Shown here: piece after piece, positions 1 to 64,000 of the stretch
Numbering within the stretch: position 1 is the first letter of the stretch
How the letters are laid out: every line of letters begins with the position of its first letter
IMG/VR virus record: IMGVR_UViG_3300035661_000011
Location: 62,001 to 126,000 of that record
Reading direction: 5' to 3' (one strand)
Source of the DNA: a virus
DNA: 64,000 nucleotides
The notes under the pieces: generated by a model
Database searches by the model: none
Told to the model about the DNA's origin: nothing
The model's input: only the letters and a program-made list of their open reading frames with translations
Translations under genes and position numbers: made by a program

Positions 1-903
1 TGAAATATCACCTAGTGTAGTGTAAATATCGACACGTAGTGCTGTATCAACGGTGTTTAATGTTTGATATATATCTGGCAATGTAACTGTAAGAATACCA
101 TCTGTGAGTGAAAGTAACATAGTGGGTTTTTCTATATCGTATACTTTATCAGAGAATGTAGTGAGTAACTCAACCCATGAACTAGTTCCGTTACTCATAA
201 ACACTCTAGCATAACAGAAGTAGTTAACAAAACTAATGTCTTGATAAAACGATGCAGTTTGTCCTAGTGTAAATTTTTTACTAAAACTAGACACCTGTAT
301 AGCTGGCGTTTCAAACTGTAAATACTTAGTATTACCATGATTTATAAAGTTGTAGGCTACCACATTCGCTATATATGGCACTAGTGGGTTAGCAACACTG
401 GTGTCATAGTACACTTGAATTAACTCACCAGGTAATATATTAATTATTACAGAGTATCCAATTTGCAAAGTTATGTCATTTACATAAATCTTAGTATCTC
501 TTGGGATAATAACGGTTTTAACTGCTGACCCCGGTACAAGCGGTATAGCGTTATTTAATAACTGATAAAACGGAATCATCCAATTTAATGTAGATTTCCC
601 ACCAGTGCCAAAAATACCAACGTAGTCGGTATCCGACATATGGTGATATAAATCATCCATAACCTGTGCTAAGTAAGGGTATTGTTTTCTTGAAAGTGCT
701 TCGCTTTTAGCTATAGATACCGCTGAGGCACACATAGCTGTTTCTAATAGATAAACAAATGGGTTACTTGGGTCAACGATATCGACACCCTTTAACGCTA
801 ATGCTAACCCATTGGTAGCCACTTGCATCATACTACTAGGGTTCATATAAAACTTGTCTAAATTGGCTACCAGATATTTTGTCAGTGTGGTTTCTGTTAT
901 CAT
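1..903 (-). CDS. Probable baseplate wedge protein, partial (gp6/J-like)
   Basis: The gene starts at an ATG at 903 after ATAGGTAAGTAAA and runs off the left edge, leaving about 300 codons visible. An N-terminal helical stretch is followed by DPSNPFVYLLE at residues 44-54 and an Ala-rich helix, then a beta-rich region. This order resembles baseplate wedge proteins of the T4 gp6 / P2 J superfamily in large myoviruses, which link the hub to the sheath. It is 22 bp downstream of another minus-strand structural candidate, so the two are probably cotranscribed. The CDS is clear; the wedge assignment rests on the motif and on its being in a structural block. It could be another tail protein. Confidence 0.55.
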   Translation of the reverse strand, partial: MITETTLTKYLVANLDKFYMNPSSMMQVATNGLALALKGVDIVDPSNPFVYLLETAMCASAVSIAKSEALSRKQYPYLAQVMDDLYHHMSDTDYVGIFGTGGKSTLNWMIPFYQLLNNAIPLVPGSAVKTVIIPRDTKIYVNDITLQIGYSVIINILPGELIQVYYDTSVANPLVPYIANVVAYNFINHGNTKYLQFETPAIQVSSFSKKFTLGQTASFYQDISFVNYFCYARVFMSNGTSSWVELLTTFSDKVYDIEKPTMLLSLTDGILTVTLPDIYQTLNTVDTALRVDIYTTLGDIS

Positions 904-925
904 TTTACTTACCTATAGTAGTTGG

Positions 926-2191
926 TTATTTTCCAGTTTTATCTGGTGGTGGCATTATATTCGGTGTTAGTATAGATGAGCCTACAGTTGACGATTGTAC
1001 CATACTGGTTAGTGCAGGTACACCTACTTTGTTTCCAGATGGTTGTGTCTTAGGTTGTGTACCGCCTGTATCCTGAGGGGATTTCTTTTTAAGTAATTCA
1101 TCAACACCAGTTAATATACGTTTAATTTCTTTTATTTTAGTATCATAAACTTGTTTTTCAACATACCACTCTAACTCATATGTTTCGATGTTAATATAAG
1201 GGTATGCTTCGTAATCAAATATCAGTTTAAGGTCATACGGTATTTCAGATTTACTTTGGTTTAGCTTAACCATATTGGATTTACTGTCTTTCATGTCAAC
1301 ATTAAATGCTTCCACAGTCTCGTTGAATTCATACAACAGAATGTTCCTGTTTTTTTCTGCACCAACACAATGTAGATTTATCTGCACTTTATTGTTTTCA
1401 CTAGTGTATACATCTGACCGGTTATATCCAAACTTAGCACCGTCTGGATTAGTAGTTGGTATAAAGTATCCTGGTGCAGCAATGTTTTGCACAAATGTCC
1501 TTGTCTTATCCATAATTAGTCTGTAGTAACGTGAAGTATAATCCATTTCATTACACATTAGAAATATAGGGAACGGACACACTGTGCCTTCAACCACTCT
1601 ATTGCCCCATTCTATCCATGCACCAAACATAGCACATATAAAATCTCCATCCATGTTATCAAACGTGGCAGTTATATCAAATACACCATTAAACTCTGAG
1701 TACCCATCGTAAAACGTAACTTGTTCACCACGTTTACCCTCAGGGCTATTATAAGTGTCCATCTGTGTATCTGGCATAGCACTTAACGATTCTAAAAAGT
1801 TACTAATCGGTAAGAATGCTTGTTTATCGTTTATAAGGTTTGACCTCTGAAGAATCTTTGAGTCTTTTAAAGAAGAAGCTTTTAATGCATTAATGTCCGG
1901 CTCACCAAATAAATTAGGTGACAACATACAACGTATAGCGTTTGACATAGAGTTCTCTTTATCGTCCGCTAAGAAGTTTAATTCGCTTATAGCCTTAACA
2001 TTATTGTATGTTAGGTTACACGCGGGTTTTGTAAAGAATACATATCCTTGGTGGTCAGTGTTATGTGGAATTGGAAGTAGACCTTTGTTAATGCTCAAAC
2101 CATATAACATGGTCATTGCAGAACTCCCTGTTGGACCGAGTCCGTGTTCTAAATTACTTAGATTTAAAAAATCATCAATACTTAACGTCAT
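926..2191 (-). CDS. Putative virion structural protein, 421 aa
   Basis: I do not recognise the family. The protein has no membrane segment. A mixed alpha/beta body contains aromatic-rich strands around residues 160-260, with a Lys-rich helix near 340-370. The last 50 residues are Gly/Pro/Thr-rich and probably disordered. The ATG at 2191 is divergent from the head gene at 2223, with only 31 bp between them. It is upstream of the wedge-like gene on the same strand, so a tail or baseplate role is inferred from position only. Confidence 0.5.
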   Translation of the reverse strand: MTLSIDDFLNLSNLEHGLGPTGSSAMTMLYGLSINKGLLPIPHNTDHQGYVFFTKPACNLTYNNVKAISELNFLADDKENSMSNAIRCMLSPNLFGEPDINALKASSLKDSKILQRSNLINDKQAFLPISNFLESLSAMPDTQMDTYNSPEGKRGEQVTFYDGYSEFNGVFDITATFDNMDGDFICAMFGAWIEWGNRVVEGTVCPFPIFLMCNEMDYTSRYYRLIMDKTRTFVQNIAAPGYFIPTTNPDGAKFGYNRSDVYTSENNKVQINLHCVGAEKNRNILLYEFNETVEAFNVDMKDSKSNMVKLNQSKSEIPYDLKLIFDYEAYPYINIETYELEWYVEKQVYDTKIKEIKRILTGVDELLKKKSPQDTGGTQPKTQPSGNKVGVPALTSMVQSSTVGSSILTPNIMPPPDKTGK

Positions 2192-2222
2192 AGTTTACAC
2201 CATTATCTGATAGGACACTTAT

Positions 2223-3425
2223 ATGAGTACGAGAAATGATTTGACCCATACGCCACTAGAAATAGCAGCGTCGGTAGCCCACGCTGCTCACAGTATCACG
2301 AGTAATACACTTGCTGAGTATACACGACCAGCAAGATTAGAACCAATTGCATTAATTGACAAAAGCCTAATGAACAGTTTGAGTGTGGAGCAAATTGTAG
2401 CTTTAGAACAGACTATGGTGTCTGTGTTTAGCGGTATGTATTTAATGGCAATTGGCATGACAATGAAAGTCGGGGATATTGTCCCTATGACTATATTAAG
2501 TCAGTTTTCAACAAACCGAAGTTTAACATTAGCAGCAGGTAACTCAGTTTACTGGGCTTTTGAAGGACTGTTGGATAAAGCAGTTAGTGACTTTACACAT
2601 ATGCCAACAACAGAAGAACTTAGTCTAGCGTTGGATGCTAATATGAATAGCGCGTCCTATGGATTAGAAGCTTGGGGAGATGTCTCAAACGCATACGGGG
2701 TCGCTGAAGATACAGACCCTAAGGCCACAAACGTTAAGGAGAGTGTTGACATTGACAAAACTATCCACAACATCATGGACGAATCAAACTTAGTTGTAGG
2801 TAAAATATTAAACGTACCAATTAGTTACGGTGACCACACTACAACCATTCAAACAACCGTTACTCTACGTCCCAAATCTATCGCTAGTAGCGATTTAGTT
2901 ACAATCTGTAGACATAACTCCAGAGACTTATCTTGGGCTGCTAGATGGCACGCTATGCGTTCTGGTGAAATTGAGTTTGTTAAAGATTGGTTACTGAACC
3001 AAGATGTAATTGAAGAATATCGTAAAGGTCTTCATGCAGATAAAACTGGTTTATTAATGAACCTTAAGTCTAGCCGTACTAAAAATATCTGGGCTGCAAT
3101 CATCAGTGGTAGAGCCTCACCAAATGCAATCTCAGCAATGATGTTTATGTCTAAAGAAACAGCTATGGATATACAACACGCGACTGGTCATAAGTTACAG
3201 AACTTCCACGATAGAGAAAAAATCTTTGAAGGAACTTCTTCCGCTTGGATGATAGTGGTTGATTCTATTCGTGAAACATTTACTATTTATACACGTGGGA
3301 TTGAAGATACGGTTGACAGTAGTTTTGTGCACATTAAGGGTAATGCAAAGAACCCTAAAGGCGTTGACATTAATCAAGTTATGGAAATGTTCAAACTTGG
3401 TAAAGTCAGCAATATGTTAAACTAA
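2223..3425 (+). CDS. Probable head protein with maturation-cleavage motif, 400 aa
   Basis: The start follows AGGACACTTAT. Residues 147-149 read Gly-Leu-Glu in the context SYGLEAWG. The same tripeptide is present in the capsid, portal-like and other head candidates here, so cleavage by the prohead protease after Glu149 is proposed. The first 149 residues would then be an Ala-rich propeptide and the last 251 the mature chain. phiKZ-type phages contain several abundant inner-head proteins processed in this manner. The next genes, at 3444 and 4331, follow closely and are likely cotranscribed. The exact homologue is not recognised. Confidence 0.55.
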   Translation: MSTRNDLTHTPLEIAASVAHAAHSITSNTLAEYTRPARLEPIALIDKSLMNSLSVEQIVALEQTMVSVFSGMYLMAIGMTMKVGDIVPMTILSQFSTNRSLTLAAGNSVYWAFEGLLDKAVSDFTHMPTTEELSLALDANMNSASYGLEAWGDVSNAYGVAEDTDPKATNVKESVDIDKTIHNIMDESNLVVGKILNVPISYGDHTTTIQTTVTLRPKSIASSDLVTICRHNSRDLSWAARWHAMRSGEIEFVKDWLLNQDVIEEYRKGLHADKTGLLMNLKSSRTKNIWAAIISGRASPNAISAMMFMSKETAMDIQHATGHKLQNFHDREKIFEGTSSAWMIVVDSIRETFTIYTRGIEDTVDSSFVHIKGNAKNPKGVDINQVMEMFKLGKVSNMLN

Positions 3426-3443
3426 CTTAATGTTGAGACGATT

Positions 3444-4334
3444 ATGAATTATAGTTTCGAAGCGTTCTTCCACTCTTTAACTCCAAATATTTTACGTAGT
3501 GAGTTAGAGCGTAATGTAGATATGGATATAGGGGAGTTAGAAAACAGAACACTACCTATGTTTGAGCGTGCCCAGGGTGTTAATTTAACGAGTGTCGTTG
3601 AACAACGCATCCACAGTGCAATAATGGGTAGATCCAGTAAAAAAACAGTTTACGATTTGTTATTTGACACTATTCAAAACGTGGTTGATAACAGAGCATT
3701 AATCTTAAAGATGGTATCCACTGAATTTAATAAAGAAAATCCAAAAGAAGTCAGTGACTATTACAAGTTAAACATACTCAAGTATTTAGAGGCGTTTCGC
3801 TTCTTATCTAAATACGCAATTGAATACATCGGTGTGATTGTAATTGAAGCTATGTCTGACAAAGAGTATTTAAGTTTACCAGATATTAAAATGTCAGCTA
3901 AATTTATTACCGATAATGACAACATGGCTCAAATTGCACAGGTGTGTAATCAGTTAAATCGTCCGTTACACGAGTTTCTTAATGAAATAAAATCGTTAAA
4001 GGGACATCAGTTCGTTGAGTACGATTGGAAAGCTAACGCTGAGGCAACAGCAAAGCGTGTAGACGCATTTAAGTCTGGGTTAATACCAGTTAGATGGAAT
4101 CCGTTATATCACGCTCAGTTAATGTTCTCCACTTGGGCTTCAGAGAATGATACAAAAACACAACACGAGTATGAACGTTTACAGTATCTTTTGTTACAAC
4201 TGAAAGACCAACAAGAAAACACCACTGATAAAGTTGTAGCAGAACGACTAAAAAAACAAATCTTATATCGAAGCGATCAAATTAATAAGTTGCAAGTTTC
4301 GATGGAAAAGATTGAGGAACGGTATGCGGTATGA
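3444..4334 (+). CDS. Putative virion protein with C-terminal coiled coil, 296 aa
   Basis: The protein is mostly helical. The last 60 or so residues (about 235-292) look like a coiled coil rich in Gln, Leu, Lys and Glu. There is no Gly-Leu-Glu motif, signal peptide or membrane segment. Its stop overlaps the next start by ATGA (4331-4334), which implies translational coupling. It sits between head-protein candidates, so a head or neck role is inferred. The family is not recognised. Confidence 0.5.
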   Translation: MNYSFEAFFHSLTPNILRSELERNVDMDIGELENRTLPMFERAQGVNLTSVVEQRIHSAIMGRSSKKTVYDLLFDTIQNVVDNRALILKMVSTEFNKENPKEVSDYYKLNILKYLEAFRFLSKYAIEYIGVIVIEAMSDKEYLSLPDIKMSAKFITDNDNMAQIAQVCNQLNRPLHEFLNEIKSLKGHQFVEYDWKANAEATAKRVDAFKSGLIPVRWNPLYHAQLMFSTWASENDTKTQHEYERLQYLLLQLKDQQENTTDKVVAERLKKQILYRSDQINKLQVSMEKIEERYAV

Positions 4335-5026
4335 TAACTGTAACTGAACCCTCATGTAAGCGTATCCACGATATATACACCGCATCATTAAAAATGCGGA
4401 ATAGTGATGGTAATACTTCAAATCCAGATTTTATTGACATATTGGATTTAAACAAAATGGTCTCTACCTATAACGTACTGATTCCTACGTTAGAGGATAA
4501 TGTTTTTTACTGGAAGTTTTTAAACAACTGGTTAGATTACATGGAAACCGGATTTTGGACTATGTTACCGCGTATGTGGTATGAAACATTATGTGATTCA
4601 AAGAACACTCCTCGTTTAGAAAAACATAGGGTGAATGAAGAATATGGATCATACCTCCTTAAACGTAAACGTATATGTGAGCGTTTAAAGCTAGACCCAT
4701 CACCAGGTAACGATAACTTAGTTAAACTACACTGGGTGATGCGTAAAGATGGCGAGGATAGCTTTATATCAATGGCTCACACGTTAATGCGTGTGTTTTT
4801 ATATGTAAACTGTTTAACCCTAAATGGGTTACGCACTAATGCTAGTACACCAACCGATGATGTTGTGAAAAACCTAGATCGTAGTTTTAACTCAGCTGAC
4901 CAAAACGCTTGGCCGGTTGGAGGAAATAACAGTTTGGAACGTATGAAAGGTTTAGATCAAAGAGCGAATGATACCAACGAAAACATTGGTACTATACGTA
5001 CGGTTGGTGAATGGATGGAATCGTAG
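4331..5026 (+). CDS. Hypothetical protein in head operon, 231 aa
   Basis: It is translationally coupled to the preceding gene through ATGA. It is rich in Trp and basic residues in the middle (around 65-115), with a low-complexity Asn/Asp-rich C-terminus from about residue 170 that is probably flexible. I see no catalytic motif. Placement between two head-protein genes suggests a structural or assembly role. A 103-bp gap with no strong hairpin separates it from the next gene. Confidence 0.5.
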   Translation: MITVTEPSCKRIHDIYTASLKMRNSDGNTSNPDFIDILDLNKMVSTYNVLIPTLEDNVFYWKFLNNWLDYMETGFWTMLPRMWYETLCDSKNTPRLEKHRVNEEYGSYLLKRKRICERLKLDPSPGNDNLVKLHWVMRKDGEDSFISMAHTLMRVFLYVNCLTLNGLRTNASTPTDDVVKNLDRSFNSADQNAWPVGGNNSLERMKGLDQRANDTNENIGTIRTVGEWMES

Positions 5027-5129
5027 TCAATAAACTAATAAAGTGGTTTACTGATTTTGTAATTATATGTACTTAAAGTGCAAATTAATATTAATTTTTA
5101 TTTAAACAATTGTTAAAAGGTAAAATATC

Positions 5130-6479
5130 ATGGCCGGATTTAGTTTGTTAGATGATGAAGAATTGAACGTAGATATTTCTAATGGCGATATTCTGGAAAT
5201 TATTCCAGAAGAAGAACTGGATGCACATGCTCCAGATGAAGCGTTAGAAACTGATGTTGAAGACATTGGTGAAATTGCTGAAGGTCTTGAAGCGTGTCAC
5301 GATATGTTGGCAATGGCTGCGGCTGCAAATGCGATGAATCCACAAGCTGCACAGTTTGCAGGCTTAGCTATTCAATTAGCTGAACGTAACATTCGCGGTA
5401 ACTTTAGCGAAGGTTTGGATAAAGCGTTAGACGGTAAGGGTAAATATGGACTAGAGGCATTTGAAGACAAAGCTTCTGGTACAGCGTATGCCTCATACGC
5501 TATGTTGGGCATTATGGATACCCTGGAACGTATCTGGACTCGCATCGTTGAATTCTTAACCAAATGGTTCGACAAAGTTGCCACTTGGTTTAATAAGTAT
5601 TTGTCTGGTGCAGCTTTTGCAAAACGTAAAGCTGATGCGATTAAGAAAAAAGCAGACAAAGAACTAGGTTCAGTAAAGAAAGAACAAATTGAAATGAACC
5701 AAACTGAATCGTTGAATTTATCACTCGATGGTAAATTTGAACCAGCCCCCGCTATTAAAGCAACTATGGATGCTTTAAAAGGCATTGATTGCGAAAAAAT
5801 CGTTGATGCCTCTAAGGACAATTTGATATTGCTAAGAACACATTTGGAAGCCGCAAAGAAAGGCACTCTGAAAGATGGCGTATCCGGTAAAAGTGTAATG
5901 TCAATGCATCAACAAGCTGCAAAAGTTGCTTCAAGTATGGGTCCCAACTTTGTGGTTTTCAACGATACGCGTTTTAAAGAATCTAGTACACAAATGCACG
6001 TACGTGGAAAAAATATTTCTGGCGGCCAAATGGTTGTCATTACTATTAACGGTAAAGAAGTTGATGGAGCCTCAATCTTCAAAAGTATGTCTACATCTGT
6101 CGTTAAGATTGACGTTAAAGCTAAAGGTGATAGGAAAGTGGATGCGTTATCAACCGGCGCCATTAGTAGCTTGGCTGATTTATGCTCAGAGTCGTGTTCC
6201 GAACTTATTAAGTTTAAAGACCAATATCGTGACGGTAAACGTGATTTAGCTTCATTTAAGAAACATGTCGATGAGATTATTAAAGACGTTAGTGATATCT
6301 CAACCGATAAAGCGACATCTGAAATCAAAAGCATTACCTCAGCTTACATTGGTGGTATGGCTAGCACTGTCTCTTCACCATACAGTGTAGCAAAAGCTTA
6401 CCAGTCTCAAGCATTAACATCTATTAATGCAGCGTTGAACTACTGTTTGAAATCGTTAAGTAACCACAAAAAAGACTAA
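5130..6479 (+). CDS. Probable internal head protein, 449 aa, with maturation motif
   Basis: The N-terminus is very acidic and Ala-rich (residues 1-105), like a scaffold-type propeptide. It is followed by GKYGLEAFED with Gly-Leu-Glu at 107-109; a second match, EGLEACHD, is at 52-54. Cleavage after Glu109 would release a basic, Lys-rich mature chain. The layout resembles the abundant inner-body proteins of phiKZ-like heads. A 36-bp perfect palindrome closes the unit at 6497-6532. An AAAAGGTAAAATATC leader precedes the ATG. Function within the head is inferred; the Gly-Leu-Glu motif is seen directly. Confidence 0.6.
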   Translation: MAGFSLLDDEELNVDISNGDILEIIPEEELDAHAPDEALETDVEDIGEIAEGLEACHDMLAMAAAANAMNPQAAQFAGLAIQLAERNIRGNFSEGLDKALDGKGKYGLEAFEDKASGTAYASYAMLGIMDTLERIWTRIVEFLTKWFDKVATWFNKYLSGAAFAKRKADAIKKKADKELGSVKKEQIEMNQTESLNLSLDGKFEPAPAIKATMDALKGIDCEKIVDASKDNLILLRTHLEAAKKGTLKDGVSGKSVMSMHQQAAKVASSMGPNFVVFNDTRFKESSTQMHVRGKNISGGQMVVITINGKEVDGASIFKSMSTSVVKIDVKAKGDRKVDALSTGAISSLADLCSESCSELIKFKDQYRDGKRDLASFKKHVDEIIKDVSDISTDKATSEIKSITSAYIGGMASTVSSPYSVAKAYQSQALTSINAALNYCLKSLSNHKKD

Positions 6480-6496
6480 TACCGATTAGTGTAACT

Positions 6497-6532
6497 AGGT
6501 AGGACCTACGGGAATTCCCGTAGGTCCTACCT
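6497..6532. terminator. 36-bp perfect palindrome closing the head operon
   Basis: AGGTAGGACCTACGGGAATT begins an uninterrupted palindrome that folds into an 18-bp GC-rich arm pair and is followed by TTTATTA. It lies 17 bp after the stop at 6479. Confidence 0.7.
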
Positions 6533-6595
6533 TTATTACGTCATTTATTATTTTTATTAAAAATCATATAGACTCAAACCCAACAGGCGTATATA

Positions 6596-8113
6596 ATGAC
6601 AAATGTAACAATTCCATTACGAGAAAGTAGTAGTTCAATAACACTACCTATAGTTAAAGCTGTAGTAGAACAATTTCTGTTTCTTTCTGAAGCTGAACAT
6701 ATCAGAAATATCATTTACACACAGAGAACTAACAAAAATACACAGAAGCAAACCAATGAAATACAAGAACCTTTACGTTTAGAAACTAACGAATTAATAA
6801 AGGTCGAATATAGTGTAAAACCAGATACAACAATTGCAGATAACGATAAGTATCTACGAGACTACTTACCTATTTTTAATAACAAAAAACTAGGTGTAGT
6901 TTTAACACCTATGCATGCACATATGGTGTTAGAGATGAATGTTACATATAGGTCACAAAGCTATGACGATTTACTCATATGGCTGACTAACCATGTTAGA
7001 AACACAATGCGATTATCTGCTAGCTCACACCATAACATTTTGTATAACATAACCATACCAGATGAAGTCTACGATTACTTATATGATGTATGGGGTTTAA
7101 CTGAAACGGTTGCGCCGTATGGTAATACGTTTCGTGAGTTTTTAATCGATGGGTTTGTTACTGGTTTATCATTAAGAAAAAATAAAAGTGAAACTGCTGA
7201 AAAACTAATAGTGGCAATTAAAAACACAGCGTGTTTAGGGATGTATACTACATTACCACCCGAAGTGCCAACTACCCAAGGTGAACCACCATTCTCAGAG
7301 ATTACGTTTACATACACGCTTAATTTTGAACAACCTACTGCACTTATACTACGGTTCCAGAAAATCGTCCATAATCGACTTGTAGACATTCGGAGACTAT
7401 ATAAGTTTGCAGATAGAAACTTACACGATGACCCAATGCGAGGAACACACAGTTTAGCTGGAGTGGTGTATGACCAAACAAAAAATCAACAAAATGTAGT
7501 AACGTATCCAGCAAGGTATGTTAATGAATCCGATGGGTGGGTACCAGAGGTTGTACAACCAGGACACAAAATTTACACACTGACTCCTATTCGATTAGAC
7601 TTAGATGATTTACACAGCGTAATAACCTTTTCAGATTTAATTGAATTAGGGTTTCCTGACTGGATGTTAAATGTAGTTATGACGGATATAGTGGCTCCAG
7701 TAACTCCATCTAAGTGGTTTTATCTATTTGTTTTATATGAGGTTAATGAAACAGAAAACATAGTTCCAATTTACATTGATGTTGAATCTGGTGAAATTAA
7801 ATCTATGATTTCATTAGACCCCAGAAGTAGACATTACTTATGTGTTTATAAAAACTTTAAATTGGGTACTGTGGATTTATCAGTGTTACGCAAAGACCCT
7901 GTGTTACTCACTCAAATATTTAATAACTACATACCAAATACACAACTGATTACTATCGGAAATGGTAGTTATGTAGTTACAGATAGTTTACTTACACAAA
8001 TGAACAATGTGTTAGCATTACTGCAACAGCCGTGGGATAATCCAAACTATGTACCGTATAAAGTATTACGTGACGGTACATTCACTTCCACTGTTGTTAG
8101 AAACCAACATTAA
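6596..8113 (+). CDS. Putative tail/baseplate structural protein, 505 aa
   Basis: This is the first gene of a tight four-gene block (6596-11435) that ends in a hub-like protein. The protein is beta-rich, without membrane segments. The middle (about 225-260) alternates hydrophobic and aromatic residues, as in beta sandwiches of tail proteins. The family is not recognised. The start is an ATG after AGGCGTATATA, and no TATATTATCT-type promoter precedes it, as expected if it is a late gene. Confidence 0.5.
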   Translation: MTNVTIPLRESSSSITLPIVKAVVEQFLFLSEAEHIRNIIYTQRTNKNTQKQTNEIQEPLRLETNELIKVEYSVKPDTTIADNDKYLRDYLPIFNNKKLGVVLTPMHAHMVLEMNVTYRSQSYDDLLIWLTNHVRNTMRLSASSHHNILYNITIPDEVYDYLYDVWGLTETVAPYGNTFREFLIDGFVTGLSLRKNKSETAEKLIVAIKNTACLGMYTTLPPEVPTTQGEPPFSEITFTYTLNFEQPTALILRFQKIVHNRLVDIRRLYKFADRNLHDDPMRGTHSLAGVVYDQTKNQQNVVTYPARYVNESDGWVPEVVQPGHKIYTLTPIRLDLDDLHSVITFSDLIELGFPDWMLNVVMTDIVAPVTPSKWFYLFVLYEVNETENIVPIYIDVESGEIKSMISLDPRSRHYLCVYKNFKLGTVDLSVLRKDPVLLTQIFNNYIPNTQLITIGNGSYVVTDSLLTQMNNVLALLQQPWDNPNYVPYKVLRDGTFTSTVVRNQH

Positions 8114-8125
8114 AGGAACCTGAGC

Positions 8126-9424
8126 ATGCCTACATTCAACGAAAACGATAACTACTATACGGAAGTACCACTAAAGGTAGAATCTATCCCACCGACTGAA
8201 TTTAATGAAATAATAGATTTGGATATTGATACCGCCAGCGTGTTTAGAGATATACAGTACGATGGTTCGGTACTACTGAGTTTAAATGGTAGCCCTAACA
8301 ACGTAACGTATTACTCAAAGCTACTCCAGTCAGATGACTTAGTGGTTAATGCAGATGATATTTCCGATAGGACAATAAAACAGTATAGAAGGATTAACCA
8401 TCTTGAAATAAGGGTCACACAAGCTGATAGCATGACACTTGATGATTCAAGTAATACATCTGCTGTAACTGGTACAGCAAACTTCTACCCTGTGCTCACT
8501 CCACACATAGGGGATGTATTTGTAAAAGACATAGATTCCACAGAAGGGACATATGGTGTTTTTCAAGTAACCAATGTAGAAAGAAAATCTCCATATCACA
8601 TGAGCTCTTGGGGGATATCATATTCTCAAATCAGATACTCTAAGTCATTTAAAGATGAAGAGTCTGAACCATTTGTATTTGATGAAATTGATTTTGAGAT
8701 TAGTAATTTGGAGTTAGGTAGAAACCCCTTAGTTCCAGTGGTCACTAACTTAAAGTTACAAACTAAACAACAGATACGAGCTGAGTTAATACCCCTATAT
8801 TACCGAACGTTTTATAACAAACCGATTGGTACATTCATAGTTCCAATTAGTGGTGGCGGAACTGTATACGACCCATATCTTGTAAACTTTTGGAATTCTA
8901 CTATAAGTGTAAATGAATACTCTCCTTATGCAGCACCAATTGAATACCAGACTAACAACGCGTTTCATGAAAAAGAATACTCCACTGTGTTTGATGTGTA
9001 CATGAAGCAACAAATCGGATTACTACAAAATGTAGTAAAATGTATGGATAAAATATCAACATTGTTTTTTTCTGCACAGTTATTAAAAATAACAGCTTTT
9101 GCAACTGGGTTAGATTATATACTACATCCGCCGATGAACATAGATTGGGACGACGCACCTATGTTTAAACCAGAGGTAATAGTTCCAGTTATACCACCAA
9201 CTGATCCAATCGTGTTACCGACACCATACATCTTTAGTAACAACTTTTATGATAGTGGAGTACCGGATACATTGTTGGAAAAGTTAATATTAAGCGTGAT
9301 TTCACGTAAGACTATATCTACAAAAGACGTTAACCAAGCTTTAGAAATTGTTAAAACTGGAACTAAACTAGAACAGTTCTATCACATACCTTTTATTTTA
9401 TCATTGTTACAGGTGTCGAGATGA
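8126..9424 (+). CDS. Putative tail/baseplate structural protein, 432 aa
   Basis: An excellent Shine-Dalgarno (AAAGGAACC) lies 12 bp after the preceding stop. The protein has an acidic N-terminus, a beta-rich centre with many Tyr and Ser residues, and a Pro-rich linker around residues 350-370 (repeated PP and VP) before a helical C-terminus. It overlaps the following gene by ATGA. A baseplate or neck role is inferred from the operon; no specific homologue is recognised. Confidence 0.5.
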   Translation: MPTFNENDNYYTEVPLKVESIPPTEFNEIIDLDIDTASVFRDIQYDGSVLLSLNGSPNNVTYYSKLLQSDDLVVNADDISDRTIKQYRRINHLEIRVTQADSMTLDDSSNTSAVTGTANFYPVLTPHIGDVFVKDIDSTEGTYGVFQVTNVERKSPYHMSSWGISYSQIRYSKSFKDEESEPFVFDEIDFEISNLELGRNPLVPVVTNLKLQTKQQIRAELIPLYYRTFYNKPIGTFIVPISGGGTVYDPYLVNFWNSTISVNEYSPYAAPIEYQTNNAFHEKEYSTVFDVYMKQQIGLLQNVVKCMDKISTLFFSAQLLKITAFATGLDYILHPPMNIDWDDAPMFKPEVIVPVIPPTDPIVLPTPYIFSNNFYDSGVPDTLLEKLILSVISRKTISTKDVNQALEIVKTGTKLEQFYHIPFILSLLQVSR

Positions 9425-10089
9425 GTGGAGATATTCCGACGTATGAATCTTTACAAAAATACACACAGCTTTTATTTGACCGCACGTACAGATGTATGTG
9501 TGATTTAGTGAGCTTATCGGTTATACAAAAGTTACCTGAGTTAGATATACCTGATACGCCGTTTATTGAGTCGATTGGTATGCATGGTTTTAATTTAGGT
9601 GTGGTAAGAAGTGAAACTAATAACACTTACGATTTGTTAGAAACAGCGTATGGGTGGTCACGTGACTTAGGTGGATATGAGTTTTCACAACACAAAGGTG
9701 AGGGCAGTGTAGAATCTCACAACTTCACGATAGTGCAGATTGCTGAGATTGTGGCTGGGTATGGTAGAGTTGACTTAACATCGGTTAATGACGGAAGAGA
9801 AATTGCTTTTAATATAAGTAAATTTTTAGAAGTAGAAGAAAAATACGCAAGAGTAGATTTACATTATGAACGTCCACCTAAAGAAGATTTACAGGGGCTA
9901 AGAAACTTGTTAGCGTTAGTTGATGGGTTCTTAGAAAAAGCACCAGTTAGAAGTCACAGTAACCGCAAACCTTTACGTTTCGGAACTACTTCTGCAAGTA
10001 CGATAAACAACACTATTACATTACGTAGACAGCAAGAATACCGTGATGACCCAAGAACTCATATTAACCCACATAACTTTTCAAGATGA
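9421..10089 (+). CDS. Putative baseplate-associated protein, 222 aa
   Basis: It is coupled on both sides by ATGA overlaps (9421-9424 and 10086-10089), so stoichiometric production with its neighbours is likely. The N-terminal 150 residues look globular. The C-terminal 50 are Arg/Asn/Thr-rich and probably extended. I do not recognise the family. Its position immediately before the hub-like gene suggests a baseplate part. Confidence 0.5.
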   Translation: MSGDIPTYESLQKYTQLLFDRTYRCMCDLVSLSVIQKLPELDIPDTPFIESIGMHGFNLGVVRSETNNTYDLLETAYGWSRDLGGYEFSQHKGEGSVESHNFTIVQIAEIVAGYGRVDLTSVNDGREIAFNISKFLEVEEKYARVDLHYERPPKEDLQGLRNLLALVDGFLEKAPVRSHSNRKPLRFGTTSASTINNTITLRRQQEYRDDPRTHINPHNFSR

Positions 10090-11435
10090 TTATAGACGAT
10101 AAGGTATTTCAGCAGCAGTTCCTTAAAGTGGGAACTTCTAAACAGAAACCAGTAAACTTTACATATAAAGCGGAGTTTGTAGATGAGAACAATAGTGTAA
10201 TTCCTGTACACAATGTTTTACGATTGCAAGTGGCTGCAAATTACATTGAGCATTTTAGTGATGTAATTTTCTACACTATGGATATGTTTAAAAGTAACTA
10301 TTTTAAACTACTGAAAACCAATCGTAAAAGCTTAATGTTACGAGTTACTAAAACTGAATGTTCTTATACTGGTATTATAAATCAAAATGCTACATCGTCT
10401 AGTAGATTATACGATGTAGCATTAACTAATACTACTTCGGAGGCAGTAGAAACTAGACCAGGTAAGTTAACTGGAACTGAGTGGGATGACTTAGGTGGAT
10501 TTCATGAACTTACAGTCCAATTAATAGAGAGAGGATTAAATGAATTTAGAAACTGGGATGTTCCAGCTAGAGTGTATAAAAACTGTAATCTGACTACATT
10601 GTTACAGGGGTTTATGTCAACCCCACTTAAGTCATTAGACCCAAACATGAAAGTTGGATACGGGTGTACTATACACCCACCAGATAACGATGTTAAGTTC
10701 TTTCAGCGTAAAATTCCAGCTGGGATTAGAATTTATAAGTTTCCTAGACATATGCAGAATACGGTGGGTGTATATGGAAACGGATTAGCGTCGTATTTAT
10801 CAAACTCTATGTGGCATGTGTTCCCAACACACAACGTAGATAGATACACTAATGGTTCTAAAAAGATGACTATTATAAACGTTCCAAGAAATGAGATGAT
10901 GGGAAATAACAATAGTTATTTTTTGGACGCTAATGACGATGAGTTATATGTATACGCTACAGGTGACACATCACACGTTGATAACTCTGATAGAGCAATG
11001 AATAAAGTTGGTACTGGGTTTACCACTGTAAATCCAAATAACCTACTGGACGGATTTGTTAAGAACGATAAAGGTACATTAGTTATTCCTAAAGGACAAA
11101 ACTTAATGAGTGTCAACTTTGATTCTCGTTCTAGTGATATTAACAATGTAAAAACTAGTAAGCCTATATCTGGTAATCGTTTTAATGAAGCATCAAAAAT
11201 AACTAAGTCTATGGTTAATACAATTGTGGTAACGTGGGAGTATTCTAATACAGATTTATTGTACCCAGGTATGCCAGTTAAATTCATCTATAAGAATGGA
11301 GAGACTGCACATATGTTACATGGTGTTTTAGCAGGACATCACACCGAGGCAATAACACCCATGCAGTCTGTAACAGATCACAGGTACAAGTCCACAACTC
11401 AGTTAATACTAACTGTGGAACGAGCTAGTAATTAG
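10086..11435 (+). CDS. Probable baseplate hub protein (gp27/gpD-like), 449 aa
   Basis: The C-terminal third has the pattern of T4 gp27 / P2 gpD type hub proteins: a barrel strand with PGMPVKF near residue 397, then a His-containing turn (GHHTEA) and a closing strand of the type LILTVERA. The middle (215-290) is Asn/Asp-rich. It would form the trimeric ring on which the spike (54614) sits. It is the last gene of the four-gene block. The hub call is inference from fold-level resemblance; it might instead be another barrel-containing tail protein. Confidence 0.5.
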   Translation: MIIDDKVFQQQFLKVGTSKQKPVNFTYKAEFVDENNSVIPVHNVLRLQVAANYIEHFSDVIFYTMDMFKSNYFKLLKTNRKSLMLRVTKTECSYTGIINQNATSSSRLYDVALTNTTSEAVETRPGKLTGTEWDDLGGFHELTVQLIERGLNEFRNWDVPARVYKNCNLTTLLQGFMSTPLKSLDPNMKVGYGCTIHPPDNDVKFFQRKIPAGIRIYKFPRHMQNTVGVYGNGLASYLSNSMWHVFPTHNVDRYTNGSKKMTIINVPRNEMMGNNNSYFLDANDDELYVYATGDTSHVDNSDRAMNKVGTGFTTVNPNNLLDGFVKNDKGTLVIPKGQNLMSVNFDSRSSDINNVKTSKPISGNRFNEASKITKSMVNTIVVTWEYSNTDLLYPGMPVKFIYKNGETAHMLHGVLAGHHTEAITPMQSVTDHRYKSTTQLILTVERASN

Positions 11436-11455
11436 AAAGTTCAATTTATATAAAA

Positions 11456-11468
11456 ACATATATTATCT
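11456..11468 (+). promoter_or_regulatory. Early-type phage promoter motif ACATATATTATCT
   Basis: An exact copy of the consensus, lying 20 bp after the stop at 11435 and about 215 bp upstream of the next gene. A short imperfect hairpin follows at 11471-11491. Confidence 0.6.
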
Positions 11469-11645
11469 TGGTGATATAGTTACTTTATCGCTTACACTAA
11501 AATGTGCGTCTGGAGGTTTAATTAACAACGGTGCATTACGAACCATTGATAAGTTAGGCGTTATTTCCATAGTTAACAATAAAAACTTATCACCTGCATA
11601 AACCTTATATGGTGGATCCCTGACAGAAATGTCAGGAGTCCACCA
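11469..11645 (+). ncRNA. Candidate non-coding transcript or long structured leader
   Basis: The interval runs from the end of the promoter motif to a strong stem-loop at 11610-11645, with no sense ORF that has a ribosome site. A transcript of about 180 nt would begin and end in hairpins. It could instead be a 5' leader of the gene at 11685. An antisense 35-codon frame (11570 to 11463, minus) crosses it but lacks a well-placed Shine-Dalgarno. Confidence 0.3.
11610..11645 (+). terminator. Stem-loop with GAAA tetraloop
   Basis: Arms of 16 nt (TGGTGGATCCCTGACA and its partner) flank a GAAA loop, with one wobble pair and one mismatch. There is no U-run directly after it, so it may be a leader structure rather than a terminator. 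Confidence 0.45.
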
Positions 11646-11684
11646 CTAGTTTAAAACATTTAACTTTATTCGGAGATTTACAGT

Positions 11685-12632
11685 ATGTCATCAACTACCA
11701 ATATTACTAAAGAACAAGAAGCTTACATTATCACACTTATTGAAAATGGCGGGTTCTTAAAAGAAGAAGATTTACAGTACAGGGATGTGTTTCGTGCTGT
11801 TGGATTTGTAGTGACTCATGATAACGGGGAGTTCTATTTAACCGGTATGACGCATATACAGAGTGGTATTTTAACAAAATACCGCATTTCAGCACTACAC
11901 AAGAAGATGTTAATGAAAGGACATGACGTTCCACTGGATGTGGTCGCAGCACTTGTGAAACAATCACATACCAAAGTGCACCCAGTGTTATTTCAGTTAG
12001 GTGTAATTTTTACAAACGACACCTTACTAAAACACTTTCTAAGAAACCCACTGTTTTTACACGGTAGTGTTTCAGAAAGTTCAACGTGTGACTATGAAGA
12101 TTGGTTACAACGAACTATGTCTGTGGCTACAATCTACCAGTTTCAAACGATATTAAAGGCACATGATTTAAAGTTGATAGAAACTGCTATTGACAAAGTG
12201 CACACTCAGCTGAAAGGAGTTATCGATTTTGTAAAGTATGAAAAACCAAAAGATTACATTAGATACAATCAACCAAAATTAAGGTTGGGGAATCTTTGTA
12301 TTAAAGAAATTCTCGATTACGGTAAGGATTTTACTGAAGAAGCAGAGTGGGTACTTAAACAGCATTTAAAGTTGGAAGATTGTAAGTTCCCATATTTGCT
12401 GTGTAGTAAGAAGAAACGCGAAATAAATGAGCCAGACGAAGTCGTAGTGCTTCAAAAGTATACAACCGCTGGTGAAGCATTGAGTGAATGTAAAAAGCAC
12501 TCTGGGCGACTTATTGTGATGATTAATTTTAAACGTAACAAGTTGGGATGGTTTGAGTTACATGAACGTATAACGAGCGGAAAATATGTTTACATTGGTT
12601 CCGAAGATCGTCTAACTACACACAAGGGGTAA
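11685..12632 (+). CDS. Hypothetical early protein, 315 aa
   Basis: Not recognised. The start follows CGGAGATTTACAGT. The protein appears to have three parts: an N-terminal helical domain (1-100), a charged middle with a Lys-rich loop near residues 243-248, and a C-terminal alpha/beta stretch (about 255-310) rich in basic and aromatic residues. A TATATTATCT-type promoter lies about 215 bp upstream, which suggests early expression. It is spaced 3 bp from the alpha-CTD-like gene, implying a shared transcript and possibly a joint role in nucleic-acid handling (inference). Confidence 0.45.
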   Translation: MSSTTNITKEQEAYIITLIENGGFLKEEDLQYRDVFRAVGFVVTHDNGEFYLTGMTHIQSGILTKYRISALHKKMLMKGHDVPLDVVAALVKQSHTKVHPVLFQLGVIFTNDTLLKHFLRNPLFLHGSVSESSTCDYEDWLQRTMSVATIYQFQTILKAHDLKLIETAIDKVHTQLKGVIDFVKYEKPKDYIRYNQPKLRLGNLCIKEILDYGKDFTEEAEWVLKQHLKLEDCKFPYLLCSKKKREINEPDEVVVLQKYTTAGEALSECKKHSGRLIVMINFKRNKLGWFELHERITSGKYVYIGSEDRLTTHKG

Positions 12633-12635
12633 CTT

Positions 12636-13097
12636 ATGCTAACTACAGAAGAAAAAGCAAATTTGTTAGAAACGTTAGCTTGGGTAGTTGACAATGTTAG
12701 ACGTGTTAACCTTATACGGATAGATCTGGAGACTGGAAAAATCCAACTACACACTGAACAGATTTCTGGAATTTCCGGATTATGTACACTGTATGAACAG
12801 GGGTGGAGTTACACAAGTCTAAGTAAAAACACGTTTGAATTAACGCCCCCGGTTACCGACGATGTACACACTGGGTTATCCGTGTATGAACTAGATATAC
12901 CGATGGTAACTAAACGTGCATTGGTAACTACATTTGGAACAGTGTATCGTGGCAAACGTAGAACCGATATGTCCTTAGGAGATTTAGTTAAACTAACGCC
13001 ATTACAACTGTGTTCAGCATACAACGTGGGAAAAGTTAGTGTCTACAAAATAATCAGAGCGTTATCTGAACACAACCTTACTCTGGCCGATAAGTAA
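12636..13097 (+). CDS. Small protein with RNA polymerase alpha-CTD-like helix-hairpin-helix, 153 aa
   Basis: Residues 112-150 follow the pattern of the C-terminal domain of bacterial RNA polymerase alpha: an 'LxxLVKLT' helix, then NVGKVSVYKI (130-139) at the place of the conserved Asn-x-Gly-x-x-Ser hairpin, and a final helix ending LTLADK. In alpha-CTD this surface binds the minor groove of UP elements and activators. The N-terminal 110 residues are unfamiliar. A phage protein of this sort could bind promoters or compete with host alpha (inference). It may also be a generic helix-hairpin-helix DNA-binding protein. Confidence 0.5.
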   Translation: MLTTEEKANLLETLAWVVDNVRRVNLIRIDLETGKIQLHTEQISGISGLCTLYEQGWSYTSLSKNTFELTPPVTDDVHTGLSVYELDIPMVTKRALVTTFGTVYRGKRRTDMSLGDLVKLTPLQLCSAYNVGKVSVYKIIRALSEHNLTLADK

Positions 13098-13105
13098 AAG
13101 TGGTA

Positions 13106-13141
13106 AATACACCACGTGTCTATATAGACACGTGGTGTATT
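13106..13141. terminator. 36-bp perfect palindrome between convergent genes
   Basis: The palindrome is centred on TCTATATAGA with arms reading ACACCACGTG. It sits between the plus gene ending at 13097 and the minus gene ending at 13207, so it can stop transcription from both sides. Confidence 0.7.
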
Positions 13142-13206
13142 ATACTAATGGCTTATTTTTTAACTAATCAAACTATTTTTTTTTTTAAGTTTACAACCCA
13201 CACAGT

Positions 13207-14724
13207 TTAATCATCAAAGAAACTAGAAGATGACATAGAGTTGGAATTTGGTAACCTAAATAAAGCTGTGGACTCCATACCTACGTCTGGTTTAATACCA
13301 CCTAACTCAAACTTATAATAAAAGTCTCTACGGTTCATAGGGATAAAGTCACCCTCTCTTCGTTTTCCCCTCGAAACACACCAGTATGAACTACCATCAA
13401 TATGCTTACACACATTTGATAAAATTTCCATATCGAGTTCACTATATATACTCTTAGAGTTTTCATACCAGCTACCCTCAGCAAACAGTTTTGTACATCC
13501 GCCAGGGTTTTCTTTTGCTATGGCTCTAGCTTGTGAATCTAATTGTGCACCAGTAGCTAAAGCTATACCTTTGGGGTAGCAGTAACTTCTCATTATGTCA
13601 TAGGTTAATGCTAACTTTATATCATCCCTAGGAGCAGGTGTGTGCTTTGCTATTTTTGTAGCATAGTCAAAGTTACACATATGTATTTCATACCCATCAG
13701 AAATAATTTTATCCAATAGACTAATGAGGTTAAATACACTAAACACATTAGGGTTACATTTGATGAGAAAGACTTTATATCCAGTTTCATCAAAATACTC
13801 CCGTATGTATTCGCCAGCAGCTTCTTTTACAATTTTACCTAAAGGTGTATATACCCCTGTTTCTCTCCAGTGAGCACGCTGATACAAAACAGGTACATCT
13901 TGTTCAGTTGTAGTCTCAACACTAACTCTAACAATTGCTGGTATTTTAGTTGGATCAAATAACCAAGGTTTAGTAAACTTTGGTACATTTAATGTTAAGT
14001 CTAATAAATGTCCAGTCTTATATCCGAATGAAACCGCCCCGATGTTATAAGTCCAACCTCGTATTAACCCACCACCTATAGCATCGTTTAAACCTTGATA
14101 TCCAGTGTTTAACATTCCCTTCTCATCGTTCATGGTTATACCACGGTCTAACGCCTTAGTGATATCTGCAATGTTACCAAAATCAACAATGGTTTCTACA
14201 CCCGGAATCTCTTCCTGACTCATACCTGTGTTAATATCTGACAACTCGGCAATTACTTCTGATAAGAAAGGCTGCATTTCTAAAAACTCACCACTAAAAC
14301 TAATTTTAGCATTTGCTTTCTGTAACGCTTTTCTTGCATTGTCTTTTTTAGTAATGAATCGTAACTCGTTAATAATAGAAGCAATACGACCATCTAACAT
14401 ATCTGGGTTAATCTCAACACGTAATACTTTTTCGACTACAGCCATGTATTCTGGGTTATCTCTACAGTTAATGCGCATTCGTCCAATTACATCTTCTGCG
14501 TGGTGTTTGGTGTCAATAGTGTAGAGCATCCATTCAGCTGAATCCCTAAGGTTTTCTACGATATTTTCATCACTACCAACACCCATTGTAAATTTAGGGT
14601 CAATTTTAATCTTATCTAATATTCGTTTTACTTCATCTTTAATGTGATGTGAACATCCTTCTTTATGACCACACAGGTATAAAAGAGTAATTATTTTAAT
14701 CAACTTTAAAACTTCGTTATCCAT
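13207..14724 (-). CDS. DnaB/RecA-fold replicative helicase-like ATPase, 505 aa
   Basis: Residues 206-240 match the DnaB family core: a TGY..LND segment, Gly-Gly-Gly at 217-219, then the P-loop region GAVSFGYKTG (229-238). The P-loop is atypical: Tyr235 precedes Lys236, and the usual first Gly is shifted. The N-terminal 200 residues are helical, as expected for a helicase N-domain. The C-terminus ends in Ser/Asn residues and acidic DD, like an SSB-type tail. It probably unwinds DNA at the phage fork. It is a single minus-strand gene between convergent palindromes and a divergent capsid operon. Confidence 0.6.
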   Translation of the reverse strand: MDNEVLKLIKIITLLYLCGHKEGCSHHIKDEVKRILDKIKIDPKFTMGVGSDENIVENLRDSAEWMLYTIDTKHHAEDVIGRMRINCRDNPEYMAVVEKVLRVEINPDMLDGRIASIINELRFITKKDNARKALQKANAKISFSGEFLEMQPFLSEVIAELSDINTGMSQEEIPGVETIVDFGNIADITKALDRGITMNDEKGMLNTGYQGLNDAIGGGLIRGWTYNIGAVSFGYKTGHLLDLTLNVPKFTKPWLFDPTKIPAIVRVSVETTTEQDVPVLYQRAHWRETGVYTPLGKIVKEAAGEYIREYFDETGYKVFLIKCNPNVFSVFNLISLLDKIISDGYEIHMCNFDYATKIAKHTPAPRDDIKLALTYDIMRSYCYPKGIALATGAQLDSQARAIAKENPGGCTKLFAEGSWYENSKSIYSELDMEILSNVCKHIDGSSYWCVSRGKRREGDFIPMNRRDFYYKFELGGIKPDVGMESTALFRLPNSNSMSSSSFFDD

Positions 14725-14808
14725 AATACCGAACTACCTCTATTTTTTTGTTTGTTATATTTATGTAACAACTGTTAACCATTAACTCGACACTAGGAGC
14801 TATAGGAT

Positions 14809-15282
14809 GTGAAGAAACTATTATATTTAAACGGCGTACAACTCGCATTACTATCACAGCAGGGCGTTAACCTTAATACTCTAACGATTGATAAATTAAA
14901 AGACTCACTTATAGGTTCTGACTTTATAAATATTTGTGAGACAACTGCTACTATGTGTTCAAAGTTTAGTTTTATTAATCGGCTTGGTTTAGAACTAGAC
15001 ACAGATTGGTTACCCACCATCTGTCATAGCTTTTATCAAGGAACTACACAACCAGACATACATGGTTTAACCACACCGCCCTTAGGAACTATCTTTGGTG
15101 CCATTTGTACAACAGATAAAATTCTACTGTTATACCCTATGGAATCCGAGTATATTAATGAGTATGATATGTGCAAGCATTCGCGATTAAACATCTTGTC
15201 TGCTTTAACGAAAATCATGATTTTTAAAGAACTTAAACAGTTAAACGTATTCAAGTCTGCATTTATCGCAGAAGGAAAATAA
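14809..15282 (+). CDS. Hypothetical protein preceding the capsid gene, 157 aa
   Basis: The start is taken as GTG at 14809 after AGGAGCTATAGG; the ATG overlapping it by two bases (14807) is followed at once by a stop. The protein is helical at both ends, with a central Pro/Gly-rich loop around residues 75-95. The capsid gene begins 2 bp after its stop, so the two are co-expressed. A capsid assembly or scaffold role is possible from position only. The family is not recognised. Confidence 0.5.
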   Translation: MKKLLYLNGVQLALLSQQGVNLNTLTIDKLKDSLIGSDFINICETTATMCSKFSFINRLGLELDTDWLPTICHSFYQGTTQPDIHGLTTPPLGTIFGAICTTDKILLLYPMESEYINEYDMCKHSRLNILSALTKIMIFKELKQLNVFKSAFIAEGK

Positions 15283-15284
15283 CA

Positions 15285-17579
15285 ATGGCATACTTCGGAT
15301 TAAAAACACTAGATAGCGCATCTGTATCAGCAAGAGCTGCTATCAAAAACATCGTACTAAGTAACGGTAGCTTACTTGGGAAAGACGACCTCTATGGATT
15401 TTGTGGTTTGGAAGCACTTAGCGATAGACGCAAAATGCCAGAGTTCCTTGACAAAGTTGGTGTAGTGGTTGATGTTTTAAAACGCGATCCAGCAATCACA
15501 ACTTGGGTAACTGGCTTAGCTACACCAGATAGAAACGCCGTATACTTTGGTACTAATGCTGCACAGTCTGTAGCTGGTATGGAGTCTATTAGAGACAGCT
15601 GGGTAGACGACGCATTCCAAACATTAGCAGTTTCATTAATGTCACAAATGTCACCACACGAAACCGTAAAACAGTATAATAACATCTGTCCTCAAGCTGG
15701 CAGTGAACGTATCGCACATTCTTTTCAAGGTGCTCCATCTTTAGCTGGTTTAGATAACCCTACTTGGGGTGAGAAATGGGGATTGGAGTCATTTGATCCA
15801 ATCCAACATTTGGATTTCATTGCCGCTTCTGCAATGATTAATGCACAAACTTCTATCCCTGGTGGGTTTGAAGACACGTGGTTTCCTGCTATCTCTTTAC
15901 CACCTGGTCAGGCTGGTTACGATGTACAGATTCAAGTACCAAAGATTTTAATTACACGTTATCGTAATACTTCATCTGGCGCACCTATGCTTCTGCAAAA
16001 AGTGAACTTAGTTGAAGCTGCATACAACCCATCGATTATGGCGTCTAACGGAATTGATATTATTCCAATCGCTATCTCTGCTACAGAACCTGCTCAGTTA
16101 GTTGTTGAAGCTTTAGTTCCTGCTTGGGAAAAAGAAATCCTAGGCGAGAAAATGAAGACTCGACCAATCATCTTTGGTGAAGAAGTTGGTTTAATCGAAC
16201 TTGCTACCTTTAAAGGTATCGAGAACGGTGGTACAATGGACACCACAGATGCCTTATATACTAACATCGGTATTAAAGACATTTACTTTAAAGTAACTGT
16301 AACTACAGGCAAGAATACTGCTACACCAGTTGTTAAATCTGCGGTAATTAAAAACGATGTTACTAACGTAGTCGGTACACTGTTGCAACAAAAGACATTA
16401 GGTCGTCCACAAGGCTTACAAACCACAACCGAAGCACCATTGTATTTAAGTAGCGATTTTACTCCTGTTTCTGGCGACACAAATGCTGACGTTATTGGTG
16501 CCATTCGCAATATCATGGGTCTAGCTGCATCAGCTAAATTTACACTGCAAGGTGTAGTTCGTTTATCTGCTACAGCTGATACTGAAATCGGCAGTATGGT
16601 AGTTGACCAAGCACAACCAAAAGTGGTTTCCGCATTTGGTCCAGTTAAATCTGGTCAGTTACCAATCACGTATGATATCTCAACATTGGACAGCGCAGCT
16701 ACCAGTGTAACTATCACTATGGTTGGGTGGTATCCATCTGCTAAACGTACTAACTCAAACTTACGTACCAATGGAACAATCATTGATGCAAGCAACGTTG
16801 TAAACTACCGTTTGCCTATCAACGTATTTCCTCCATTTACTGCACGTACTGCATTAAACACAACTGACCAAATTACATTTGAAACTTTGGCTAACGTTAC
16901 ACAGTTGTGGGTGTCTGGACAATGTGTTGAAAAGTTATTACAAATGGAAGATTGGTTAACTGAAGTTTCTGGCACTCCAATGGGTGTCGGTGTAATGACT
17001 AACCAGTGTCCAATCATGGGTGGCGAATTTGTTATTCCAACACTTCGTAAAGACTTTGTTGATTTGCAATCATTATGCAAAAACTGGCAGTCTAAAGACA
17101 CATTGGCTAACATTCGCGCCACTATCCAAACAAGTATTATGTACAACTCTTTAGCGTTGTATATGGAGTCTGGTTATTCTTCAGCGATGCAAATGCTGTT
17201 GTCTGATTTGGATGCATATGAAACAATCATTGTTACTGATCCATTGATTGCGCAATACTTTATGGAACCTGGTGATATAAGAACCTTTGGTGATAATCGT
17301 AAATATATCATCACCAAATCTAACAACAAAGACATTCGTGGTAAAGTGTATTACTCGTTCCGTTTAGTAGGTTCAGGTGATTTGGTACACCCTATGTCAT
17401 TCGGTTGCAGATTACAATCACCAAACATCACATATGAAGTTGTACCTATGGCTCGTAGTGGTGCGACATACCGCGAAATTCAATCTATGCCACGTGTAGT
17501 ACCCTATGCTAATTTACCAGTGTTAGGCGTGCTTCTTATTCGTGGGTTGGATACATTCGCTAGCTCACCTGCACAATAG
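15285..17579 (+). CDS. Major capsid protein, 764 aa, with cleaved propeptide
   Basis: Length and layout match phiKZ-like major capsid proteins (about 750 residues, HK97-type fold). A Gly-Leu-Glu sits at 166-168 (WGLESFDP), close to where phiKZ gp120 is cut after Glu163. A second, CGLEALSD, is at 41-43. The mature chain would be about 596 residues, beta-rich, with low Lys and many Thr/Val. The upstream site GAAGGAAAATAACA is strong, and codon choice appears smoother than in the flanking unknowns, as in highly expressed genes. A 34-bp palindrome follows at 17605. The capsid call is well supported by length, motif and gene order. Confidence 0.75.
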   Translation: MAYFGLKTLDSASVSARAAIKNIVLSNGSLLGKDDLYGFCGLEALSDRRKMPEFLDKVGVVVDVLKRDPAITTWVTGLATPDRNAVYFGTNAAQSVAGMESIRDSWVDDAFQTLAVSLMSQMSPHETVKQYNNICPQAGSERIAHSFQGAPSLAGLDNPTWGEKWGLESFDPIQHLDFIAASAMINAQTSIPGGFEDTWFPAISLPPGQAGYDVQIQVPKILITRYRNTSSGAPMLLQKVNLVEAAYNPSIMASNGIDIIPIAISATEPAQLVVEALVPAWEKEILGEKMKTRPIIFGEEVGLIELATFKGIENGGTMDTTDALYTNIGIKDIYFKVTVTTGKNTATPVVKSAVIKNDVTNVVGTLLQQKTLGRPQGLQTTTEAPLYLSSDFTPVSGDTNADVIGAIRNIMGLAASAKFTLQGVVRLSATADTEIGSMVVDQAQPKVVSAFGPVKSGQLPITYDISTLDSAATSVTITMVGWYPSAKRTNSNLRTNGTIIDASNVVNYRLPINVFPPFTARTALNTTDQITFETLANVTQLWVSGQCVEKLLQMEDWLTEVSGTPMGVGVMTNQCPIMGGEFVIPTLRKDFVDLQSLCKNWQSKDTLANIRATIQTSIMYNSLALYMESGYSSAMQMLLSDLDAYETIIVTDPLIAQYFMEPGDIRTFGDNRKYIITKSNNKDIRGKVYYSFRLVGSGDLVHPMSFGCRLQSPNITYEVVPMARSGATYREIQSMPRVVPYANLPVLGVLLIRGLDTFASSPAQ

Positions 17580-17604
17580 TTTTAACCGTTAAGTAAGTAG
17601 ATAT

Positions 17605-17638
17605 GTGCACACACAGCTTATATAAGCTGTGTGTGCAC
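17605..17638. terminator. 34-bp perfect palindrome after the capsid gene
   Basis: Uninterrupted palindrome with arms GTGCACACACAGCTTAT, 25 bp after the capsid stop. An early-type promoter begins 18 bp further on. Confidence 0.7.
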
Positions 17639-17656
17639 TATTCGTTTTTAATTTAA

Positions 17657-17669
17657 ACATATATTATCT
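17657..17669 (+). promoter_or_regulatory. Early-type phage promoter motif ACATATATTATCT
   Basis: Exact consensus copy, 47 bp upstream of the ATG at 17717 and just after the capsid terminator. A small inverted repeat (AACTATTAGTT, 17679-17689) follows. Confidence 0.6.
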
Positions 17670-17716
17670 ATTTGAGCTAACTATTAGTTTATCATTTAAA
17701 CAAACTGGAGAAACCT

Positions 17717-18283
17717 ATGCGATACATAATTCAAAAAGTTACAATGGCGATTATATTTCAATTAGCTATAATAAGGTTTTATATAGCGTATAGTAGAAAT
17801 GGTAATATGTCAGCACTGTGTTTATATTACGCGTTTGTATCAACGATATATACGCGAGAATTGGATAAAATAAAACCAAGTAACAGTGTGCACGAAATAC
17901 ATATTTTAAAAAGTGTGATGCGTGATGTTAACTCACACGATGCTAAGTTAGCTACATTGGGGGACGAACAGATTTTAGTGTTGTGTAAAATACTTAAGTA
18001 TGAAATGGTACCGTTGATAAAATCATATATACGTGGAAAAATAAATATTCTACGTTTATATAACACGTTTGGGTATTATCTATTAGATGACGAAAGTCCA
18101 TATAAAGAACAATTATTAAAACTCGGTGTTAATAAGGAAACACTTGAAAGTATAAATGGGTATTTGTATTCTACAATTCGACACATCAGGTACACTGCCT
18201 CAGTCCAAAGGTTTCAACAGGTGACCGCTGTATTTTCACAAAACGTATTAAAGTTTTCTAAACCGTTTAACCTCATGGCGTAG
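17717..18283 (+). CDS. Hypothetical early protein, 188 aa
   Basis: Not recognised. The ribosome site is GGAGAAACCT. The N-terminus holds a long hydrophobic/aromatic stretch (about residues 8-40) that could be a membrane helix or a buried helix pair. The remainder is helical and basic. It is a single-gene unit bounded by its own promoter at 17657 and a palindrome at 18285, which points to independent early expression. Confidence 0.45.
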   Translation: MRYIIQKVTMAIIFQLAIIRFYIAYSRNGNMSALCLYYAFVSTIYTRELDKIKPSNSVHEIHILKSVMRDVNSHDAKLATLGDEQILVLCKILKYEMVPLIKSYIRGKINILRLYNTFGYYLLDDESPYKEQLLKLGVNKETLESINGYLYSTIRHIRYTASVQRFQQVTAVFSQNVLKFSKPFNLMA

Positions 18284-18284
18284 T

Positions 18285-18318
18285 CGTACTCCAGGCAGAA
18301 TATTCTGCCTGGAGTACG
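18285..18318. terminator. 34-bp perfect palindrome
   Basis: Arms of CGTACTCCAGGCAGAAT folded without a loop, beginning directly after the stop at 18283. The next promoter starts 24 bp later. Confidence 0.7.
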
Positions 18319-18342
18319 TATTATTTTTCGACAATGACACAA

Positions 18343-18355
18343 ACATATATTATCT
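18343..18355 (+). promoter_or_regulatory. Early-type phage promoter motif ACATATATTATCT
   Basis: Exact consensus copy, only 19 bp upstream of the ATG at 18375, so the leader would be very short. No strong leader hairpin is seen here; CTAG repeats could form only 4 bp. Confidence 0.55.
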
Positions 18356-18374
18356 AGATGACACTAGTTAGCTT

Positions 18375-19457
18375 ATGGGTATTAAAATGGATGTATTAAA
18401 AAGTGTTTTATCAGAAAAGAAACTAATAACAAATAACAATAGGGGATGTTCAGTAAGTTCTACATATGTTAATTTTTCAAAACATTACTTAGCAGTCTGT
18501 TTCAGAGATGGGTGTTATACTATTTTGTCACCGAATGCAAACAGTGTCAGTGCCGACCTCTTGGTAATTGAACATAACAAAACAAATTTCACAGATGGTA
18601 TTTTAACTGTAGATGGGGATGAGGACCCAATTTTAAATCACATAAAAGAAAATTTAACTAAATCAAACGGGAAGCATGTTACATGGGAAGAAAGAGTCGA
18701 TATTACAGATATCGTTAAAGCAAGGGGTGGTGTTTACATTTCAAATTTAGACGTCTATGTTGGGATAGCTACCCAAATGGAGAGTATACATTTTCACCCA
18801 TACAGTTACCAACATACACTTAATTCCATGTTAAATCATGGAGAGGATTTCGATACCGCATCACAAATTAGCATTCGATTGCAAATAATCGACAACCAAA
18901 AACCTGGTGTAGATTATTACACCGTTCTAAATAATAACATCGTACATTTAAAAAGCGAAAGGAGTATGATAAAGGGTAACGGTTTCTATATAAGTGGTAT
19001 GCCTGAAATTCAATCGGCACATGCAAACAAACTACGTTGTGTTCAAATAGTTAGTTTGGAAAAAGCTTTTTCTAAAGAAGCATCGTTTACACTGTTTACT
19101 ACATTGGCGGAGGCTACAGTAGCTGTAAATGAAAACATAGTACACTCATCGCAGAATAAGTTAGATACTGCGCAACACGAAAAGACTATACTTGAGATAA
19201 AACGAGAGGTAGAATTATTGCAACAAGAGAATCAGTTATTAAACACTAAACGAGTTCAGAAAGAAACTGAACTTAAAGAGTATAAAGTTGAACAGGAGAA
19301 AGTACAACAGGATATAAAATTTAACTATGACTTACGGTTACAACAACTTAAGGAGGAAGCTACAATTAAGAGTGGTGAAGCGAAAAGTACGATGGAGTAT
19401 TATAAATTAGCAGGAGCTGCATTGGGGTTCGGGTTATTAGTTGCAAAACTTATATAA
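18375..19457 (+). CDS. Hypothetical early protein, coiled coil and C-terminal membrane anchor, 360 aa
   Basis: The N-terminal 230 residues look globular and mostly beta. Residues about 255-330 form a Glu/Lys/Gln-rich coiled coil. The last 18 residues are hydrophobic (AGAALGFGLLVAKL) and could anchor the protein in a membrane or pack in an oligomer. ATG at 18375 or the Met four codons later could be the start. The promoter at 18343 suggests early expression. The architecture fits a scaffold or membrane-tethered factor. The family is not recognised. Confidence 0.45.
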   Translation: MGIKMDVLKSVLSEKKLITNNNRGCSVSSTYVNFSKHYLAVCFRDGCYTILSPNANSVSADLLVIEHNKTNFTDGILTVDGDEDPILNHIKENLTKSNGKHVTWEERVDITDIVKARGGVYISNLDVYVGIATQMESIHFHPYSYQHTLNSMLNHGEDFDTASQISIRLQIIDNQKPGVDYYTVLNNNIVHLKSERSMIKGNGFYISGMPEIQSAHANKLRCVQIVSLEKAFSKEASFTLFTTLAEATVAVNENIVHSSQNKLDTAQHEKTILEIKREVELLQQENQLLNTKRVQKETELKEYKVEQEKVQQDIKFNYDLRLQQLKEEATIKSGEAKSTMEYYKLAGAALGFGLLVAKLI

Positions 19458-19476
19458 ATTTTAAAGGACGTTAACC

Positions 19477-19506
19477 ATGATGTGTTTGTCTAAATTACAT
19501 TTATAG
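19477..19506 (+). CDS. Possible nine-residue leader peptide
   Basis: AAAGGACGTTAACC precedes ATGATG and an in-frame TAG after nine codons (MMCLSKLHL). A second site (AGAGGGG) then leads to the RNA polymerase-like gene at 19516. It may be a translated leader or simply chance. Confidence 0.2.
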   Translation: MMCLSKLHL

Positions 19507-19515
19507 AGGGGTTGT

Positions 19516-21114
19516 ATGGATTCGAAAATGCTAGATTACTGTAACGAACGAGTTGCAAAGCTGAATACAGATATTATCACCAGTGTTGCCACTACTCAAT
19601 TAAACAAAGTGGAGATGTATATAGATTGGGTATGGAAATGTGCATCTAAAGGCTTTCCTGAGGGATTAAAGTATAAGGGTGGTAGACGGTGCACACCAAG
19701 AGAAACGTTTACTGAGCTAACTAAAACAGGCTCCCCTAACCGTATCTATGACATGGCTAGGTCTGATGTATATCTAATGCGATACGATTTCGAATACAAA
19801 GGTGTAAAACTAAAACCTAAACATATCTTTTTACCGTTTATAAACGATGGTGGACTTATGTTTATTCGTGACACGCAATATAGCGTGACACCAGTTATCA
19901 GTGGGAGGGTTTTTAATATAGAACAAAATAACATTTACTTGCCTTCCACACGACTACGTATGGGGTTTTGGCAAATCAACATTTCCTGTTTGGTAAACGA
20001 CATGGAAATTAACCCGTATGCAGTAGGTAGTTATCTGTTTTCAATTTACCCAGAAACAGATAGATCGCCGTTAAAACCATTACTCATACATTACCTTTTA
20101 GCAAAATATGGCTTGGCTAAAACGTTAAAGTTTTATAAACTAACTGCAAAAGTTGGTGGTAAAGAATTAGATGAACTAGACAAATCAAAATGGTTTGTCT
20201 TTAAAAGTAAACTGATACACACTGCTGCTTTCTATGAGGGTTTAGCACCAGAGATAAGAATAGCTGTATCATGCGAAACATATTACACATTAGCCAGCAA
20301 TATCATAGCTAGTATCTTTTATATATTCGATAATGCGGCTGAGGCAACAGCGGAGTTGGATGAATTAAATAATCCAAATCTATGGTTACGGTTATTAGAC
20401 TTTTTTATATATAAGGAACGTTGTGGAGAAACCAAATTAAAAGAGCGAATGACAAAACATTTAGAGTCGATGGAATCTACCATTGACTCTATTACAATTG
20501 ATACGTTTAGACGAGCAGGAGTGGACTCTAGTACGATTTTTGAATTGTTCCGTCACCTTACCCTTAACTTTCAGGATATGTGCGTACATTACGATTATGG
20601 GACGATGTACGATTTACAATTGTGTACAGTTGAACCATTAACGTTTGGTGTTAGAAAGGATATATTTAACACTATGTATATTTTGCAGAAAACTCCAGAT
20701 ATCTATTTGGAGGAAGCTAAGATAAATAGCATAATCTCTAAAAATATAAAGAGAGATAGAATTTTAGATTGGAAAGGACATGGTGAGTTAGAACCTGTAA
20801 GCGTGGCATCGTCTTGTATGGTATTTGGCCCATCTGCTGATTTAATTACACATCGTAAAGCAACAGGGGTCTCTGGTGACGGAATGGTAGACTTAAACGA
20901 TAGAGGTCTACTGATGCATCAGAGTTTATTAGAAATTGCATCTATACACGCATGTACAGGCAAAGATTTTACGGGGAGATCTATAGCCAACCCGTATCAG
21001 GAGTTTTCAAACGGCTATGTTACATCACAGGCATCAGATACTAAGAGTCAGTTAGATAGACTTGGTGCTCAATTAAAACGAGGAAAACATTTAAATGAGG
21101 TTAATTTATGCTAG
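19516..21114 (+). CDS. Probable phage RNA polymerase beta N-terminal subunit (gp123-like), 532 aa
   Basis: Around residues 97-140 the pattern is Leu-Pro-Phe-Ile-x-Asp-Gly-Gly-Leu-Met-Phe-Ile-x-x-Thr, then Val-Thr-Pro-Val-Ile and Phe. This resembles the beta N-terminal segment 'PLMT..GTFIINGTERVIVSQ' of multisubunit RNA polymerases. In phiKZ the non-virion polymerase is split into several genes, and its beta-N subunit gp123 lies three genes after the capsid gene gp120; the order here is the same. The polymerase would transcribe late genes. Size and synteny support the call, but the motif match is by eye and other readings remain possible. Confidence 0.45.
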   Translation: MDSKMLDYCNERVAKLNTDIITSVATTQLNKVEMYIDWVWKCASKGFPEGLKYKGGRRCTPRETFTELTKTGSPNRIYDMARSDVYLMRYDFEYKGVKLKPKHIFLPFINDGGLMFIRDTQYSVTPVISGRVFNIEQNNIYLPSTRLRMGFWQINISCLVNDMEINPYAVGSYLFSIYPETDRSPLKPLLIHYLLAKYGLAKTLKFYKLTAKVGGKELDELDKSKWFVFKSKLIHTAAFYEGLAPEIRIAVSCETYYTLASNIIASIFYIFDNAAEATAELDELNNPNLWLRLLDFFIYKERCGETKLKERMTKHLESMESTIDSITIDTFRRAGVDSSTIFELFRHLTLNFQDMCVHYDYGTMYDLQLCTVEPLTFGVRKDIFNTMYILQKTPDIYLEEAKINSIISKNIKRDRILDWKGHGELEPVSVASSCMVFGPSADLITHRKATGVSGDGMVDLNDRGLLMHQSLLEIASIHACTGKDFTGRSIANPYQEFSNGYVTSQASDTKSQLDRLGAQLKRGKHLNEVNLC

Positions 21115-22640
21115 AAAGAATGGTGGGTGGTAATACTAGTAGAATGAATAATACTGGTAGTCAGGACACTTTAAAAAACCGATTATCAAATATGGTTTTA
21201 AATATCGTTACTTATTTTAAGTTAAATGCTGATGAGTGCGAATTGTATTATACGGGTATTGACCGTTACTTTGATGCGTATTGGCGTGATTTATCACCAC
21301 TGGTTGGATCTGATATTGATAACTTTATGCAACAGTTATGTCTGAGTATATTGGGTACTACAATACCAGCATTTCTTACCAATGGTCCAGATTTTGACGA
21401 TGGTATTTATAAAGCAGACCTAATGATTAATGCACTGGATGCTAGTCATAATCAAAGGTCTAATGGGCATTCTGGTGGACGTAACTCGTCCAATGTAGGT
21501 ATTGCACGCAATGTGCAGCAGCACCATAATCGTGGTGGCAGTGCGTATTCGACAAGTTCAGGTCGTCGAATGGAAAGTAAAAAACCAAGTTTGGTACAAA
21601 GAGATGAGGCAGAGATGTACGATAAACAACATTATACTAGTGGAAGGACTACATTACCGCACACTTCTGCACCATTAAAAACCGCAGTTGGTGGAACCAA
21701 ACCAGTAGCTGGTGCTACACGCATATTAATTTTACCACCAGTAGTAGATCGATTAATGGAATTCGAAAAAGATGACCATTCAAATATAGATCAGTTATCA
21801 CATGAGCCAAGTGTAGTTAGCTATCAGTTGGGAACAATTAGCGAGTTAGTTAATGGTGATAAACCATCACTTTATAAATGGTGGGTTGAGGAGCATATGG
21901 TATATGGTACTAGTGTATCCCACCCAGAAGCAGATGAACGTGTCACATTTATATTTAATTCATTCTCCACAGTGAATGACTACGATACACTAATCGACCT
22001 TATACGGGAATTGGGAAACCTTAGTAAAAATGAAATAGTGATGTGGTTATCTAATCGCATAACCGATGAAATTCTAAGTTTTATTCAACGAAACTATGAC
22101 TGCGCAGACCAACTAATGTGTACGTCATATCTTCGAAAGCCAGTTGAGTCATTAGAAGAGTTAGCCGTATTCGGTATTAAAGAACAAGTGGTACATCAGA
22201 TTCTAGCCACTTTCCGTAAACTGTTTAAGGATTGGGCATTTTTAGTTTTACATCAGGTAGACCCCGTAATAGCTGGTATAGCCGAACTAAATGCTGAAGG
22301 TGGAGTTGGGAAAGGTGGTGACGGTGATGTAATGCTAACCACAGTTGTATTGCGATATGCAAAGAATATATTAACGCTACCTATCATGGCGTTATATTAC
22401 AAATATGGAAATGAAGAACTTGAAATTAATAACAAATCGTTATATGTTCTTTCAGCTAAACCTTGTGTAAAAACCGATGCTATAGATGCATTGATTCAAA
22501 ATGTATTTGGTCGATTTACAGATCCTGATGACCACGAGTTATTAATTGTGGATAAAACCTTAACTCTGTACAGAACATTCAAGTTACGTGATGAACCCCC
22601 GACGGAAGTGTTCTATGAAATCGAAAAGCTAACCCTTTAA
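21108..22640 (+). CDS. Hypothetical protein coupled to RNA polymerase-like gene, 510 aa
   Basis: It overlaps the previous gene by 7 bp. A helical N-terminal domain (1-110) is joined to the remainder by a long low-complexity linker (about 118-200) rich in Ser, Gly, Asn, His and Arg. The C-terminal 300 residues look globular, with a short Gly-rich loop near 400. I do not recognise it. Coupling suggests it works with the polymerase subunit or in the head. A GNRA-loop hairpin ends the unit at 22645. Confidence 0.45.
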   Translation: MLERMVGGNTSRMNNTGSQDTLKNRLSNMVLNIVTYFKLNADECELYYTGIDRYFDAYWRDLSPLVGSDIDNFMQQLCLSILGTTIPAFLTNGPDFDDGIYKADLMINALDASHNQRSNGHSGGRNSSNVGIARNVQQHHNRGGSAYSTSSGRRMESKKPSLVQRDEAEMYDKQHYTSGRTTLPHTSAPLKTAVGGTKPVAGATRILILPPVVDRLMEFEKDDHSNIDQLSHEPSVVSYQLGTISELVNGDKPSLYKWWVEEHMVYGTSVSHPEADERVTFIFNSFSTVNDYDTLIDLIRELGNLSKNEIVMWLSNRITDEILSFIQRNYDCADQLMCTSYLRKPVESLEELAVFGIKEQVVHQILATFRKLFKDWAFLVLHQVDPVIAGIAELNAEGGVGKGGDGDVMLTTVVLRYAKNILTLPIMALYYKYGNEELEINNKSLYVLSAKPCVKTDAIDALIQNVFGRFTDPDDHELLIVDKTLTLYRTFKLRDEPPTEVFYEIEKLTL

Positions 22641-22644
22641 AAGT

Positions 22645-22680
22645 ACGATACATACACTCAGTGATGAGTGTATGTATCGT
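22645..22680. terminator. 16-bp stem with GTGA loop between convergent genes
   Basis: Arms ACGATACATACACTCA and the exact complement enclose a GNRA-type loop. The hairpin lies 4 bp after the plus-strand stop at 22640 and 8 bp from the minus-strand end at 22689. Confidence 0.7.
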
Positions 22681-22688
22681 CTAGTTTG

Positions 22689-22964
22689 TTACTTATTTTT
22701 TTTGTTACTACCAGATAACTTTTGTATCATCTGGTTAATCTTTCTTTCGTCCTTACGTTTACTCCACCATGCTGTAAACCGCTTATACCCGCTGTACAAT
22801 TGAGCAACACCTAAAACCATACCTACCACATACTTAAGTACATCTGATGCTTCACCAAACTGGTAATTGTCCGTTATTGTTTCATGTACTACATGTACAT
22901 AATCTAAACTGGATTTCACATGATCTAAACTATCTGGCGGTAATGATAACTTATCGATATCCAT
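22689..22964 (-). CDS. Small single-pass membrane protein, 91 aa
   Basis: One hydrophobic segment (about residues 43-61, YVVGMVLGVAQLYSGY) separates an acidic N-terminal half from a strongly basic C-terminal tail (Lys/Arg-rich to the end). That charge pattern predicts N-out, C-in topology. It is the last gene of a minus-strand block after the RuvC-like gene. A holin or pinholin is possible on size alone, but there is no direct evidence for it. Confidence 0.45.
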   Translation of the reverse strand: MDIDKLSLPPDSLDHVKSSLDYVHVVHETITDNYQFGEASDVLKYVVGMVLGVAQLYSGYKRFTAWWSKRKDERKINQMIQKLSGSNKKNK

Positions 22965-22975
22965 ACAACACTCCG

Positions 22976-23515
22976 TTATGAAATGCTATTAAGCACCCCG
23001 CATATATATAACCCCACAGCAACTGCGTCTATGCTATCGGGGTCTAATAAGTGTGTATTCCCGATAACGTTTTTTATGTTTCTTTCTAAAATCGCTGCTC
23101 TTACCAAAGACTTATCTCCAGACCCACCACTCACAGCTAAGTTCTTTTTAACTAATGCCGCAGGGACACGCTCGAACAACATCGCTTCATCATACTGAAA
23201 CACAGTATTCTCTATCATTGTTAAAACTGCCACTAAAACTTCAAATGCCGCAGGGCGTTTAGGGTTCCAAAATGGTATTTCAGATCCAACCAATGTGGGA
23301 TTAAAAGTCTGTAGTAGCTCAGTAAACTTTATAGCTAAAGCGTGTAACCTAGCATATCTCTCACCGTGTGTATCGACTATATATCCGGACTCCTTTATTA
23401 GTTCATCAGTGAATATAGTTTCAGCGTGTATTATGGTTGGTTCACCAAGTTCGTCGAGTTCTAATATAGCAACCCCACATTTATGTAGTCCTGGATCTAT
23501 AGATAAGATTATCAT
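22976..23515 (-). CDS. RuvC-like Holliday junction resolvase, 179 aa
   Basis: Asp7 in IDPG at the N-terminus, Glu79 in GSEIP, and Asp160/Asp163 in LDPDSIDA form the four-acid active site of RuvC / RNase H-fold resolvases. It would cut branched DNA before packaging or during recombination. The ATG at 23515 is preferred because it places the first strand MIILSIDPG at the start; a TTG 11 codons upstream is possible. The start is 4 bp from the stop of the upstream structural gene. Length is typical for RuvC. Confidence 0.75.
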   Translation of the reverse strand: MIILSIDPGLHKCGVAILELDELGEPTIIHAETIFTDELIKESGYIVDTHGERYARLHALAIKFTELLQTFNPTLVGSEIPFWNPKRPAAFEVLVAVLTMIENTVFQYDEAMLFERVPAALVKKNLAVSGGSGDKSLVRAAILERNIKNVIGNTHLLDPDSIDAVAVGLYICGVLNSIS

Positions 23516-23519
23516 TGAA

Positions 23520-24359
23520 TTAAATTGAAACCAATAGAGGTTGAGCAATACCGATGTTAATACCTTCGGTTAAGCTTGGGTTAGGGTTAGAGTTAGCTGG
23601 ATAGACAATTGATATAAAGTTAGCCACCTGTGCACATTGTACTTCGGTGTGTGTGGCCTGTACACCGTTTACTAATAGTGGAGCTTCTACATCAAACCCA
23701 TGAACTAATGCCATTTCTGATATAGTGGCTGCGTTTGCAGTACCGTACAGTAGTATGCATGCGTCAATAATTCCGTTTAAATCAGCTTCAGATAACTGAA
23801 TACTGGTATCTATGGTTGTAGCAATGTGATTACCTGAAACAAGGTTTAAAGATATGTTTGAGGAATCAATCATATTTGGGTTCTGTGTAGCCAACGTTGG
23901 GACATATGTGTTTTGGTTAACCACCACACCACCTTCTAGTTTAAACGTGGTATAACCTATTTGCATAGGTGGAAAATCCAACACTTTTAAGTAGTAAGCG
24001 ATGTACTGGTTGCTGCGTATAGTCAAAGGTACACGTATTCTATACTTTGACATTTCAACTAAAGTCAGATCGTTATTAGCTGGAACAATCAACCACGGTA
24101 ACTGATTCTTTAATGCAGAGTCGGTGCAACTATGCATTAAACCATAAACAAAGTTATCGCCAGTTACCACAGCGTGACCACCATTTCCTACAGCGAGGTA
24201 TTTTATTTCAGGATATCCTTCGGTTGGTGGTGTGGCATAATTGATACCAAATTTATCGTTTAAAGTAGTTCCCGCAGCAGGTGTAAATGGTAATTTGTAT
24301 TTACTTGCTAATGTAGCAAATTGGTCATAAATTGTTGTAACAGCGTTTGCCTTAGACAT
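23520..24359 (-). CDS. Putative virion structural protein, 279 aa
   Basis: The N-terminal part has a KYLAVGNGGH segment near residue 52 followed by mixed beta/alpha sequence. Thr, Asn and Val are abundant and Lys is scarce, as in tail and fibre proteins. There is no signal or membrane segment. It lies 11 bp downstream of the 710-residue structural gene on the same strand. The composition and neighbours suggest a baseplate or tail part. The family is not identified. Confidence 0.5.
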   Translation of the reverse strand: MSKANAVTTIYDQFATLASKYKLPFTPAAGTTLNDKFGINYATPPTEGYPEIKYLAVGNGGHAVVTGDNFVYGLMHSCTDSALKNQLPWLIVPANNDLTLVEMSKYRIRVPLTIRSNQYIAYYLKVLDFPPMQIGYTTFKLEGGVVVNQNTYVPTLATQNPNMIDSSNISLNLVSGNHIATTIDTSIQLSEADLNGIIDACILLYGTANAATISEMALVHGFDVEAPLLVNGVQATHTEVQCAQVANFISIVYPANSNPNPSLTEGINIGIAQPLLVSI

Positions 24360-24370
24360 ATCTGAGTTTC

Positions 24371-26503
24371 CTATTCGGTGAGTGTTGTAATTTGTGGACC
24401 GTTACCTACAATGTAAGATTTGTGGTGCCCATTAAATTTAGAATTTAAAGAAATAAAACTTTCTACAGATGTGTTGTATTGTGCACCTGTGGATTTTATC
24501 GTATAGATAATTCCACTATCTAATAAGTTAGATGTGCCTTCAACGTGTGTGTTTTTTGGCATCACATCTATTGAATCGTCTATGGTCGTAGTGTTCCGTA
24601 TATCAACATACGATACCCGACAGTCGGGTAAGTTAGCAGGTAAAGGTGTGTTATAATTAGTTGCTTCACCAGCTACAAACGTTACAGTGTAACTGCATAT
24701 CTGACTTAGAATATCTAACATATTTGAGTACGGAGATTGTAATGTGGCAGTCTCTATTTCAATTGCCATAAACTTATTTGAAATCTGCACAATTAATTCT
24801 CTATATGTAAAGTCCGTCCACTTACTAGAGTTCAACCTAATGCGATTTAAAAAATCACTATACTTGGTCTCTGCACAAAATGTACATTTCACATCATTAT
24901 AAAACGACCATATTAAAGACAATGCTTCAGACCTAGCTATGTAATCTGATTCTTGTGAAACAACTATTAAATGTAAAAACTTATTGGAAATTACCCCATC
25001 CATATAGTTTGAAAACTCAGATAGCGAATACGCTTTCTTTGCCACAGTCTGGAACTTGTTTATAGTTGAGTAAACATCAAAGTTATCCCCATATTGAAAT
25101 TTAGCTTCCAGTAAACCACGTATTGTGGATTCTGGATAGTTGGGTTTAACCATTATGTCTTTTACCCAAAACTCTGGAATGTTAACTGTATCACTTAGTG
25201 ATAGCTGAGCATTGGCGTATAGATACAATACAGCAGCGTCTTTCGCTGTTAGTAATAAATTGGTTATACCAACGTCAACCAAGTCGATAGATATTTTAAA
25301 CTTAATATAATCGATGCTAGTTAAATAAAACCAATTGTTAACATGTTCCAGTGTCTTGTTAACTAAATCTAACGCAACATTATTTGCAACATTCCCTTCA
25401 ATTACACCAGTTAGTATATCGTTCGATACAGAGCTGTTAGAGTCATTTATTAAGGCTAAGGTATCCAACTCTATTACTTTCTTATTATCGACGCCTGTAG
25501 AGGCTAATAGGTTGACAAAATCACCAGGTGTTAACTGAGTCACTCGTCCAGATTCTAAAACGTTTTCACCGTATGGAAATTTATAAACTCCAACATCACC
25601 AACTAAATCTGTCAGTTTACCAGACTTTAAATGTTTATGTGCAGTAATAAAGTTTTTTCTTACTGTAAACGCAGATAAGTCTAAGTTAAACGGTTTAGCA
25701 AATCCATCATTTAAAAAGTCTAAAATTTTAGTAGTTCCAGAATTAGCAATAATGTATTCAATATTTCTATAAAGGAATAACGCTTGTCCGTAAGGTATTA
25801 CACCTTTGTGTTTAGATAAATCAAAATATCCACTTAGATAGTTCCACACGTGCCATTCGTTAACATACGGTGTTTTACAATTCTCCAATCTAATGTTAAC
25901 AATCTCCATCGGTAATGTAACAAATAGAATCCCAATTATTGCAGCTGGGTACAGGTGGTCTGTTAAACCGTAGTTAACGTTATCAAACCTATATATAAAA
26001 CGATCAATGTAACCTTGTACTTTCGGTATAACATTTGTTTCATTATAGTTTAATAGTAAACGGTTATAATGTAGGATTTGATAGTCAGCAGCTTCAATAG
26101 ACACATCCAATGGAATGGGGTCAATTATACCGCGTATTAAAATGTCATCGTTTGGGTATTTCAGTAATATGTTTTTGTATGTGTCACCTAGTGTACGTAA
26201 TTCTGATAACGTTTCTGGATTGTTAACTAACGATTGTGTATTAAACGGTATCATTTCATCTAAGTCCAATGAATACACAACCATATCAGTTGGGTCACTA
26301 TTATAATTATTTTGACCAACGTAAGCTATACCAGCTAGATTTAAGTAATATTTCCAGCTAGTGCGTTCCACCGGAATAACTTCGTTATTTAATTGTAAAA
26401 CCGTATTAATTGCCTTAGCGGTGTAATTAGATTTTACAATAAAACTATCCACTAACCGGATAGTGTTTGACACATAGTTAAAGTATTCAGTTGATACTAA
26501 CAT
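24371..26503 (-). CDS. Large putative tail/baseplate protein, 710 aa
   Basis: The start is taken at ATG 26503 (MLVSTEYF); a longer frame reaching 26584 would overlap the divergent portal-like gene and adds a Cys-rich N-terminus that looks non-coding. The protein is Asn/Tyr/Ile-rich throughout, without clear membrane segments. I could not match it to a family. Size and position next to other structural genes suggest a baseplate or virion protein. Only 38 bp separate its start from the divergent gene at 26542, so both promoters, if separate, must be compact or distant. Confidence 0.5.
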   Translation of the reverse strand: MLVSTEYFNYVSNTIRLVDSFIVKSNYTAKAINTVLQLNNEVIPVERTSWKYYLNLAGIAYVGQNNYNSDPTDMVVYSLDLDEMIPFNTQSLVNNPETLSELRTLGDTYKNILLKYPNDDILIRGIIDPIPLDVSIEAADYQILHYNRLLLNYNETNVIPKVQGYIDRFIYRFDNVNYGLTDHLYPAAIIGILFVTLPMEIVNIRLENCKTPYVNEWHVWNYLSGYFDLSKHKGVIPYGQALFLYRNIEYIIANSGTTKILDFLNDGFAKPFNLDLSAFTVRKNFITAHKHLKSGKLTDLVGDVGVYKFPYGENVLESGRVTQLTPGDFVNLLASTGVDNKKVIELDTLALINDSNSSVSNDILTGVIEGNVANNVALDLVNKTLEHVNNWFYLTSIDYIKFKISIDLVDVGITNLLLTAKDAAVLYLYANAQLSLSDTVNIPEFWVKDIMVKPNYPESTIRGLLEAKFQYGDNFDVYSTINKFQTVAKKAYSLSEFSNYMDGVISNKFLHLIVVSQESDYIARSEALSLIWSFYNDVKCTFCAETKYSDFLNRIRLNSSKWTDFTYRELIVQISNKFMAIEIETATLQSPYSNMLDILSQICSYTVTFVAGEATNYNTPLPANLPDCRVSYVDIRNTTTIDDSIDVMPKNTHVEGTSNLLDSGIIYTIKSTGAQYNTSVESFISLNSKFNGHHKSYIVGNGPQITTLTE

Positions 26504-26541
26504 GGCTAACTCTTTTTTTATTTTAAGTAAAGGAAAAACGT

Positions 26542-29301
26542 ATGAAAAAAACAAACATACACCCGGACAATACAGCGTCCACAAAAGATTCTTTAAATCG
26601 ATTAAGTCGCGTTGCTAAACTTCCAATTACAGACATGGTAACGCCCACACTACGGCAACAAAGTAGTAACGTGAACATGGCACTCCCACACTTGCGAAGT
26701 ATGGTAGAACAGCACTCTGAACAGAATGCAGATTCAGAAAATATATTTCACCTACTACCTGATTTAGAAATAGCTAAACAAACTTTAGTAGATAATATTC
26801 TTTCTCCAACTGATTTACAGGAGGGTAACCTTAGTATAGGGTTACACAAAGAAGCACCTGCTGAAATGAACGAAATGATTCGAGTACATTTTAGTTCAGA
26901 TAACGGCTACAATTACAATAAGAAACAACCTTTATTTATTGAACAAGCTTTAGTGACAATTGGAAGTGTGGCACTATTACCAGTTCCACCAAGTGCTATA
27001 CGTAAAATCATTCATGACAACACATATGGTTTAGAAAATATAGGTGGAACTTATAGATTTAACAAAGGGGTTTACAACTGTATCCCCCTTGGTACATTAG
27101 CTAATATAAGACCAAACCAAACTGTAACCCAAACCTTATATTCTCAAACAGCAGAAAAGATTAAATCGTATTCCTTAGAAAGTGCATTAGACGATACTGT
27201 AGCCGCAATTACTAAAGGTGTAGGTGCCGATAATTTAGCTAATAATAACACAGCGACTGAGCTAGTTAACACCTATAATGAACTTAAAAGTGAAATGTCT
27301 AAGTTTAATGAAACCCAAACACTTGTGGAACTTACAGACAATCCAGCGTATATTTTTCACGGTATGATTTCTAAGTCGATTAAAGACTATAACATTAAAA
27401 CAAAGTTAGCTTTAGGTTGGGGATTAGAGTCTGCTGAAGATAAAAAAAGTCCATTAGCAGAATACCGTGATAGAAGTGTCAAAATGTTACCGTATATGGA
27501 ACTGCTATTCAATAAGGATAAAGTTGATACATTAAATCCAATTGTAATTCATTGGCCATCTGAGTCAGTGATACCGATTTTAAATCCCACTACAAGAGAG
27601 CACATTGCATACTACCTAGTTGCAGATTTAGATGGTCAACCGTTACGTTGCTGTAATTATCAGAACCGATATAGACAATTAAGTGACAAATTGGATAAAA
27701 CTGTTCACGATCAAGCTATGACCGTCAACTACACATTCGGCGTATCGTATCCGGGTTCTAACACAGTAGCTATGAACGAGAGAAGTAATTCTGCTGTTCT
27801 TTTATCCGCATACCAAGAAAGATTTGAAAGAGAATTAAAAGAAGTAATTAGTAATGGTGATTTAGGTGCAGAGGTAGATATAGCTAAAGTGCCAGATATT
27901 TATAGAATGATGTTTACTCGCCAGTTAGAGAAACAGGCCACTCGAGTAATTTATGTACCGGTTGACAGATTGTCATATATGGCGTATAACTATTCACCAG
28001 AGGGAGTTGGTATATCGTTAATAGAAAAGACTAAACTATATTCTTCATTTAGAGCAGTTTTAATATTTGCTCAGTTAATGGCAGCAGTTAAATCTTCAAT
28101 TAACCGTAGTCACTTAACTATTACTTTGGATGATAAAGAGATAGACCCACGTGGTACGGTCGAGATGGTTAGAAACGAAATGGCTAATCTACAAGCTGAT
28201 GGGTTTCCTGTTTATAAATTTCAATCACAGGACATCATTGACAGTATCCTTAAAGCTGGTATGCAAACCACAGTCAATGGTGCGCAGTATCCAAACACTA
28301 GTGTGGAGTTAGTAGAAAGTAAACGAGATGTATCTGCGCCAGCTACAGACCTCCAGGATATGCTTAAAGAGATGCAATATCAAGGTTGGGGATTATCATT
28401 GGACTTATTAGAAAAAGCTAATCAGATTGATTTCATGGGACAGATTGATAATATTAATTTATTACAATCAAAACGTATGTTAGGTAAGCAAGCCGTAACG
28501 TGTGAACGTGGTGCTAATTTTATTAAAACGTATTTAAGATGTGGTGGTAAATTCTATAATGAGTTGAAAGCGGTACGTGATAGTGCTAAATGTCAACTTA
28601 CTATGGAAGAAATAATTGAAAGTGTTACACTGATTCTTCCTAAAGCAGATTATGCTCAACATAAAGCACAAGCCACAGCGTTTACCGATTACACTACATT
28701 CATAACCGATGTGATGGATTCGGTGGTTAGTGATTCTGAATTAGGTAGTTTGTTAAAAGGTGAAAATGTATCTTCTGATATAGCTGGAGTTAAAACCATT
28801 CTAATTAATGAGTTGAGACGTAGATATTTAAAATCACGAAACATATTACCAGAGTTGTTTGAATTGGTGAGTGACCCAGAGAAAACGTTAAAGGGTATTC
28901 TTGAAGAACACGTTAAAACTAATGTCTCTATAGTTGGAGATTTAGCAAACATGGTAGCAAAAGAAGAGAAGAAAGTAGATGATAAAATTCAAGAGGCGGC
29001 AGATAAACTAAACCCACCAGCACCAGAAGATGATGCTGGAACCGATGGTGCTATAGATGGTGATGCTGGTGACGAGGGTGGTTCTGATGATGGTGATGTT
29101 AATGACATGGCAACAGATGATGCAGATTTAGATGTAGATGGCGGAGATGACGATACATCATTGGATGACACTGCTGTGGATGACGGTACTAGTGCTGACG
29201 ATACTTCTGATGATACAGAAGATGATTCGGATACCGAAGATGACGATACTGCTAGTAGTGACGATGATACAACTGAAGATAAGGATACAAAAGACAAGTA
29301 A
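26542..29301 (+). CDS. Probable portal protein, 919 aa, with acidic tail
   Basis: Residues about 470-560 read like the core of large-myovirus portals: a strand RVIYVPVDRL, then GVGISLIE, a helical segment, and a basic helix with Arg/His before a beta pair. Gly-Leu-Glu motifs at 163-165 and 294-296 (GWGLESAE) suggest head maturation cleavage, which could remove up to 296 residues. The last 80 residues are almost all Asp, Glu, Gly, Ser and Thr, a tail that may act during assembly. phiKZ places its portal (gp129) a few genes after the capsid, as here. The portal call is likely but not proven. Confidence 0.55.
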   Translation: MKKTNIHPDNTASTKDSLNRLSRVAKLPITDMVTPTLRQQSSNVNMALPHLRSMVEQHSEQNADSENIFHLLPDLEIAKQTLVDNILSPTDLQEGNLSIGLHKEAPAEMNEMIRVHFSSDNGYNYNKKQPLFIEQALVTIGSVALLPVPPSAIRKIIHDNTYGLENIGGTYRFNKGVYNCIPLGTLANIRPNQTVTQTLYSQTAEKIKSYSLESALDDTVAAITKGVGADNLANNNTATELVNTYNELKSEMSKFNETQTLVELTDNPAYIFHGMISKSIKDYNIKTKLALGWGLESAEDKKSPLAEYRDRSVKMLPYMELLFNKDKVDTLNPIVIHWPSESVIPILNPTTREHIAYYLVADLDGQPLRCCNYQNRYRQLSDKLDKTVHDQAMTVNYTFGVSYPGSNTVAMNERSNSAVLLSAYQERFERELKEVISNGDLGAEVDIAKVPDIYRMMFTRQLEKQATRVIYVPVDRLSYMAYNYSPEGVGISLIEKTKLYSSFRAVLIFAQLMAAVKSSINRSHLTITLDDKEIDPRGTVEMVRNEMANLQADGFPVYKFQSQDIIDSILKAGMQTTVNGAQYPNTSVELVESKRDVSAPATDLQDMLKEMQYQGWGLSLDLLEKANQIDFMGQIDNINLLQSKRMLGKQAVTCERGANFIKTYLRCGGKFYNELKAVRDSAKCQLTMEEIIESVTLILPKADYAQHKAQATAFTDYTTFITDVMDSVVSDSELGSLLKGENVSSDIAGVKTILINELRRRYLKSRNILPELFELVSDPEKTLKGILEEHVKTNVSIVGDLANMVAKEEKKVDDKIQEAADKLNPPAPEDDAGTDGAIDGDAGDEGGSDDGDVNDMATDDADLDVDGGDDDTSLDDTAVDDGTSADDTSDDTEDDSDTEDDDTASSDDDTTEDKDTKDK

Positions 29302-29317
29302 CCGAATACAAACTTAA

Positions 29318-29330
29318 ACATATATTATCT
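29318..29330 (+). promoter_or_regulatory. Early-type phage promoter motif ACATATATTATCT
   Basis: Exact consensus copy, 60 bp upstream of the GTG at 29390. A perfect 15-bp hairpin abuts its 3' end. Confidence 0.65.
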
Positions 29331-29364
29331 GATAGAGTCATGTAAGAAATTACATGACTCTATC
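29331..29364 (+). promoter_or_regulatory. Leader hairpin, 15-bp stem with GAAA tetraloop
   Basis: GATAGAGTCATGTAA pairs perfectly with its complement around GAAA. It begins where the promoter motif ends, so the transcript would start in or next to the stem. It may protect the 5' end, be a processing site, or act as an attenuator. Confidence 0.55.
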
Positions 29365-29389
29365 ATTTAAAATTACAATGGAGACACAC

Positions 29390-29818
29390 GTGGCAGAAAA
29401 CGAATTCAAATTTAAAAAGCTAGTAGTTGGCTCAGATATAACACGACAGTTAAACTTAAAAACAAATCCTACAAATGGACACAGTCTACCAATTGTTATA
29501 AACCAGTTGTCAATGTATCATAAAGACGTGGCGTATCCAACTCGTATGTTTGCATCAGAGGAAGACGTATGTGGGTTAGTATCTGGGGACATTGGTAACT
29601 ACATAGTCATTTGGTCAACTGGCACTGTGAAGTGTGTAGCGCAGCGCAAACACATTTCTAGTGCACACGGCACGTATCGATACGTTCGGACTAGTCAGTT
29701 AGATAAAGAAAGCGTTATAAGACTTAATAACTATCTACAACAAGTCGAAATAATTATGACCGAACGTTTACAAGAATTAACTTCAACTGACACAATAGTT
29801 TACACCAACGAATTATAA
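29390..29818 (+). CDS. Early protein with one copy of a repeated phage module, 142 aa
   Basis: GTG at 29390 is chosen as start: GGAG lies 6 bp upstream. The earlier in-frame ATG at 29354 is inside the leader hairpin. Residues about 47-115 match a module found in the proteins at 56223 and 57596: Met-Phe-x4-Asp-Val, then Tyr-Ile-Val-Ile, and an end motif LDKESVIRLNNYL. Function is unknown. Early promoter use and the shared module suggest a host-takeover factor (inference). Confidence 0.5.
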   Translation: MAENEFKFKKLVVGSDITRQLNLKTNPTNGHSLPIVINQLSMYHKDVAYPTRMFASEEDVCGLVSGDIGNYIVIWSTGTVKCVAQRKHISSAHGTYRYVRTSQLDKESVIRLNNYLQQVEIIMTERLQELTSTDTIVYTNEL

Positions 29819-29838
29819 ACTTTTAAAAGGATATTTTC

Positions 29839-30438
29839 ATGAAAACTACTTTATTAATTATATTTACTATTTTGATTAATTGTGAGTGCCACATCGGTTA
29901 TAGCAAATCTATTAAACCGCCTTTAACTGAAACTTACAAAGCTGTTATTACAAACACGCAATATGATATTGATTTTAAGAAACATGGAAACAATAAACAT
30001 TATGCGGATGCAAAGTTGTTAAAGTCGGTATGTGGAGTGGAATCAAAATTTGATGTAAAAGCAAAATCTAAGAAGGGAGCCAGTGGTATCTGTCAGATTA
30101 TGCCCAAGACATGGAAATACATAGCGAGTAAAAATAAAACTTTACCAGCACATGACACAAAAGTTCCGAGTCAATCTATTGAAGTGGCATCGTTAGTAAT
30201 TGATGATGCAGCAAATACTTGGAAAAAATTACCAAAGGGAAGAAATAAAACCGCTGTAGTTTTAGCATCCTATAACGCAGGGCCAACTAATATCAAGAAA
30301 GCATCTAAGCGATGTAATAGTACCAACTTTGCAGTGTTACAAAAGTGTTTACCTAAGATAACTTCTAAGTCACACGCAAAAGAAACAATTAACTATGTAG
30401 CTTCTGTACAAGAGCTATATAAAAAACTACCTTTATAA
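29839..30438 (+). CDS. Sec-exported SLT-type lytic transglycosylase, 199 aa
   Basis: An N-terminal hydrophobic segment (residues 1-18, ending near Cys-Glu-Cys) looks like a signal peptide or signal-anchor. The catalytic domain shows the SLT signature: Glu68 in GVESKF, ASGICQIMP at 81-89 and ASYNAGPT at 143-150. Such enzymes cut the glycan strand of peptidoglycan by forming 1,6-anhydro-MurNAc. Export suggests it is a lysis or periplasmic enzyme rather than a tail protein. The site AAAAGGATATTTTC precedes the ATG, and it follows an early-type gene on the same strand. Confidence 0.75.
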   Translation: MKTTLLIIFTILINCECHIGYSKSIKPPLTETYKAVITNTQYDIDFKKHGNNKHYADAKLLKSVCGVESKFDVKAKSKKGASGICQIMPKTWKYIASKNKTLPAHDTKVPSQSIEVASLVIDDAANTWKKLPKGRNKTAVVLASYNAGPTNIKKASKRCNSTNFAVLQKCLPKITSKSHAKETINYVASVQELYKKLPL

Positions 30439-30451
30439 TTAGGAGAACGAC

Positions 30452-30877
30452 ATGGAAAAGATAAATGGTGGTGGGCTGGATAATTTAATCGGTAGATTAG
30501 TGCGGTATAAAGATGCAGCCAATTACTGGAAATTAACCGAACCGATGTGGGTGTTAGGCTGGTACATCGACAAATGTGTAACGTTGGTGTTAGTTGATGT
30601 GGATAACAAAACACATGAACAAGACCTATCGGTGTGTATATTCGAAGCACCACTTGTGACCGATAAACCTAGTAATAACATTGTGCACCACGCTGGGTTA
30701 AATTCGTTAATAGGTAAACGAGTTTCACACACTAGCCCAGCAGGCCCAACCGTTATTTCAGTTGTGTTTGACTGGTATAGGGATAGCAATGGTGAAGTTA
30801 GATTAATACTCACGGATGAGCACGGGTTTTTAAAATATAATATTTGTGTTGAAAACAGTAAAGTGTTAGACGAATAG
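30452..30877 (+). CDS. Hypothetical protein with internal duplication, 141 aa
   Basis: Two similar halves are seen: GGLDNLIGRLVRYK near residue 7 and AGLNSLIGKRVSHT near residue 81, each followed by a strand pair and a 'VxLVLxD / RLILTD' segment. This looks like a tandem duplication of a roughly 60-residue beta domain, perhaps SH3-like. It starts 13 bp after the transglycosylase stop and ends at a convergent palindrome. Function is unknown. Confidence 0.45.
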   Translation: MEKINGGGLDNLIGRLVRYKDAANYWKLTEPMWVLGWYIDKCVTLVLVDVDNKTHEQDLSVCIFEAPLVTDKPSNNIVHHAGLNSLIGKRVSHTSPAGPTVISVVFDWYRDSNGEVRLILTDEHGFLKYNICVENSKVLDE

Positions 30878-30883
30878 AACCTA

Positions 30884-30913
30884 GTAATAGGGAGCATTAA
30901 TGCTCCCTATTAC
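30884..30913. terminator. 30-bp perfect palindrome between convergent genes
   Basis: Centre GCATTAATGC with arms GTAATAGGGA. A run of ten T follows on the plus strand at about 30921, so it is a classical intrinsic terminator in that direction. Confidence 0.75.
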
Positions 30914-30935
30914 ATAAGTCTTTTTTTTTTACATT

Positions 30936-31409
30936 TTAAATTATTGGAATTGGTAAGTCAGCTAACGCAGTGATAATATCTGGATATGACAACTCTTTCT
31001 CTTTAATTTTATAAGCGCGTATTTGACAATCAATTACCCACTTGTTTAATATAACCGCTTCATCCTGATACTCATTACTAAACAGTGCAAGTTTACTAAC
31101 CTCGTCTACATCTTTAAACTTGAATGTATCATTCGTGACAGTCTTTACAATGAACGTTTCTATTTCCATAGCCAACTTTAAATGACTACGATCGTTTTCA
31201 TTTGTTATAGGTTTACCGTCAGCAGAAACCCCAAGTGTTCTCCCAGCTATCAACCCGTTTCGCACAGTTAGATACTCGACTAATGTAACAGGTACTACGT
31301 CATCTGGATAAGACTTATGTATCTTTGAACTATAAAATCCAAATGTAGACTTAGAGAAGAATAACTCCTCTCCAATTTCTTTAACTAATTTAGTGTTTTC
31401 ATCAGTCAT
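30936..31409 (-). CDS. Hypothetical protein downstream of a fibre gene, 157 aa
   Basis: ATG at 31409 overlaps the fibre stop by ATGA and has GGAGGG 4 bp upstream, so it is preferred over the longer frame from 31436. The protein is Asp/Lys/Glu-rich and helical. Coupling to a fibre gene suggests a fibre assembly chaperone, as is common downstream of tail-fibre genes; no family signature supports this further. Confidence 0.5.
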   Translation of the reverse strand: MTDENTKLVKEIGEELFFSKSTFGFYSSKIHKSYPDDVVPVTLVEYLTVRNGLIAGRTLGVSADGKPITNENDRSHLKLAMEIETFIVKTVTNDTFKFKDVDEVSKLALFSNEYQDEAVILNKWVIDCQIRAYKIKEKELSYPDIITALADLPIPII

Positions 31410-32725
31410 GACACCCTCCCTAATAAGAATACCCACCCTTCAAGGCTATGGTTACCAGTAGTGGCTATATATATACCGGAGTTTGGATATGGAAAGTATT
31501 CTTGATCCAACCCAAGACTAGCATCTACATTGCTAATGACACCACCAGTGCACCACGCTAATGGCGGCGATATAAATGCTAAATTAAACCATATGGTCAC
31601 CTGTCCATCAAGGTACGTTATGTACGGGGTTTGAATCCACTGTAAACACCATCCACCGTATAAATACTTTATTCCTCCAGCAGGGTAACCTACAGCTGCA
31701 AACGAGTTATATATCTCAGTTCTAATAGCGTTATCACGAGAAACCAAATCGTTATACAGTGTAGCGTCTCTATCAAATAACGTTTGATACAAACTGGTAG
31801 CTCTATCGTACGTCGTATTGTAGTTATTCGTTATAGTGGTGTTTAATGTAGCTACAGCGTTATCTATTTTAGAGTTTAATGTAGCTACAGCTGTATTGAT
31901 TTTAGCATCTAATACAGCTCGATTAGTTTCTATAAGTGCATTAACTGCGACTATAAGTTTGTTAAATACAGCGGTCGCATTTTGTGCTACACCTAACGAT
32001 GACCAAGCCCTAGGCGTTGTGTCAGTACCAGCTTCTGCTACAGCTTGTGTAGGGATACTAGATTTTAACACATATCCGCTGAGGTCAGGTGGAACATAAC
32101 TAGCATTTAAAGAATCGACTTTACTTTGAACAAACCCTAAATCGTTAGCTACAGAATCCACTCTATCCATTAAATCATTAAATATCACTGCTGGAGAAAG
32201 TGTAGTTCGTGATATACTTCCAAGTAATCTACTCAGTAGAAATATAGTTCTTCCGTTATTAAATATATCTGGACGAACAGTATCTGCACTTACGACATAA
32301 TCCCCTTCAAGCGATTTCCACGAATTAAGATCTAGTCTATCAAAACTTCCTAAGTCAACAATTTGTTGCAATAGAATAGCGTCATTTTCGCACCCTACGG
32401 CTTGATAATTAATTGTAGCACTAGACCATAGGCTAACGTCTTTTAAAAGGATGTAGCTATATACAATCGCTCCAATGACATCAATTTGTTTACTGTAAGG
32501 TGGTGACCATTCGAAATCTACATTTGGAACCAATGGAACAGTTACATTGTCTGATAAACGTATGGCGGTTACAGTGAATCCATTTTGATAAAATGCACCT
32601 TGTTTTGGAAAGATAGCACATTGGGTGATTGGAAACACTACTTCATTTTTTATGTTGTTACCCACTAATGTACCACTAGGGTCATAGACCACAGTAATCG
32701 CATTGGGTGTTGGTGGTGTAGGCAT
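31406..32725 (-). CDS. Tail fibre with shared N-terminal adaptor, 439 aa
   Basis: The first 135 or so residues contain the adaptor shared with the genes at 35438, 39956 and 50596: DPSG...GNNIKNEV, GAFYQNGF, a 'VDFEWSP' turn and INYQAVG. The middle (about 195-330) is a heptad-like coiled coil with repeated 'AVATLNSKID' type units, as in trimeric shafts. The C-terminal 100 residues hold many Trp, Tyr and Gly residues and are the likely receptor-binding tip. It is followed by a coupled small gene. Confidence 0.6.
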   Translation of the reverse strand: MPTPPTPNAITVVYDPSGTLVGNNIKNEVVFPITQCAIFPKQGAFYQNGFTVTAIRLSDNVTVPLVPNVDFEWSPPYSKQIDVIGAIVYSYILLKDVSLWSSATINYQAVGCENDAILLQQIVDLGSFDRLDLNSWKSLEGDYVVSADTVRPDIFNNGRTIFLLSRLLGSISRTTLSPAVIFNDLMDRVDSVANDLGFVQSKVDSLNASYVPPDLSGYVLKSSIPTQAVAEAGTDTTPRAWSSLGVAQNATAVFNKLIVAVNALIETNRAVLDAKINTAVATLNSKIDNAVATLNTTITNNYNTTYDRATSLYQTLFDRDATLYNDLVSRDNAIRTEIYNSFAAVGYPAGGIKYLYGGWCLQWIQTPYITYLDGQVTIWFNLAFISPPLAWCTGGVISNVDASLGLDQEYFPYPNSGIYIATTGNHSLEGWVFLLGRVS

Positions 32726-32790
32726 CTAAGACTCCTAAGGTTAAGTTATGCAACACATGATAACCTTGTGATAACTCAATAAATACTTAT

Positions 32791-32803
32791 TTATATATCA
32801 TCT
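32791..32803 (+). promoter_or_regulatory. Early-type phage promoter, variant TTATATATCATCT
   Basis: Variant with ATCATCT in place of ATTATCT, 73 bp upstream of the GTG at 32877. A small hairpin (AAACA-ATAA-TGTTT, 32812-32825) follows. Confidence 0.5.
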
Positions 32804-32876
32804 AGTAGAGTAAACAATAATGTTTTCTTTTGTTGCTATTACAATTTAATAGTTAATTATATTTTGGAGATTTACC

Positions 32877-33131
32877 GTGAAACACTTATTTACATTAAAA
32901 GATATGCCAACAACACCTTTAAACGATTTATACATTAAATCGTTTAAAGGGTATATTGAAATGATAAATAGCTTTCTTACATTGTATAAAGATGTTGGGT
33001 TTATTGCAACCCCAGAATACATCTCTATCGATGAGACGTTGTTGTCAAACCCCAATTATGCGCAGGTGGTTGCCGCTATGGCGTTAATGCCATATTCGTT
33101 AGTAGTTGACCACACTTTAGTTGGAGAATGA
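32877..33131 (+). CDS. Hypothetical early protein, 84 aa
   Basis: GTG start with GGAG 8 bp upstream (TTTTGGAGATTTACC). It is the first gene of a three-gene early operon that ends with a metallopeptidase. The protein is helical, without motifs that I recognise. A perfect 15-bp inverted repeat lies inside its coding sequence at 32916-32950. Confidence 0.45.
   Translation: MKHLFTLKDMPTTPLNDLYIKSFKGYIEMINSFLTLYKDVGFIATPEYISIDETLLSNPNYAQVVAAMALMPYSLVVDHTLVGE
32916..32950 (+). repeat. Inverted repeat inside a coding sequence
   Basis: CCTTTAAACGATTTA and its exact complement flank a 5-nt spacer (TACAT), encoding residues 14-25 of the 84-aa protein. In mRNA it forms a 15-bp stem shortly after the start codon. 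Confidence 0.7.
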
Positions 33132-33132
33132 A

Positions 33133-33369
33133 ATGAACAAAGATCAACTGATGTTAGGCGCGTTAGAAATTGCCACTCGTGTTGACGGGTGGAACAATGA
33201 AGTGTACTGTGCAATAAAATCAGTACAGCCAAAAACCCACACCATAGTGGTAGCTGGTGATAGTAATTTTGGATGGGACAGTAAATGGTCCGAGATTCTA
33301 AAACTCGGGTTCACGTGTTCAAGAAGCTATCCAAACCTTTATACCTTTGTTTTGGAGGAAAAGAAATGA
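33133..33369 (+). CDS. Hypothetical early protein, 78 aa
   Basis: ATG at 33133 is chosen: GGAG lies 7 bp upstream inside the end of the preceding gene. Earlier in-frame TTG at 33121 is less likely. The protein is small, mixed alpha/beta, with several Trp residues. It overlaps the metallopeptidase start by ATGA. Not recognised. Confidence 0.45.
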   Translation: MNKDQLMLGALEIATRVDGWNNEVYCAIKSVQPKTHTIVVAGDSNFGWDSKWSEILKLGFTCSRSYPNLYTFVLEEKK

Positions 33370-33899
33370 ACTACTTTAAGTTATTAAAAGAGTCGTTTGT
33401 TGTAGGTTTAAACACCTACCGTTGGATGGTGGATATTCAAGTGAATAGATTTATGACTTTTAAATCATTCACTGACTGGAATGGAATTCCAGTAATTAAA
33501 AGTACACACCTGATGCGATTACGATTAGGTGATTACCACTCGCCTATGAACAACGCCTGTGCATCAGCAGGTGAAAATATCATAATTATCCCAGACCACT
33601 GGGATGAATTACCAGAAGGGTTTAAACTCTTCATGTTATATCATGAGGAAGGACATATTCGAGGTAAACATTTCTTGACTACACCAACTGAAAACGCTGG
33701 TAAGGCGCGTTCAAAGTTTATTAAATGTGGGTTAGTTATGCCAGAGGAATTAGAAGCTGACAAATTCGCTTTTGATAACTTAGGTTTAGACATTAGTGTA
33801 TCAGCATTACAAGTTTGTAAAACTCTAGTAGCAAATGATGCACGTGGTAGAACCCATAGTGAAATTGATATGCGTATTGAAAAACTACGCAGCTACTAA
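33366..33899 (+). CDS. Small zinc metallopeptidase (HExxH), 177 aa
   Basis: Residues 93-97 read His-Glu-Glu-Gly-His, a zincin motif inside a helix (LYHEEGHIRG). A downstream LEADKFAF (Glu130, Asp132) has the E-x-[x]-AD form of the third zinc ligand in M48- and ImmA/IrrE-like peptidases. ATG at 33366 is preferred (GGAGGAAAAGAA upstream, ATGA overlap); a longer frame from 33285 exists. There is no signal peptide or membrane segment, so it likely acts in the host cytoplasm, perhaps degrading a host factor early in infection (inference). Confidence 0.6.
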   Translation: MNYFKLLKESFVVGLNTYRWMVDIQVNRFMTFKSFTDWNGIPVIKSTHLMRLRLGDYHSPMNNACASAGENIIIIPDHWDELPEGFKLFMLYHEEGHIRGKHFLTTPTENAGKARSKFIKCGLVMPEELEADKFAFDNLGLDISVSALQVCKTLVANDARGRTHSEIDMRIEKLRSY

Positions 33900-33910
33900 A
33901 ACGTTAAGTT

Positions 33911-33942
33911 ATCTAATTCCCCCGAATTCGGGGGAATTAGAT
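33911..33942. terminator. 32-bp perfect palindrome between convergent genes
   Basis: ATCTAATTCCCCCGAATT and its mirror. It sits 11 bp after the metallopeptidase stop; a T-rich stretch (TCGTTTTTTTTTTATT) follows on the plus strand. Confidence 0.75.
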
Positions 33943-33964
33943 TTCTCTTCCAATCGTTTTTTTT

Positions 33965-34174
33965 TTATTCAATTACCAGTTTACCATTTGGACATTCGAC
34001 TTTAAAGTCTTCAATCTTTATTACCAGTGTTCGTTTCTCAACCACATTCATTGTATCTGTTGCTTCTTTAGGTGGTATTGTCATCCCACGAGAACAGTCA
34101 ATTGTTTCGCAACCGCTCAAGATCAATATCAAGATCATAATTAGACATAGTGGATATTGTTTTATTAATCTCAT
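33965..34174 (-). CDS. Small lipoprotein, 69 aa
   Basis: Basic N-terminus, hydrophobic core and a lipobox LILSGC (Cys22) give a mature lipid-anchored peptide of about 48 residues. Its 5' part overlaps the 3' end of the upstream gene by 77 bp in another frame. Overlapping lipoprotein genes recall outer-membrane spanins (Rz1-type), but the upstream product has no membrane helix, so the pair is not a standard Rz/Rz1. A surface-exclusion lipoprotein is an alternative. Confidence 0.55.
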   Translation of the reverse strand: MRLIKQYPLCLIMILILILSGCETIDCSRGMTIPPKEATDTMNVVEKRTLVIKIEDFKVECPNGKLVIE

Positions 34175-34391
34175 CTAGTTTACCTTTGGTTGTAAGTGTA
34201 GTGTTAATTAGCTGTACTAATTCAGCTAATGCTTCAGTGGCATCTATTATACCACCAACAGTATTACCAGAACTAACCCGACTGTAACAAGCTAACGCAT
34301 GAATTGCAATTTGTTTAATTTTAGCTGTAGACGATTCAGTATCAGTAGAGCTACTATCCGTTACAGATTCTATTGTATCAATTATATTCAT
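34098..34391 (-). CDS. Hypothetical protein overlapping a lipoprotein gene, 97 aa
   Basis: Ser/Thr/Asp-rich N-terminus, then two predicted helices. There is no hydrophobic membrane segment. The 77-bp overlap with the lipoprotein gene suggests coupled expression. Not recognised. It is in the minus-strand fibre region, between fibre genes. Confidence 0.4.
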   Translation of the reverse strand: MNIIDTIESVTDSSSTDTESSTAKIKQIAIHALACYSRVSSGNTVGGIIDATEALAELVQLINTTLTTKGKLDEINKTISTMSNYDLDIDLERLRNN

Positions 34392-34408
34392 TAGCGCCTC
34401 ATTAATAA

Positions 34409-34981
34409 TTAAAGTTTTGGAAATTTATACAAATGAAAGTTTACATTTGTATCTGGAAATAAAACATGGCTACTTGATGAAACCAATTTTATCAATTTAC
34501 TAAAGCCCCACTTTGTAAAGTTTGGCGTGTCGAATAACACCAGTGTCACATCTGTTTTAAGGTCAGCTGAAATACACCCGAGGAAATCTACATCAATCGC
34601 TAATAAGCACGATACCCAGCAGCCAATCCCGCTGGAGTATGTGATTACAGCTGCAAAGTCATCTTGTCGCATTTCTTTCAGTACACTGTATAAATTTGTT
34701 TCTTTTACAGAACTGTAAATGTTATACGCATCTAAATGCGTATAAATATCACTGTCTGAAATATCTAATTTTCTAAGTGTTGAGTAGTTGTGTTTGGTTA
34801 ACAACTGAAGTTTTTCGACGTGTGGGTGTGTTTGGTCTAGATGTATAGATATGACAATTGTTTTATCAACGACATATACTTTAACTGAACACTCAGTTCG
34901 TTCTAGTGCTTCATTGCATTCGCACTGAACAACCGAGGCGTATGTATAAATTGCCGTTAAATCATTTACGGAGTCTAACAT
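34409..34981 (-). CDS. Hypothetical protein, weakly class-3-lipase-like, 190 aa
   Basis: Residues about 113-160 have a 'TYSSGIG' turn, then a strand and LFDTPNFTKWGF. This is faintly like the nucleophile elbow (GHSLGG) and 'FGxPRVGN..F' segment of class-3 lipases. The first Gly of the elbow is missing, and a His/Asp pair cannot be assigned, so activity is doubtful. It lies in the fibre region, where host-envelope-acting proteins would make sense. Low confidence in function; the CDS itself is fairly sound. Confidence 0.4.
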   Translation of the reverse strand: MLDSVNDLTAIYTYASVVQCECNEALERTECSVKVYVVDKTIVISIHLDQTHPHVEKLQLLTKHNYSTLRKLDISDSDIYTHLDAYNIYSSVKETNLYSVLKEMRQDDFAAVITYSSGIGCWVSCLLAIDVDFLGCISADLKTDVTLVLFDTPNFTKWGFSKLIKLVSSSSHVLFPDTNVNFHLYKFPKL

Positions 34982-34999
34982 ACGCTAACCCATTATAAT

Positions 35000-35434
35000 T
35001 TACATAAACATATCGTCAGACATAACTGTGTCTAAATTAAGAGTGGTATGTAACAACTCTTGTACGTTTGGATCTGAGTACGATATAGCCCCGTTACACT
35101 CCCAGGTTAAACGAAATAGGTTAGACCTTGGTAGTGTGTCGATGTAAGCAAATGCGATGTCTAGTAAGCGATATTTGTCTAGGTTTAAACAAAATTGTAA
35201 TTTGGGTATACTAAGTAAATTTCGTAATTGGTCTTTAGTTAACAAGTCTGTTTTTTTTGCTAATGGGATACCGTTTTCATCAGGTTCTATAACGTGTCCA
35301 ATTTTCTGTAAATCGCGTAGTTCAATAAACTCAATTTCACCAATATCTATTAAGTCGTCTGGTAAATCGCTATAGTTTTCGGTGTATGGATAAAACCCAT
35401 TCTTCGAAGGACTGTATCTAGTAAACTTATTCAT
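35000..35434 (-). CDS. Hypothetical protein downstream of a fibre gene, 144 aa
   Basis: It begins 3 bp after the stop of the 484-residue fibre gene (site ATAGGAAATT within that gene). Tyr/Pro-rich N-terminus, helical remainder, acidic end. By position it could be a fibre assembly chaperone, matching the small gene that follows the fibre at 31406, although the two proteins show no obvious sequence similarity. Confidence 0.45.
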   Translation of the reverse strand: MNKFTRYSPSKNGFYPYTENYSDLPDDLIDIGEIEFIELRDLQKIGHVIEPDENGIPLAKKTDLLTKDQLRNLLSIPKLQFCLNLDKYRLLDIAFAYIDTLPRSNLFRLTWECNGAISYSDPNVQELLHTTLNLDTVMSDDMFM

Positions 35435-35437
35435 TTT

Positions 35438-36892
35438 TTAATTTCCTATTGCAAATACACTATACCCAACTGCACCACCACCGTATGCGGTTGGATTACC
35501 ATTGCCATTACCGGCAACTACTCTTCCTCCACTCAATGTATAATCGCCCATTGTTAATTGGCATTGTGCCATAAATGTGTTGTTTAAAAGTTGTGCCCCA
35601 ATGTGTAGTATGTTGTTCGGAAAGGTTGCAGAAAACACAAACTGCCCTATGCCATTAGTGGTAGTCCCACGTACACATTGTATTAAGGTGTTTCCAATTC
35701 TAAGACTACCGCCATTAAACACACAGCTGTAAGATTGTGAGAATTGTAGTTGCATAGATCCACCAACGATATACCACGTGTTGACACCATCACATTCCAG
35801 TATAACGGATTCACCACCACCTAAAAACAACGTCCCAACAGTACCGCTATTACCCTTGAATACATTTAGTGCACCAGGATTTAATCTAATTAAATTGCTG
35901 TCACCCACATTAACCAATTCTACTCTTCCAATACCAAATGCACCAGCTTCTGGTAGAGTAATAGTTGAGTTGGCATATGTGTAATTAGCCATCTTAATTA
36001 TTAAACTTGCATCCTTAATACTTACTGGTAACACACCACCATCTGTAACGATAACCATTCTGAATGTAGTTGAGAAGTCCAACACAGCTTGTTTTATTAA
36101 AGCTGGACTCCACGATTTAGCTAGGGGTAATGTCCCATCGGAAACCTCCTGTGTAGTTGGAAGATCGCTTTTTAGAAGATACGGCGATAGGTCTACATTG
36201 GATATAGAGTTTATCGTTTGTGCTATTGTGGCATTTAAAGAATCTATCTTAGATTGAAACCCGCTTACAGCGGTTGTCATCACATCAAACTCTTGTTTAA
36301 TATACTCTAACCATTCTGCTGGAGCATCTAAATTCTTACTGATTAATTCTAACTCTCTCGAGAGTATATATACGTTTGATGTCTGACTAAGTAAATCGTT
36401 AATCTTTAACTTATTAAAAGCCTGAGAGTCGCCAATCAGACTAGACCATATAGTTAAGTCGTTCTGGTCGAATGTTCCAAGACTACCTATTTCAGACATT
36501 AATATCTGGTCAACTACTGCACCTACGGCATGGTACGATAGATGGATAGATGACCATTTAGTTTTATCTATTAAGACTACATAACTAAATGCGTCAAGTC
36601 CTAATAGCTGTTTAATTAAATTAAACTGTGGGGAGTAAATATAATCTACCCCTAGTTGTAATGTAACTAGTGTACGGAGTGTATGTGTTTCAGTTATAAG
36701 TATACCTTTAACCAATAGCCCGTCACTATAAAACGGACCATTCTTTGAAAACACTACAGGTGATGATACTGGGTCGGTTACTTCATTTGGAAAATAATTA
36801 CCTACTCGTAGCCCAGTGGGATCAAATGTAACTCCTGGGTCAGCACCAATTCCATCCTCATCAAAATCACCATCGAATAATTGTGTGGACAT
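35438..36892 (-). CDS. Tail fibre with shared N-terminal adaptor, 484 aa
   Basis: The adaptor begins after about 20 acidic residues: DPTGLRVGN, PNEV, GPFYSDGL, GVDYIYSP and LSYHAVGA, closely matching the fibre at 31406 through 'LGTFDQNDLTIWSSLIGD'. A coiled segment (about 200-235) is followed by a beta-rich C-terminal half with Gly/Asn-rich turns (AGNGNGN near the end), resembling trimeric beta-structured tips. It is probably an alternative receptor-binding fibre. A 34-bp palindrome precedes it. Confidence 0.6.
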   Translation of the reverse strand: MSTQLFDGDFDEDGIGADPGVTFDPTGLRVGNYFPNEVTDPVSSPVVFSKNGPFYSDGLLVKGILITETHTLRTLVTLQLGVDYIYSPQFNLIKQLLGLDAFSYVVLIDKTKWSSIHLSYHAVGAVVDQILMSEIGSLGTFDQNDLTIWSSLIGDSQAFNKLKINDLLSQTSNVYILSRELELISKNLDAPAEWLEYIKQEFDVMTTAVSGFQSKIDSLNATIAQTINSISNVDLSPYLLKSDLPTTQEVSDGTLPLAKSWSPALIKQAVLDFSTTFRMVIVTDGGVLPVSIKDASLIIKMANYTYANSTITLPEAGAFGIGRVELVNVGDSNLIRLNPGALNVFKGNSGTVGTLFLGGGESVILECDGVNTWYIVGGSMQLQFSQSYSCVFNGGSLRIGNTLIQCVRGTTTNGIGQFVFSATFPNNILHIGAQLLNNTFMAQCQLTMGDYTLSGGRVVAGNGNGNPTAYGGGAVGYSVFAIGN

Positions 36893-36932
36893 TCTATATT
36901 CCTTAGTTAGTAAAATAAACGTGTTTAATGAA

Positions 36933-36966
36933 TGTGGTAGTCAGTGGATATCCACTGACTACCACA
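36933..36966. terminator. 34-bp perfect palindrome between fibre-region genes
   Basis: Core GTCAGTGGATATCCACTGAC with outer TGTGGTA arms. It lies after the end of the minus gene at 36992 and before the start of the next minus gene at 36892. Confidence 0.65.
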
Positions 36967-36991
36967 CCATATACGGTACTAATGTAAAACG

Positions 36992-37705
36992 TTAAACCGT
37001 TTGTGCATCTGCAGCCAAAAATGCTGAAGAGATCGCAAATCTTGGGTTGGTAGCAAGGTTAGTACCAGAAACATTACGGTTTACCGCCTGCGAACTATTA
37101 GTGTCAACTGGGTACAACCAGTAGTGGTCAGTTGGATGCCATCTTGCACCACCTAACGCCAACGCATTTGATACACCGGTGAATTGAATTTGGTCAAACG
37201 CTACTGTTTTACCGTATTCAATTACGATAACGTCATATGTGTCACCTAATACGCCGTCGCTAGGGTTTCCAGCTCTAGATTCCTGAACTACGAATGGTAC
37301 CGTGGCTTGAACTACACCGTTTAGAAGTAGGTCTACAGTATTTGTAGTTAGACCGTATTCAACGCTGTATGGGTTGTAGTTGCCATCGTAATAATTGGCA
37401 GTTCCAGATAAAGTACCATTACCTATCCAAATACCAGACTGCCACTTAGCCGCACTAACTGTAGAAATTGCATCTTGTGCTTCAGAGATAGCGATTTCAA
37501 GTATACCTGAGTTTGCAGTTAATGTTTCTACTGCCGACACTAGACTGTCGGTTACAGGAGTTGTAGTGAATATAGCGTTAACCGTATCTAACACGGTGTA
37601 TGGGAACGATGTTGCTGCGACTTTATTTACCACGGCACCAGCGCCGGATAGACCTACTGCTAACGCATCAGCGCGAGATTTAATTTGAGGATTTGTAGAA
37701 GACAT
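36992..37705 (-). CDS. Putative decoration or fibre-associated protein, 237 aa
   Basis: The first 15 residues (MSSTNPQIKSRADAL) are identical to those of the 82-residue protein encoded just upstream at 37828. The N-terminal 85 residues of the two are similar throughout. Residues 90-237 form an extra beta-rich domain with Gly, Asn, Thr and Trp. The short N-terminal helix-rich module may anchor the protein to the virion, while the C-terminal domain is exposed. The function is inferred from composition and position. Confidence 0.5.
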   Translation of the reverse strand: MSSTNPQIKSRADALAVGLSGAGAVVNKVAATSFPYTVLDTVNAIFTTTPVTDSLVSAVETLTANSGILEIAISEAQDAISTVSAAKWQSGIWIGNGTLSGTANYYDGNYNPYSVEYGLTTNTVDLLLNGVVQATVPFVVQESRAGNPSDGVLGDTYDVIVIEYGKTVAFDQIQFTGVSNALALGGARWHPTDHYWLYPVDTNSSQAVNRNVSGTNLATNPRFAISSAFLAADAQTV

Positions 37706-37712
37706 TTTTTAT
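37661..37712. repeat. 52-bp direct repeat, copy 1
   Basis: Identical over 52 bp to 38032-38083. It spans the ribosome site and first codons of the minus gene starting at 37705, which shows a recent duplication of this gene start. Confidence 0.85.
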
Positions 37713-37758
37713 TTACCAAATGTAATGTAAAAATTGGTTTCAAAAAACATACTGTCGA

Positions 37759-37783
37759 GGTGTGCAGGGTAACCCAACACACC
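37759..37783 (-). terminator. Stem-loop after the 82-aa gene
   Basis: GGTGTG and CACACC enclose GGGTAACCC with two mismatched pairs between. It lies 45 bp downstream of the minus-strand stop at 37828. Confidence 0.45.
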
Positions 37784-37827
37784 CCTAGGTACATTTCTTG
37801 CGTGAGGTTTGACCGTTACACTAACAA

Positions 37828-38076
37828 TTAGATTGTAGCGATTGCGTCTTGCACTTCAGATACAGCTTGAGACAAAACACCATCAGTGGCAACTAAGTTT
37901 TCGATAGCTGAAACCAAACCATTAGTCACTGTAACTTCTGTAAAGGTACCATGCATGAAGTTTGAAACACCACCAACTGAACGACCAGCAACCGATGTTA
38001 CAGCGGCACTATGTGAATCCATATCTGCAATTAACGCATCAGCGCGAGATTTAATTTGAGGATTTGTAGAAGACAT
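37828..38076 (-). CDS. Short paralogue of the 237-aa protein, 82 aa
   Basis: It comprises only the N-terminal module of the 237-residue protein: the same first 15 residues, then a similar pattern to 'AVSEVQDAIATI', where it stops. The site AAAGGATAAAAA is strong. It could be a free-standing adaptor, a truncated duplicate, or a subunit that mixes with the longer form. Confidence 0.5.
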   Translation of the reverse strand: MSSTNPQIKSRADALIADMDSHSAAVTSVAGRSVGGVSNFMHGTFTEVTVTNGLVSAIENLVATDGVLSQAVSEVQDAIATI

Positions 38077-38083
38077 TTTTTAT
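38032..38083. repeat. 52-bp direct repeat, copy 2
   Basis: Second copy, 371 bp from the first, covering the start of the minus gene at 38076. Confidence 0.85.
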
Positions 38084-38118
38084 CCTTTGAATAAAAGTAT
38101 TTAAAATAAGTTTATAGA

Positions 38119-38136
38119 TGGCACTAAAGTGTGCCA
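38119..38136 (-). terminator. Weak hairpin after the Ala-rich fibre gene
   Basis: TGGCAC-TAAAGT-GTGCCA, 21 bp past the stop at 38157 on the minus strand. It is short compared with the other terminators in this window. Confidence 0.35.
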
Positions 38137-38156
38137 CCGTTTAAATCCGAGTGATA

Positions 38157-39416
38157 TTAGATACCGGCCAACGCGTCTTGTAGTGCGCTTACTTGTGTAA
38201 CAAGTGTCAAGATAATGGCGTTTTGTGCTTCTAATGCAGCCATCATACTGTCAGCAGTCGCTAATGTTGCATAGTTAGCTGTACCGAAGTCAACAATAGC
38301 TTTGTTAGATGGGAATACAGTTTCTGATGCAATGTTAGTGCCGTCGATAACTGAAGTGCGGTCAGCAATGCTAACAGGAACATATGACAGCGGAGTATTT
38401 AAACCATCCCAATCTGCATCAGTTTGACCAGGAGCATCAGTAAGTGCAAACATGATGTCGCCGACGGTGTACAGTTTACCGTTAACAGTAATGTCTTCAC
38501 CAACGAACCAGAAATCAGATTCTTTAACTGCACCAGCTGCACCAGAACCACCCATACCAGAAGTATCAGTTGGGTAGTTAGTACCTTCAGAAACAGGTAA
38601 GAACACACCACGATTTTTCAACAAGCCAGCAACGCGAGTGTTAGCATACGCTTCGGCAGCAGCGATTGCAGCAGCAACGCCAGTGTTAGTGTAAGCTTCA
38701 GAAGCAGCTAATACAGAAGTAGCAGAAGTAGCAACTGCATCAGTAGCAAATGCTTGAGCAGCAGCTTGAGCAGCGAGTGCATTAGAAGCAGAAGTGCTGT
38801 TAGCAGAAGTTAAAGTCAGAGCATCTTTCGCGTCAGCATATGTTTGTGCAGCAGTTTGTGCAGCAGAAGCCGCGCTATCAGCGTATGTATTTGCGGCACT
38901 TGTAGCGTTAGCTACAGCTGAATTTGTGTTGTTGTTAGCAGCAGTTAATGTAGCTGCATCGCCAGCAGCCAACTGTGTGTCAGCGTAAGATTTTGCAACG
39001 ACAACACCGGCAGCAACAGCGTCGTTCGCATAAGTTTGTAATGCAGTTGTTGCATTTTGTACGGTCAGGTTTGTATACGCCTCAGCGTCTAGCAGCACTT
39101 GTGCACCACCGTCACCGACCAATGCAGTCAGTAAAGTGATTTTGCCATCAGTGTAACTGTTAGCAGAACCTAAAGTGGTGGTATCGTTTGCATCTGAGTG
39201 TGAATTAGCAGAAGCTAAAGCGGCAGCGATTGCAGCAGCTTGTGGAGTAGAAACAATCTTCACTGCATCAGCAGTGTTATCAACGTCAGTCAAACCAACA
39301 GTTTGTTTGACGATATGTGCTGGGTGTTTACCGCCTACTGTTGAAACCAAAGCTGCTTGTGCTGCTAATGTAGCTAAAATTGCTGTTGCACGGGTTTGTG
39401 AATCTACGTTTGACAT
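38157..39416 (-). CDS. Alanine-rich fibre shaft protein, 419 aa
   Basis: Residues about 90-270 consist almost wholly of Ala, Thr, Ser, Asn and Asp with repeated 'AYA/TYAD' units, the signature of a long coiled-coil fibre shaft. The C-terminal 85 residues (about 330-419: NTPLSYVP, a Tyr-containing 'YAT' segment and a final helix) match the 141-residue protein encoded at 39519. The N-terminus (MSNVDSQTRATAI) is similar in kind to the two short paralogues at 36992 and 37828. A tail fibre or virion-surface filament is likely. Confidence 0.55.
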   Translation of the reverse strand: MSNVDSQTRATAILATLAAQAALVSTVGGKHPAHIVKQTVGLTDVDNTADAVKIVSTPQAAAIAAALASANSHSDANDTTTLGSANSYTDGKITLLTALVGDGGAQVLLDAEAYTNLTVQNATTALQTYANDAVAAGVVVAKSYADTQLAAGDAATLTAANNNTNSAVANATSAANTYADSAASAAQTAAQTYADAKDALTLTSANSTSASNALAAQAAAQAFATDAVATSATSVLAASEAYTNTGVAAAIAAAEAYANTRVAGLLKNRGVFLPVSEGTNYPTDTSGMGGSGAAGAVKESDFWFVGEDITVNGKLYTVGDIMFALTDAPGQTDADWDGLNTPLSYVPVSIADRTSVIDGTNIASETVFPSNKAIVDFGTANYATLATADSMMAALEAQNAIILTLVTQVSALQDALAGI

Positions 39417-39518
39417 TTGTGATACCTCTAAGGATGTAATTACAAGTTTAGGTTATATTTAACCCACATAATAGACAAATACAGAAATGTAGTTTTTTTA
39501 TATTTAACTCATCTACAT

Positions 39519-39944
39519 TTACACTGGTGGCCTGCCAGTTATAGCATTTTGAATAATTAATACTTCTTGTGCTAAGATTTTAAAATCGGAACTTTGTTGC
39601 TCTAATATAGAGAGTATTGTATCTACTACCTCACCAGAAGCGTAATGTGTATCTACAAATGACACCACAGCTTCTTCTGTTGGATACTGTACATTGGATG
39701 GTGGGGTTAATGTAGAAATTCCAGTTATTTTATTTGCTACGTTTTCGGGAGTATAAGATAACGGGTTATTTTGGTCACCCCAATTTATATCGTTTTGTGA
39801 TAAAGAAAATGCATCCACCTTAGCTTGTAATATCGACATCTGTGCCAACATACCAGTTAACAAAGTAACCACATCTACGTTTAATCCACCTACCCCACAC
39901 TTAGCTATAATCTCATTAAGTTTATCATTAAGTTGAGAATCCAT
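39519..39944 (-). CDS. Fibre-tip-like protein, 141 aa
   Basis: Residues about 50-138 parallel the end of the Ala-rich fibre: NNPLSYTPENVANK, then QYPTEEAVVSF, a 'HYAS' turn and a terminal helix. The 'PLxYTPENxANK ... YPTxxAV' form is common in phage tail-fibre ends. It lies 12 bp after the 325-residue adaptor-bearing protein, so the two may form one fibre from separate chains (inference). Confidence 0.5.
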   Translation of the reverse strand: MDSQLNDKLNEIIAKCGVGGLNVDVVTLLTGMLAQMSILQAKVDAFSLSQNDINWGDQNNPLSYTPENVANKITGISTLTPPSNVQYPTEEAVVSFVDTHYASGEVVDTILSILEQQSSDFKILAQEVLIIQNAITGRPPV

Positions 39945-39955
39945 TTATCCACCCA

Positions 39956-40933
39956 CTAATTGCCAATTGCAAAATAACTAATTCTTCTGTCACCAGTGTA
40001 GCTATTGTCTAATGTCACACTCACTTTAATTCTATCTGTGAGTGGAGCCGATGTAACCACCTGGTCATTTGTAGGTGCAACTAGTGGGTCATCTGGTGAC
40101 ACCCAACAATGCGCTAATGTGCAAGCGTTAAGAAATGGGTCTCCTACAAACTTGACTTCACTAGGTCTAAACGTAGATGTAAATACATGGAAACCAAACT
40201 TTACAGTAAATGAACCTAATGTGATAGTGTAATGGTGTAAACCAATTGGTTTAACTAATTTATTTTTATCTCTGGTTAACGCTATATACGTGTCAACAAA
40301 TGCGTTATTGTTTTTGTTCATAGATATCGCTAACTCTAATAACGGCACTAGTGTAGAGTTAGCCCAAACTCCAACAAAACCATCAATTTCGTTGACACTT
40401 ACGTTATCACGTTTATGTCTAACTGCTGATGCTAGTTGCATTATAGTTTCACAAATCAAAGGGTATTGTGCTACAGCATTTGTATTTAGTGAATGTGGAG
40501 TCGGTGGAAAACTAGTTGGGGCTGTAGCCCAATCAACTGAAAGATATGTAGTGGCTAATTCCATATACCCATCGGCAATCGCATTGGCTTTATTAACCAC
40601 ATACTCGCCACCGATAGTGTGATAGTTAATATGGTATCTACCAACTGGGTTTCTACCTAGCATAGTAATGCTACCGTATACCGGTAAACCTATAGCCGTA
40701 TCACTTGATGCCTGAGACCAATAATGGCTTAAATAGTAATCTACATTTTCAGTTAGGGTAATTCCATCGGAGTTGACTATAGAAAGTCCAGCTGAATAAA
40801 ATGGGGTTGCCTCTGGAACAAATAAAAAAGCGTTAGTTGGACCGATGTTAGAAATATTGTGTTGTTCATTAGAAACAAAATTGTCTGGTAATGTACCAGT
40901 CCCATCAAATGGGTAAATTATTGGATTAGACAT
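39956..40933 (-). CDS. Tail fibre/baseplate protein with shared adaptor, 325 aa
   Basis: The adaptor here reads PFDGTG, NFVSNEQ, TPFYSAGL, NVDYYLS and INYHTIGG within the first 110 residues. The remainder is shorter than in its paralogues and ends in a compact beta domain (FKVGFHVF-like strands, Gly-Asp-Arg turn). There is no coiled shaft, so it may be a short connector rather than a full fibre. It is divergent from the plus gene at 40984. Confidence 0.55.
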   Translation of the reverse strand: MSNPIIYPFDGTGTLPDNFVSNEQHNISNIGPTNAFLFVPEATPFYSAGLSIVNSDGITLTENVDYYLSHYWSQASSDTAIGLPVYGSITMLGRNPVGRYHINYHTIGGEYVVNKANAIADGYMELATTYLSVDWATAPTSFPPTPHSLNTNAVAQYPLICETIMQLASAVRHKRDNVSVNEIDGFVGVWANSTLVPLLELAISMNKNNNAFVDTYIALTRDKNKLVKPIGLHHYTITLGSFTVKFGFHVFTSTFRPSEVKFVGDPFLNACTLAHCWVSPDDPLVAPTNDQVVTSAPLTDRIKVSVTLDNSYTGDRRISYFAIGN

Positions 40934-40983
40934 AATGGTTTACTTTTAATGTAGTAAAAAGATAACTCGTGAGGAATTAAGTT

Positions 40984-42195
40984 ATGTTAAGAGCAATTAG
41001 TATAGTACAAAGAGTAAAATACGACTGGGTAGAACTCCCAGTCACCACACTATTATCCAATTTAGATTGGACGTGGAGAACGCTTATAACTGTGATTGAC
41101 GAGAATACAGGTGTTGAAACACAGCATGATTTTAGTATGATACCAAACATACACAAGCTAGTGTCACACTTTCCAGCTGCAACTTTCAGTGATGTATTTG
41201 CCACGTACACTGGCCCGTTACCACCAGAAATACTACCAAAGATAGATATAACAAAAAAGAAATATTTATCGTATTACACACTTTGGGATTATCAACTAGA
41301 TGCGACTAGAGTTAATACATCCAATTCAGTTCTGTCATTTAATATAAACGATACCCCAGACTTAGAAATTACACCATCTAAATATTTTACTGATACGATA
41401 AACAGCTTAAAAGATAAAGTGTTATTTGTAATCAATGGTGTAATTGTATTTCCTGAGTACACTAATGGTAGGGTGATAATTCACAATGGTGGGTTAGAAT
41501 TAGATACAGCCGAAGAACAAAACTTAGGTGTAATTGACTTCTCTAATTTTAATGGATTTACACCGGTTGAATTTACACAACAAAACACAATTGTATTTTT
41601 TAGAGACACTGAAGTAACTACCTACCACGTTACATTAAAAGACCCCATTGTGAACGATTTTATGGTCGTGGTGAACGGTAAGCTACATATGTGTAACGAC
41701 GTGTACACTCTAGTTAATAAACACACCGTGGCTATTCAGGTGCGACATCAAGATGTATATAAAGAAGCAATGTATGCTGAGCCATCTACACTAAACTGGA
41801 TAGATAGAATATCACCGTATAGTAACGGGTATGATATTTCAACATTTAACCCTATGCGGTACATTACTTCTTTAGCTAATAGACTTCTATTATTATCTGT
41901 TAAAGGCGTAAGTGTTAAAACCTTGCCGTTAGTCACAACTGGATTTCCTTTAACGTTCTTTACCAATCACGATACCACAGATTTAATATTTTCATCGGAT
42001 GGAACACTAGGATACTACATAGCTAATGAGATGTTATCTGATAAGGCGGTTGTTATATCTGTTGCAAAACCTAGAGTGTATGATGCGATTTATGACACAA
42101 CAAATGTTTTAAACGAGAGTGTAATTGGTACAGGTGCATTATCTTCAGCATACGAGAATCAAACTGCAAAGCTAAAACGGATTTATGTATTGTAA
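40984..42195 (+). CDS. Putative virion structural protein, 403 aa
   Basis: The ATG follows GAGGAATTAAGTT. The protein is beta-rich with a Tyr/Thr/Asn bias and no membrane segments. Two internal stretches (about 145-190 and 215-250) each contain a 'VVNGK' or 'VINGV' strand and may be duplicated domains. Its location next to fibre genes and its composition point to a tail or baseplate role. The family is not recognised. Confidence 0.5.
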   Translation: MLRAISIVQRVKYDWVELPVTTLLSNLDWTWRTLITVIDENTGVETQHDFSMIPNIHKLVSHFPAATFSDVFATYTGPLPPEILPKIDITKKKYLSYYTLWDYQLDATRVNTSNSVLSFNINDTPDLEITPSKYFTDTINSLKDKVLFVINGVIVFPEYTNGRVIIHNGGLELDTAEEQNLGVIDFSNFNGFTPVEFTQQNTIVFFRDTEVTTYHVTLKDPIVNDFMVVVNGKLHMCNDVYTLVNKHTVAIQVRHQDVYKEAMYAEPSTLNWIDRISPYSNGYDISTFNPMRYITSLANRLLLLSVKGVSVKTLPLVTTGFPLTFFTNHDTTDLIFSSDGTLGYYIANEMLSDKAVVISVAKPRVYDAIYDTTNVLNESVIGTGALSSAYENQTAKLKRIYVL

Positions 42196-42249
42196 AATAA
42201 ACCACATTAGCGATAGTGTAGGTGGTAAACTATAAAGGATAAATTGATA

Positions 42250-44031
42250 ATGTCTGTTAAAAAAATAAGTTGGTCTAAAGCAAAAGGGTATGAGTGTAGC
42301 TCTAATGGAGATACTAGGTTTTCTGCCTTTTATGCAATTATGGAAGACGGTAGAACCTTGGAGCAACATTACCAGTGTGATGTTAAAGGTTATGATACTG
42401 GTGGAACAAATTGGAAGTTAGGTAAAGGTAAACCGCCTTTAGATACAACACAGAAGATGTTTCCTTTATATTTGAATTTATGGAAACGGTGGTGTAACAT
42501 TGGTGATAACTACGCTTCGCTTTTAGAACTTAAAGAGCTAGCTATAAGTAATGAATTTTATTTACGAGATTCATTTGCTACATCGCCAGTTAATCAAGCT
42601 CATGCGTTATCAGTTATACTAAACGATTTAGATAAAGTGTCTAAATCTAAAGTTAGCGTTGAGTTGTATACCGATGGTTCAGCGAGACCAAATCCTGGTT
42701 CTGCTGGATATGGATTTAATGGAACCGATTCACTTGGTAACTCGTACATTGGATGGGGACCTGTTGCTAGTAGGTCTACTAATAACGTAGCTGAGTTATT
42801 AGCGGTTGCATACGGCATTATTAGAATGCGAAGTGTTGTGAACAACTTAGGTAAGATTAAAATATTTGCGGATAGTGAATATGTAATCGAAAACTTAAAA
42901 TCTGTACCTAAATGGATTGGTAACGATTGGACGACTGACACTGGTCGTCCCGTAGCTAATGTGGAAGTGTGGAAGTTTTTAGATTCTACAATTATGGAAG
43001 CCAGAAATGCAGGTGTCGATATTAGCTTGCAGTGGGTCAAAGCACATAACGGCAATGCTGGTAATGAACTAGCTGATTTAAAAGCCAATGAAGGGCGCTT
43101 AATCGCGTTAGAATCACATATTGACTTACACTTTGAACTAACGGATTTACACAAGTTTGAAGTTACTAAATTGTTAAAGGTTAAAACCGTTAATAAAGCG
43201 GTTGCTCCTTTAAATAAATTGCTTTCAGCTAAACGTTGGTTTTTCTTTACAAATGTACCTGAGGAGATTGAGGGTATACCATTTTATTTTGCCTCTGTAT
43301 ACGAAGATAAAAAGGAGTATAATAATCGTAACTTAGGTAAACGTGCTCCAGACAGTATGTATGTGTTATTGTTAACTGATACCCGTATAACAGTTTTAGA
43401 TACAATCCGAGAATCTTTTAATAAAAAGTTTGAGGGTGAAACTTTACCAATTATAACATATCTCACGAAGATACAAAGTGCTAAAGTGTGGTCTAAGTTA
43501 GTTGAATCAATCGATGAATATTTGGTGTATAAAGGAAGTAGTGCTATTACTGTTGGTGGCGAATTACTTGGTAAATTACATTTCCCACCAAAGCTAGCGT
43601 GTAAAGTTCCTAAGATAATAACTTTAGGATACAATTGCATTAAGGAATATAAGTCTGGAAAACAAGGTGCACACTACTACGATATAACCAATAAAGTTTA
43701 TGTAACTGACACTAAGGGTAAATTGGCCATTAGTCCAGACTTTACAATGAGCACTAAGTTTCTCGATATACCGATTGTAATACCGTACACATCAGACGAT
43801 GGTTTGATTACTCCAGAAACATCAGATGTGATTCGATTAACTGTTAATATCGATATGCCGACTAGAAATACATTTTCTGCATTACTTAAACAAACAAAAA
43901 ATCCAGTTAAAATTACACTGATGGTCACAGAAAGTTTAGAGCGTAGTTGTAGAGTCTATGTGATAGTTGAAGTGGATAGTGACATCTGTATTTATTATAA
44001 CCCAGATTCAAATTTTAGAATAAAAAAATGA
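42250..44031 (+). CDS. rnh: RNase HI fusion protein, 593 aa
   Basis: ATG at 42250 (site AAGGATAAATTG) is preferred over TTG at 42244. Three parts are visible. Residues 1-130 form a domain seen in other phage proteins, with 'SWSKAKGYECSS', 'CDVKGYDTGG' and 'LGKGKPPL'. Residues 135-285 are a complete RNase HI with Asp142 (TDGSA), Glu182 (VAELLAV), Asp208 (ADSEY) and Asp276 (ELADLKA). The last 300 residues are not recognised. RNase HI removes RNA from RNA/DNA hybrids such as lagging-strand primers. Fusion with two extra domains is unusual. Confidence 0.7.
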   Translation: MSVKKISWSKAKGYECSSNGDTRFSAFYAIMEDGRTLEQHYQCDVKGYDTGGTNWKLGKGKPPLDTTQKMFPLYLNLWKRWCNIGDNYASLLELKELAISNEFYLRDSFATSPVNQAHALSVILNDLDKVSKSKVSVELYTDGSARPNPGSAGYGFNGTDSLGNSYIGWGPVASRSTNNVAELLAVAYGIIRMRSVVNNLGKIKIFADSEYVIENLKSVPKWIGNDWTTDTGRPVANVEVWKFLDSTIMEARNAGVDISLQWVKAHNGNAGNELADLKANEGRLIALESHIDLHFELTDLHKFEVTKLLKVKTVNKAVAPLNKLLSAKRWFFFTNVPEEIEGIPFYFASVYEDKKEYNNRNLGKRAPDSMYVLLLTDTRITVLDTIRESFNKKFEGETLPIITYLTKIQSAKVWSKLVESIDEYLVYKGSSAITVGGELLGKLHFPPKLACKVPKIITLGYNCIKEYKSGKQGAHYYDITNKVYVTDTKGKLAISPDFTMSTKFLDIPIVIPYTSDDGLITPETSDVIRLTVNIDMPTRNTFSALLKQTKNPVKITLMVTESLERSCRVYVIVEVDSDICIYYNPDSNFRIKK

Positions 44032-44114
44032 AAGCTCAAAAGAAAGATACAAAATACCTTTACACAATTCTAATTGTATTAGCGTTGTGTAAATTATGTT
44101 TATTAATTTTTTAA
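44028..44114 (+). CDS. Tiny membrane peptide, 28 aa
   Basis: The ATG overlaps the RNase H fusion stop (ATGA). The first nine residues are basic (KAQKKDTK), the rest is one hydrophobic helix (YTILIVLALCKLCLLIF). The overlap and charge pattern favour a real gene, but there is no strong Shine-Dalgarno. Confidence 0.4.
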   Translation: MKAQKKDTKYLYTILIVLALCKLCLLIF

Positions 44115-44130
44115 CACTATAGGTTTACAG

Positions 44131-44568
44131 ATGTTTACAATGCGAGGCGATTTAATTAAGTTAACTAAAGCTGGTGAATTCGATGTAGTGCTACACGGGT
44201 GTAACTGTTATAACACTATGGGGAAAGGAATTGCTGCTCAATTTAAACAACACTTTCCAGAGGTGTATGCGGCTGATTGCAAAACTGAAAGGGGTGACCC
44301 ACGAAAGTTAGGTTCGTATAGCCGAGCAAAATTACCAAATGGCGTAATTGTGCTTAACTGCTACACACAGTTTAGATACGGACCGAATAGTGCAGATTAT
44401 GCTGCTATTCGTGAAGTGTTACAAAAGGTTAGAGAAGAATTTGTTGGTAAAAAAGTAGGTATGCCTATGATTGGTGCTGGTTTAGCTGGCGGGGATTGGA
44501 AAAAGATTTCTAATCTAATCGATAGATATTTACCAAACGCAACCGTTGTGGAGTGGGATAGTAACTAA
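44131..44568 (+). CDS. Macro-domain protein, 145 aa
   Basis: The whole protein is a single macro domain: GDLIKL at the start, VVLHGCNCYNTMGKGIAAQ (Asn and Gly-rich ADP-ribose loop) at residues 19-37, and GMPMIGAGLAGGDW near 110-123. Macro domains bind ADP-ribose and often remove it from proteins, nucleic acids or ADP-ribose 1''-phosphate. In a phage it could repair ligation by-products or undo a host ADP-ribosylation-based defence (inference). It is in the same direction as the RNase H fusion, and a palindrome ends the unit at 44583. Confidence 0.75.
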   Translation: MFTMRGDLIKLTKAGEFDVVLHGCNCYNTMGKGIAAQFKQHFPEVYAADCKTERGDPRKLGSYSRAKLPNGVIVLNCYTQFRYGPNSADYAAIREVLQKVREEFVGKKVGMPMIGAGLAGGDWKKISNLIDRYLPNATVVEWDSN

Positions 44569-44582
44569 CGATAATAACTCAC

Positions 44583-44610
44583 GGTATGGATTTAGATCTA
44601 AATCCATACC
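44583..44610. terminator. 28-bp perfect palindrome after the macro gene
   Basis: GGTATGGATTTAGATCTAAA and its mirror, 15 bp past the stop at 44568. Confidence 0.65.
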
Positions 44611-44685
44611 ACTAAATTGTAACTACGTGTACAGGTTTAATGAAACCAAAGGTTACACAACTGACTGTTTCAGTGAGGAAATAAA

Positions 44686-45951
44686 ATGACAAACCCAATA
44701 TACGGTTTCTTAAACATTAACCGATTCTTTAATGGACAAGCTGGAATAAACCCAGTTGGACAAATAAGCCCAAAAGGTATGACTTTTGGAACCAGCTCCG
44801 AATATTCAGCTGATAATTCTAATTCACAATTAATTATCTTTCGTCCAAATATATTACCAGTTATCGCAACTGTGGAATGGATGACTGGTTTAGCAACACA
44901 ATTGAGTAATGTTGTAAACTATACAACAACACAAGTCTCTTTGTTAAATAACATTATTACTGCATTAGGTCAACGGTTTACTAACGTCACAATTGGTGAT
45001 GTGGTTATGAATCCAGTTGATGGTAAAGGTTATCCAGCATTTATACAATTCACATACACCACTACTATTGGCTCTGCTACATTTAAAATTTGGTTAACTA
45101 ATACCAACTTTATGAATGAGTACCCAGATGGGGATATTACAGTAGTAACACCAATTGTAAATGTTAGTGATTTATTTAACAACTTTGCAGCGTGTAAAGC
45201 CGTAGTTGATAAACTTACACCAATGTCCATAATTAACGAGGTTGCTACATTAAGTTTACCAATTCCTGAAACTGGGATCTACACTAACGTATTCCGAGTA
45301 AACAACAGAGCTAATGTGGCCTTATGGTTTGATTTACCAGTTGCCTTTGTTTATCATGGTGGAACAGTGCATAATAACCCAACTTCGTTTTTACAAGCGT
45401 TTGTTGATTACTTAGTTAAGAACAGCACAATCACGCTAGCACAGTGGGAAACCGTTATACCATCTCTACTACCCACTGATAAGTTTTACGTGATACCAGC
45501 GTGGAATAACGTAGCTGTTTCCTCAGGTGTTAACATAGGTAGTCCTACCATTAAGTTGTTTGATAACCCAGGTGTGGTTATTGCCGAAACATACTTTCCA
45601 GAACTATTACCAGAAGCTGTAAATAACTTTTTAGATTACACAATTTTACAATTTGGTTCGTATGGTGTTTATATTGTTCCTGACATCAGTAATGCAGACG
45701 GTCGTATTCCATTCAGAGAAAAGTTTAACGATTACTTCCTAGTTCCAACAAACGATGTATTAATCAATAGACAATCTGTAGAGACTCAAAATGCAGTTGT
45801 CTTATTAACAAACTTAGTTCGTTACGCTAGCGACCCAACAGTTAAAAGCGTTGTTCCAGTTGGATACGAGTTAGAGATTAAGAATGGTAAATCGTATTTA
45901 TTGGGTACTGTAAATAGAATTACATTTGCTGTATTAGTTTCTGGAGAATAA
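44686..45951 (+). CDS. Putative virion structural protein, 421 aa
   Basis: A strong site (GAGGAAATAAA) leads the start. The protein is poor in Lys/Cys, rich in Asn, Thr, Val and Pro, and lacks membrane segments; helices near residues 60-95 may form a short coiled region. The next gene begins 2 bp later and is a likely partner. It is not preceded by the TATATTATCT motif, as with other structural genes. The family is not recognised. Confidence 0.5.
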   Translation: MTNPIYGFLNINRFFNGQAGINPVGQISPKGMTFGTSSEYSADNSNSQLIIFRPNILPVIATVEWMTGLATQLSNVVNYTTTQVSLLNNIITALGQRFTNVTIGDVVMNPVDGKGYPAFIQFTYTTTIGSATFKIWLTNTNFMNEYPDGDITVVTPIVNVSDLFNNFAACKAVVDKLTPMSIINEVATLSLPIPETGIYTNVFRVNNRANVALWFDLPVAFVYHGGTVHNNPTSFLQAFVDYLVKNSTITLAQWETVIPSLLPTDKFYVIPAWNNVAVSSGVNIGSPTIKLFDNPGVVIAETYFPELLPEAVNNFLDYTILQFGSYGVYIVPDISNADGRIPFREKFNDYFLVPTNDVLINRQSVETQNAVVLLTNLVRYASDPTVKSVVPVGYELEIKNGKSYLLGTVNRITFAVLVSGE

Positions 45952-45952
45952 G

Positions 45953-46579
45953 ATGGCGTTATCAATTTTAATTGGTACAGTTGGGATATTTACTTTATCA
46001 CCACCATTTACGATAGGTAAGGTAAATTACACCATTACTAAACTCAATCTAATTAAGCCGTTGTTAAATTCTGGTGTGGATGTTTACAATGCGTATTATG
46101 CACCAGCTGGTATAACTTTAACTAAGTTTAATGAAGACTCATTTAATGGTCACGCTATAGTGACCTTAGAGTCTGATGACGGTCCAACGATTAATGTACC
46201 TAGTGGGTATATAGCCTTAGCTCCAATTGAGCCAGCAGTGTTATATTCTCACGTTATTTTATCTGTGGATTTAGGTGACTTACCAGATGAAATCAATTTG
46301 TCTCAAATGAAAGATGATATAAAGTCTATCACTGATGGAGCAATTGGTTCTGATACATTGGTTAACTTACACACTCTACCAGCTTCAAAGGTATATAGCC
46401 ACGAAGATTATGTAGCTTCTGAAATGGAGCGTAATGCTAAAATTACAGAGTATGTGTCGTTTTACACTAGTAAAGTATCTGCCGATGAAGAACTAGCTAT
46501 AGCTAAAACCACAATAAATAAATATTCTAAAATTATCATATCTTTAAAAGAACAACTCAAAGTAGCACAATCCACATAA
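45953..46579 (+). CDS. Putative virion-associated protein, 208 aa
   Basis: GGAG within the preceding gene's last codons sits 6 bp before the ATG. The N-terminal 110 residues are beta-rich and proline-containing, while the C-terminal 60 form a helix with heptad character. It could be a short fibre or a connector working with the 421-residue protein. The unit is closed by a stem-loop at 46592. Confidence 0.45.
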   Translation: MALSILIGTVGIFTLSPPFTIGKVNYTITKLNLIKPLLNSGVDVYNAYYAPAGITLTKFNEDSFNGHAIVTLESDDGPTINVPSGYIALAPIEPAVLYSHVILSVDLGDLPDEINLSQMKDDIKSITDGAIGSDTLVNLHTLPASKVYSHEDYVASEMERNAKITEYVSFYTSKVSADEELAIAKTTINKYSKIIISLKEQLKVAQST

Positions 46580-46591
46580 GCTACATTAACT

Positions 46592-46625
46592 TGATGAGTA
46601 TCACAGGAATCTGTGATACTCATCA
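46592..46625. terminator. 15-bp perfect stem with GAAT loop
   Basis: TGATGAGTATCACAG and its exact complement, starting 13 bp past the stop at 46579. The next early-type promoter begins 10 bp after it. Confidence 0.7.
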
Positions 46626-46634
46626 TTAAAACAA

Positions 46635-46647
46635 ATATATATTATCT
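46635..46647 (+). promoter_or_regulatory. Early-type phage promoter, variant ATATATATTATCT
   Basis: One difference from the consensus, 49 bp upstream of the ATG at 46697. GGTAAT and ATTACT (46652-46671) can pair as a leader hairpin. Confidence 0.6.
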
Positions 46648-46696
46648 AAGTGGTAATCTTAATAAATTACTTAACCATTTCTTAAAAGGAGTTCCC

Positions 46697-47266
46697 ATGT
46701 TTAAATCTATTCGTACAATCGCCTTACTGTATACGTTAGTCGTACTATGTTACTGGCAATCTAGTATATTGAATGCCGGTGGTTTACAAGGAATATCACA
46801 CAGTTGGTATTTCATTTTTGGTCACATAGTGGCTAGTCTGTTTATCATTTTATCATTATCAGTTTTATGGGATTTTAAAACCACAACAGCTGTTCCACTT
46901 CAATACCACGATACACTTTATAAAAGTTTTGGTTTAATGTTTCCCTCTGTTGAAAGAGGACACTGTGTAATTAGTGAACAGTATTTCTCTTCTGATAAAT
47001 GGACTGTTACATTAGAACATCAATTTTATCATATTTACAATGGTGCATTTAGTGTACGTGTTACGATTGCATACACTGGTGCAATTGATATACAGTGTGA
47101 ATTAACTGTCAATGAATGTATGTTACCCGAAGCGTCAATTAACACACTAGGTCGTAGCGTGTACATGTACGTAGTACAGTGTCCATTTCGTACACGTGAA
47201 GAGTTTGATGTATTATTGCGTGAAAAATGTATAGAGTATTCTCTACCACCAACAAAACTTAAATAA
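46697..47266 (+). CDS. Two-pass membrane protein, 189 aa
   Basis: ATG at 46697 has AAGGAG 7 bp upstream; an upstream in-frame start at 46613 would lie before the promoter. Two hydrophobic helices (residues about 7-27 and 42-64) form a hairpin, followed by a soluble beta-rich domain of about 120 residues. The topology suggests an inner-membrane protein with a cytoplasmic domain. Early expression hints at membrane remodelling or superinfection exclusion (inference). Not recognised. Confidence 0.5.
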   Translation: MFKSIRTIALLYTLVVLCYWQSSILNAGGLQGISHSWYFIFGHIVASLFIILSLSVLWDFKTTTAVPLQYHDTLYKSFGLMFPSVERGHCVISEQYFSSDKWTVTLEHQFYHIYNGAFSVRVTIAYTGAIDIQCELTVNECMLPEASINTLGRSVYMYVVQCPFRTREEFDVLLREKCIEYSLPPTKLK

Positions 47267-47289
47267 AACATTTATAATAAGAGGTTATT

Positions 47290-48975
47290 ATGCCACAAAA
47301 AACAGTTACATTAGGGTTGAACAAAGAAAACATGATTGGCGCATTGAAAAATTCATTTACTAATAAGGAAACGTTCCTTGGTGAATTGATGCAAAATGCA
47401 CGTCGTGCCGGTGCAACAAAAATCAAATTTAAGTACGACGAAGAACATAACGCACTAACTATTGAAGATGATGGTTGTGGGTTGGATAACTTTGAAACGC
47501 TTTTAACAGTTGCAGAAAGTGGTTGGTCAAAAGAAGTAGTAGAAGCGGAAAGTCCATTTGGTATTGGGTTTCTGTCTGCTATATTTTCTTGTGAAGAGGT
47601 ACAGATTGTTTCAAAGTGTGGAGTGTTACATTGTCTTACCGAAGATTTGTTGCAATTTAAACCATGTACAGTTATCCCCGAAGGTGGTATTCGCCAACCT
47701 ATAGGCACTTCAATTTTAATGGTCGGATGCACAGCACTTAAAGGCGACACTACGATTAAGAAAAGTGCTACTACGGTATTATTAAAGGCACTTCAACATC
47801 TTGCGTTGGGGTTTCCGATTCCAGTGTCGTTTAATGGGACAGAACTACCTCGTCCCAACGCAGTGGGGTCTAATTTTGTCAAAACGGAAATTGGGGATGT
47901 TCATGTCCCGTTAAATTATATTGGTGCGGAATATATGTACTACCGCCGATACCATAACTTTGTAGTTTATCTACAGGGGCTTCCTGTTGATACCCCTAAT
48001 TTAGATTACTACACGAGATCTGAATACGATAGTAAACTTAACATCGTTGTACATTTAGACTCTGCGAAGTTTATAGCTAGACTTCCGGACCGAGATAAGT
48101 TAATTAACGAACAGGAAAATATGGCGATCATACGGGCCGGTGTTCGTGAAGCTGTTCGTGAAACAGCCTTATCTTTAATAGCTGCTGGCGATTACGAAAG
48201 TGTATGCAAAAGTTTCTCAACAATTAACCACTACGACTTACTGGAACTTTATAATGAAGTTCCAATTCTTCCATGTGGAGTATTAAGTCATTTCATTAAT
48301 GGCGAGGGTGTAAATTGCGACAGTGAGAGTTTTGGCGATTGCAAAATACCAGTCTCTGAATATCTAACTCGTGAGAAAGTAAGCGGTAACACTGTTACAT
48401 CTGAGTGTGACTTTGATAAGTACGGTATGGTACACTTAGTGTATGCAAAGATGAAAAAGAAGTATATCTACACTTCGTGGTATGCTAATAAATTAGATTC
48501 CAAACACTGGTTATTCGAAGAAGCTGTAAATTTAGATAAAGAAGAGTATTCCATTAAATTAAACGGTGAAGTGTATAACACTGAATTTACTGGTGGGTGG
48601 TTGTATTGTGGTGTAACATTTTGTGATTCTTACGAGCTAACTATTGCAGGGGATACAATCGTTGTAAGTGACCTTGCATTATATTCTGGTGATGGGAGCA
48701 ACTTAATAGTCCCATCTGGTGTTACAACTGGTGACTGTATATCACAGGTCAGTAGTTTTAAAGATTATGACTCATTTCAAGACACTTCGTATTGTAACGA
48801 TGTTGCAAAATTTGAACAGTTCATGGTCACATCACGATTACGCCATGACCCAGAGAAAGCGTTTCTGGCCAACCTGAGAGAAATCGATGCAATGGCTTGC
48901 TTAAGTAACAAAACATTTACTGTGGACATTGGTGAGACAGGTAAAGTGGTCTCAGTTGTTGAAGTAAAGAAATAA
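47290..48975 (+). CDS. GHKL (Hsp90/MORC-like) ATPase, 561 aa
   Basis: The N-terminal Bergerat fold is complete: Glu32 and Asn36 in GELMQNARRAG, Asp61-x-Gly-x-Gly in EDDGCGLD, and SPFGIGF at 88-94 for the lid Gly pair. Residues 100-290 resemble a transducer domain ending with RLPDRDKL. The C-terminal 270 residues are unfamiliar and acidic. Such proteins clamp onto clients or DNA when ATP dimerises them. A GNRA hairpin ends the gene at 48984, and a GyrB-like protein is two genes downstream. The function in this phage is unknown. Confidence 0.65.
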   Translation: MPQKTVTLGLNKENMIGALKNSFTNKETFLGELMQNARRAGATKIKFKYDEEHNALTIEDDGCGLDNFETLLTVAESGWSKEVVEAESPFGIGFLSAIFSCEEVQIVSKCGVLHCLTEDLLQFKPCTVIPEGGIRQPIGTSILMVGCTALKGDTTIKKSATTVLLKALQHLALGFPIPVSFNGTELPRPNAVGSNFVKTEIGDVHVPLNYIGAEYMYYRRYHNFVVYLQGLPVDTPNLDYYTRSEYDSKLNIVVHLDSAKFIARLPDRDKLINEQENMAIIRAGVREAVRETALSLIAAGDYESVCKSFSTINHYDLLELYNEVPILPCGVLSHFINGEGVNCDSESFGDCKIPVSEYLTREKVSGNTVTSECDFDKYGMVHLVYAKMKKKYIYTSWYANKLDSKHWLFEEAVNLDKEEYSIKLNGEVYNTEFTGGWLYCGVTFCDSYELTIAGDTIVVSDLALYSGDGSNLIVPSGVTTGDCISQVSSFKDYDSFQDTSYCNDVAKFEQFMVTSRLRHDPEKAFLANLREIDAMACLSNKTFTVDIGETGKVVSVVEVKK

Positions 48976-48983
48976 CGGTATTT

Positions 48984-49017
48984 GGTATAGTGGAGACAGC
49001 AATGTCCCCACTATACC
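48984..49017 (+). terminator. 15-bp stem with GCAA tetraloop
   Basis: GGTATAGTGGAGACA pairs with its complement with one A-C mismatch. It is 8 bp past the GHKL stop and followed by TCTTTTTTA. Confidence 0.7.
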
Positions 49018-49041
49018 GGTGTCTTTTTTAGGAGAGTGCAA

Positions 49042-49113
49042 ATGAAAGAAGAATATATAAAACTAGTAAATCTTCTAACGGAATGGAATCAACATTACCA
49101 TATCCAGGTGTAG
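49042..49113 (+). CDS. Small ORF, 23 aa, possibly frameshifted gene start
   Basis: AGGAGAGTGCAA gives a very good ribosome site for MKEEYIKLVNLLTEWNQ.... A stop appears after 23 codons, while a second frame (49083-49187) continues for 34 codons with normal-looking composition. Confidence 0.35.
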   Translation: MKEEYIKLVNLLTEWNQHYHIQV

Positions 49114-49187
49114 ACTTCGTAGAAATGTACACTGGTTTATGTAGTGGTGTAGTTACTTTGAAAAAAAGTAACCTACGTAAAAGATAA
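49083..49187 (+). CDS. Small ORF, 34 aa, overlapping the previous one
   Basis: Starts ATGGAATCAAC inside the 23-codon ORF, in the +2 frame, and ends KKSNLRKR. It has no ribosome site of its own, so it may be the second half of a gene broken by a frameshift, or be reached by frameshifting. Confidence 0.25.
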   Translation: MESTLPYPGVDFVEMYTGLCSGVVTLKKSNLRKR

Positions 49188-49242
49188 AGTATTACGTAAA
49201 CAAAATAACAAACTTGAATAACAACATTTAAAGAGGTAACCG

Positions 49243-49893
49243 ATGTCAAAAAATGATATAGAGCTAGTCTGTTTTGTTAAAAGAATGCGTGTAATGAAAG
49301 ATAACAAAAGTGTAGTGCATTATTCACTCGATATATCGGTGTGTTCAACAATGAACATAAGTTCCATTTATTTACCAGCTTGCCAACTAATGTTAGAGTT
49401 AGAGTCATTGGATGAAGTAAATGAATATGTAACTCGTATTACTAATTTCTATAACAAGTTTGGAAAGATTATTGAACTTGAAGAAATCGAAGACGAAGTT
49501 GGGTTTACAGTACGTGAGAAAACACGACTACTTAACAGATCCATTGCTAGTTACAAAAGTAATGTTAAAAAGCTTTTAGACGGCACTTATATTTCTGATA
49601 AAGACTATGACTTGTTTCGTGGTTTAGTGTACACGTGGCAGATGGATGTAATTGCAGCAGCCCGTGAATCAATTGTAACACCGAATGATAAAGTCGGGAT
49701 ACACGTTCACATTGAAACCTCAGGGTTAATAAACTACCAGTTAGTAGCGACAGTGTATTCACTATTTGATGAAACAGAAAAAGCTATACGATCTGGAACA
49801 GAAGTGAATCCTGAAATCGTGTGGCATGATTTAAACAACTTCATTGAAAACGTGTATTCGTTTTATGAAGAAGACAACCGTAAAGTAGGTTAA
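49243..49893 (+). CDS. Hypothetical protein between two GHKL genes, 216 aa
   Basis: AAGAGGTAACCG precedes the ATG. The protein is acidic, helix-rich after a beta N-terminal 50 residues, with no recognised motif. It ends 3 bp before the GyrB-like gene begins and starts about 270 bp after the GHKL ATPase, so the three may act together. Function is unknown. Confidence 0.45.
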   Translation: MSKNDIELVCFVKRMRVMKDNKSVVHYSLDISVCSTMNISSIYLPACQLMLELESLDEVNEYVTRITNFYNKFGKIIELEEIEDEVGFTVREKTRLLNRSIASYKSNVKKLLDGTYISDKDYDLFRGLVYTWQMDVIAAARESIVTPNDKVGIHVHIETSGLINYQLVATVYSLFDETEKAIRSGTEVNPEIVWHDLNNFIENVYSFYEEDNRKVG

Positions 49894-49896
49894 TAT

Positions 49897-50502
49897 ATGT
49901 CATTAATAAACTCTATACAAGCCAGACCAGATATGTATGTCGGTCCAACAACATCATATGAATCTGTTGGAAACGTTATCATGGGAGTAGTTGAACATTC
50001 AGTTTTAAGAAACCATGATATGGACGATCTGAAAATTACAATTACGTTAAACCATGACGGCATACACATACATGACAACGGGTGCACGTTACCTGTGAAG
50101 TTAGATGAATCAGTTGGTTTGTCTATGGCGGAGTTAATGCTTACCACCAATAGATTCAGTAGCCCAAAAGATGAAATTTATTGTTTACAAGCAGCTGTCG
50201 CTTTGTCGAGTACGCTTTCCATTAAGGTACACATTGGAAAGTACACATACTGTCAATCGTACGCCAAAGGTTATCCAAATGCACCACTTGAATATCAAAC
50301 TGGTTCTTTAGGAAGTAGCAACGTTAAAACTGCTACAGACATTACATTTGTCCCCTGTAAAAACTATTTCGGCTGTGAATGGCACTGTACCGCTTTACTT
50401 GACTATTTAAGTTCTGAGATTGACATCTTAATTGGTCCACTTAAGAGTGTAACTGTAGATGTGTGTCTGGTAACCAAATCAACAATTAAATCTGGTCGTT
50501 AA
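49897..50502 (+). CDS. Stand-alone GyrB-like ATPase domain, 201 aa
   Basis: Residues 10-16 read RPDMYVG, the hallmark of the start of type II topoisomerase ATPase domains (RPGMYIG). Residues 57-67 read HIHDNGCTLPV, matching the DNGRGIPV box. The usual Glu-Asn pair helix is poorly conserved (VVEHSV) and no transducer or toprim domain follows, so ATP hydrolysis is uncertain. It could be a decoy or regulator of host gyrase/topo IV, or a partner of the GHKL ATPase (inference). Confidence 0.55.
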   Translation: MSLINSIQARPDMYVGPTTSYESVGNVIMGVVEHSVLRNHDMDDLKITITLNHDGIHIHDNGCTLPVKLDESVGLSMAELMLTTNRFSSPKDEIYCLQAAVALSSTLSIKVHIGKYTYCQSYAKGYPNAPLEYQTGSLGSSNVKTATDITFVPCKNYFGCEWHCTALLDYLSSEIDILIGPLKSVTVDVCLVTKSTIKSGR

Positions 50503-50506
50503 CAAC

Positions 50507-50538
50507 TGAGTGACATACACGCCTGTGTATGTCACTCA
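50507..50538. terminator. 14-bp stem-loop after the GyrB-like gene
   Basis: TGAGTGACATACAC and its exact complement enclose GCCT, 4 bp past the stop. A T-run at about 50564-50572 lies further on. Confidence 0.65.
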
Positions 50539-50595
50539 TCGTAATCGTGTGGACTAAACACTTCTTTTTTTTTTACACACGACAAGGATACAGAT

Positions 50596-51789
50596 ATGCC
50601 TCTCCTTAAATACGACCGTACAGGAATAGCTTCTACTAATTTTGTACCAAACGAATCACATCCTGTTAATCTAACACCAGGTTTTATAATAGCCACAGAA
50701 CAAGGGTTCTTCTATACACAGTCGTTAAAAGTGGTATCGATGCCAACTAACACTATGTTAATTCGTGGAAAGGATTATATTCTAATTGGATTCTCTGCTA
50801 CAGTTACAGAAACCACTGGACTCGAAGTACACGCTGGTATACAGTTAATTAATGAAACCTTGAGTGGTACAGTAGAACTTACTTATCAAGCCGTAGGTGG
50901 ACTTATAGGTGCTTCCAATTCACTAATTTACGATTTAGTAGAACAGCTAAAACATAAACCAACCGAATTGGAATATAGTCAGATTACTAATCTACCAGAT
51001 ATGTTTCCTCCAGCTGACCATCTACATGACATAATGGATTTAGATGGAGTCACTGCAATCGTCCATTATGCGAGAGATATAGTTGAAGCTTTGTCAGGTA
51101 GACGTGCTCCAATTCAATCTGGGTTAAATGCTTTAACTATGATTAATAATCAGAATAAAGTGATAGCTGAGTTACTAAAGCGTCTAAATGACATGGAGGT
51201 TGTCCAGTCTACACTGGTGCAAAGTGGTGGAACTGTGATTGGTGTACAAGGTCCTATTGGTCCTAAAGGAGACCCTGGTGTCGGTACGCAAGGTCCAGCT
51301 GGGCCTAAGGGTGATCCAGGGGTTGGTATACGCGGTCCAATTGGACCACCAGGAATAGTTGACAACTACCATTTAGCAGATGCACTTAATGTACAGTTAA
51401 TAGACTTAATTCCAAATGGTGGGATTACAGCTAACGACACACTGTTTACCGCTATCCAAAAGTTAGTATCACACCTTACACCTACAACAAATATATTCAC
51501 TATAGTACCACCAAGCTTTGGGTTCCCAGTTAATATTGGTGACACTATGACAAACCCAAATATATTATTATCTGGTGTAACTAACACATTGAATTTACCA
51601 CAAAGCGTAAATGTAACACCTGTAACAAACGTTTCGTATGGAACACTAACACTTACCGCCAGTGGCGGATTTACGTATATTAATAACCCGTCTATTAGCA
51701 CACCTCATATAGACGATACATTTACATACGAAATACGAGACTCTATTGGAAATATAACACATCGCACCGTAAACATAAACCTTTTATAA
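50596..51789 (+). CDS. Collagen-like tail fibre with shared adaptor, 397 aa
   Basis: The N-terminal 115 residues are the adaptor also found in the minus-strand fibre region (DRTGI, PNESHPV, GFFYTQSL, KDYILI, LTYQAVGG). Residues about 215-255 are Gly-x-y triplets rich in Pro and Lys (GPIGPKGDPG), a collagen-like rod. A beta-rich C-terminal part (about 290-397) would be the tip. This copy lies 10 kb from the other adaptor genes and on the other strand. Confidence 0.65.
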   Translation: MPLLKYDRTGIASTNFVPNESHPVNLTPGFIIATEQGFFYTQSLKVVSMPTNTMLIRGKDYILIGFSATVTETTGLEVHAGIQLINETLSGTVELTYQAVGGLIGASNSLIYDLVEQLKHKPTELEYSQITNLPDMFPPADHLHDIMDLDGVTAIVHYARDIVEALSGRRAPIQSGLNALTMINNQNKVIAELLKRLNDMEVVQSTLVQSGGTVIGVQGPIGPKGDPGVGTQGPAGPKGDPGVGIRGPIGPPGIVDNYHLADALNVQLIDLIPNGGITANDTLFTAIQKLVSHLTPTTNIFTIVPPSFGFPVNIGDTMTNPNILLSGVTNTLNLPQSVNVTPVTNVSYGTLTLTASGGFTYINNPSISTPHIDDTFTYEIRDSIGNITHRTVNINLL

Positions 51790-51793
51790 ATAG

Positions 51794-51829
51794 ACAATGA
51801 CACTGCCAGTTAACTGGCAGTGTCATTGT
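51794..51829. terminator. 36-bp perfect palindrome after the collagen-like fibre
   Basis: Arms ACAATGACACTGCCAGTT folded at GTTAAC, 4 bp past the stop and followed by AGTTTTTATTT. Confidence 0.75.
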
Positions 51830-51883
51830 AGTTTTTATTTATAGGTGTCAACGATAGTGTATACTACAAAAATAGGAACTGAT

Positions 51884-54355
51884 ATGTCACACTCAATGGT
51901 AATTGATTCAATCTACTTAAAAGGTTATAAACCTTTAGTGTTGAATAATGTAAACTCTATACAAATTGCTTTTAAATCAGTGTTAACTTTAATCTTAGGA
52001 ACTAACGGTTGTGGTAAATCTTTTTTACTGAAAGAGTTAACGCCTCTACCAGCAACGCCAGTTATGTTTATGGATAAAGGTGAAAAACATATACACATTA
52101 GTTACGGCGGAAATAGTTATGTTTTATCATCATACGTTGGTAAAAGTGCTAAGCACACATTTGTAAAAAATGGAGAAGTGTTACATTCTTTAGCTACTAC
52201 ACGTGTACATACTCAACGGGTAATTGAAGAATTTAACTACACCAATAACATTCATAAATTGTTAATTGGAGATATGATGTTTACGCAGATGTCTCCACAG
52301 GAACGTAAAGATATATTAACGTTGATAAACCCATTATCGTTAAACTACGCCTTAGCGTTCCACGATGATTTAAAAGAACAAATTAGGGATACCAAAGTGA
52401 TACTGAAACATATCACTATCAAAAACGCAAGTGCTAAAACTAAATTAAAAGAATTAGATTTACCAGATAATTTAACAGAAGTGAAATCTGATATTGAATC
52501 AGAAATTAGCGATATGTTACCATTCTCAGTAATTGATGTTAAACGAGAAGGCGGTATGCCATTATCTGAAATGCTATATCAAGCAGACCAATATAGAAAA
52601 CAGTTTGCTAAAAAATACGACAATAGAAGAGTGCCAGTTGAAAACATTAATTCAATTGAAGACTTACGTGACTATATCGATTCTTTAGATAAAGATTTAG
52701 CCGTTACACAATCTGAAATAAACACTTTAGCGAATGAACTATATTCTTTAAATGAAGTAAGTGCTGAGTTAGCAAACAGTGAAATGTCGAAAGTTGAGTT
52801 AGAAACTAAAGTTAAACATTTTACATTCGAATTAAAACACGACTACCAAATTGCTGCTCTACACTTCAATGACCATCTAAGGCTCATCAGTGGGTTAGAA
52901 CACATAGAAACCTCCTTAAACGAGATGTACGGATGGATACCAGATGAATATATCAGTGTGGAAGACCGTCCGACTATCCGTACGAGACACACCAATGTAA
53001 TTTCTAACAATTCACATCTGTTAAAAAAACTAGATGGGTTAACTGAAAAGCTAGGACATTACAATGACCCAGACTTAATGGTAGGTTGCCCTAAATGTGA
53101 TTTTGTATTTAGTAAATCAGGTGAAGATGTAGAGGTGATTAAATCTCGTCTTAAAAGACAAATACAGGAGACAGAATTTAAGTTAAAGGAATTTCCTGAA
53201 TTAATAGAAACGTACAGTGTGTTGGTTGAACGTATTTCAATTATAGAAAACGCTGAACAACTGTTACTTAAGTTAAAGCGTAGTACCCATGAATGTTTCA
53301 ATTTTTGGACTATGTTTAATGACGATAGCGATATCTTATTTAAGCGTGACATTACCATTGGTAAACTACACGGCTATATCTTAGATGTAAAATACTCGTA
53401 TGAAAAATCATGTATAGAGACTGAGTTAGAGCAGTGTAATAAAGTGTTGAAGTTGTACGACTTACATGGAAATAAAGCTAGTATACGTATATGTGCATTA
53501 ACTAACACACTCGAAGTAAAACGTAAACATCTTTCTAAAATACAAAATCAATTACACGAGTGTAAAAGTTTACACAAATACATTGGGTATTTTCAAAACA
53601 TTTCTAAATCATACGACGAATTACAAGTCGCTATTAAAGCTAACGTATTAGACACAATAGACCGTTCTATTAAGAATAAATCATCAAGGAGATTAAGTTC
53701 GCTATACGGTAAACTAGGTGAGTTAAATGAATCTGCAAATATGTTAAATCATTTAACATCAGCTATTGAAGAATTGGATGTAGAACAACATCAGTTAAGT
53801 GAAAAACTTAAAAGTTTACTCACGGCAGAAGAACTAATCTCTCCAAATAAAGGTTTTATTGCATCTCAGATGAAAGGTTTTATTACCAATTATATTTCCA
53901 GAATCAATAAAGTATCGAATCAGGTGTGGACGTATCAGTTAGAGTTATCCCCTTGTTCTTTAAATAATGGTGTTTTAAACTATGTTTTTCCATTAAGTGT
54001 TAAAGGTACTATAGTGCCAGATATTGTAGAGACTTCTAAGAGTCAGGAGGAAATGGTTAACCTATCGTTCACTATGGTAATGCGAGATTTCTTAAACCTT
54101 GGTCAGTATCCATTGTACTTTGATGAAACCGGAGCTAAATTCGATGACACCCATAGACACAACCTTATAAACTATATGAAATCACTTATTGCTTCGGGTA
54201 AGTGTAGTCAAATGTTTTTTATTAACCATTACGATAGTGTTTTCAGCGCATTCAGAAACACTAATACGGTTGTATTAGATGCTGCTAATGTAACAGTGTC
54301 ACAACCATATAACCAGAATGTAACATTTAATGAGGAGTACAACCCTCAGTATTAG
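51884..54355 (+). CDS. Rad50/SbcC/gp46-like recombination ATPase, 823 aa
   Basis: ATG at 51884 (AGGAACTGAT upstream) is preferred over GTG at 51845. The Walker A GTNGCGKS is at residues 39-46. Long helical arms carry a CPKC zinc-hook at Cys402/Cys405. A signature-like SKSQEEMVNLS and the Walker B LYFDETG lie near residues 720-748, followed by an 'INH' switch His. This is the layout of Rad50 and T4 gp46, which drive end resection with a nuclease partner (Mre11/gp47). No such nuclease was seen in the window. It acts in recombination-dependent replication. Confidence 0.7.
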   Translation: MSHSMVIDSIYLKGYKPLVLNNVNSIQIAFKSVLTLILGTNGCGKSFLLKELTPLPATPVMFMDKGEKHIHISYGGNSYVLSSYVGKSAKHTFVKNGEVLHSLATTRVHTQRVIEEFNYTNNIHKLLIGDMMFTQMSPQERKDILTLINPLSLNYALAFHDDLKEQIRDTKVILKHITIKNASAKTKLKELDLPDNLTEVKSDIESEISDMLPFSVIDVKREGGMPLSEMLYQADQYRKQFAKKYDNRRVPVENINSIEDLRDYIDSLDKDLAVTQSEINTLANELYSLNEVSAELANSEMSKVELETKVKHFTFELKHDYQIAALHFNDHLRLISGLEHIETSLNEMYGWIPDEYISVEDRPTIRTRHTNVISNNSHLLKKLDGLTEKLGHYNDPDLMVGCPKCDFVFSKSGEDVEVIKSRLKRQIQETEFKLKEFPELIETYSVLVERISIIENAEQLLLKLKRSTHECFNFWTMFNDDSDILFKRDITIGKLHGYILDVKYSYEKSCIETELEQCNKVLKLYDLHGNKASIRICALTNTLEVKRKHLSKIQNQLHECKSLHKYIGYFQNISKSYDELQVAIKANVLDTIDRSIKNKSSRRLSSLYGKLGELNESANMLNHLTSAIEELDVEQHQLSEKLKSLLTAEELISPNKGFIASQMKGFITNYISRINKVSNQVWTYQLELSPCSLNNGVLNYVFPLSVKGTIVPDIVETSKSQEEMVNLSFTMVMRDFLNLGQYPLYFDETGAKFDDTHRHNLINYMKSLIASGKCSQMFFINHYDSVFSAFRNTNTVVLDAANVTVSQPYNQNVTFNEEYNPQY

Positions 54356-54365
54356 GAGAGAGTTT

Positions 54366-54617
54366 ATGTCAGATACACAAGACAAAATACCACTTAGTTC
54401 GTGGCTTAAAGTAGCAGTTAACGTAGTTATTTCTAGTGTATACATAGTGGTGTTATTAGCACTAGTGTGGATTTGTGGTGAATACTTTTACTATAAACTC
54501 ACATCGTATCAGATTACACTGAGTCCAGTTACTTTAGTGCTACTCTGTGTACTGTGCTATGTGTACGGTTATTTACACCATAAAGCTAAAGTAGCAGCTT
54601 TACAGGAGGATGCATGA
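54366..54617 (+). CDS. Two-pass membrane protein, 83 aa
   Basis: GGAGAGAGTTT precedes the ATG at 54366; the longer frame from 54330 overlaps the ATPase gene. Two hydrophobic helices (about 14-37 and 50-68) are joined by a short loop, N- and C-termini polar. The stop overlaps the spike gene start by ATGA. Size and topology fit a holin, but its coupling to a spike gene is odd for one, so the role is open. Confidence 0.5.
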   Translation: MSDTQDKIPLSSWLKVAVNVVISSVYIVVLLALVWICGEYFYYKLTSYQITLSPVTLVLLCVLCYVYGYLHHKAKVAALQEDA

Positions 54618-55510
54618 ATGTAGAAGATGAGCTAGAGATGCTAAAAAGAGCAGTTGGGAAACTGACGGAACAATTAGCATCTCACCATGATAGATTAGAA
54701 GCTCAAGAAAACCCATCTACCGCATTAAAGTTTATAGGTGTGGGTACAGTTGTAAGTGATAAAAACGATGGGTCTAAAAACCTCATGGTACATTTACAAG
54801 AAGACTTTCCAACTGTGGAGGGGGAAATTTCTCCTCTACATCAATCTACAGAATATGTCGGTAAAGATTTACATGGAAACGAATATAAACACACTCTACA
54901 ACATAACACGTCAGTTAAGTGTATTTGGAAAGAAGTACCTAATAGATTAACTGCACCGGACATTCGTCAAGGTGAACAAGTTGAAGTTTATCAGGCTGGT
55001 GATGGCGATAAGTTTTATTGGTCTGAGATGGGTAGACAGAAAGGTTTACGTAGAGCAGAAAGAGTGTGCTATGCATTTAATGCTAGTGGTGCCGATACTA
55101 GTAAAGATGAACCTATAATCCCACATAACCAGTATACAGTTGATGTAAACCCAAAAGGTGGAAACATAACGGTTTCCACCTCAAAAGACAACGGTGAACA
55201 CTGTAAGTATACTACGCAAATGGATGGTAAGGAAGGACATTGGTTAATTGAAGATGATTTAGGTAACCATTTCAGTATTGATAGTAAGTTAGCCAATATA
55301 CTTTTTCAGACGGCTAAGGGCGGTTTGATATCTGCTGTTGGAAAAGACGTAGTTTTAAAAGGGGGGACTTTACATTTAGATTTTGAAAGGATTGTGTTAA
55401 ATGGTGTAACTGAAGTCACAAAAGAGCTTACGACAAAAGGCGTTAAAAATAGTGGAGATATTAAAACTGATACACTTGGTAGTATACCTCTAGGTAATTA
55501 TAAACATTAA
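54614..55510 (+). CDS. Baseplate central spike (gp5/gpV-like), 298 aa
   Basis: GGAGG lies 5 bp upstream. After a short N-terminal coiled segment comes an OB-fold-like domain (about 35-160) including 'RQGEQVEVYQAGDGDKFYW'. The C-terminal 120 residues alternate short strands (ITVSTSKDNG, NHFSID, LHLDFERIVLNG), the pattern of an intertwined beta-helix needle. There is no lysozyme domain, unlike T4 gp5. It would plug the hub encoded at 10086. A 38-bp palindrome follows. Confidence 0.65.
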   Translation: MNVEDELEMLKRAVGKLTEQLASHHDRLEAQENPSTALKFIGVGTVVSDKNDGSKNLMVHLQEDFPTVEGEISPLHQSTEYVGKDLHGNEYKHTLQHNTSVKCIWKEVPNRLTAPDIRQGEQVEVYQAGDGDKFYWSEMGRQKGLRRAERVCYAFNASGADTSKDEPIIPHNQYTVDVNPKGGNITVSTSKDNGEHCKYTTQMDGKEGHWLIEDDLGNHFSIDSKLANILFQTAKGGLISAVGKDVVLKGGTLHLDFERIVLNGVTEVTKELTTKGVKNSGDIKTDTLGSIPLGNYKH

Positions 55511-55512
55511 CT

Positions 55513-55550
55513 GTATGTCCACTGTGTAGTTAACTACACAGTGGACATAC
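55513..55550. terminator. 38-bp perfect palindrome after the spike gene
   Basis: Longest palindrome in the window: GTATGTCCACTGTGTAGTT and its mirror, beginning 3 bp past the stop. Confidence 0.75.
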
Positions 55551-55567
55551 TAGCCGCTATCATTTGT

Positions 55568-55587
55568 GGCAGAATTATCATTCTGCC
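55568..55587 (+). promoter_or_regulatory. Leader hairpin GGCAGAAT-TATC-ATTCTGCC
   Basis: Eight-bp perfect stem just upstream of the gene at 55622. The preceding CGCTATCATTT (55556-55566) could be a weak member of the early promoter family, judged by its TATCAT core and spacing to the hairpin. Confidence 0.4.
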
Positions 55588-55621
55588 GTCTATTTACGTA
55601 TAACGTCATTGGGGTAAATTC

Positions 55622-56137
55622 ATGACAACAAAAGAAGACCAAATACATCGTGTAGAAGATTTACAAAATAACCTATTGGCGGCTAATCCAGAATTAAGTA
55701 AAATTTCTAACTTTAAATACACAGCAAAATCTGCTCCACCACCTGGGTTTAATGGAACTAAAATATTTGTAGGTGGCACTGTGTCAGCTATAGATTGGCA
55801 TACGCATATCTTAGACGGTATAGCTGTACCATATTTTGATTCGTTATCATCAACTGATATCACCGAGATAACTAGACAGAAGGACATATTGTGTAATATA
55901 CACCTTTACTGTATAACTTGTGAGGTAACTTGGATTAATGTATTAGATATGATATCTAGTGCATACACTAAAGGTAAAATAACAATTATTCAGGTAGTTC
56001 CAGATGGGTTTACACCTCTGGAGTTAATTGAGATTAAAGCCGTGTTAGATAGGTTAGCGATAGTGGGCGGAATTGGTTACGTTGATAGTGATTTATCGCG
56101 TGCTGTTCAGGTGGTCAATCTGTGCTTTAAGAAATAG
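55622..56137 (+). CDS. Nucleoside 2-deoxyribosyltransferase-like protein, 171 aa
   Basis: Residues about 47-110 follow the pattern of this Rossmann-like family: strand KIFVGGTVS, then DWHTHIL, a strand ending PYFDS, and 'ITRQKDILCNIHLYCIT'. A later TIIQVVPDG strand and helix complete the fold. Family members cut or exchange N-glycosidic bonds of deoxynucleosides. The catalytic Glu cannot be placed with certainty, so binding without catalysis is possible. It is a single-gene unit with its own leader hairpin. Confidence 0.5.
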   Translation: MTTKEDQIHRVEDLQNNLLAANPELSKISNFKYTAKSAPPPGFNGTKIFVGGTVSAIDWHTHILDGIAVPYFDSLSSTDITEITRQKDILCNIHLYCITCEVTWINVLDMISSAYTKGKITIIQVVPDGFTPLELIEIKAVLDRLAIVGGIGYVDSDLSRAVQVVNLCFKK

Positions 56138-56157
56138 GATATTCATTAAAATTTAAG

Positions 56158-56170
56158 ACTTATATCATCT
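56158..56170 (+). promoter_or_regulatory. Early-type phage promoter, variant ACTTATATCATCT
   Basis: Variant with TATATCATCT, 52 bp upstream of the ATG at 56223. The following GTAAAGT-ATTTC-ACTTTAC stem (56176-56194) is nearly the same as the one at 57541. Confidence 0.55.
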
Positions 56171-56222
56171 TTATGGTAAAGTATTTCACTTTACTAATTT
56201 CAATAACCCTAGAGGTAACTAT

Positions 56223-57014
56223 ATGCCAAACGTTTTCACTATCCCTAACTCAGCTGATGAAATTCAAACACTTCGTACTGAAAGCAACGTGTATGTTAAA
56301 CTGGATGTTTCCTTTCGTGAACAGGTAAAGTTGTTTAGCACTGCAAACGATATTGTTTTGACTGATGCCGATATTGGATTCAGTTTTATTCTATTAGATT
56401 GGGCTTTAACGTGTCGTGTTGTAGGTCGTCATCAGCGGGGTGTGTTCTCAGATGTAAGTGGTTACGTTACAGATTCTGGTGTAAAGGTGGCAGTGCTTCC
56501 AGAACATAAACTCAACGAAGATGACATACAACGACTCAGAGAGTATGCTTCTAACCTATCAGTAACATTACCCGAACCCCCTCCAGTTTCAAAATTATTA
56601 AACACCGCTGTGTTAGACGCAACGTATAACGCTTCTAAGAAGTTTTATACTGAATGCGCCATAGTAGCTGCACAGTTGGTTGACGAACTAAATACAATGT
56701 CTGAATTTAATGACCTGGTGTACATTAATGACGAAGGTGAAATTGTGCCCACTGGGTATTCTTGTGATTCTGAGTTCTCACCACTAGTAACAATTTCTCG
56801 CCAGTGGATGGCGGGTAACAAAGTTTTAGTGTGCGCTCAGGAGTTAGATATTGAGTTGTTTAACAACACCGTTGACTTACGCGAATGGTTAGTTGGTTTA
56901 AATGAAAACGTACAATATGCGGAATGGATTCACACTGCCATCGCAACTCGTCTTAAAAAGGTTGAGAAGCAGCGTTTAATTGATTCTGGTCTTGAACCAG
57001 ATGATTTCTTTTAG
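56223..57014 (+). CDS. Early protein with repeated phage module, 263 aa
   Basis: AGAGGTAACTAT leads the ATG. Residues 33-110 contain the module: VKLFSTANDIVLTDAD, FSFILLD, and an end motif LNEDDIQRLREYA. This copy is close to the central one of the 558-residue protein at 57596 (FETAADINLTDAD). The C-terminal half (about 135-263) is helical, with an acidic end. Unknown function; early promoter. It is probably derived from the same ancestral domain as its neighbours. Confidence 0.5.
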   Translation: MPNVFTIPNSADEIQTLRTESNVYVKLDVSFREQVKLFSTANDIVLTDADIGFSFILLDWALTCRVVGRHQRGVFSDVSGYVTDSGVKVAVLPEHKLNEDDIQRLREYASNLSVTLPEPPPVSKLLNTAVLDATYNASKKFYTECAIVAAQLVDELNTMSEFNDLVYINDEGEIVPTGYSCDSEFSPLVTISRQWMAGNKVLVCAQELDIELFNNTVDLREWLVGLNENVQYAEWIHTAIATRLKKVEKQRLIDSGLEPDDFF

Positions 57015-57027
57015 GTCTATGTAATAG

Positions 57028-57061
57028 GTAGGTACGAGACACATATGTGTCTCGTACCTAC
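57028..57061. terminator. 34-bp perfect palindrome
   Basis: GTAGGTACGAGACACATATG and its mirror, 13 bp past the stop at 57014. TGTTTTTTTTTC follows ten bases later. Confidence 0.75.
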
Positions 57062-57121
57062 ATTTACTAATGTTTTTTTTTCATTGCCGTTTGCAATTTA
57101 TATATGTAACGGAGGTGTGTA

Positions 57122-57514
57122 GTGAAAGTTATAATTGCAGGCGGTAGAAACTTTACAGATTATAGGACACTTTGTATAGCCGTTAAACTAAGTGGTTTTG
57201 ATAACGACTATAACATCACCGAAGTGGTATCTGGTAAAGCAAGAGGGGCTGATACAATTGGTGAAATTTATGCCACTCTATTCGATATACACATAGAGCC
57301 ATTTCCAGCAGATTGGGGTGGGCCAAATAAGAAAGCGGCTGGGTTTATTCGTAATCAGCAAATGGCAGACTATTGTGAACCAGAGGTAGATGGTTTAATA
57401 GCTATGTGGGACGGTGAATCTCGAGGTACACTAGATATGATAACTAGAGCAAAGAAACGCAAGTTAAAAGTTTTCATATACAATTACGTAGAACGTAAAC
57501 CCATAACTCTTTAA
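57122..57514 (+). CDS. SLOG-superfamily (YspA/DprA-like) nucleotide-binding protein, 130 aa
   Basis: GTG start with GGAGG 7 bp upstream. The protein shows the DUF2493/YspA pattern: GGRNFTDY at 7-14, VSGKARGADT near 35-45, FPADW at about 58-62, a RNQQMADY helix, and IAMWDGESRGTLDMI. SLOG domains bind nucleotide-derived or ADP-ribose-like ligands, and some act in anti-phage or NAD-related signalling. Phage copies are common; their role is not settled. It could sense or consume a host signalling nucleotide (inference). Confidence 0.7.
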   Translation: MKVIIAGGRNFTDYRTLCIAVKLSGFDNDYNITEVVSGKARGADTIGEIYATLFDIHIEPFPADWGGPNKKAAGFIRNQQMADYCEPEVDGLIAMWDGESRGTLDMITRAKKRKLKVFIYNYVERKPITL

Positions 57515-57522
57515 ACAAACAG

Positions 57523-57535
57523 ACGTATATTATCT
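57523..57535 (+). promoter_or_regulatory. Early-type phage promoter, variant ACGTATATTATCT
   Basis: One mismatch to the consensus, 60 bp upstream of the ATG at 57596. A leader stem GTAAAGTGA-A-TCACTTTGC (57541-57559) follows. Confidence 0.6.
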
Positions 57536-57595
57536 ATGTGGTAAAGTGAATCACTTTGCTAACATTTAATAAATTAAAACAATTAGAGAATTATC

Positions 57596-59272
57596 ATGGC
57601 AAACGTTGTTAAATTACACCCTGAAGAAATAGTGTCTTTAAAGCTAAGATTTGAAGGTATAGCTGAAACCCTTAATCTTGGGGATATCGTTGTTTTTGTC
57701 AAAGAAGAAGATGTACGTGTTGAGTTAGTTGGCCCCGGTAATCCGTTTATCATTTTAGAAAATCGGAAACTCGGGTTCATTGTACCAATGTTTTTCGATC
57801 ATTCAAACTGTGATACGTTTGAAACTGTAAGATTATCCAACACTTACAGCTGGATATCAGAGTGTAGAATCGATGAACAGAGCGCAGTAATGTTAACCGC
57901 CTACATAGGTAGACGATCTACCCGGTCATTCAATGTGGAATTTTATACAGGTGACGATTTGTATGAGGATATGGTCACATTTGTAAACACGTTACGGTGG
58001 CTACACGAAAGTGATTTTTACAAAAGTCAAAATATTCACCACTGTTACCATCGGGATGAGGCAATGCCTCTACTGGATAAAAATAAACCCATTGATATAA
58101 AAGGGGTTTTACTTAAACAAAAAGCAAAGCGGGACAAATTTAAACACGCAACTACGTTAAACGATAAAACAATTGTCATTCCAAAACACTGGGTGATGGA
58201 ATTGCGATTAATGCTAGTACAGGACATTAACTTAGATGATATAGATATCCACTACATCGGTGGACCTAGTAAACAAAAACCTGTATTGGAAAACAATTTA
58301 TGTATTCCAGACTGGCATGACCTTAAAGTGTTTGAAACTGCCGCTGATATAAACTTAACTGACGCAGATAATAACCACGATTTTATTATTTTAGAAAGCG
58401 GATGTGTTGGGTTTGCATTTCTTAACGGTGCAGGTGTTATTAGCTATGTGGTTGGCGATGGGGACATAGATACCGTTCTATGTGACATTAGTGTAGGACG
58501 TCTGAAATGTTTTTTAGAGCTGTACAAATATATGAATGGTGCTAACGGTGCCGAAAACAACTCATTTCATTTAGACCCAGATTTGTTACGTAAGTTACAA
58601 CTCAGAACCGTTGGGTTACCAAACTGTGATATTGGAGAACTTTATTTATACGATACATACTGCCAAGTTGATGTATTTTGGGACATAAATAGCATATCTT
58701 ATACAACTAAGTCTATTCCAGACGTATTTATCACAATGTGCGATATGGTTGTTTGGGAAAGAAAAGGTCTATTTTCTGCACACCGTACAACAACCAGTAG
58801 AATTGTCACTGTTAACACACTTGAACAAATCAAAAGTTATGCTACCACCGCAGGTAAGTCTCTGGATCCCGAATCACAAAGTAAACTGTACGGTTGTATT
58901 TATTCTATCGCGGTATGTAGCGAACCTAGACATTATGTTCTTTCAGAAGAAGTGTTAGATGAACTTAAGCTCCAAGTTTTAGATCCGCAATATATACACT
59001 CTGTAGGCGGTTCTGTTAAAGTGTATCCTAATTTAGGTGACGTAACGGAAGCCGAGTTACACAAACCGTTTATCAGCCTAGATTCATGTAGTGTTAATGT
59101 AGCGTTAACCGATGAGGAAAATTCTGAGTTAAAAGAGGTGATGGGAGATAGAGTGGTGGTGTACCCATTGGACAAAGGAAGTTTTACATCTAGTCCAGAC
59201 TGGGTATTGGATGAAGAAAGTAAATTGCGACTGAACGAATATCTGGCGCGACCAGACGTAAAGTTAGTTTAA
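57596..59272 (+). CDS. Early protein with three or four copies of a repeated module, 558 aa
   Basis: At least three module copies are visible. Copy A (29-112): DIVVFVKEEDV, PFIILEN and RIDEQSAVMLTAYI. Copy B (242-312): LKVFETAADINLTDAD and DFIILES. Copy C (472-552): VKVYPNLGDV, PFISLDS and LDEESKLRLNEYL. A degenerate copy may lie at 346-415. Each unit is about 75 residues: a beta pair, a 'FIxL' strand, a variable loop, and a terminal helix with RLxxYL. I do not recognise the domain. The site GAGAATTATC leads the ATG. Confidence 0.5.
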   Translation: MANVVKLHPEEIVSLKLRFEGIAETLNLGDIVVFVKEEDVRVELVGPGNPFIILENRKLGFIVPMFFDHSNCDTFETVRLSNTYSWISECRIDEQSAVMLTAYIGRRSTRSFNVEFYTGDDLYEDMVTFVNTLRWLHESDFYKSQNIHHCYHRDEAMPLLDKNKPIDIKGVLLKQKAKRDKFKHATTLNDKTIVIPKHWVMELRLMLVQDINLDDIDIHYIGGPSKQKPVLENNLCIPDWHDLKVFETAADINLTDADNNHDFIILESGCVGFAFLNGAGVISYVVGDGDIDTVLCDISVGRLKCFLELYKYMNGANGAENNSFHLDPDLLRKLQLRTVGLPNCDIGELYLYDTYCQVDVFWDINSISYTTKSIPDVFITMCDMVVWERKGLFSAHRTTTSRIVTVNTLEQIKSYATTAGKSLDPESQSKLYGCIYSIAVCSEPRHYVLSEEVLDELKLQVLDPQYIHSVGGSVKVYPNLGDVTEAELHKPFISLDSCSVNVALTDEENSELKEVMGDRVVVYPLDKGSFTSSPDWVLDEESKLRLNEYLARPDVKLV

Positions 59273-59281
59273 TGATGTTAC

Positions 59282-59311
59282 AGTGGAGTTACACCTAGGT
59301 GTAACTCCACT
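59282..59311. terminator. 30-bp perfect palindrome
   Basis: AGTGGAGTTACACCTAGGTG and its mirror, 9 bp past the stop at 59272 and 17 bp before the next ATG. Confidence 0.7.
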
Positions 59312-59327
59312 TATTAAGTGAGGTAAT

Positions 59328-59570
59328 ATGAAATCTTTAAATCATAAATGGCGAATTAGTAACAGTTTTAAAAGAAAGTTGGATAGGAGTAGAGTTTCCA
59401 AATTGTACATCCGACATCCTAAATTAGAACGGTTTAGAAACAACGACAATCCACATAAACGAATACCTTTTAGATTTGGTAAAGGCTCATACCTGAGGCT
59501 GCCAATTTCTACAAATGTAAAGTTTGTCGGTTGGTGCCTATTAAATTTAACACTAACTCGGAAGGAATAA
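59328..59570 (+). CDS. Small basic protein, 80 aa
   Basis: AGTGAGGTAAT precedes the ATG. Very basic in the first 60 residues (Arg/Lys-rich, with His), ending in a hydrophobic stretch. It could bind nucleic acid. It starts just after a strong palindrome and no new promoter motif is seen, so read-through or a distinct promoter must supply it. Not recognised. Confidence 0.4.
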   Translation: MKSLNHKWRISNSFKRKLDRSRVSKLYIRHPKLERFRNNDNPHKRIPFRFGKGSYLRLPISTNVKFVGWCLLNLTLTRKE

Positions 59571-59574
59571 TAAC

Positions 59575-59760
59575 GTGCAATACAAAAGTATTAAACGTCG
59601 GGTTAAGAAACAATGGTTTGACATTATTAAAGGATGTGTTCCAAAGATTCAATTTAATAAACGCGCTGGATTTAAAAAGATTGTTTACACTGAATTTGCT
59701 AAAATTTACGGCACGGCGGAAGAAATTAACGACCGATTTAAATTGGTAATATCTGGGTAA
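59575..59760 (+). CDS. Small basic protein, 61 aa
   Basis: GTG start with GGAAGGAATAATAAC upstream. Basic and aromatic (KRRVKKQWF near the start), alpha/beta in appearance. Paired with the previous small basic gene, 4 bp apart. A 16-bp palindrome (AGTTTTATATAAAACT, 59770-59785) follows. Not recognised. Confidence 0.4.
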   Translation: MQYKSIKRRVKKQWFDIIKGCVPKIQFNKRAGFKKIVYTEFAKIYGTAEEINDRFKLVISG

Positions 59761-59769
59761 ATATAGTAT

Positions 59770-59785
59770 AGTTTTATATAAAACT
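59770..59785. terminator. 16-bp AU-rich palindrome
   Basis: AGTTTTATATAAAACT, 9 bp past a stop. Weak compared with the other palindromes here. Confidence 0.3.
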
Positions 59786-59799
59786 CATCATTTAGTTAA

Positions 59800-59812
59800 A
59801 CATATATTATCT
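59800..59812 (+). promoter_or_regulatory. Early-type phage promoter motif ACATATATTATCT
   Basis: Exact consensus, 50 bp upstream of the GTG at 59863. A leader stem GATGTAG-CGCGTT-CTACATC (59817-59836) follows. Confidence 0.65.
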
Positions 59813-59862
59813 AGGGGATGTAGCGCGTTCTACATCTTTTATTTAAACAAGAGGAACTTACC

Positions 59863-60072
59863 GTGGAATTAAATTCAAAAGTAGTACCAATGAATACCGT
59901 AGTATCTGAATTGCGTAAACTAGCAAAAGCTGGTGTACTAACCACCACAATTACATTACACCCTGAAAATATCAATGTTGTAACTTTACACACTGTATCT
60001 GATGACACCGGCTCAGGTTCTATTTCAGACAAACCAGATAGGAGTTTAGTAGGGTTATTACACGACATGTAA
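59863..60072 (+). CDS. Small hypothetical early protein, 69 aa
   Basis: GTG start with GAGGAACTTACC upstream. An N-terminal helix pair is followed by a strand pair and a Ser/Gly/Asp-rich C-terminus. No motif is recognised. Own promoter with leader hairpin suggests early expression. Confidence 0.45.
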   Translation: MELNSKVVPMNTVVSELRKLAKAGVLTTTITLHPENINVVTLHTVSDDTGSGSISDKPDRSLVGLLHDM

Positions 60073-60148
60073 TCTATAGTTTTACACTGTGTCAATTATG
60101 GCAAAGTGTCTTAATAAACAACAACTTTATTTCAATTGGAGAAACATT

Positions 60149-61018
60149 ATGCAAAATCAAAATCAAAATACCCAACCTATGAATAATGATGAGTATAAGA
60201 TTGCTTCTGAGTCAGGTAAGACTATGACTAGTCGTATTCTTGGAACTAAACACTCAACTAACAGTTTGTTTGGGAGAGTTCAAAATGAACATATTCTGGC
60301 TACACAAAGTGCACCATGTGGACCACTATCACCTAGACAAGAATTCGGTGAAAGTCTTCATAGACACGCTGTTTTAAAACACTTCTACAATCACCCATCA
60401 TCAGTGCTACTTAACGGTCAATCCAAAAACTCAGTTCTGGATTGGGCACTAAATGTCGTCGGTGATTACAACGAACGTTACATACTTGATCGTGCTAACG
60501 ATGTGCTATTTAATACCCTTAAATCCCCAGCACAAAAACGATATTACACCACTATGTGTACTTTGCGTGAGTCTATTTTGATTGACGAAAATTTACGCGG
60601 CAGTGTACCTGAATGGGCAGAATATGTGTACTCTATGGCAATGCAAATACGCGGGCATTATTTACCAGCCGCCCTCATAACCCACATTTGTGACCTATAC
60701 CGTTTATCGTTCGTTATTTATGCCGACGGTAGCCATTATTATAATGCTTCTCGTACTGTGGCGTTAGGCGACAAACTATCATATTCAGATCGTGTATCGT
60801 GGAGAATGTATCGAAAGGCATTAAAACAAATTGTACACTTGTTGGGAACACGTCCCTTTTGTAGTTCATCCATTGACCAAAATAAAGTGTTCCACGTGTT
60901 ACGTCATCATCCATATAAAATTCTCAAACTACTAACTGTTCCAATTCGCAATGTAAATGAGTTAAATAAACGCACGCAAAATATTAACACCCTTTTATTA
61001 GCGTTACAGAAAGTGTAA
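60149..61018 (+). CDS. Hypothetical protein, 289 aa
   Basis: ATG at 60149 has GGAG 7 bp upstream; the longer frame from 60089 lacks a site. The first 20 residues are Gln/Asn-rich. The body is helical, basic and His/Tyr-rich (several HxxH-like pairs but no recognisable metal site). It ends at a convergent palindrome. It probably shares the upstream early transcript. Not recognised. Confidence 0.45.
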   Translation: MQNQNQNTQPMNNDEYKIASESGKTMTSRILGTKHSTNSLFGRVQNEHILATQSAPCGPLSPRQEFGESLHRHAVLKHFYNHPSSVLLNGQSKNSVLDWALNVVGDYNERYILDRANDVLFNTLKSPAQKRYYTTMCTLRESILIDENLRGSVPEWAEYVYSMAMQIRGHYLPAALITHICDLYRLSFVIYADGSHYYNASRTVALGDKLSYSDRVSWRMYRKALKQIVHLLGTRPFCSSSIDQNKVFHVLRHHPYKILKLLTVPIRNVNELNKRTQNINTLLLALQKV

Positions 61019-61035
61019 ATCTTACACCATCGTTT

Positions 61036-61067
61036 GTGTACACCCAGGATTAATCCTGGGTGTACAC
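61036..61067. terminator. 32-bp perfect palindrome between convergent genes
   Basis: GTGTACACCCAGGATTAATC and its mirror, followed by ATTATTTTTTTT on the plus strand. Confidence 0.75.
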
Positions 61068-61079
61068 TATTATTTTTTT

Positions 61080-61904
61080 TTACCCTAACTGTTTTTTTAT
61101 TTTCTTTAACGTTTCATCTTGTGCATTCTCTGCCACTTTAACTAAATGTATAGTTGTAGCTAACAACTCAAGTTCCTTAGCAGCTTGCCAAGTTAAAGCA
61201 GAGATTAACTCTGTCTTTTCTACAGGTAGTGAATCCATGTGATTTTCAATTCCTTTAAACTCAGTTAAGCGTTTAATGTTCTTAGCTAAGTCTGTAGATT
61301 TCTGATACAAGTTTCCTTCTAATAGCTTGTAACACATTCCAGTTAAATCTTCTATCAGATTATTTACTTTCTTTAATGTAGTAACATCTCTAAATATATC
61401 TTCATAACGTCTTTCTGCAAGACCTGTACCTGGTGAACTATTAAAAAATACTTTTAACGATTTGTTGTTATCCTCAACAGTTTTATTAAAAGCTGGAAGT
61501 ATCCAAACTTTCTCACCATACCCAGGTGTGGTGGCCATATTTAAAGCCCATACATTTAATGGCGTAAGTAATCGAACATCTATATCTTTTAATGAAGTTA
61601 AGATATAGTGTAGGTGCTCCAGGTACTTAACGTAATCTTTACTTATGTACTCTGGCGTATAGATTGTGAAGTGTTCTAACTCAGTGCGTTTTAAGGTCGA
61701 TAATATCTTAACCGCTACATCTGTATCGGATTTTAATAATCCAACCGGTAGCACCTTTGTGCTAAGCATACTGGCTAAGTTAGAAACATATCCACTAAGG
61801 TAATTAGACATACCCTGTATATTAAGTCCTTCCAAACCTATCTCTTCTGGAAGTTCAAATTGTTGTGGGACTGGTGGAAAAAAATTAATTGTTGGCGTGT
61901 CCAT
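61080..61904 (-). CDS. Probable internal head protein, 274 aa, with maturation-like motif
   Basis: Gly-Leu-Glu at residues 23-25 (EIGLEGLN) follows a short Pro/Phe-rich N-terminus and could be a maturation site like those in the capsid operon. The remainder is mostly helical without hydrophobic anchors. A Lys/Glu-rich end closes the protein. It is an isolated minus-strand gene between plus-strand genes. A virion role is suggested only by the motif, so this is a moderate guess. Confidence 0.4.
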   Translation of the reverse strand: MDTPTINFFPPVPQQFELPEEIGLEGLNIQGMSNYLSGYVSNLASMLSTKVLPVGLLKSDTDVAVKILSTLKRTELEHFTIYTPEYISKDYVKYLEHLHYILTSLKDIDVRLLTPLNVWALNMATTPGYGEKVWILPAFNKTVEDNNKSLKVFFNSSPGTGLAERRYEDIFRDVTTLKKVNNLIEDLTGMCYKLLEGNLYQKSTDLAKNIKRLTEFKGIENHMDSLPVEKTELISALTWQAAKELELLATTIHLVKVAENAQDETLKKIKKQLG

Positions 61905-61961
61905 TGTGTGCTCTCATGCAAGTGGTAATGAATTTAGTAACATAATAATAAAGGCGGAAAT

Positions 61962-63467
61962 ATGAGATTTGGAGATAAAATTACACCAATCCCAACAGTA
62001 GCACCAGCATTTAATGTTGGCGGAATGTTAGATATACCAACTGGAACATATTACATTGGTAAATACGGACAAAGTGTTCTCAATGGTGGTTTCGGTGATA
62101 GCGCATCTATAGTGGGCGTTGGTAATAGTTATAAGTCTACACTCGTGGCGGCAATTCATTTAATCGTAGTAGAGCGTATTGCTCAAGCTGAGAATATAAA
62201 CTACGATACGGAAAATGTTCACACATATATGCGCACTATGGCGTTATGTAAACGTTTACCAAATCTAAGTCAAATTGATTTTTGTAATCCAGCTGATGAA
62301 AGACGTAATCGCGTAATGACTACATCGTCTAGTACGATTGATGGAAATGGTAAGATTTTATACGGTGATAGATTCCATGAGCAAGTAGCTAAGTATGCAC
62401 GAGAAGTGTATGCTCAGAAGAAACCGGTCTGGTACACCACTCCATTCAGAGAAGGACTTAAACCTATTATGATGCGTGCACCAACCACTGTGTCATACGA
62501 TTCTTTTTCAAAGATGAAGTTTTCAGGAATTGAAGAGGGTAAAAAAGATGACCATAAAATCGGTGATAGTGAACGTAACACTGTGTCATTAGATGAGGGT
62601 AGATTAAAGACTCAGATGAACAATGAAATGCCAGGTTTAAGTAGACTTGGTGAACTTAGAATTACCATGACCGCACACACTGACAAAAGTGTTAACATGG
62701 AAGGGAAATACGCCACAGAGAAACCAAAATTAACACACGGTAAAAAAGATTACCAGATTAAAGGTGTTGGTACTGCATTTATGCAAATTAACGAATGGAT
62801 TTTAGATATACAAAGTTCAGTGAAGTTAGAAGATAAAGATAAGTGTCCAGAGTACCCATTAGATGATTCTGAAAGAAATGACCGTTGTAAAGATTTAAAT
62901 CTAATCACCGCTGTAATTACCCGTAACAAAAAAGGTGCTAGTGGCACTGTATTAAAATTGGTAGTATCACAAAGTGAAGGGTATTTACCACACGTCAGTA
63001 TGTTTCGTTTACTTAAAGAAGATGATTATGGTCTAATTAAAAAAGGTCATCATTATTCATCTATGTTACTACCAGATGTTTCATTGCAAAGGACTACTTT
63101 ACGGAAGCAAATAAATGAAAATTATGCTTTACGTAGAGCGTTAGAAATTACATCTGAAATGTTACAAATGCAGTATTTGTTTTCTCCTGCTGGAAAGCAA
63201 TATTTATGTACCCCTGAAGACCTCTACAACGATTTAATAGCTATGGGTTACGATTGGGATACACTACTTAATAAAACCAGAGGATACTGGATTTTTGAGG
63301 AAGAAGATAACAATAACTTACCGTTCCTTTCCACTATGGATTTACTCCGTATGAGAGGTGGTGTGTATACACCATACTGGTTAAAACAACCATACATTAA
63401 ACAAGCTAGCGGATACTTAAAAGAAATTTTAAGTACAATTCCTGAATCCCAATTAAGAGATAAATAA
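61962..63467 (+). CDS. UvsX/RecA-family recombinase-like ATPase, 501 aa
   Basis: The P-loop at residues 52-60 reads GVGNSYKST, with Tyr where the second Gly normally is. T4 UvsX has Phe at that place (GPSKSFKSN), and the hydrophobic strand before it is conserved. Later segments ITMTAHTD and ITRNKKGASGT fit the Walker B/loop regions of RecA-like proteins. It is longer than UvsX (about 390 residues). Together with the gp46-like and RuvC-like proteins it would supply phage recombination. RecA-fold is well supported; UvsX function is likely. Confidence 0.55.
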   Translation: MRFGDKITPIPTVAPAFNVGGMLDIPTGTYYIGKYGQSVLNGGFGDSASIVGVGNSYKSTLVAAIHLIVVERIAQAENINYDTENVHTYMRTMALCKRLPNLSQIDFCNPADERRNRVMTTSSSTIDGNGKILYGDRFHEQVAKYAREVYAQKKPVWYTTPFREGLKPIMMRAPTTVSYDSFSKMKFSGIEEGKKDDHKIGDSERNTVSLDEGRLKTQMNNEMPGLSRLGELRITMTAHTDKSVNMEGKYATEKPKLTHGKKDYQIKGVGTAFMQINEWILDIQSSVKLEDKDKCPEYPLDDSERNDRCKDLNLITAVITRNKKGASGTVLKLVVSQSEGYLPHVSMFRLLKEDDYGLIKKGHHYSSMLLPDVSLQRTTLRKQINENYALRRALEITSEMLQMQYLFSPAGKQYLCTPEDLYNDLIAMGYDWDTLLNKTRGYWIFEEEDNNNLPFLSTMDLLRMRGGVYTPYWLKQPYIKQASGYLKEILSTIPESQLRDK

Positions 63468-63468
63468 A

Positions 63469-63780
63469 ATGAAACAAGAATACATCAATAGCGTATTGTG
63501 TCTTATTGAAAAAGACATTGAAGAAACATACGGAAGTCGCAGTGTAAATAAATTACGGGCTGTAATAAACGCTACGTCTAATGGAGAAACCCTTAGAGTG
63601 GCTAATGGTGGAAGTCATCAAATTAGTTGGTTAAATTCTACATTAACTGACATCTTGTGTCAATTTGACAATACTACAGAAACCAGACTTTGGTTAGAGG
63701 ATACAGCTGATGTCCCAGCGTATGTATCAATGTTTAAAGAAAATGTAACCCCTACACTCCGTGAATTAAAAATCATCTAA
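63469..63780 (+). CDS. Hypothetical protein downstream of the recombinase, 103 aa
   Basis: Starts one base after the recombinase stop codon, with AAGAGATAAATAAA as its site. Small, acidic, helical at both ends. Coupling suggests a role with the recombinase, but no motif is recognised. Confidence 0.45.
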   Translation: MKQEYINSVLCLIEKDIEETYGSRSVNKLRAVINATSNGETLRVANGGSHQISWLNSTLTDILCQFDNTTETRLWLEDTADVPAYVSMFKENVTPTLRELKII

Positions 63781-63789
63781 GGTACACTT

Positions 63790-64000
63790 ATGTCTAAAAG
63801 AAAAGAAGCCACAGCGTACTGGTTAGCTCTAATGAAAGAGTGTAAACCAGGAAATAGAAATATTGCTGTATACGATAAATACCTCAATGGGTTATCTGAT
63901 AAAGAGTTCAGTAATTTAATGTTAGAAACTTGTGAAAAGGGTGGTGTAACACTACCTTATACTTGTCCTAATATTGAAGACCCGGATGTAGAGATTGAGA
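63790..64000 (+). CDS. Hypothetical protein, partial at right edge
   Basis: ATG at 63790 after AAGGTACACTT, open to the window end (70 codons). The visible N-terminus is helical (KREATAYWLALMKEC) and then has KYLNGLSDKEFSNLML and a Pro-rich turn. Similar openings are known in jumbo-phage proteins, but I cannot name the family from this part. Confidence 0.4.
   Translation, partial: MSKRKEATAYWLALMKECKPGNRNIAVYDKYLNGLSDKEFSNLMLETCEKGGVTLPYTCPNIEDPDVEIE

Follow-up and report, generated by a model that had tools for sequence, protein, structure and literature searches.

Early promoters of the virion RNA polymerases of jumbo phages carry AT-rich motifs of about 10 nt that lie upstream of early genes and are centered about 10 nt before the transcription start (excerpts of the review PMC7598289). 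In the jumbo phage phiKZ, Grad-seq revealed a Northern-confirmed RNA that comprises the initial 180 nt of the p40 5′ UTR and is predicted to form two stem-loops, the second of which was suggested to be a premature terminator; longer mRNA-like transcripts are made as well (excerpts of PMC8545117). Strong termination at predicted terminators was seen by RNA-seq in AR9, another jumbo phage that has its own polymerases (excerpts of PMC5312081). Here we describe an interval of comparable build in a virus record of 154.5 kb (G000), of which we analyzed bases 62001–126000; this stretch of 64,000 nt is called the window, and positions refer to it unless stated otherwise. The interval is like the phiKZ 5′-UTR RNA in its jumbo-phage setting, its length of about 180 nt, its position at the head of a long 5′ UTR, and its two predicted stem-loops. 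While the phiKZ RNA is a discrete, Northern-confirmed molecule, the leader RNA of the window is a prediction from sequence.

PF25620, the family of the phiKZ major capsid protein, is represented among the genes of the window, as is a divergent DnaB-like protein (Pfam and PHROGs), and by its gene content the record is that of a phiKZ-like jumbo phage. In the phiKZ annotation, the locus PHIKZ_p40, which we infer to be the p40 named in the excerpts of PMC8545117, occupies positions 114533–114628 on the minus strand, between PHIKZ101 and a DnaB-like gene. The genes bordering that phiKZ block have counterparts in the window at 25% identity each: gene 10086–11435, upstream of our interval, matches PHIKZ101, and gene 13207 matches the DnaB-like gene. 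The two loci differ in that PHIKZ_p40 lies on the minus strand and in that the element of the window is missing from a close relative, described below.

The early promoter and its gene in a close relative

The initial annotation had noted an early promoter at 11456, followed by a strong hairpin with no sense gene in between, and proposed a phage ncRNA. The elements at the two ends of the interval are the following.

11457–11468, + strand: putative early promoter motif of the virion RNA polymerase type, CATATATTATCT, located by sequence pattern search
11672–11675, + strand: GGAG ribosome site of gene 11685; the surrounding TCGGAGA is found in the close relative too
11685–12632, + strand: early gene of 315 aa, putative target of the promoter, 78% identical in the close relative

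The exact promoter was borne out as CATATATTATCT at 11457–11468. Being AT-rich and lying ahead of presumed early genes, the motif has the properties of a jumbo-phage early promoter; such motifs differ from phage to phage, and CATATATTATCT is absent from those described in the excerpts of PMC7598289. The 154.5-kb record contains 11 exact and 10 one-mismatch copies, all 21 on the + strand and 0 on the − strand, while the reversed pattern, used as a control on the same record, gave 0 and 1 matches, respectively. In the close relative, seven copies with at most one mismatch were found, again on a single strand (7 and 0). We consider these copies putative early promoters of the virion RNA polymerase. 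As the motif is expected about 10 nt before the transcription start (excerpts of PMC7598289), the RNA should begin near 11470–11474.

The distance from the promoter end to the ATG at 11685 measured 216 nt, in agreement with the roughly 217 bp given earlier, and it is the longest promoter-to-start distance among the 11 exact copies of the record. That this is the only copy far from a start codon, as had been claimed, holds among the seven copies of the window (at most one mismatch) but not across the record, where the exact copies at record positions 19074, 48804, and 127601 are also more than 100 nt from the first qualifying start, that is, the first one with a Shine–Dalgarno-like site and at least 40 codons. 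The product of gene 11685 had no match in Pfam or PHROGs.

The sole close relative found was G001 (IMGVR_UViG_3300037010_000424, 70 kb), in which the product of gene 11685 is 78% identical and that of the upstream gene 90% identical to the proteins of the window. There, the same promoter stands 58 nt ahead of the GTG start of the same gene (counted from the sequence) and is followed by nearly identical first bases, TGGTGATGTAGTTACC. Since promoter and gene likewise stand next to each other in G001, the promoter belongs to gene 11685. By this comparison, the interval is the 5′ leader of gene 11685 and is longer by about 156 nt than its equivalent in G001. The surplus, which includes the hairpin at 11610–11645 and could reflect a gain here or a loss there, was delimited by anchors on both sides, positions 5398 and 5415 of the G001 locus (L005) corresponding to 11487 and 11660 of the window.

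11488–11659, + strand: extra leader DNA, 172 nt against 16 nt in G001, delimited by DNA anchors on both sides
11482–11488, + strand: ACTTTAT, left-hand member of a direct repeat of 7 nt that lies close to the ends of the extra DNA, read from the sequence; may be due to chance
11663–11669, + strand: ACTTTAT, right copy of the same repeat, read from the sequence; may be due to chance

In the more distant G002 (42% identity in the upstream gene), a motif similar to the promoter, GATACATTATCT, is followed after about 32 nt by a different gene. Searches of IMG/VR for further close relatives of the two flanking genes returned only G001, with G002 in addition for the upstream gene. The upstream gene had no relative among the species genomes, and neither the DNA of 11001–12300 nor gene 11685 had a match among phages. 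The upstream gene matched 270 phage records, and as identity was below 60% in all of the matches listed (30 of 270), these relatives are too distant for comparison of the leader. The lesson for intervals of this type is that close relatives should be compared before any ncRNA is called. The finding itself is modest and is useful mainly for what the comparison with G001 shows about the phage; two features came to light, namely that early transcripts are predicted to have structured 5′ ends and that the two arms of the hairpins at gene ends change together.

The GAAA hairpin and the hairpins at gene ends

11610–11645, + strand: hairpin of 16 stem positions with a GAAA loop, of gene-end type; a short leader RNA is proposed to end here

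The 16-bp stem with a GAAA loop reported at 11610–11645 is present, though the pairs read from the sequence comprise 14 Watson–Crick pairs, one G–U pair, and one C–A mismatch. Its predicted pair probability was 0.98, and it appeared in all three stretches folded. Hairpins of this strength are a property of the phage: 20 in the window score at least 30, in comparison with an average of 0.2 and never more than 1 across 30 shuffles. With a long stem and a short loop outside genes, well above chance, hairpin 11610 resembles the rest of this family. Two of the 20 fall inside coding frames, 10386 within a listed gene and 32916 within the small gene 32877–33131, and 17 of the remaining 18 are found 1 to 28 nt from the stop codon of a listed gene, hairpin 11610 being the sole exception. 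It begins 8 nt past the TAA of an orphan sense frame, considered below, and 174 nt past the stop of gene 10086–11435. The gene list behind these distances was a selection by hand from the open reading frames, made with no gene caller. The stop-distance check included 21 hairpins, from 22 scoring at least 26 outside listed genes; the one left out, hairpin 54465 (score 26.5), is 109 nt after a stop. As the promoter, the hairpin, and their distance to the gene were confirmed and strong hairpins are far above chance, the earlier observation stands, with two corrections that concern the claims about promoter copies far from a start and about sense reading frames.

Members of the family tend to have a counterpart at the equivalent position of G001, and here hairpin 11610 departs from most of the others. 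Among 12 intergenic hairpins scoring at least 26 and lying left of position 47500, 10 have a counterpart in G001, and those missing are 11610 and 44583. Such intergenic hairpins number 13 in total, 36933 being outside the coverage of G001. A search of IMG/VR with the core of hairpin 11610 returned five stretches, all with one identical, unrelated hairpin followed by a T-run and, by eye, tRNA-like sequence downstream.

The structure shares with an intrinsic (Rho-independent) terminator a strong hairpin with a short loop where the RNA is expected to end; unlike a terminator of this kind, it has no T-run after 11645 (following sequence CTAGTTTAAAA; CTAGTTTAAAACATT). Intrinsic termination is therefore not assured. 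The only other GAAA hairpin scoring at least 30, at 29330–29365, adjoins an exact promoter and is at the same time 28 nt past a stop. Hairpin 11610 could therefore be of a leader type rather than a gene-end hairpin. Hairpin 29330–29365 is kept in G001, with two pairs altered on both sides.

The hairpins at gene ends have a further regularity. Because their 4-nt centers are self-complementary, 12 of the 17 that score at least 30 and lie near listed stops are perfect DNA palindromes (e.g., 6497–6532, 13106–13141, 17605–17638, 18285–18318, and 55513–55550). For the 10 hairpin places shared with G001, we aligned 148 pairs from the centers, of which 105 were identical, 39 differed on both sides, 1 differed on one side, and 3 were other cases; as most of the sequence of three of these hairpins has been exchanged in situ, the pair changes are not independent. 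The near-absence of one-sided changes suggests that correction or selection may operate at the DNA level.

Predicted folding of the leader RNA

11470–11492, + strand: small promoter-proximal leader hairpin, GGTGATA/TATCGCT
11588–11594, + strand: TATCACC, perfect partner of GGTGATA at 11470–11476; the pairing would close the leader body into a large stem-loop

The RNA expected from 11470 to 11645 is 176 nt long and is predicted to fold into two domains, the first of which is not better than chance. For 11470–11650, the final hairpin included, the fold reached a z score of −3.85, while the leader body without that hairpin gave −0.89, no better than shuffled sequences. On a smaller scale, the first 34 nt behind this promoter folded better than shuffles (P value 0.047), and the pairing of GGTGATA with TATCACC was matched in quality by 103 of 5,000 shuffles.

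These elements could belong to a dedicated regulatory ncRNA, for which promoter, closed body, and terminator hairpin would together produce a selected RNA of about 175 nt with trans-acting effects on targets of the host or the phage. Such an RNA would have its own promoter, a strong overall fold, and a 5′ end pairing just ahead of the hairpin, and a 5′-UTR RNA of the same size exists in phiKZ (excerpts of PMC8545117). We nevertheless consider it unlikely, as the element is missing from G001, the sole close relative found, despite the kept promoter and gene, and as the fold score comes mainly from one hairpin. Rfam had no matches in the window at the gathering threshold, and its covariance models gave none at E values up to 0.5 in three stretches (L001, L021, and L041). 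What survives of the ncRNA first proposed is a plausible short RNA ending at the hairpin; with the interval missing in G001 and the body no better than shuffles, a stand-alone gene is not favored.

The two partners of GGTGATA are mutually exclusive, and in the fold of 11470–11684 the long-range form had a probability of 0.63 and the short hairpin 0.34. The leader could thus be a regulated attenuator, the choice between the short hairpin and the long-range stem setting the passage of the polymerase past the GAAA hairpin into gene 11685. The prediction is fragile, however: with the folded stretch extended by 5 nt on its upstream side and by 16 nt on its downstream side, both forms fell below 0.01, and the share of long-range pairing was 0.96, 0.63, or 0.006 depending on the chosen ends. 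No known ligand motif is present, and we regard regulated attenuation as quite unlikely.

Hairpins at the start of the transcript are common among the early leaders of this phage. In the 34 nt following the motif, 10 of 21 sites folded at a P value of 0.05 or less (combined P value about 7e−10), in comparison with 0 of 21 in the stretch that comes after; the 21 sites include one-mismatch motifs, some of which are perhaps no promoters. According to these predictions, early transcripts of the phage tend to open with a hairpin.

Another early element was observed outside the window. Directly behind the exact promoter at record position 48804, a stretch of about 106 nt (G000:C1:48816–48921, L041:212–317) has three predicted hairpins, the last one followed by a T-run. 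Its counterpart (G001:C1:10465–10570, L021:1513–1618) is 90% identical over 106 nt, while the DNA that follows diverges strongly between the two genomes and similarity is lower in the 60 nt ahead of the motif; the two changes seen inside stems both retain pairing (read by eye). The element had no Rfam match, and its exact 22-base core matched only G001 in IMG/VR. It is likely a conserved early ncRNA or a terminated leader, and it is a stronger ncRNA candidate than the interval at 11456–11645.

Reading frames and the origin of the extra DNA

11488–11601, + strand: orphan sense frame ending with TAA at 11599–11601, without ATG, GTG, or TTG (translation and codon score)
11512–11516, + strand: GGAGG, Shine–Dalgarno-like, four bases ahead of ATT (11521), a codon of the orphan frame
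11463–11579, − strand: antisense frame, 38 aa from TTG (translation)

The initial annotation had found no sense reading frame with a ribosome site. It is correct that no ATG, GTG, or TTG is available, but GGAGG at 11512–11516 is located inside a sense frame that is open from at least 11431 and runs to the TAA at 11599–11601. An ncRNA of the phiKZ 5′-UTR type would be expected to have no small reading frame with a strong Shine–Dalgarno sequence; in the interval, GGAGG is present but its frame has none of these start codons. Computed from 11488, the codon score of the orphan frame ranks in the 47th percentile among gene stretches, and 9% of open wrong frames score above it. GGAGG occurs 14 times on the + strand of the window, 11 of them in listed genes; the other two of the three outside genes lie 4 and 6 nt before listed starts, and shuffled versions of the insert contained the pentamer in 26 of 2,000 cases. 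An open run of equal length ending 1 to 28 nt before the hairpin arose in 76 of 2,000 shuffles. Anywhere in the insert, such runs are not rare, with 216 of 1,000 shuffles having one in the sense and 91 of 1,000 in the antisense direction.

The frame could be used as it stands if ribosomes bound GGAGG and started at the ATT at 11521, giving a peptide of 26 residues that ends 8 nt before the hairpin. The spacing is usable and the codon score is gene-like; on the other hand, ATT start codons are rare, and the peptide had no relatives in the searches made. A small upstream reading frame of this kind seems to us improbable. The orphan frame had no relative in its own genome (self only), in G001 and G002 (searched with no positive control), among phages, or in PHROGs, and none in IMG/VR, where exact 8-residue patterns were used and sensitivity was low. 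Neither the sense nor the antisense frame matched Pfam. As no relative was found, the description of the orphan frame as a gene remnant draws on its position and composition.

The antisense frame exists as first described, with 38 aa from a TTG start at 11463–11579. By codon score it ranks in the 63rd percentile among gene stretches, with 4% of open wrong frames scoring higher, and as it thus appears as gene-like as the sense frame, the codon test does not decide the strand. The open frame and its score are what a decayed minus-strand gene across 11463–11640, the alternative raised in the initial annotation, would have in its favor. However, the frame is bounded by stops on both sides, one of them beside the hairpin, and in its C-terminal part it is read from the strand opposite to promoter and leader sequence that is also present in G001. 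The early motif occurs only on the + strand of the record, though minus-strand genes may use other promoters. A protein search of the minus strand, suggested as a check when this alternative was raised, gave no homologue in the own genome (self only), IMG/VR, or phage records. We consider a minus-strand gene very improbable, and if a coding remnant exists, it is more likely on the plus strand.

We lean toward the explanation that the interval is the early-mRNA leader of gene 11685, lengthened by the remnant of a small gene together with its end hairpin, and may shed a short RNA. With moderate confidence, we regard the extra DNA as what is left of a small early gene, namely its 3′ part, decayed or with an odd start, and its end hairpin. 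In the lengthened leader, the phage RNA polymerase would start near 11470–11474, the RNA would open with a small hairpin like many early leaders here, and the polymerase would reach the GAAA hairpin about 175 nt into the transcript. A share of the transcripts would end or be trimmed there, leaving a structured leader RNA of about 175 nt, and the remaining ones would continue into gene 11685; the loss of transcripts at the hairpin would lower the expression of that gene. If true, this gives a simple route to short RNAs in jumbo phages, in which the promoter-proximal gene dies and its end hairpin stays.

A likely parallel is found at 32860–33356, where 497 nt hold two small genes (32877–33131 and about 33133–33369) behind a promoter-like motif at 32792, while in G001 the equivalents of 32859 and 33357 are only 4 nt apart. 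Pfam had no match for either small gene. The motif has two mismatches, and as matches at that level are hardly above chance in the window (21 against 14.9 expected), the promoter is uncertain and is suggested by its place and strand. Should the motif be a genuine promoter, close phages differ in the small genes that follow their early promoters, which supports 11488–11659 being a decaying cassette. A broader and rather doubtful generalization is that early promoters could be docking points for fast-changing small genes, that the end hairpin of a dead gene would make a promoter-to-hairpin ncRNA at its birth, and that the phiKZ 5′-UTR RNA perhaps has the same origin. Among the matches listed, the literature on terminators, hairpins, palindromes, and leaders of phiKZ and other jumbo phages had no leftover leader elements, absence from print being unproven by this, and the excerpts of PMC12571901 contain nothing on them.

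Two further observations were made in the window. An exact direct repeat of 52 nt is present at 37661–37712 and 38032–38083, with both copies in G001 too; it gives two neighboring minus-strand frames a common start region and first residues, MSSTNPQIKSRADAL, after which the frames are different. At 34189–34405, about 217 nt are present here, in comparison with 4 nt between the anchors in G001.

Follow-up and report, generated by a model that had tools for sequence, protein, structure and literature searches.

A duplicated domain in three putative early genes of a chimallivirus-like jumbo phage

Three genes of one viral record, here called A, B and C, encode proteins in which similar segments recur, and this raises the question of whether the segments are copies of one domain and what such a domain could do for the virus. 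The genes lie in a 64,000-base window (bases 62001-126000; "the window" refers to this whole stretch) of the virus record IMGVR_UViG_3300035661_000011, which has 154,505 bases in total. PHROGs matches in the record revealed genes for PhuZ (E 4e-57), a nuclear-shell protein (E 6e-16) and RNA polymerase beta subunits (E 1e-132 and 1e-108). A phiKZ-like major head protein and a helicase were also matched, and in the head protein the nearest named relatives of the phage are only about 25% identical. The presence of PhuZ, a nuclear-shell protein and a multisubunit RNA polymerase points to a chimallivirus-like phage, and we therefore conclude from gene content that the source virus is a predicted nucleus-forming, phiKZ-type jumbo phage with a multisubunit RNA polymerase. 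A single sister contig, a 70-kb IMG/VR record (G001), runs collinear to the 38-109 kb part of the record; it spans gene A, but neither B nor C.

Judged by sequence comparison, the three proteins contain six diverged copies of one domain, one in A, one in B and four in tandem in C (residues 1-108, 189-316, 319-440 and 443-558; Table 1). The initial annotation had reported a unit of about 75 residues in the same three gene products, with three, perhaps four, copies in C. Leave-one-out profiles and shuffles confirmed the copies at all three genes and the count for C could be fixed at four, whereas the proposed length was too short: the unit comprises about 115 residues (range 108-128), and the earlier motif covers only the core of this larger domain. 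The domain is of the alpha/beta type, and a segment alignment showed that an N-terminal strand/helix segment, 'V.L.PEE...LKLR', is part of it. Conserved blocks occur in the order 'V.L.PEE...L+L', 'VKVF....DI.L', 'FI.L', a variable loop and 'LDEES..RL..YL'. Taken literally, the earlier motif holds in part, with D-[IV]-x-L-x-D-A-D present in B and C2 only and RLxxY in A, B and C4. The C-terminal region of B and the linker of C (residues 109-188) are not further domain copies. The GTG start of A at 29390 is backed by a Shine-Dalgarno-like GGAG and by the sister gene, which also begins with GTG.

Table 1. Window coordinates of the three genes, their domain copies and their upstream elements.
Feature	Position	Strand	Remarks
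Early-promoter motif TATATTATC upstream of A	29321..29329	+	
Leader hairpin of A	29331..29364	+	perfect 15-bp stem
Protein A	29390..29818	+	142 aa, one copy; GTG start
Domain copy A	29396..29773	+	leave-one-out rank 1; 0/2,000 shuffles
Early-promoter motif TATATCATC upstream of B	56161..56169	+	
Leader hairpin of B	56174..56196	+	
Protein B	56223..57014	+	263 aa, N-terminal copy and C-terminal region
Domain copy B	56223..56567	+	leave-one-out profile; modelled with moderate confidence
Early-promoter motif TATATTATC upstream of C	57526..57534	+	
Leader hairpin of C	57536..57565	+	sequence resembling that of B
Protein C	57596..59272	+	558 aa, four tandem copies
Domain copy C1	57596..57919	+	weakest inside C; leave-one-out rank 1; 1/2,000 shuffles
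Domain copy C2	58160..58543	+	nearest to B; leave-one-out profile
Domain copy C3	58550..58915	+	leave-one-out profile
Domain copy C4	58922..59269	+	leave-one-out profile; AlphaFold2 model pLDDT 82, pTM 0.76

For the leave-one-out analysis, a profile from the remaining copies was searched against about 160 genome proteins. The left-out copy ranked first each time (E 3.9e-7 to 0.007), and the best non-member reached E 0.017. The E-values were lowest for B (4e-7 to 3e-5) and C2 (6e-7 to 2e-6), followed by C3 (2e-4 to 4e-3) and C4 (3e-4 to 1.5e-3), with C1 (2e-3 to 7e-3) and A (5e-3 to 7e-3) being the weakest two. When each copy was shuffled 2,000 times, the real score was reached once for C1 and never for the other copies, with a slight bias favoring the copies as segment limits were picked with the alignment already in hand. 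Pairwise comparison alone was marginal; the best pair, B and C2, yielded E of about 0.004-0.01 against 432 ORFs over a 28-residue match with 14 identical residues. The membership of A is modest, its profile-profile score (hhalign) being below that of one unrelated protein. Chance likeness of short motifs among unrelated proteins would explain why pairwise scores are low and why no good pairwise match extends beyond 28 residues, but it conflicts with the leave-one-out profiles, the shuffles and the matching predicted topology, and we regard it as very improbable. For B and C2-C4 it is effectively refuted, while the scores behind A and C1 are weaker.

The whole-genome search for more copies suggested by the initial annotation returned these six and none beyond, as the domain profile found no seventh copy in the 154-kb record or in the sister contig. 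The gene at 46613 had seemed a candidate for an extra copy via its sister gene and received no support from the domain profile. Two further proteins with weak scores were rejected: by eye, the G000:52037 protein resembles an HNH-type mobile gene, and the protein at window position 49897 a topoisomerase-like ATPase.

Structure prediction was consistent with a compact unit. Five AlphaFold2 models of C4, made from an input alignment of seven domain rows only, ranged from pLDDT 66 to 82, and the best (Table 1) showed the order beta-alpha-beta-beta-beta-alpha-beta-beta-alpha (E5-7 H9-15 E32-35 E49-52 E57-62 H64-77 E79-83 E86-90 H98-108). The copy in B was modelled with nearly the same order (E4-7 H12-15 E35-38 E54-57 E62-67 E80-82 E88-97 H99-115), the second helix of C4 being a short turn in B; its pLDDT was mostly 73-88 and weaker near residues 71-90, and the C-terminal region of B was not resolved by the model. 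The aligned segments were thus not predicted as unrelated folds, although the two models share alignment rows and therefore speak for a compact unit able to fold, without giving independent proof of homology.

Foldseek searches returned nothing significant for C4 (best E 0.23 in PDB and 0.16 in BFVD) or for B in BFVD (best E 0.38). The weak fold matches include I-OnuI, I-SceI and a maturase, and the predicted elements contain the alpha-beta-beta-alpha-beta-beta-alpha order, so that the helix/strand order is partly similar to that of LAGLIDADG homing endonucleases. The domain could accordingly be read as a degenerate domain of the LAGLIDADG type, disseminated as a mobile gene. However, these matches have probabilities of <=0.2 and poor TM-scores of about 0.25, none of the six aligned copies has the acidic end of the LAGLIDADG helix (the catalytic residue), and there is no Pfam or other sequence match, which makes a homing-endonuclease origin scarcely credible.

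Significant matches to a described family were likewise absent from Pfam, PHROGs, NCBIfam, PADLOC and PDB sequences. A profile search of 16 records of nucleus-forming or jumbo phages did not detect the domain; of two marginal matches (E 0.009 and 0.016), one, in Vibrio phage sm033, was not supported by direct comparison and the other lies antisense to a major head gene and has stops inside. Scans of IMG/VR for relatives of A, B, C and neighboring genes found only the sister contig, and GTDB genomes yielded none, both scans using short near-exact peptide patterns by which diverged relatives could be missed. The sole homologue found is the sister gene of A (L008:8004-8429, 65-66% identical); B and C had no detectable relatives in the collections searched. 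The 65% identity of A to its sister is below the median, which is 82% over 70 pairs of genes. A appears to evolve fast and B and C are without relatives, a pattern as expected for host-engaged genes. As far as these searches reach, the domain is an undescribed, lineage-specific paralogue family. The initial annotation had proposed an undescribed family that expanded in early phage genes, and the lack of any library or fold match, together with an early-promoter motif at all three genes, supports this proposal.

AT-rich early-promoter motifs have been described for jumbo phages with their own RNA polymerases (PMC7598289). In our record, TATAT(T/C)ATC sits 60-70 bases before the start of A, B and C and is followed by a hairpin in each case, in agreement with the early promoter and leader hairpin first noted for these genes. 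TATATNATC has 14 matches in the window, compared to 4.5 expected by chance, and TATAT(T/C)ATC also precedes the genes for PhuZ, the nuclear-shell protein and one RNA polymerase beta subunit. We infer from the promoter motif that A, B and C belong to an early expression class. The 15-bp stem of the A hairpin is perfect in both phages, the sister copy (L008) lying just after TATATTATC at 7936, and differs by two compensatory pair changes (G-C to A-T and T-A to C-G). As both sides of these pairs changed, selection appears to act on the structure itself. B and C have leaders that are similar to each other and to the one upstream of the PhuZ gene; leader similarity alone is therefore no sign of entire genes having been copied together.

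A second class of early leaders was observed, in which TATATCATC is followed by a conserved hairpin, GCTATTA...TAATAG or GCTAAT...ATTAGC, with concerted changes in its two arms. It occurs at record positions 6562, 50352, 56452 and 94794 (window 32794), and in the sister at L008:11411, L009:12583 and L009:17584.

The hairpin leaders of early genes could serve as targets if the domain bound nucleic acid, either DNA or hairpin-bearing early RNAs, and a compact, strand-rich domain in tandem would suit such a role by giving avidity. This is unlikely in view of the charge of the proteins: B and C have a pI of 4.48 and 4.92, which places them in the lowest 6% and 19% of proteins, with net charges of -11 for C2 and -12 for C4, and therefore a basic surface common to the copies is not indicated. 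Similarity to nucleic-acid-binding folds was also never significant in Foldseek. That B, C2 and C4 are strongly acidic would instead fit DNA mimics, acidic decoys blocking nucleases or defence proteins of the host, and anti-restriction would agree with early expression. However, copy A carries a net charge of +3 and its sister, at net -1, is close to neutral. The domain as such is therefore not acidic, and this speaks against a DNA-mimic role common to all copies; moreover, the phage nucleus already shields the DNA (PMC11797060). We consider DNA mimicry quite improbable.

Host-takeover factors can be found among the early genes of nucleus-forming phages. Since the domain has no family or structure match and is absent from the other named phages searched, we tentatively propose that it is a fast-evolving, lineage-specific module, duplicated in three early-motif genes, that may well bind proteins in host takeover or counter-defence. 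In the proposed mechanism, the six homologous copies would have arisen through duplication across the three genes, which the virion RNA polymerase would transcribe right after DNA entry. A would be a factor with a single module, B would combine one module with another region, and C would serve as a scaffold or multivalent binder with four modules, and all three would act on host proteins before the phage nucleus matures. A more specific version is doubtful, namely that the domain is a new fold used as a modular host-targeting scaffold, whose single, fused and four-unit forms would bind to different proteins of the host within minutes of infection.

The proteins resemble phiKZ-type early takeover proteins in their early class (by promoter motif), in belonging to mostly uncharacterised proteins and in phage type, but they have no sequence match in the phiKZ genome and differ by the tandem multi-domain layout. 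Early phiKZ proteins include ribosome-binding factors such as phiKZ014 (PMC10914614). In our judgement, jumbo phages commonly carry orphan early families, and an orphan paralogue family is a common kind of finding. The newly defined domain has clear boundaries and several natural copies and is suited to expression and pull-down, and its single and tandem forms let one ask if reusable modules are the building blocks of takeover proteins in these phages.

Several other features of the record were observed. Between B and C, window 57122-57514 encodes a YspA/cpYpsA-related SLOG-family protein (Pfam PF10686, E 3e-10). The RNA polymerase subunit gene at record 35360 contains a 71-base stretch that is copied near the start of an orphan gene at window 60089, for which no phage homologue was found (window 60185-60255 vs. 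record 36470-36540, L003:17470-17540; 90% DNA identity, peptide YKIASESGKIMTSRILGTKHST). The peptide presumably represents the trigger-loop region of beta', and the copy could be a recently captured fragment, possibly left behind by a mobile or homing element. At record 51399-52435, two adjacent genes absent from the sister phage look like HNH/NUMOD-type mobile genes by eye. A separate duplicated family is found at record 41227-42999, consisting of two pairs of neighboring paralogues (E 3e-5 and 2e-4).
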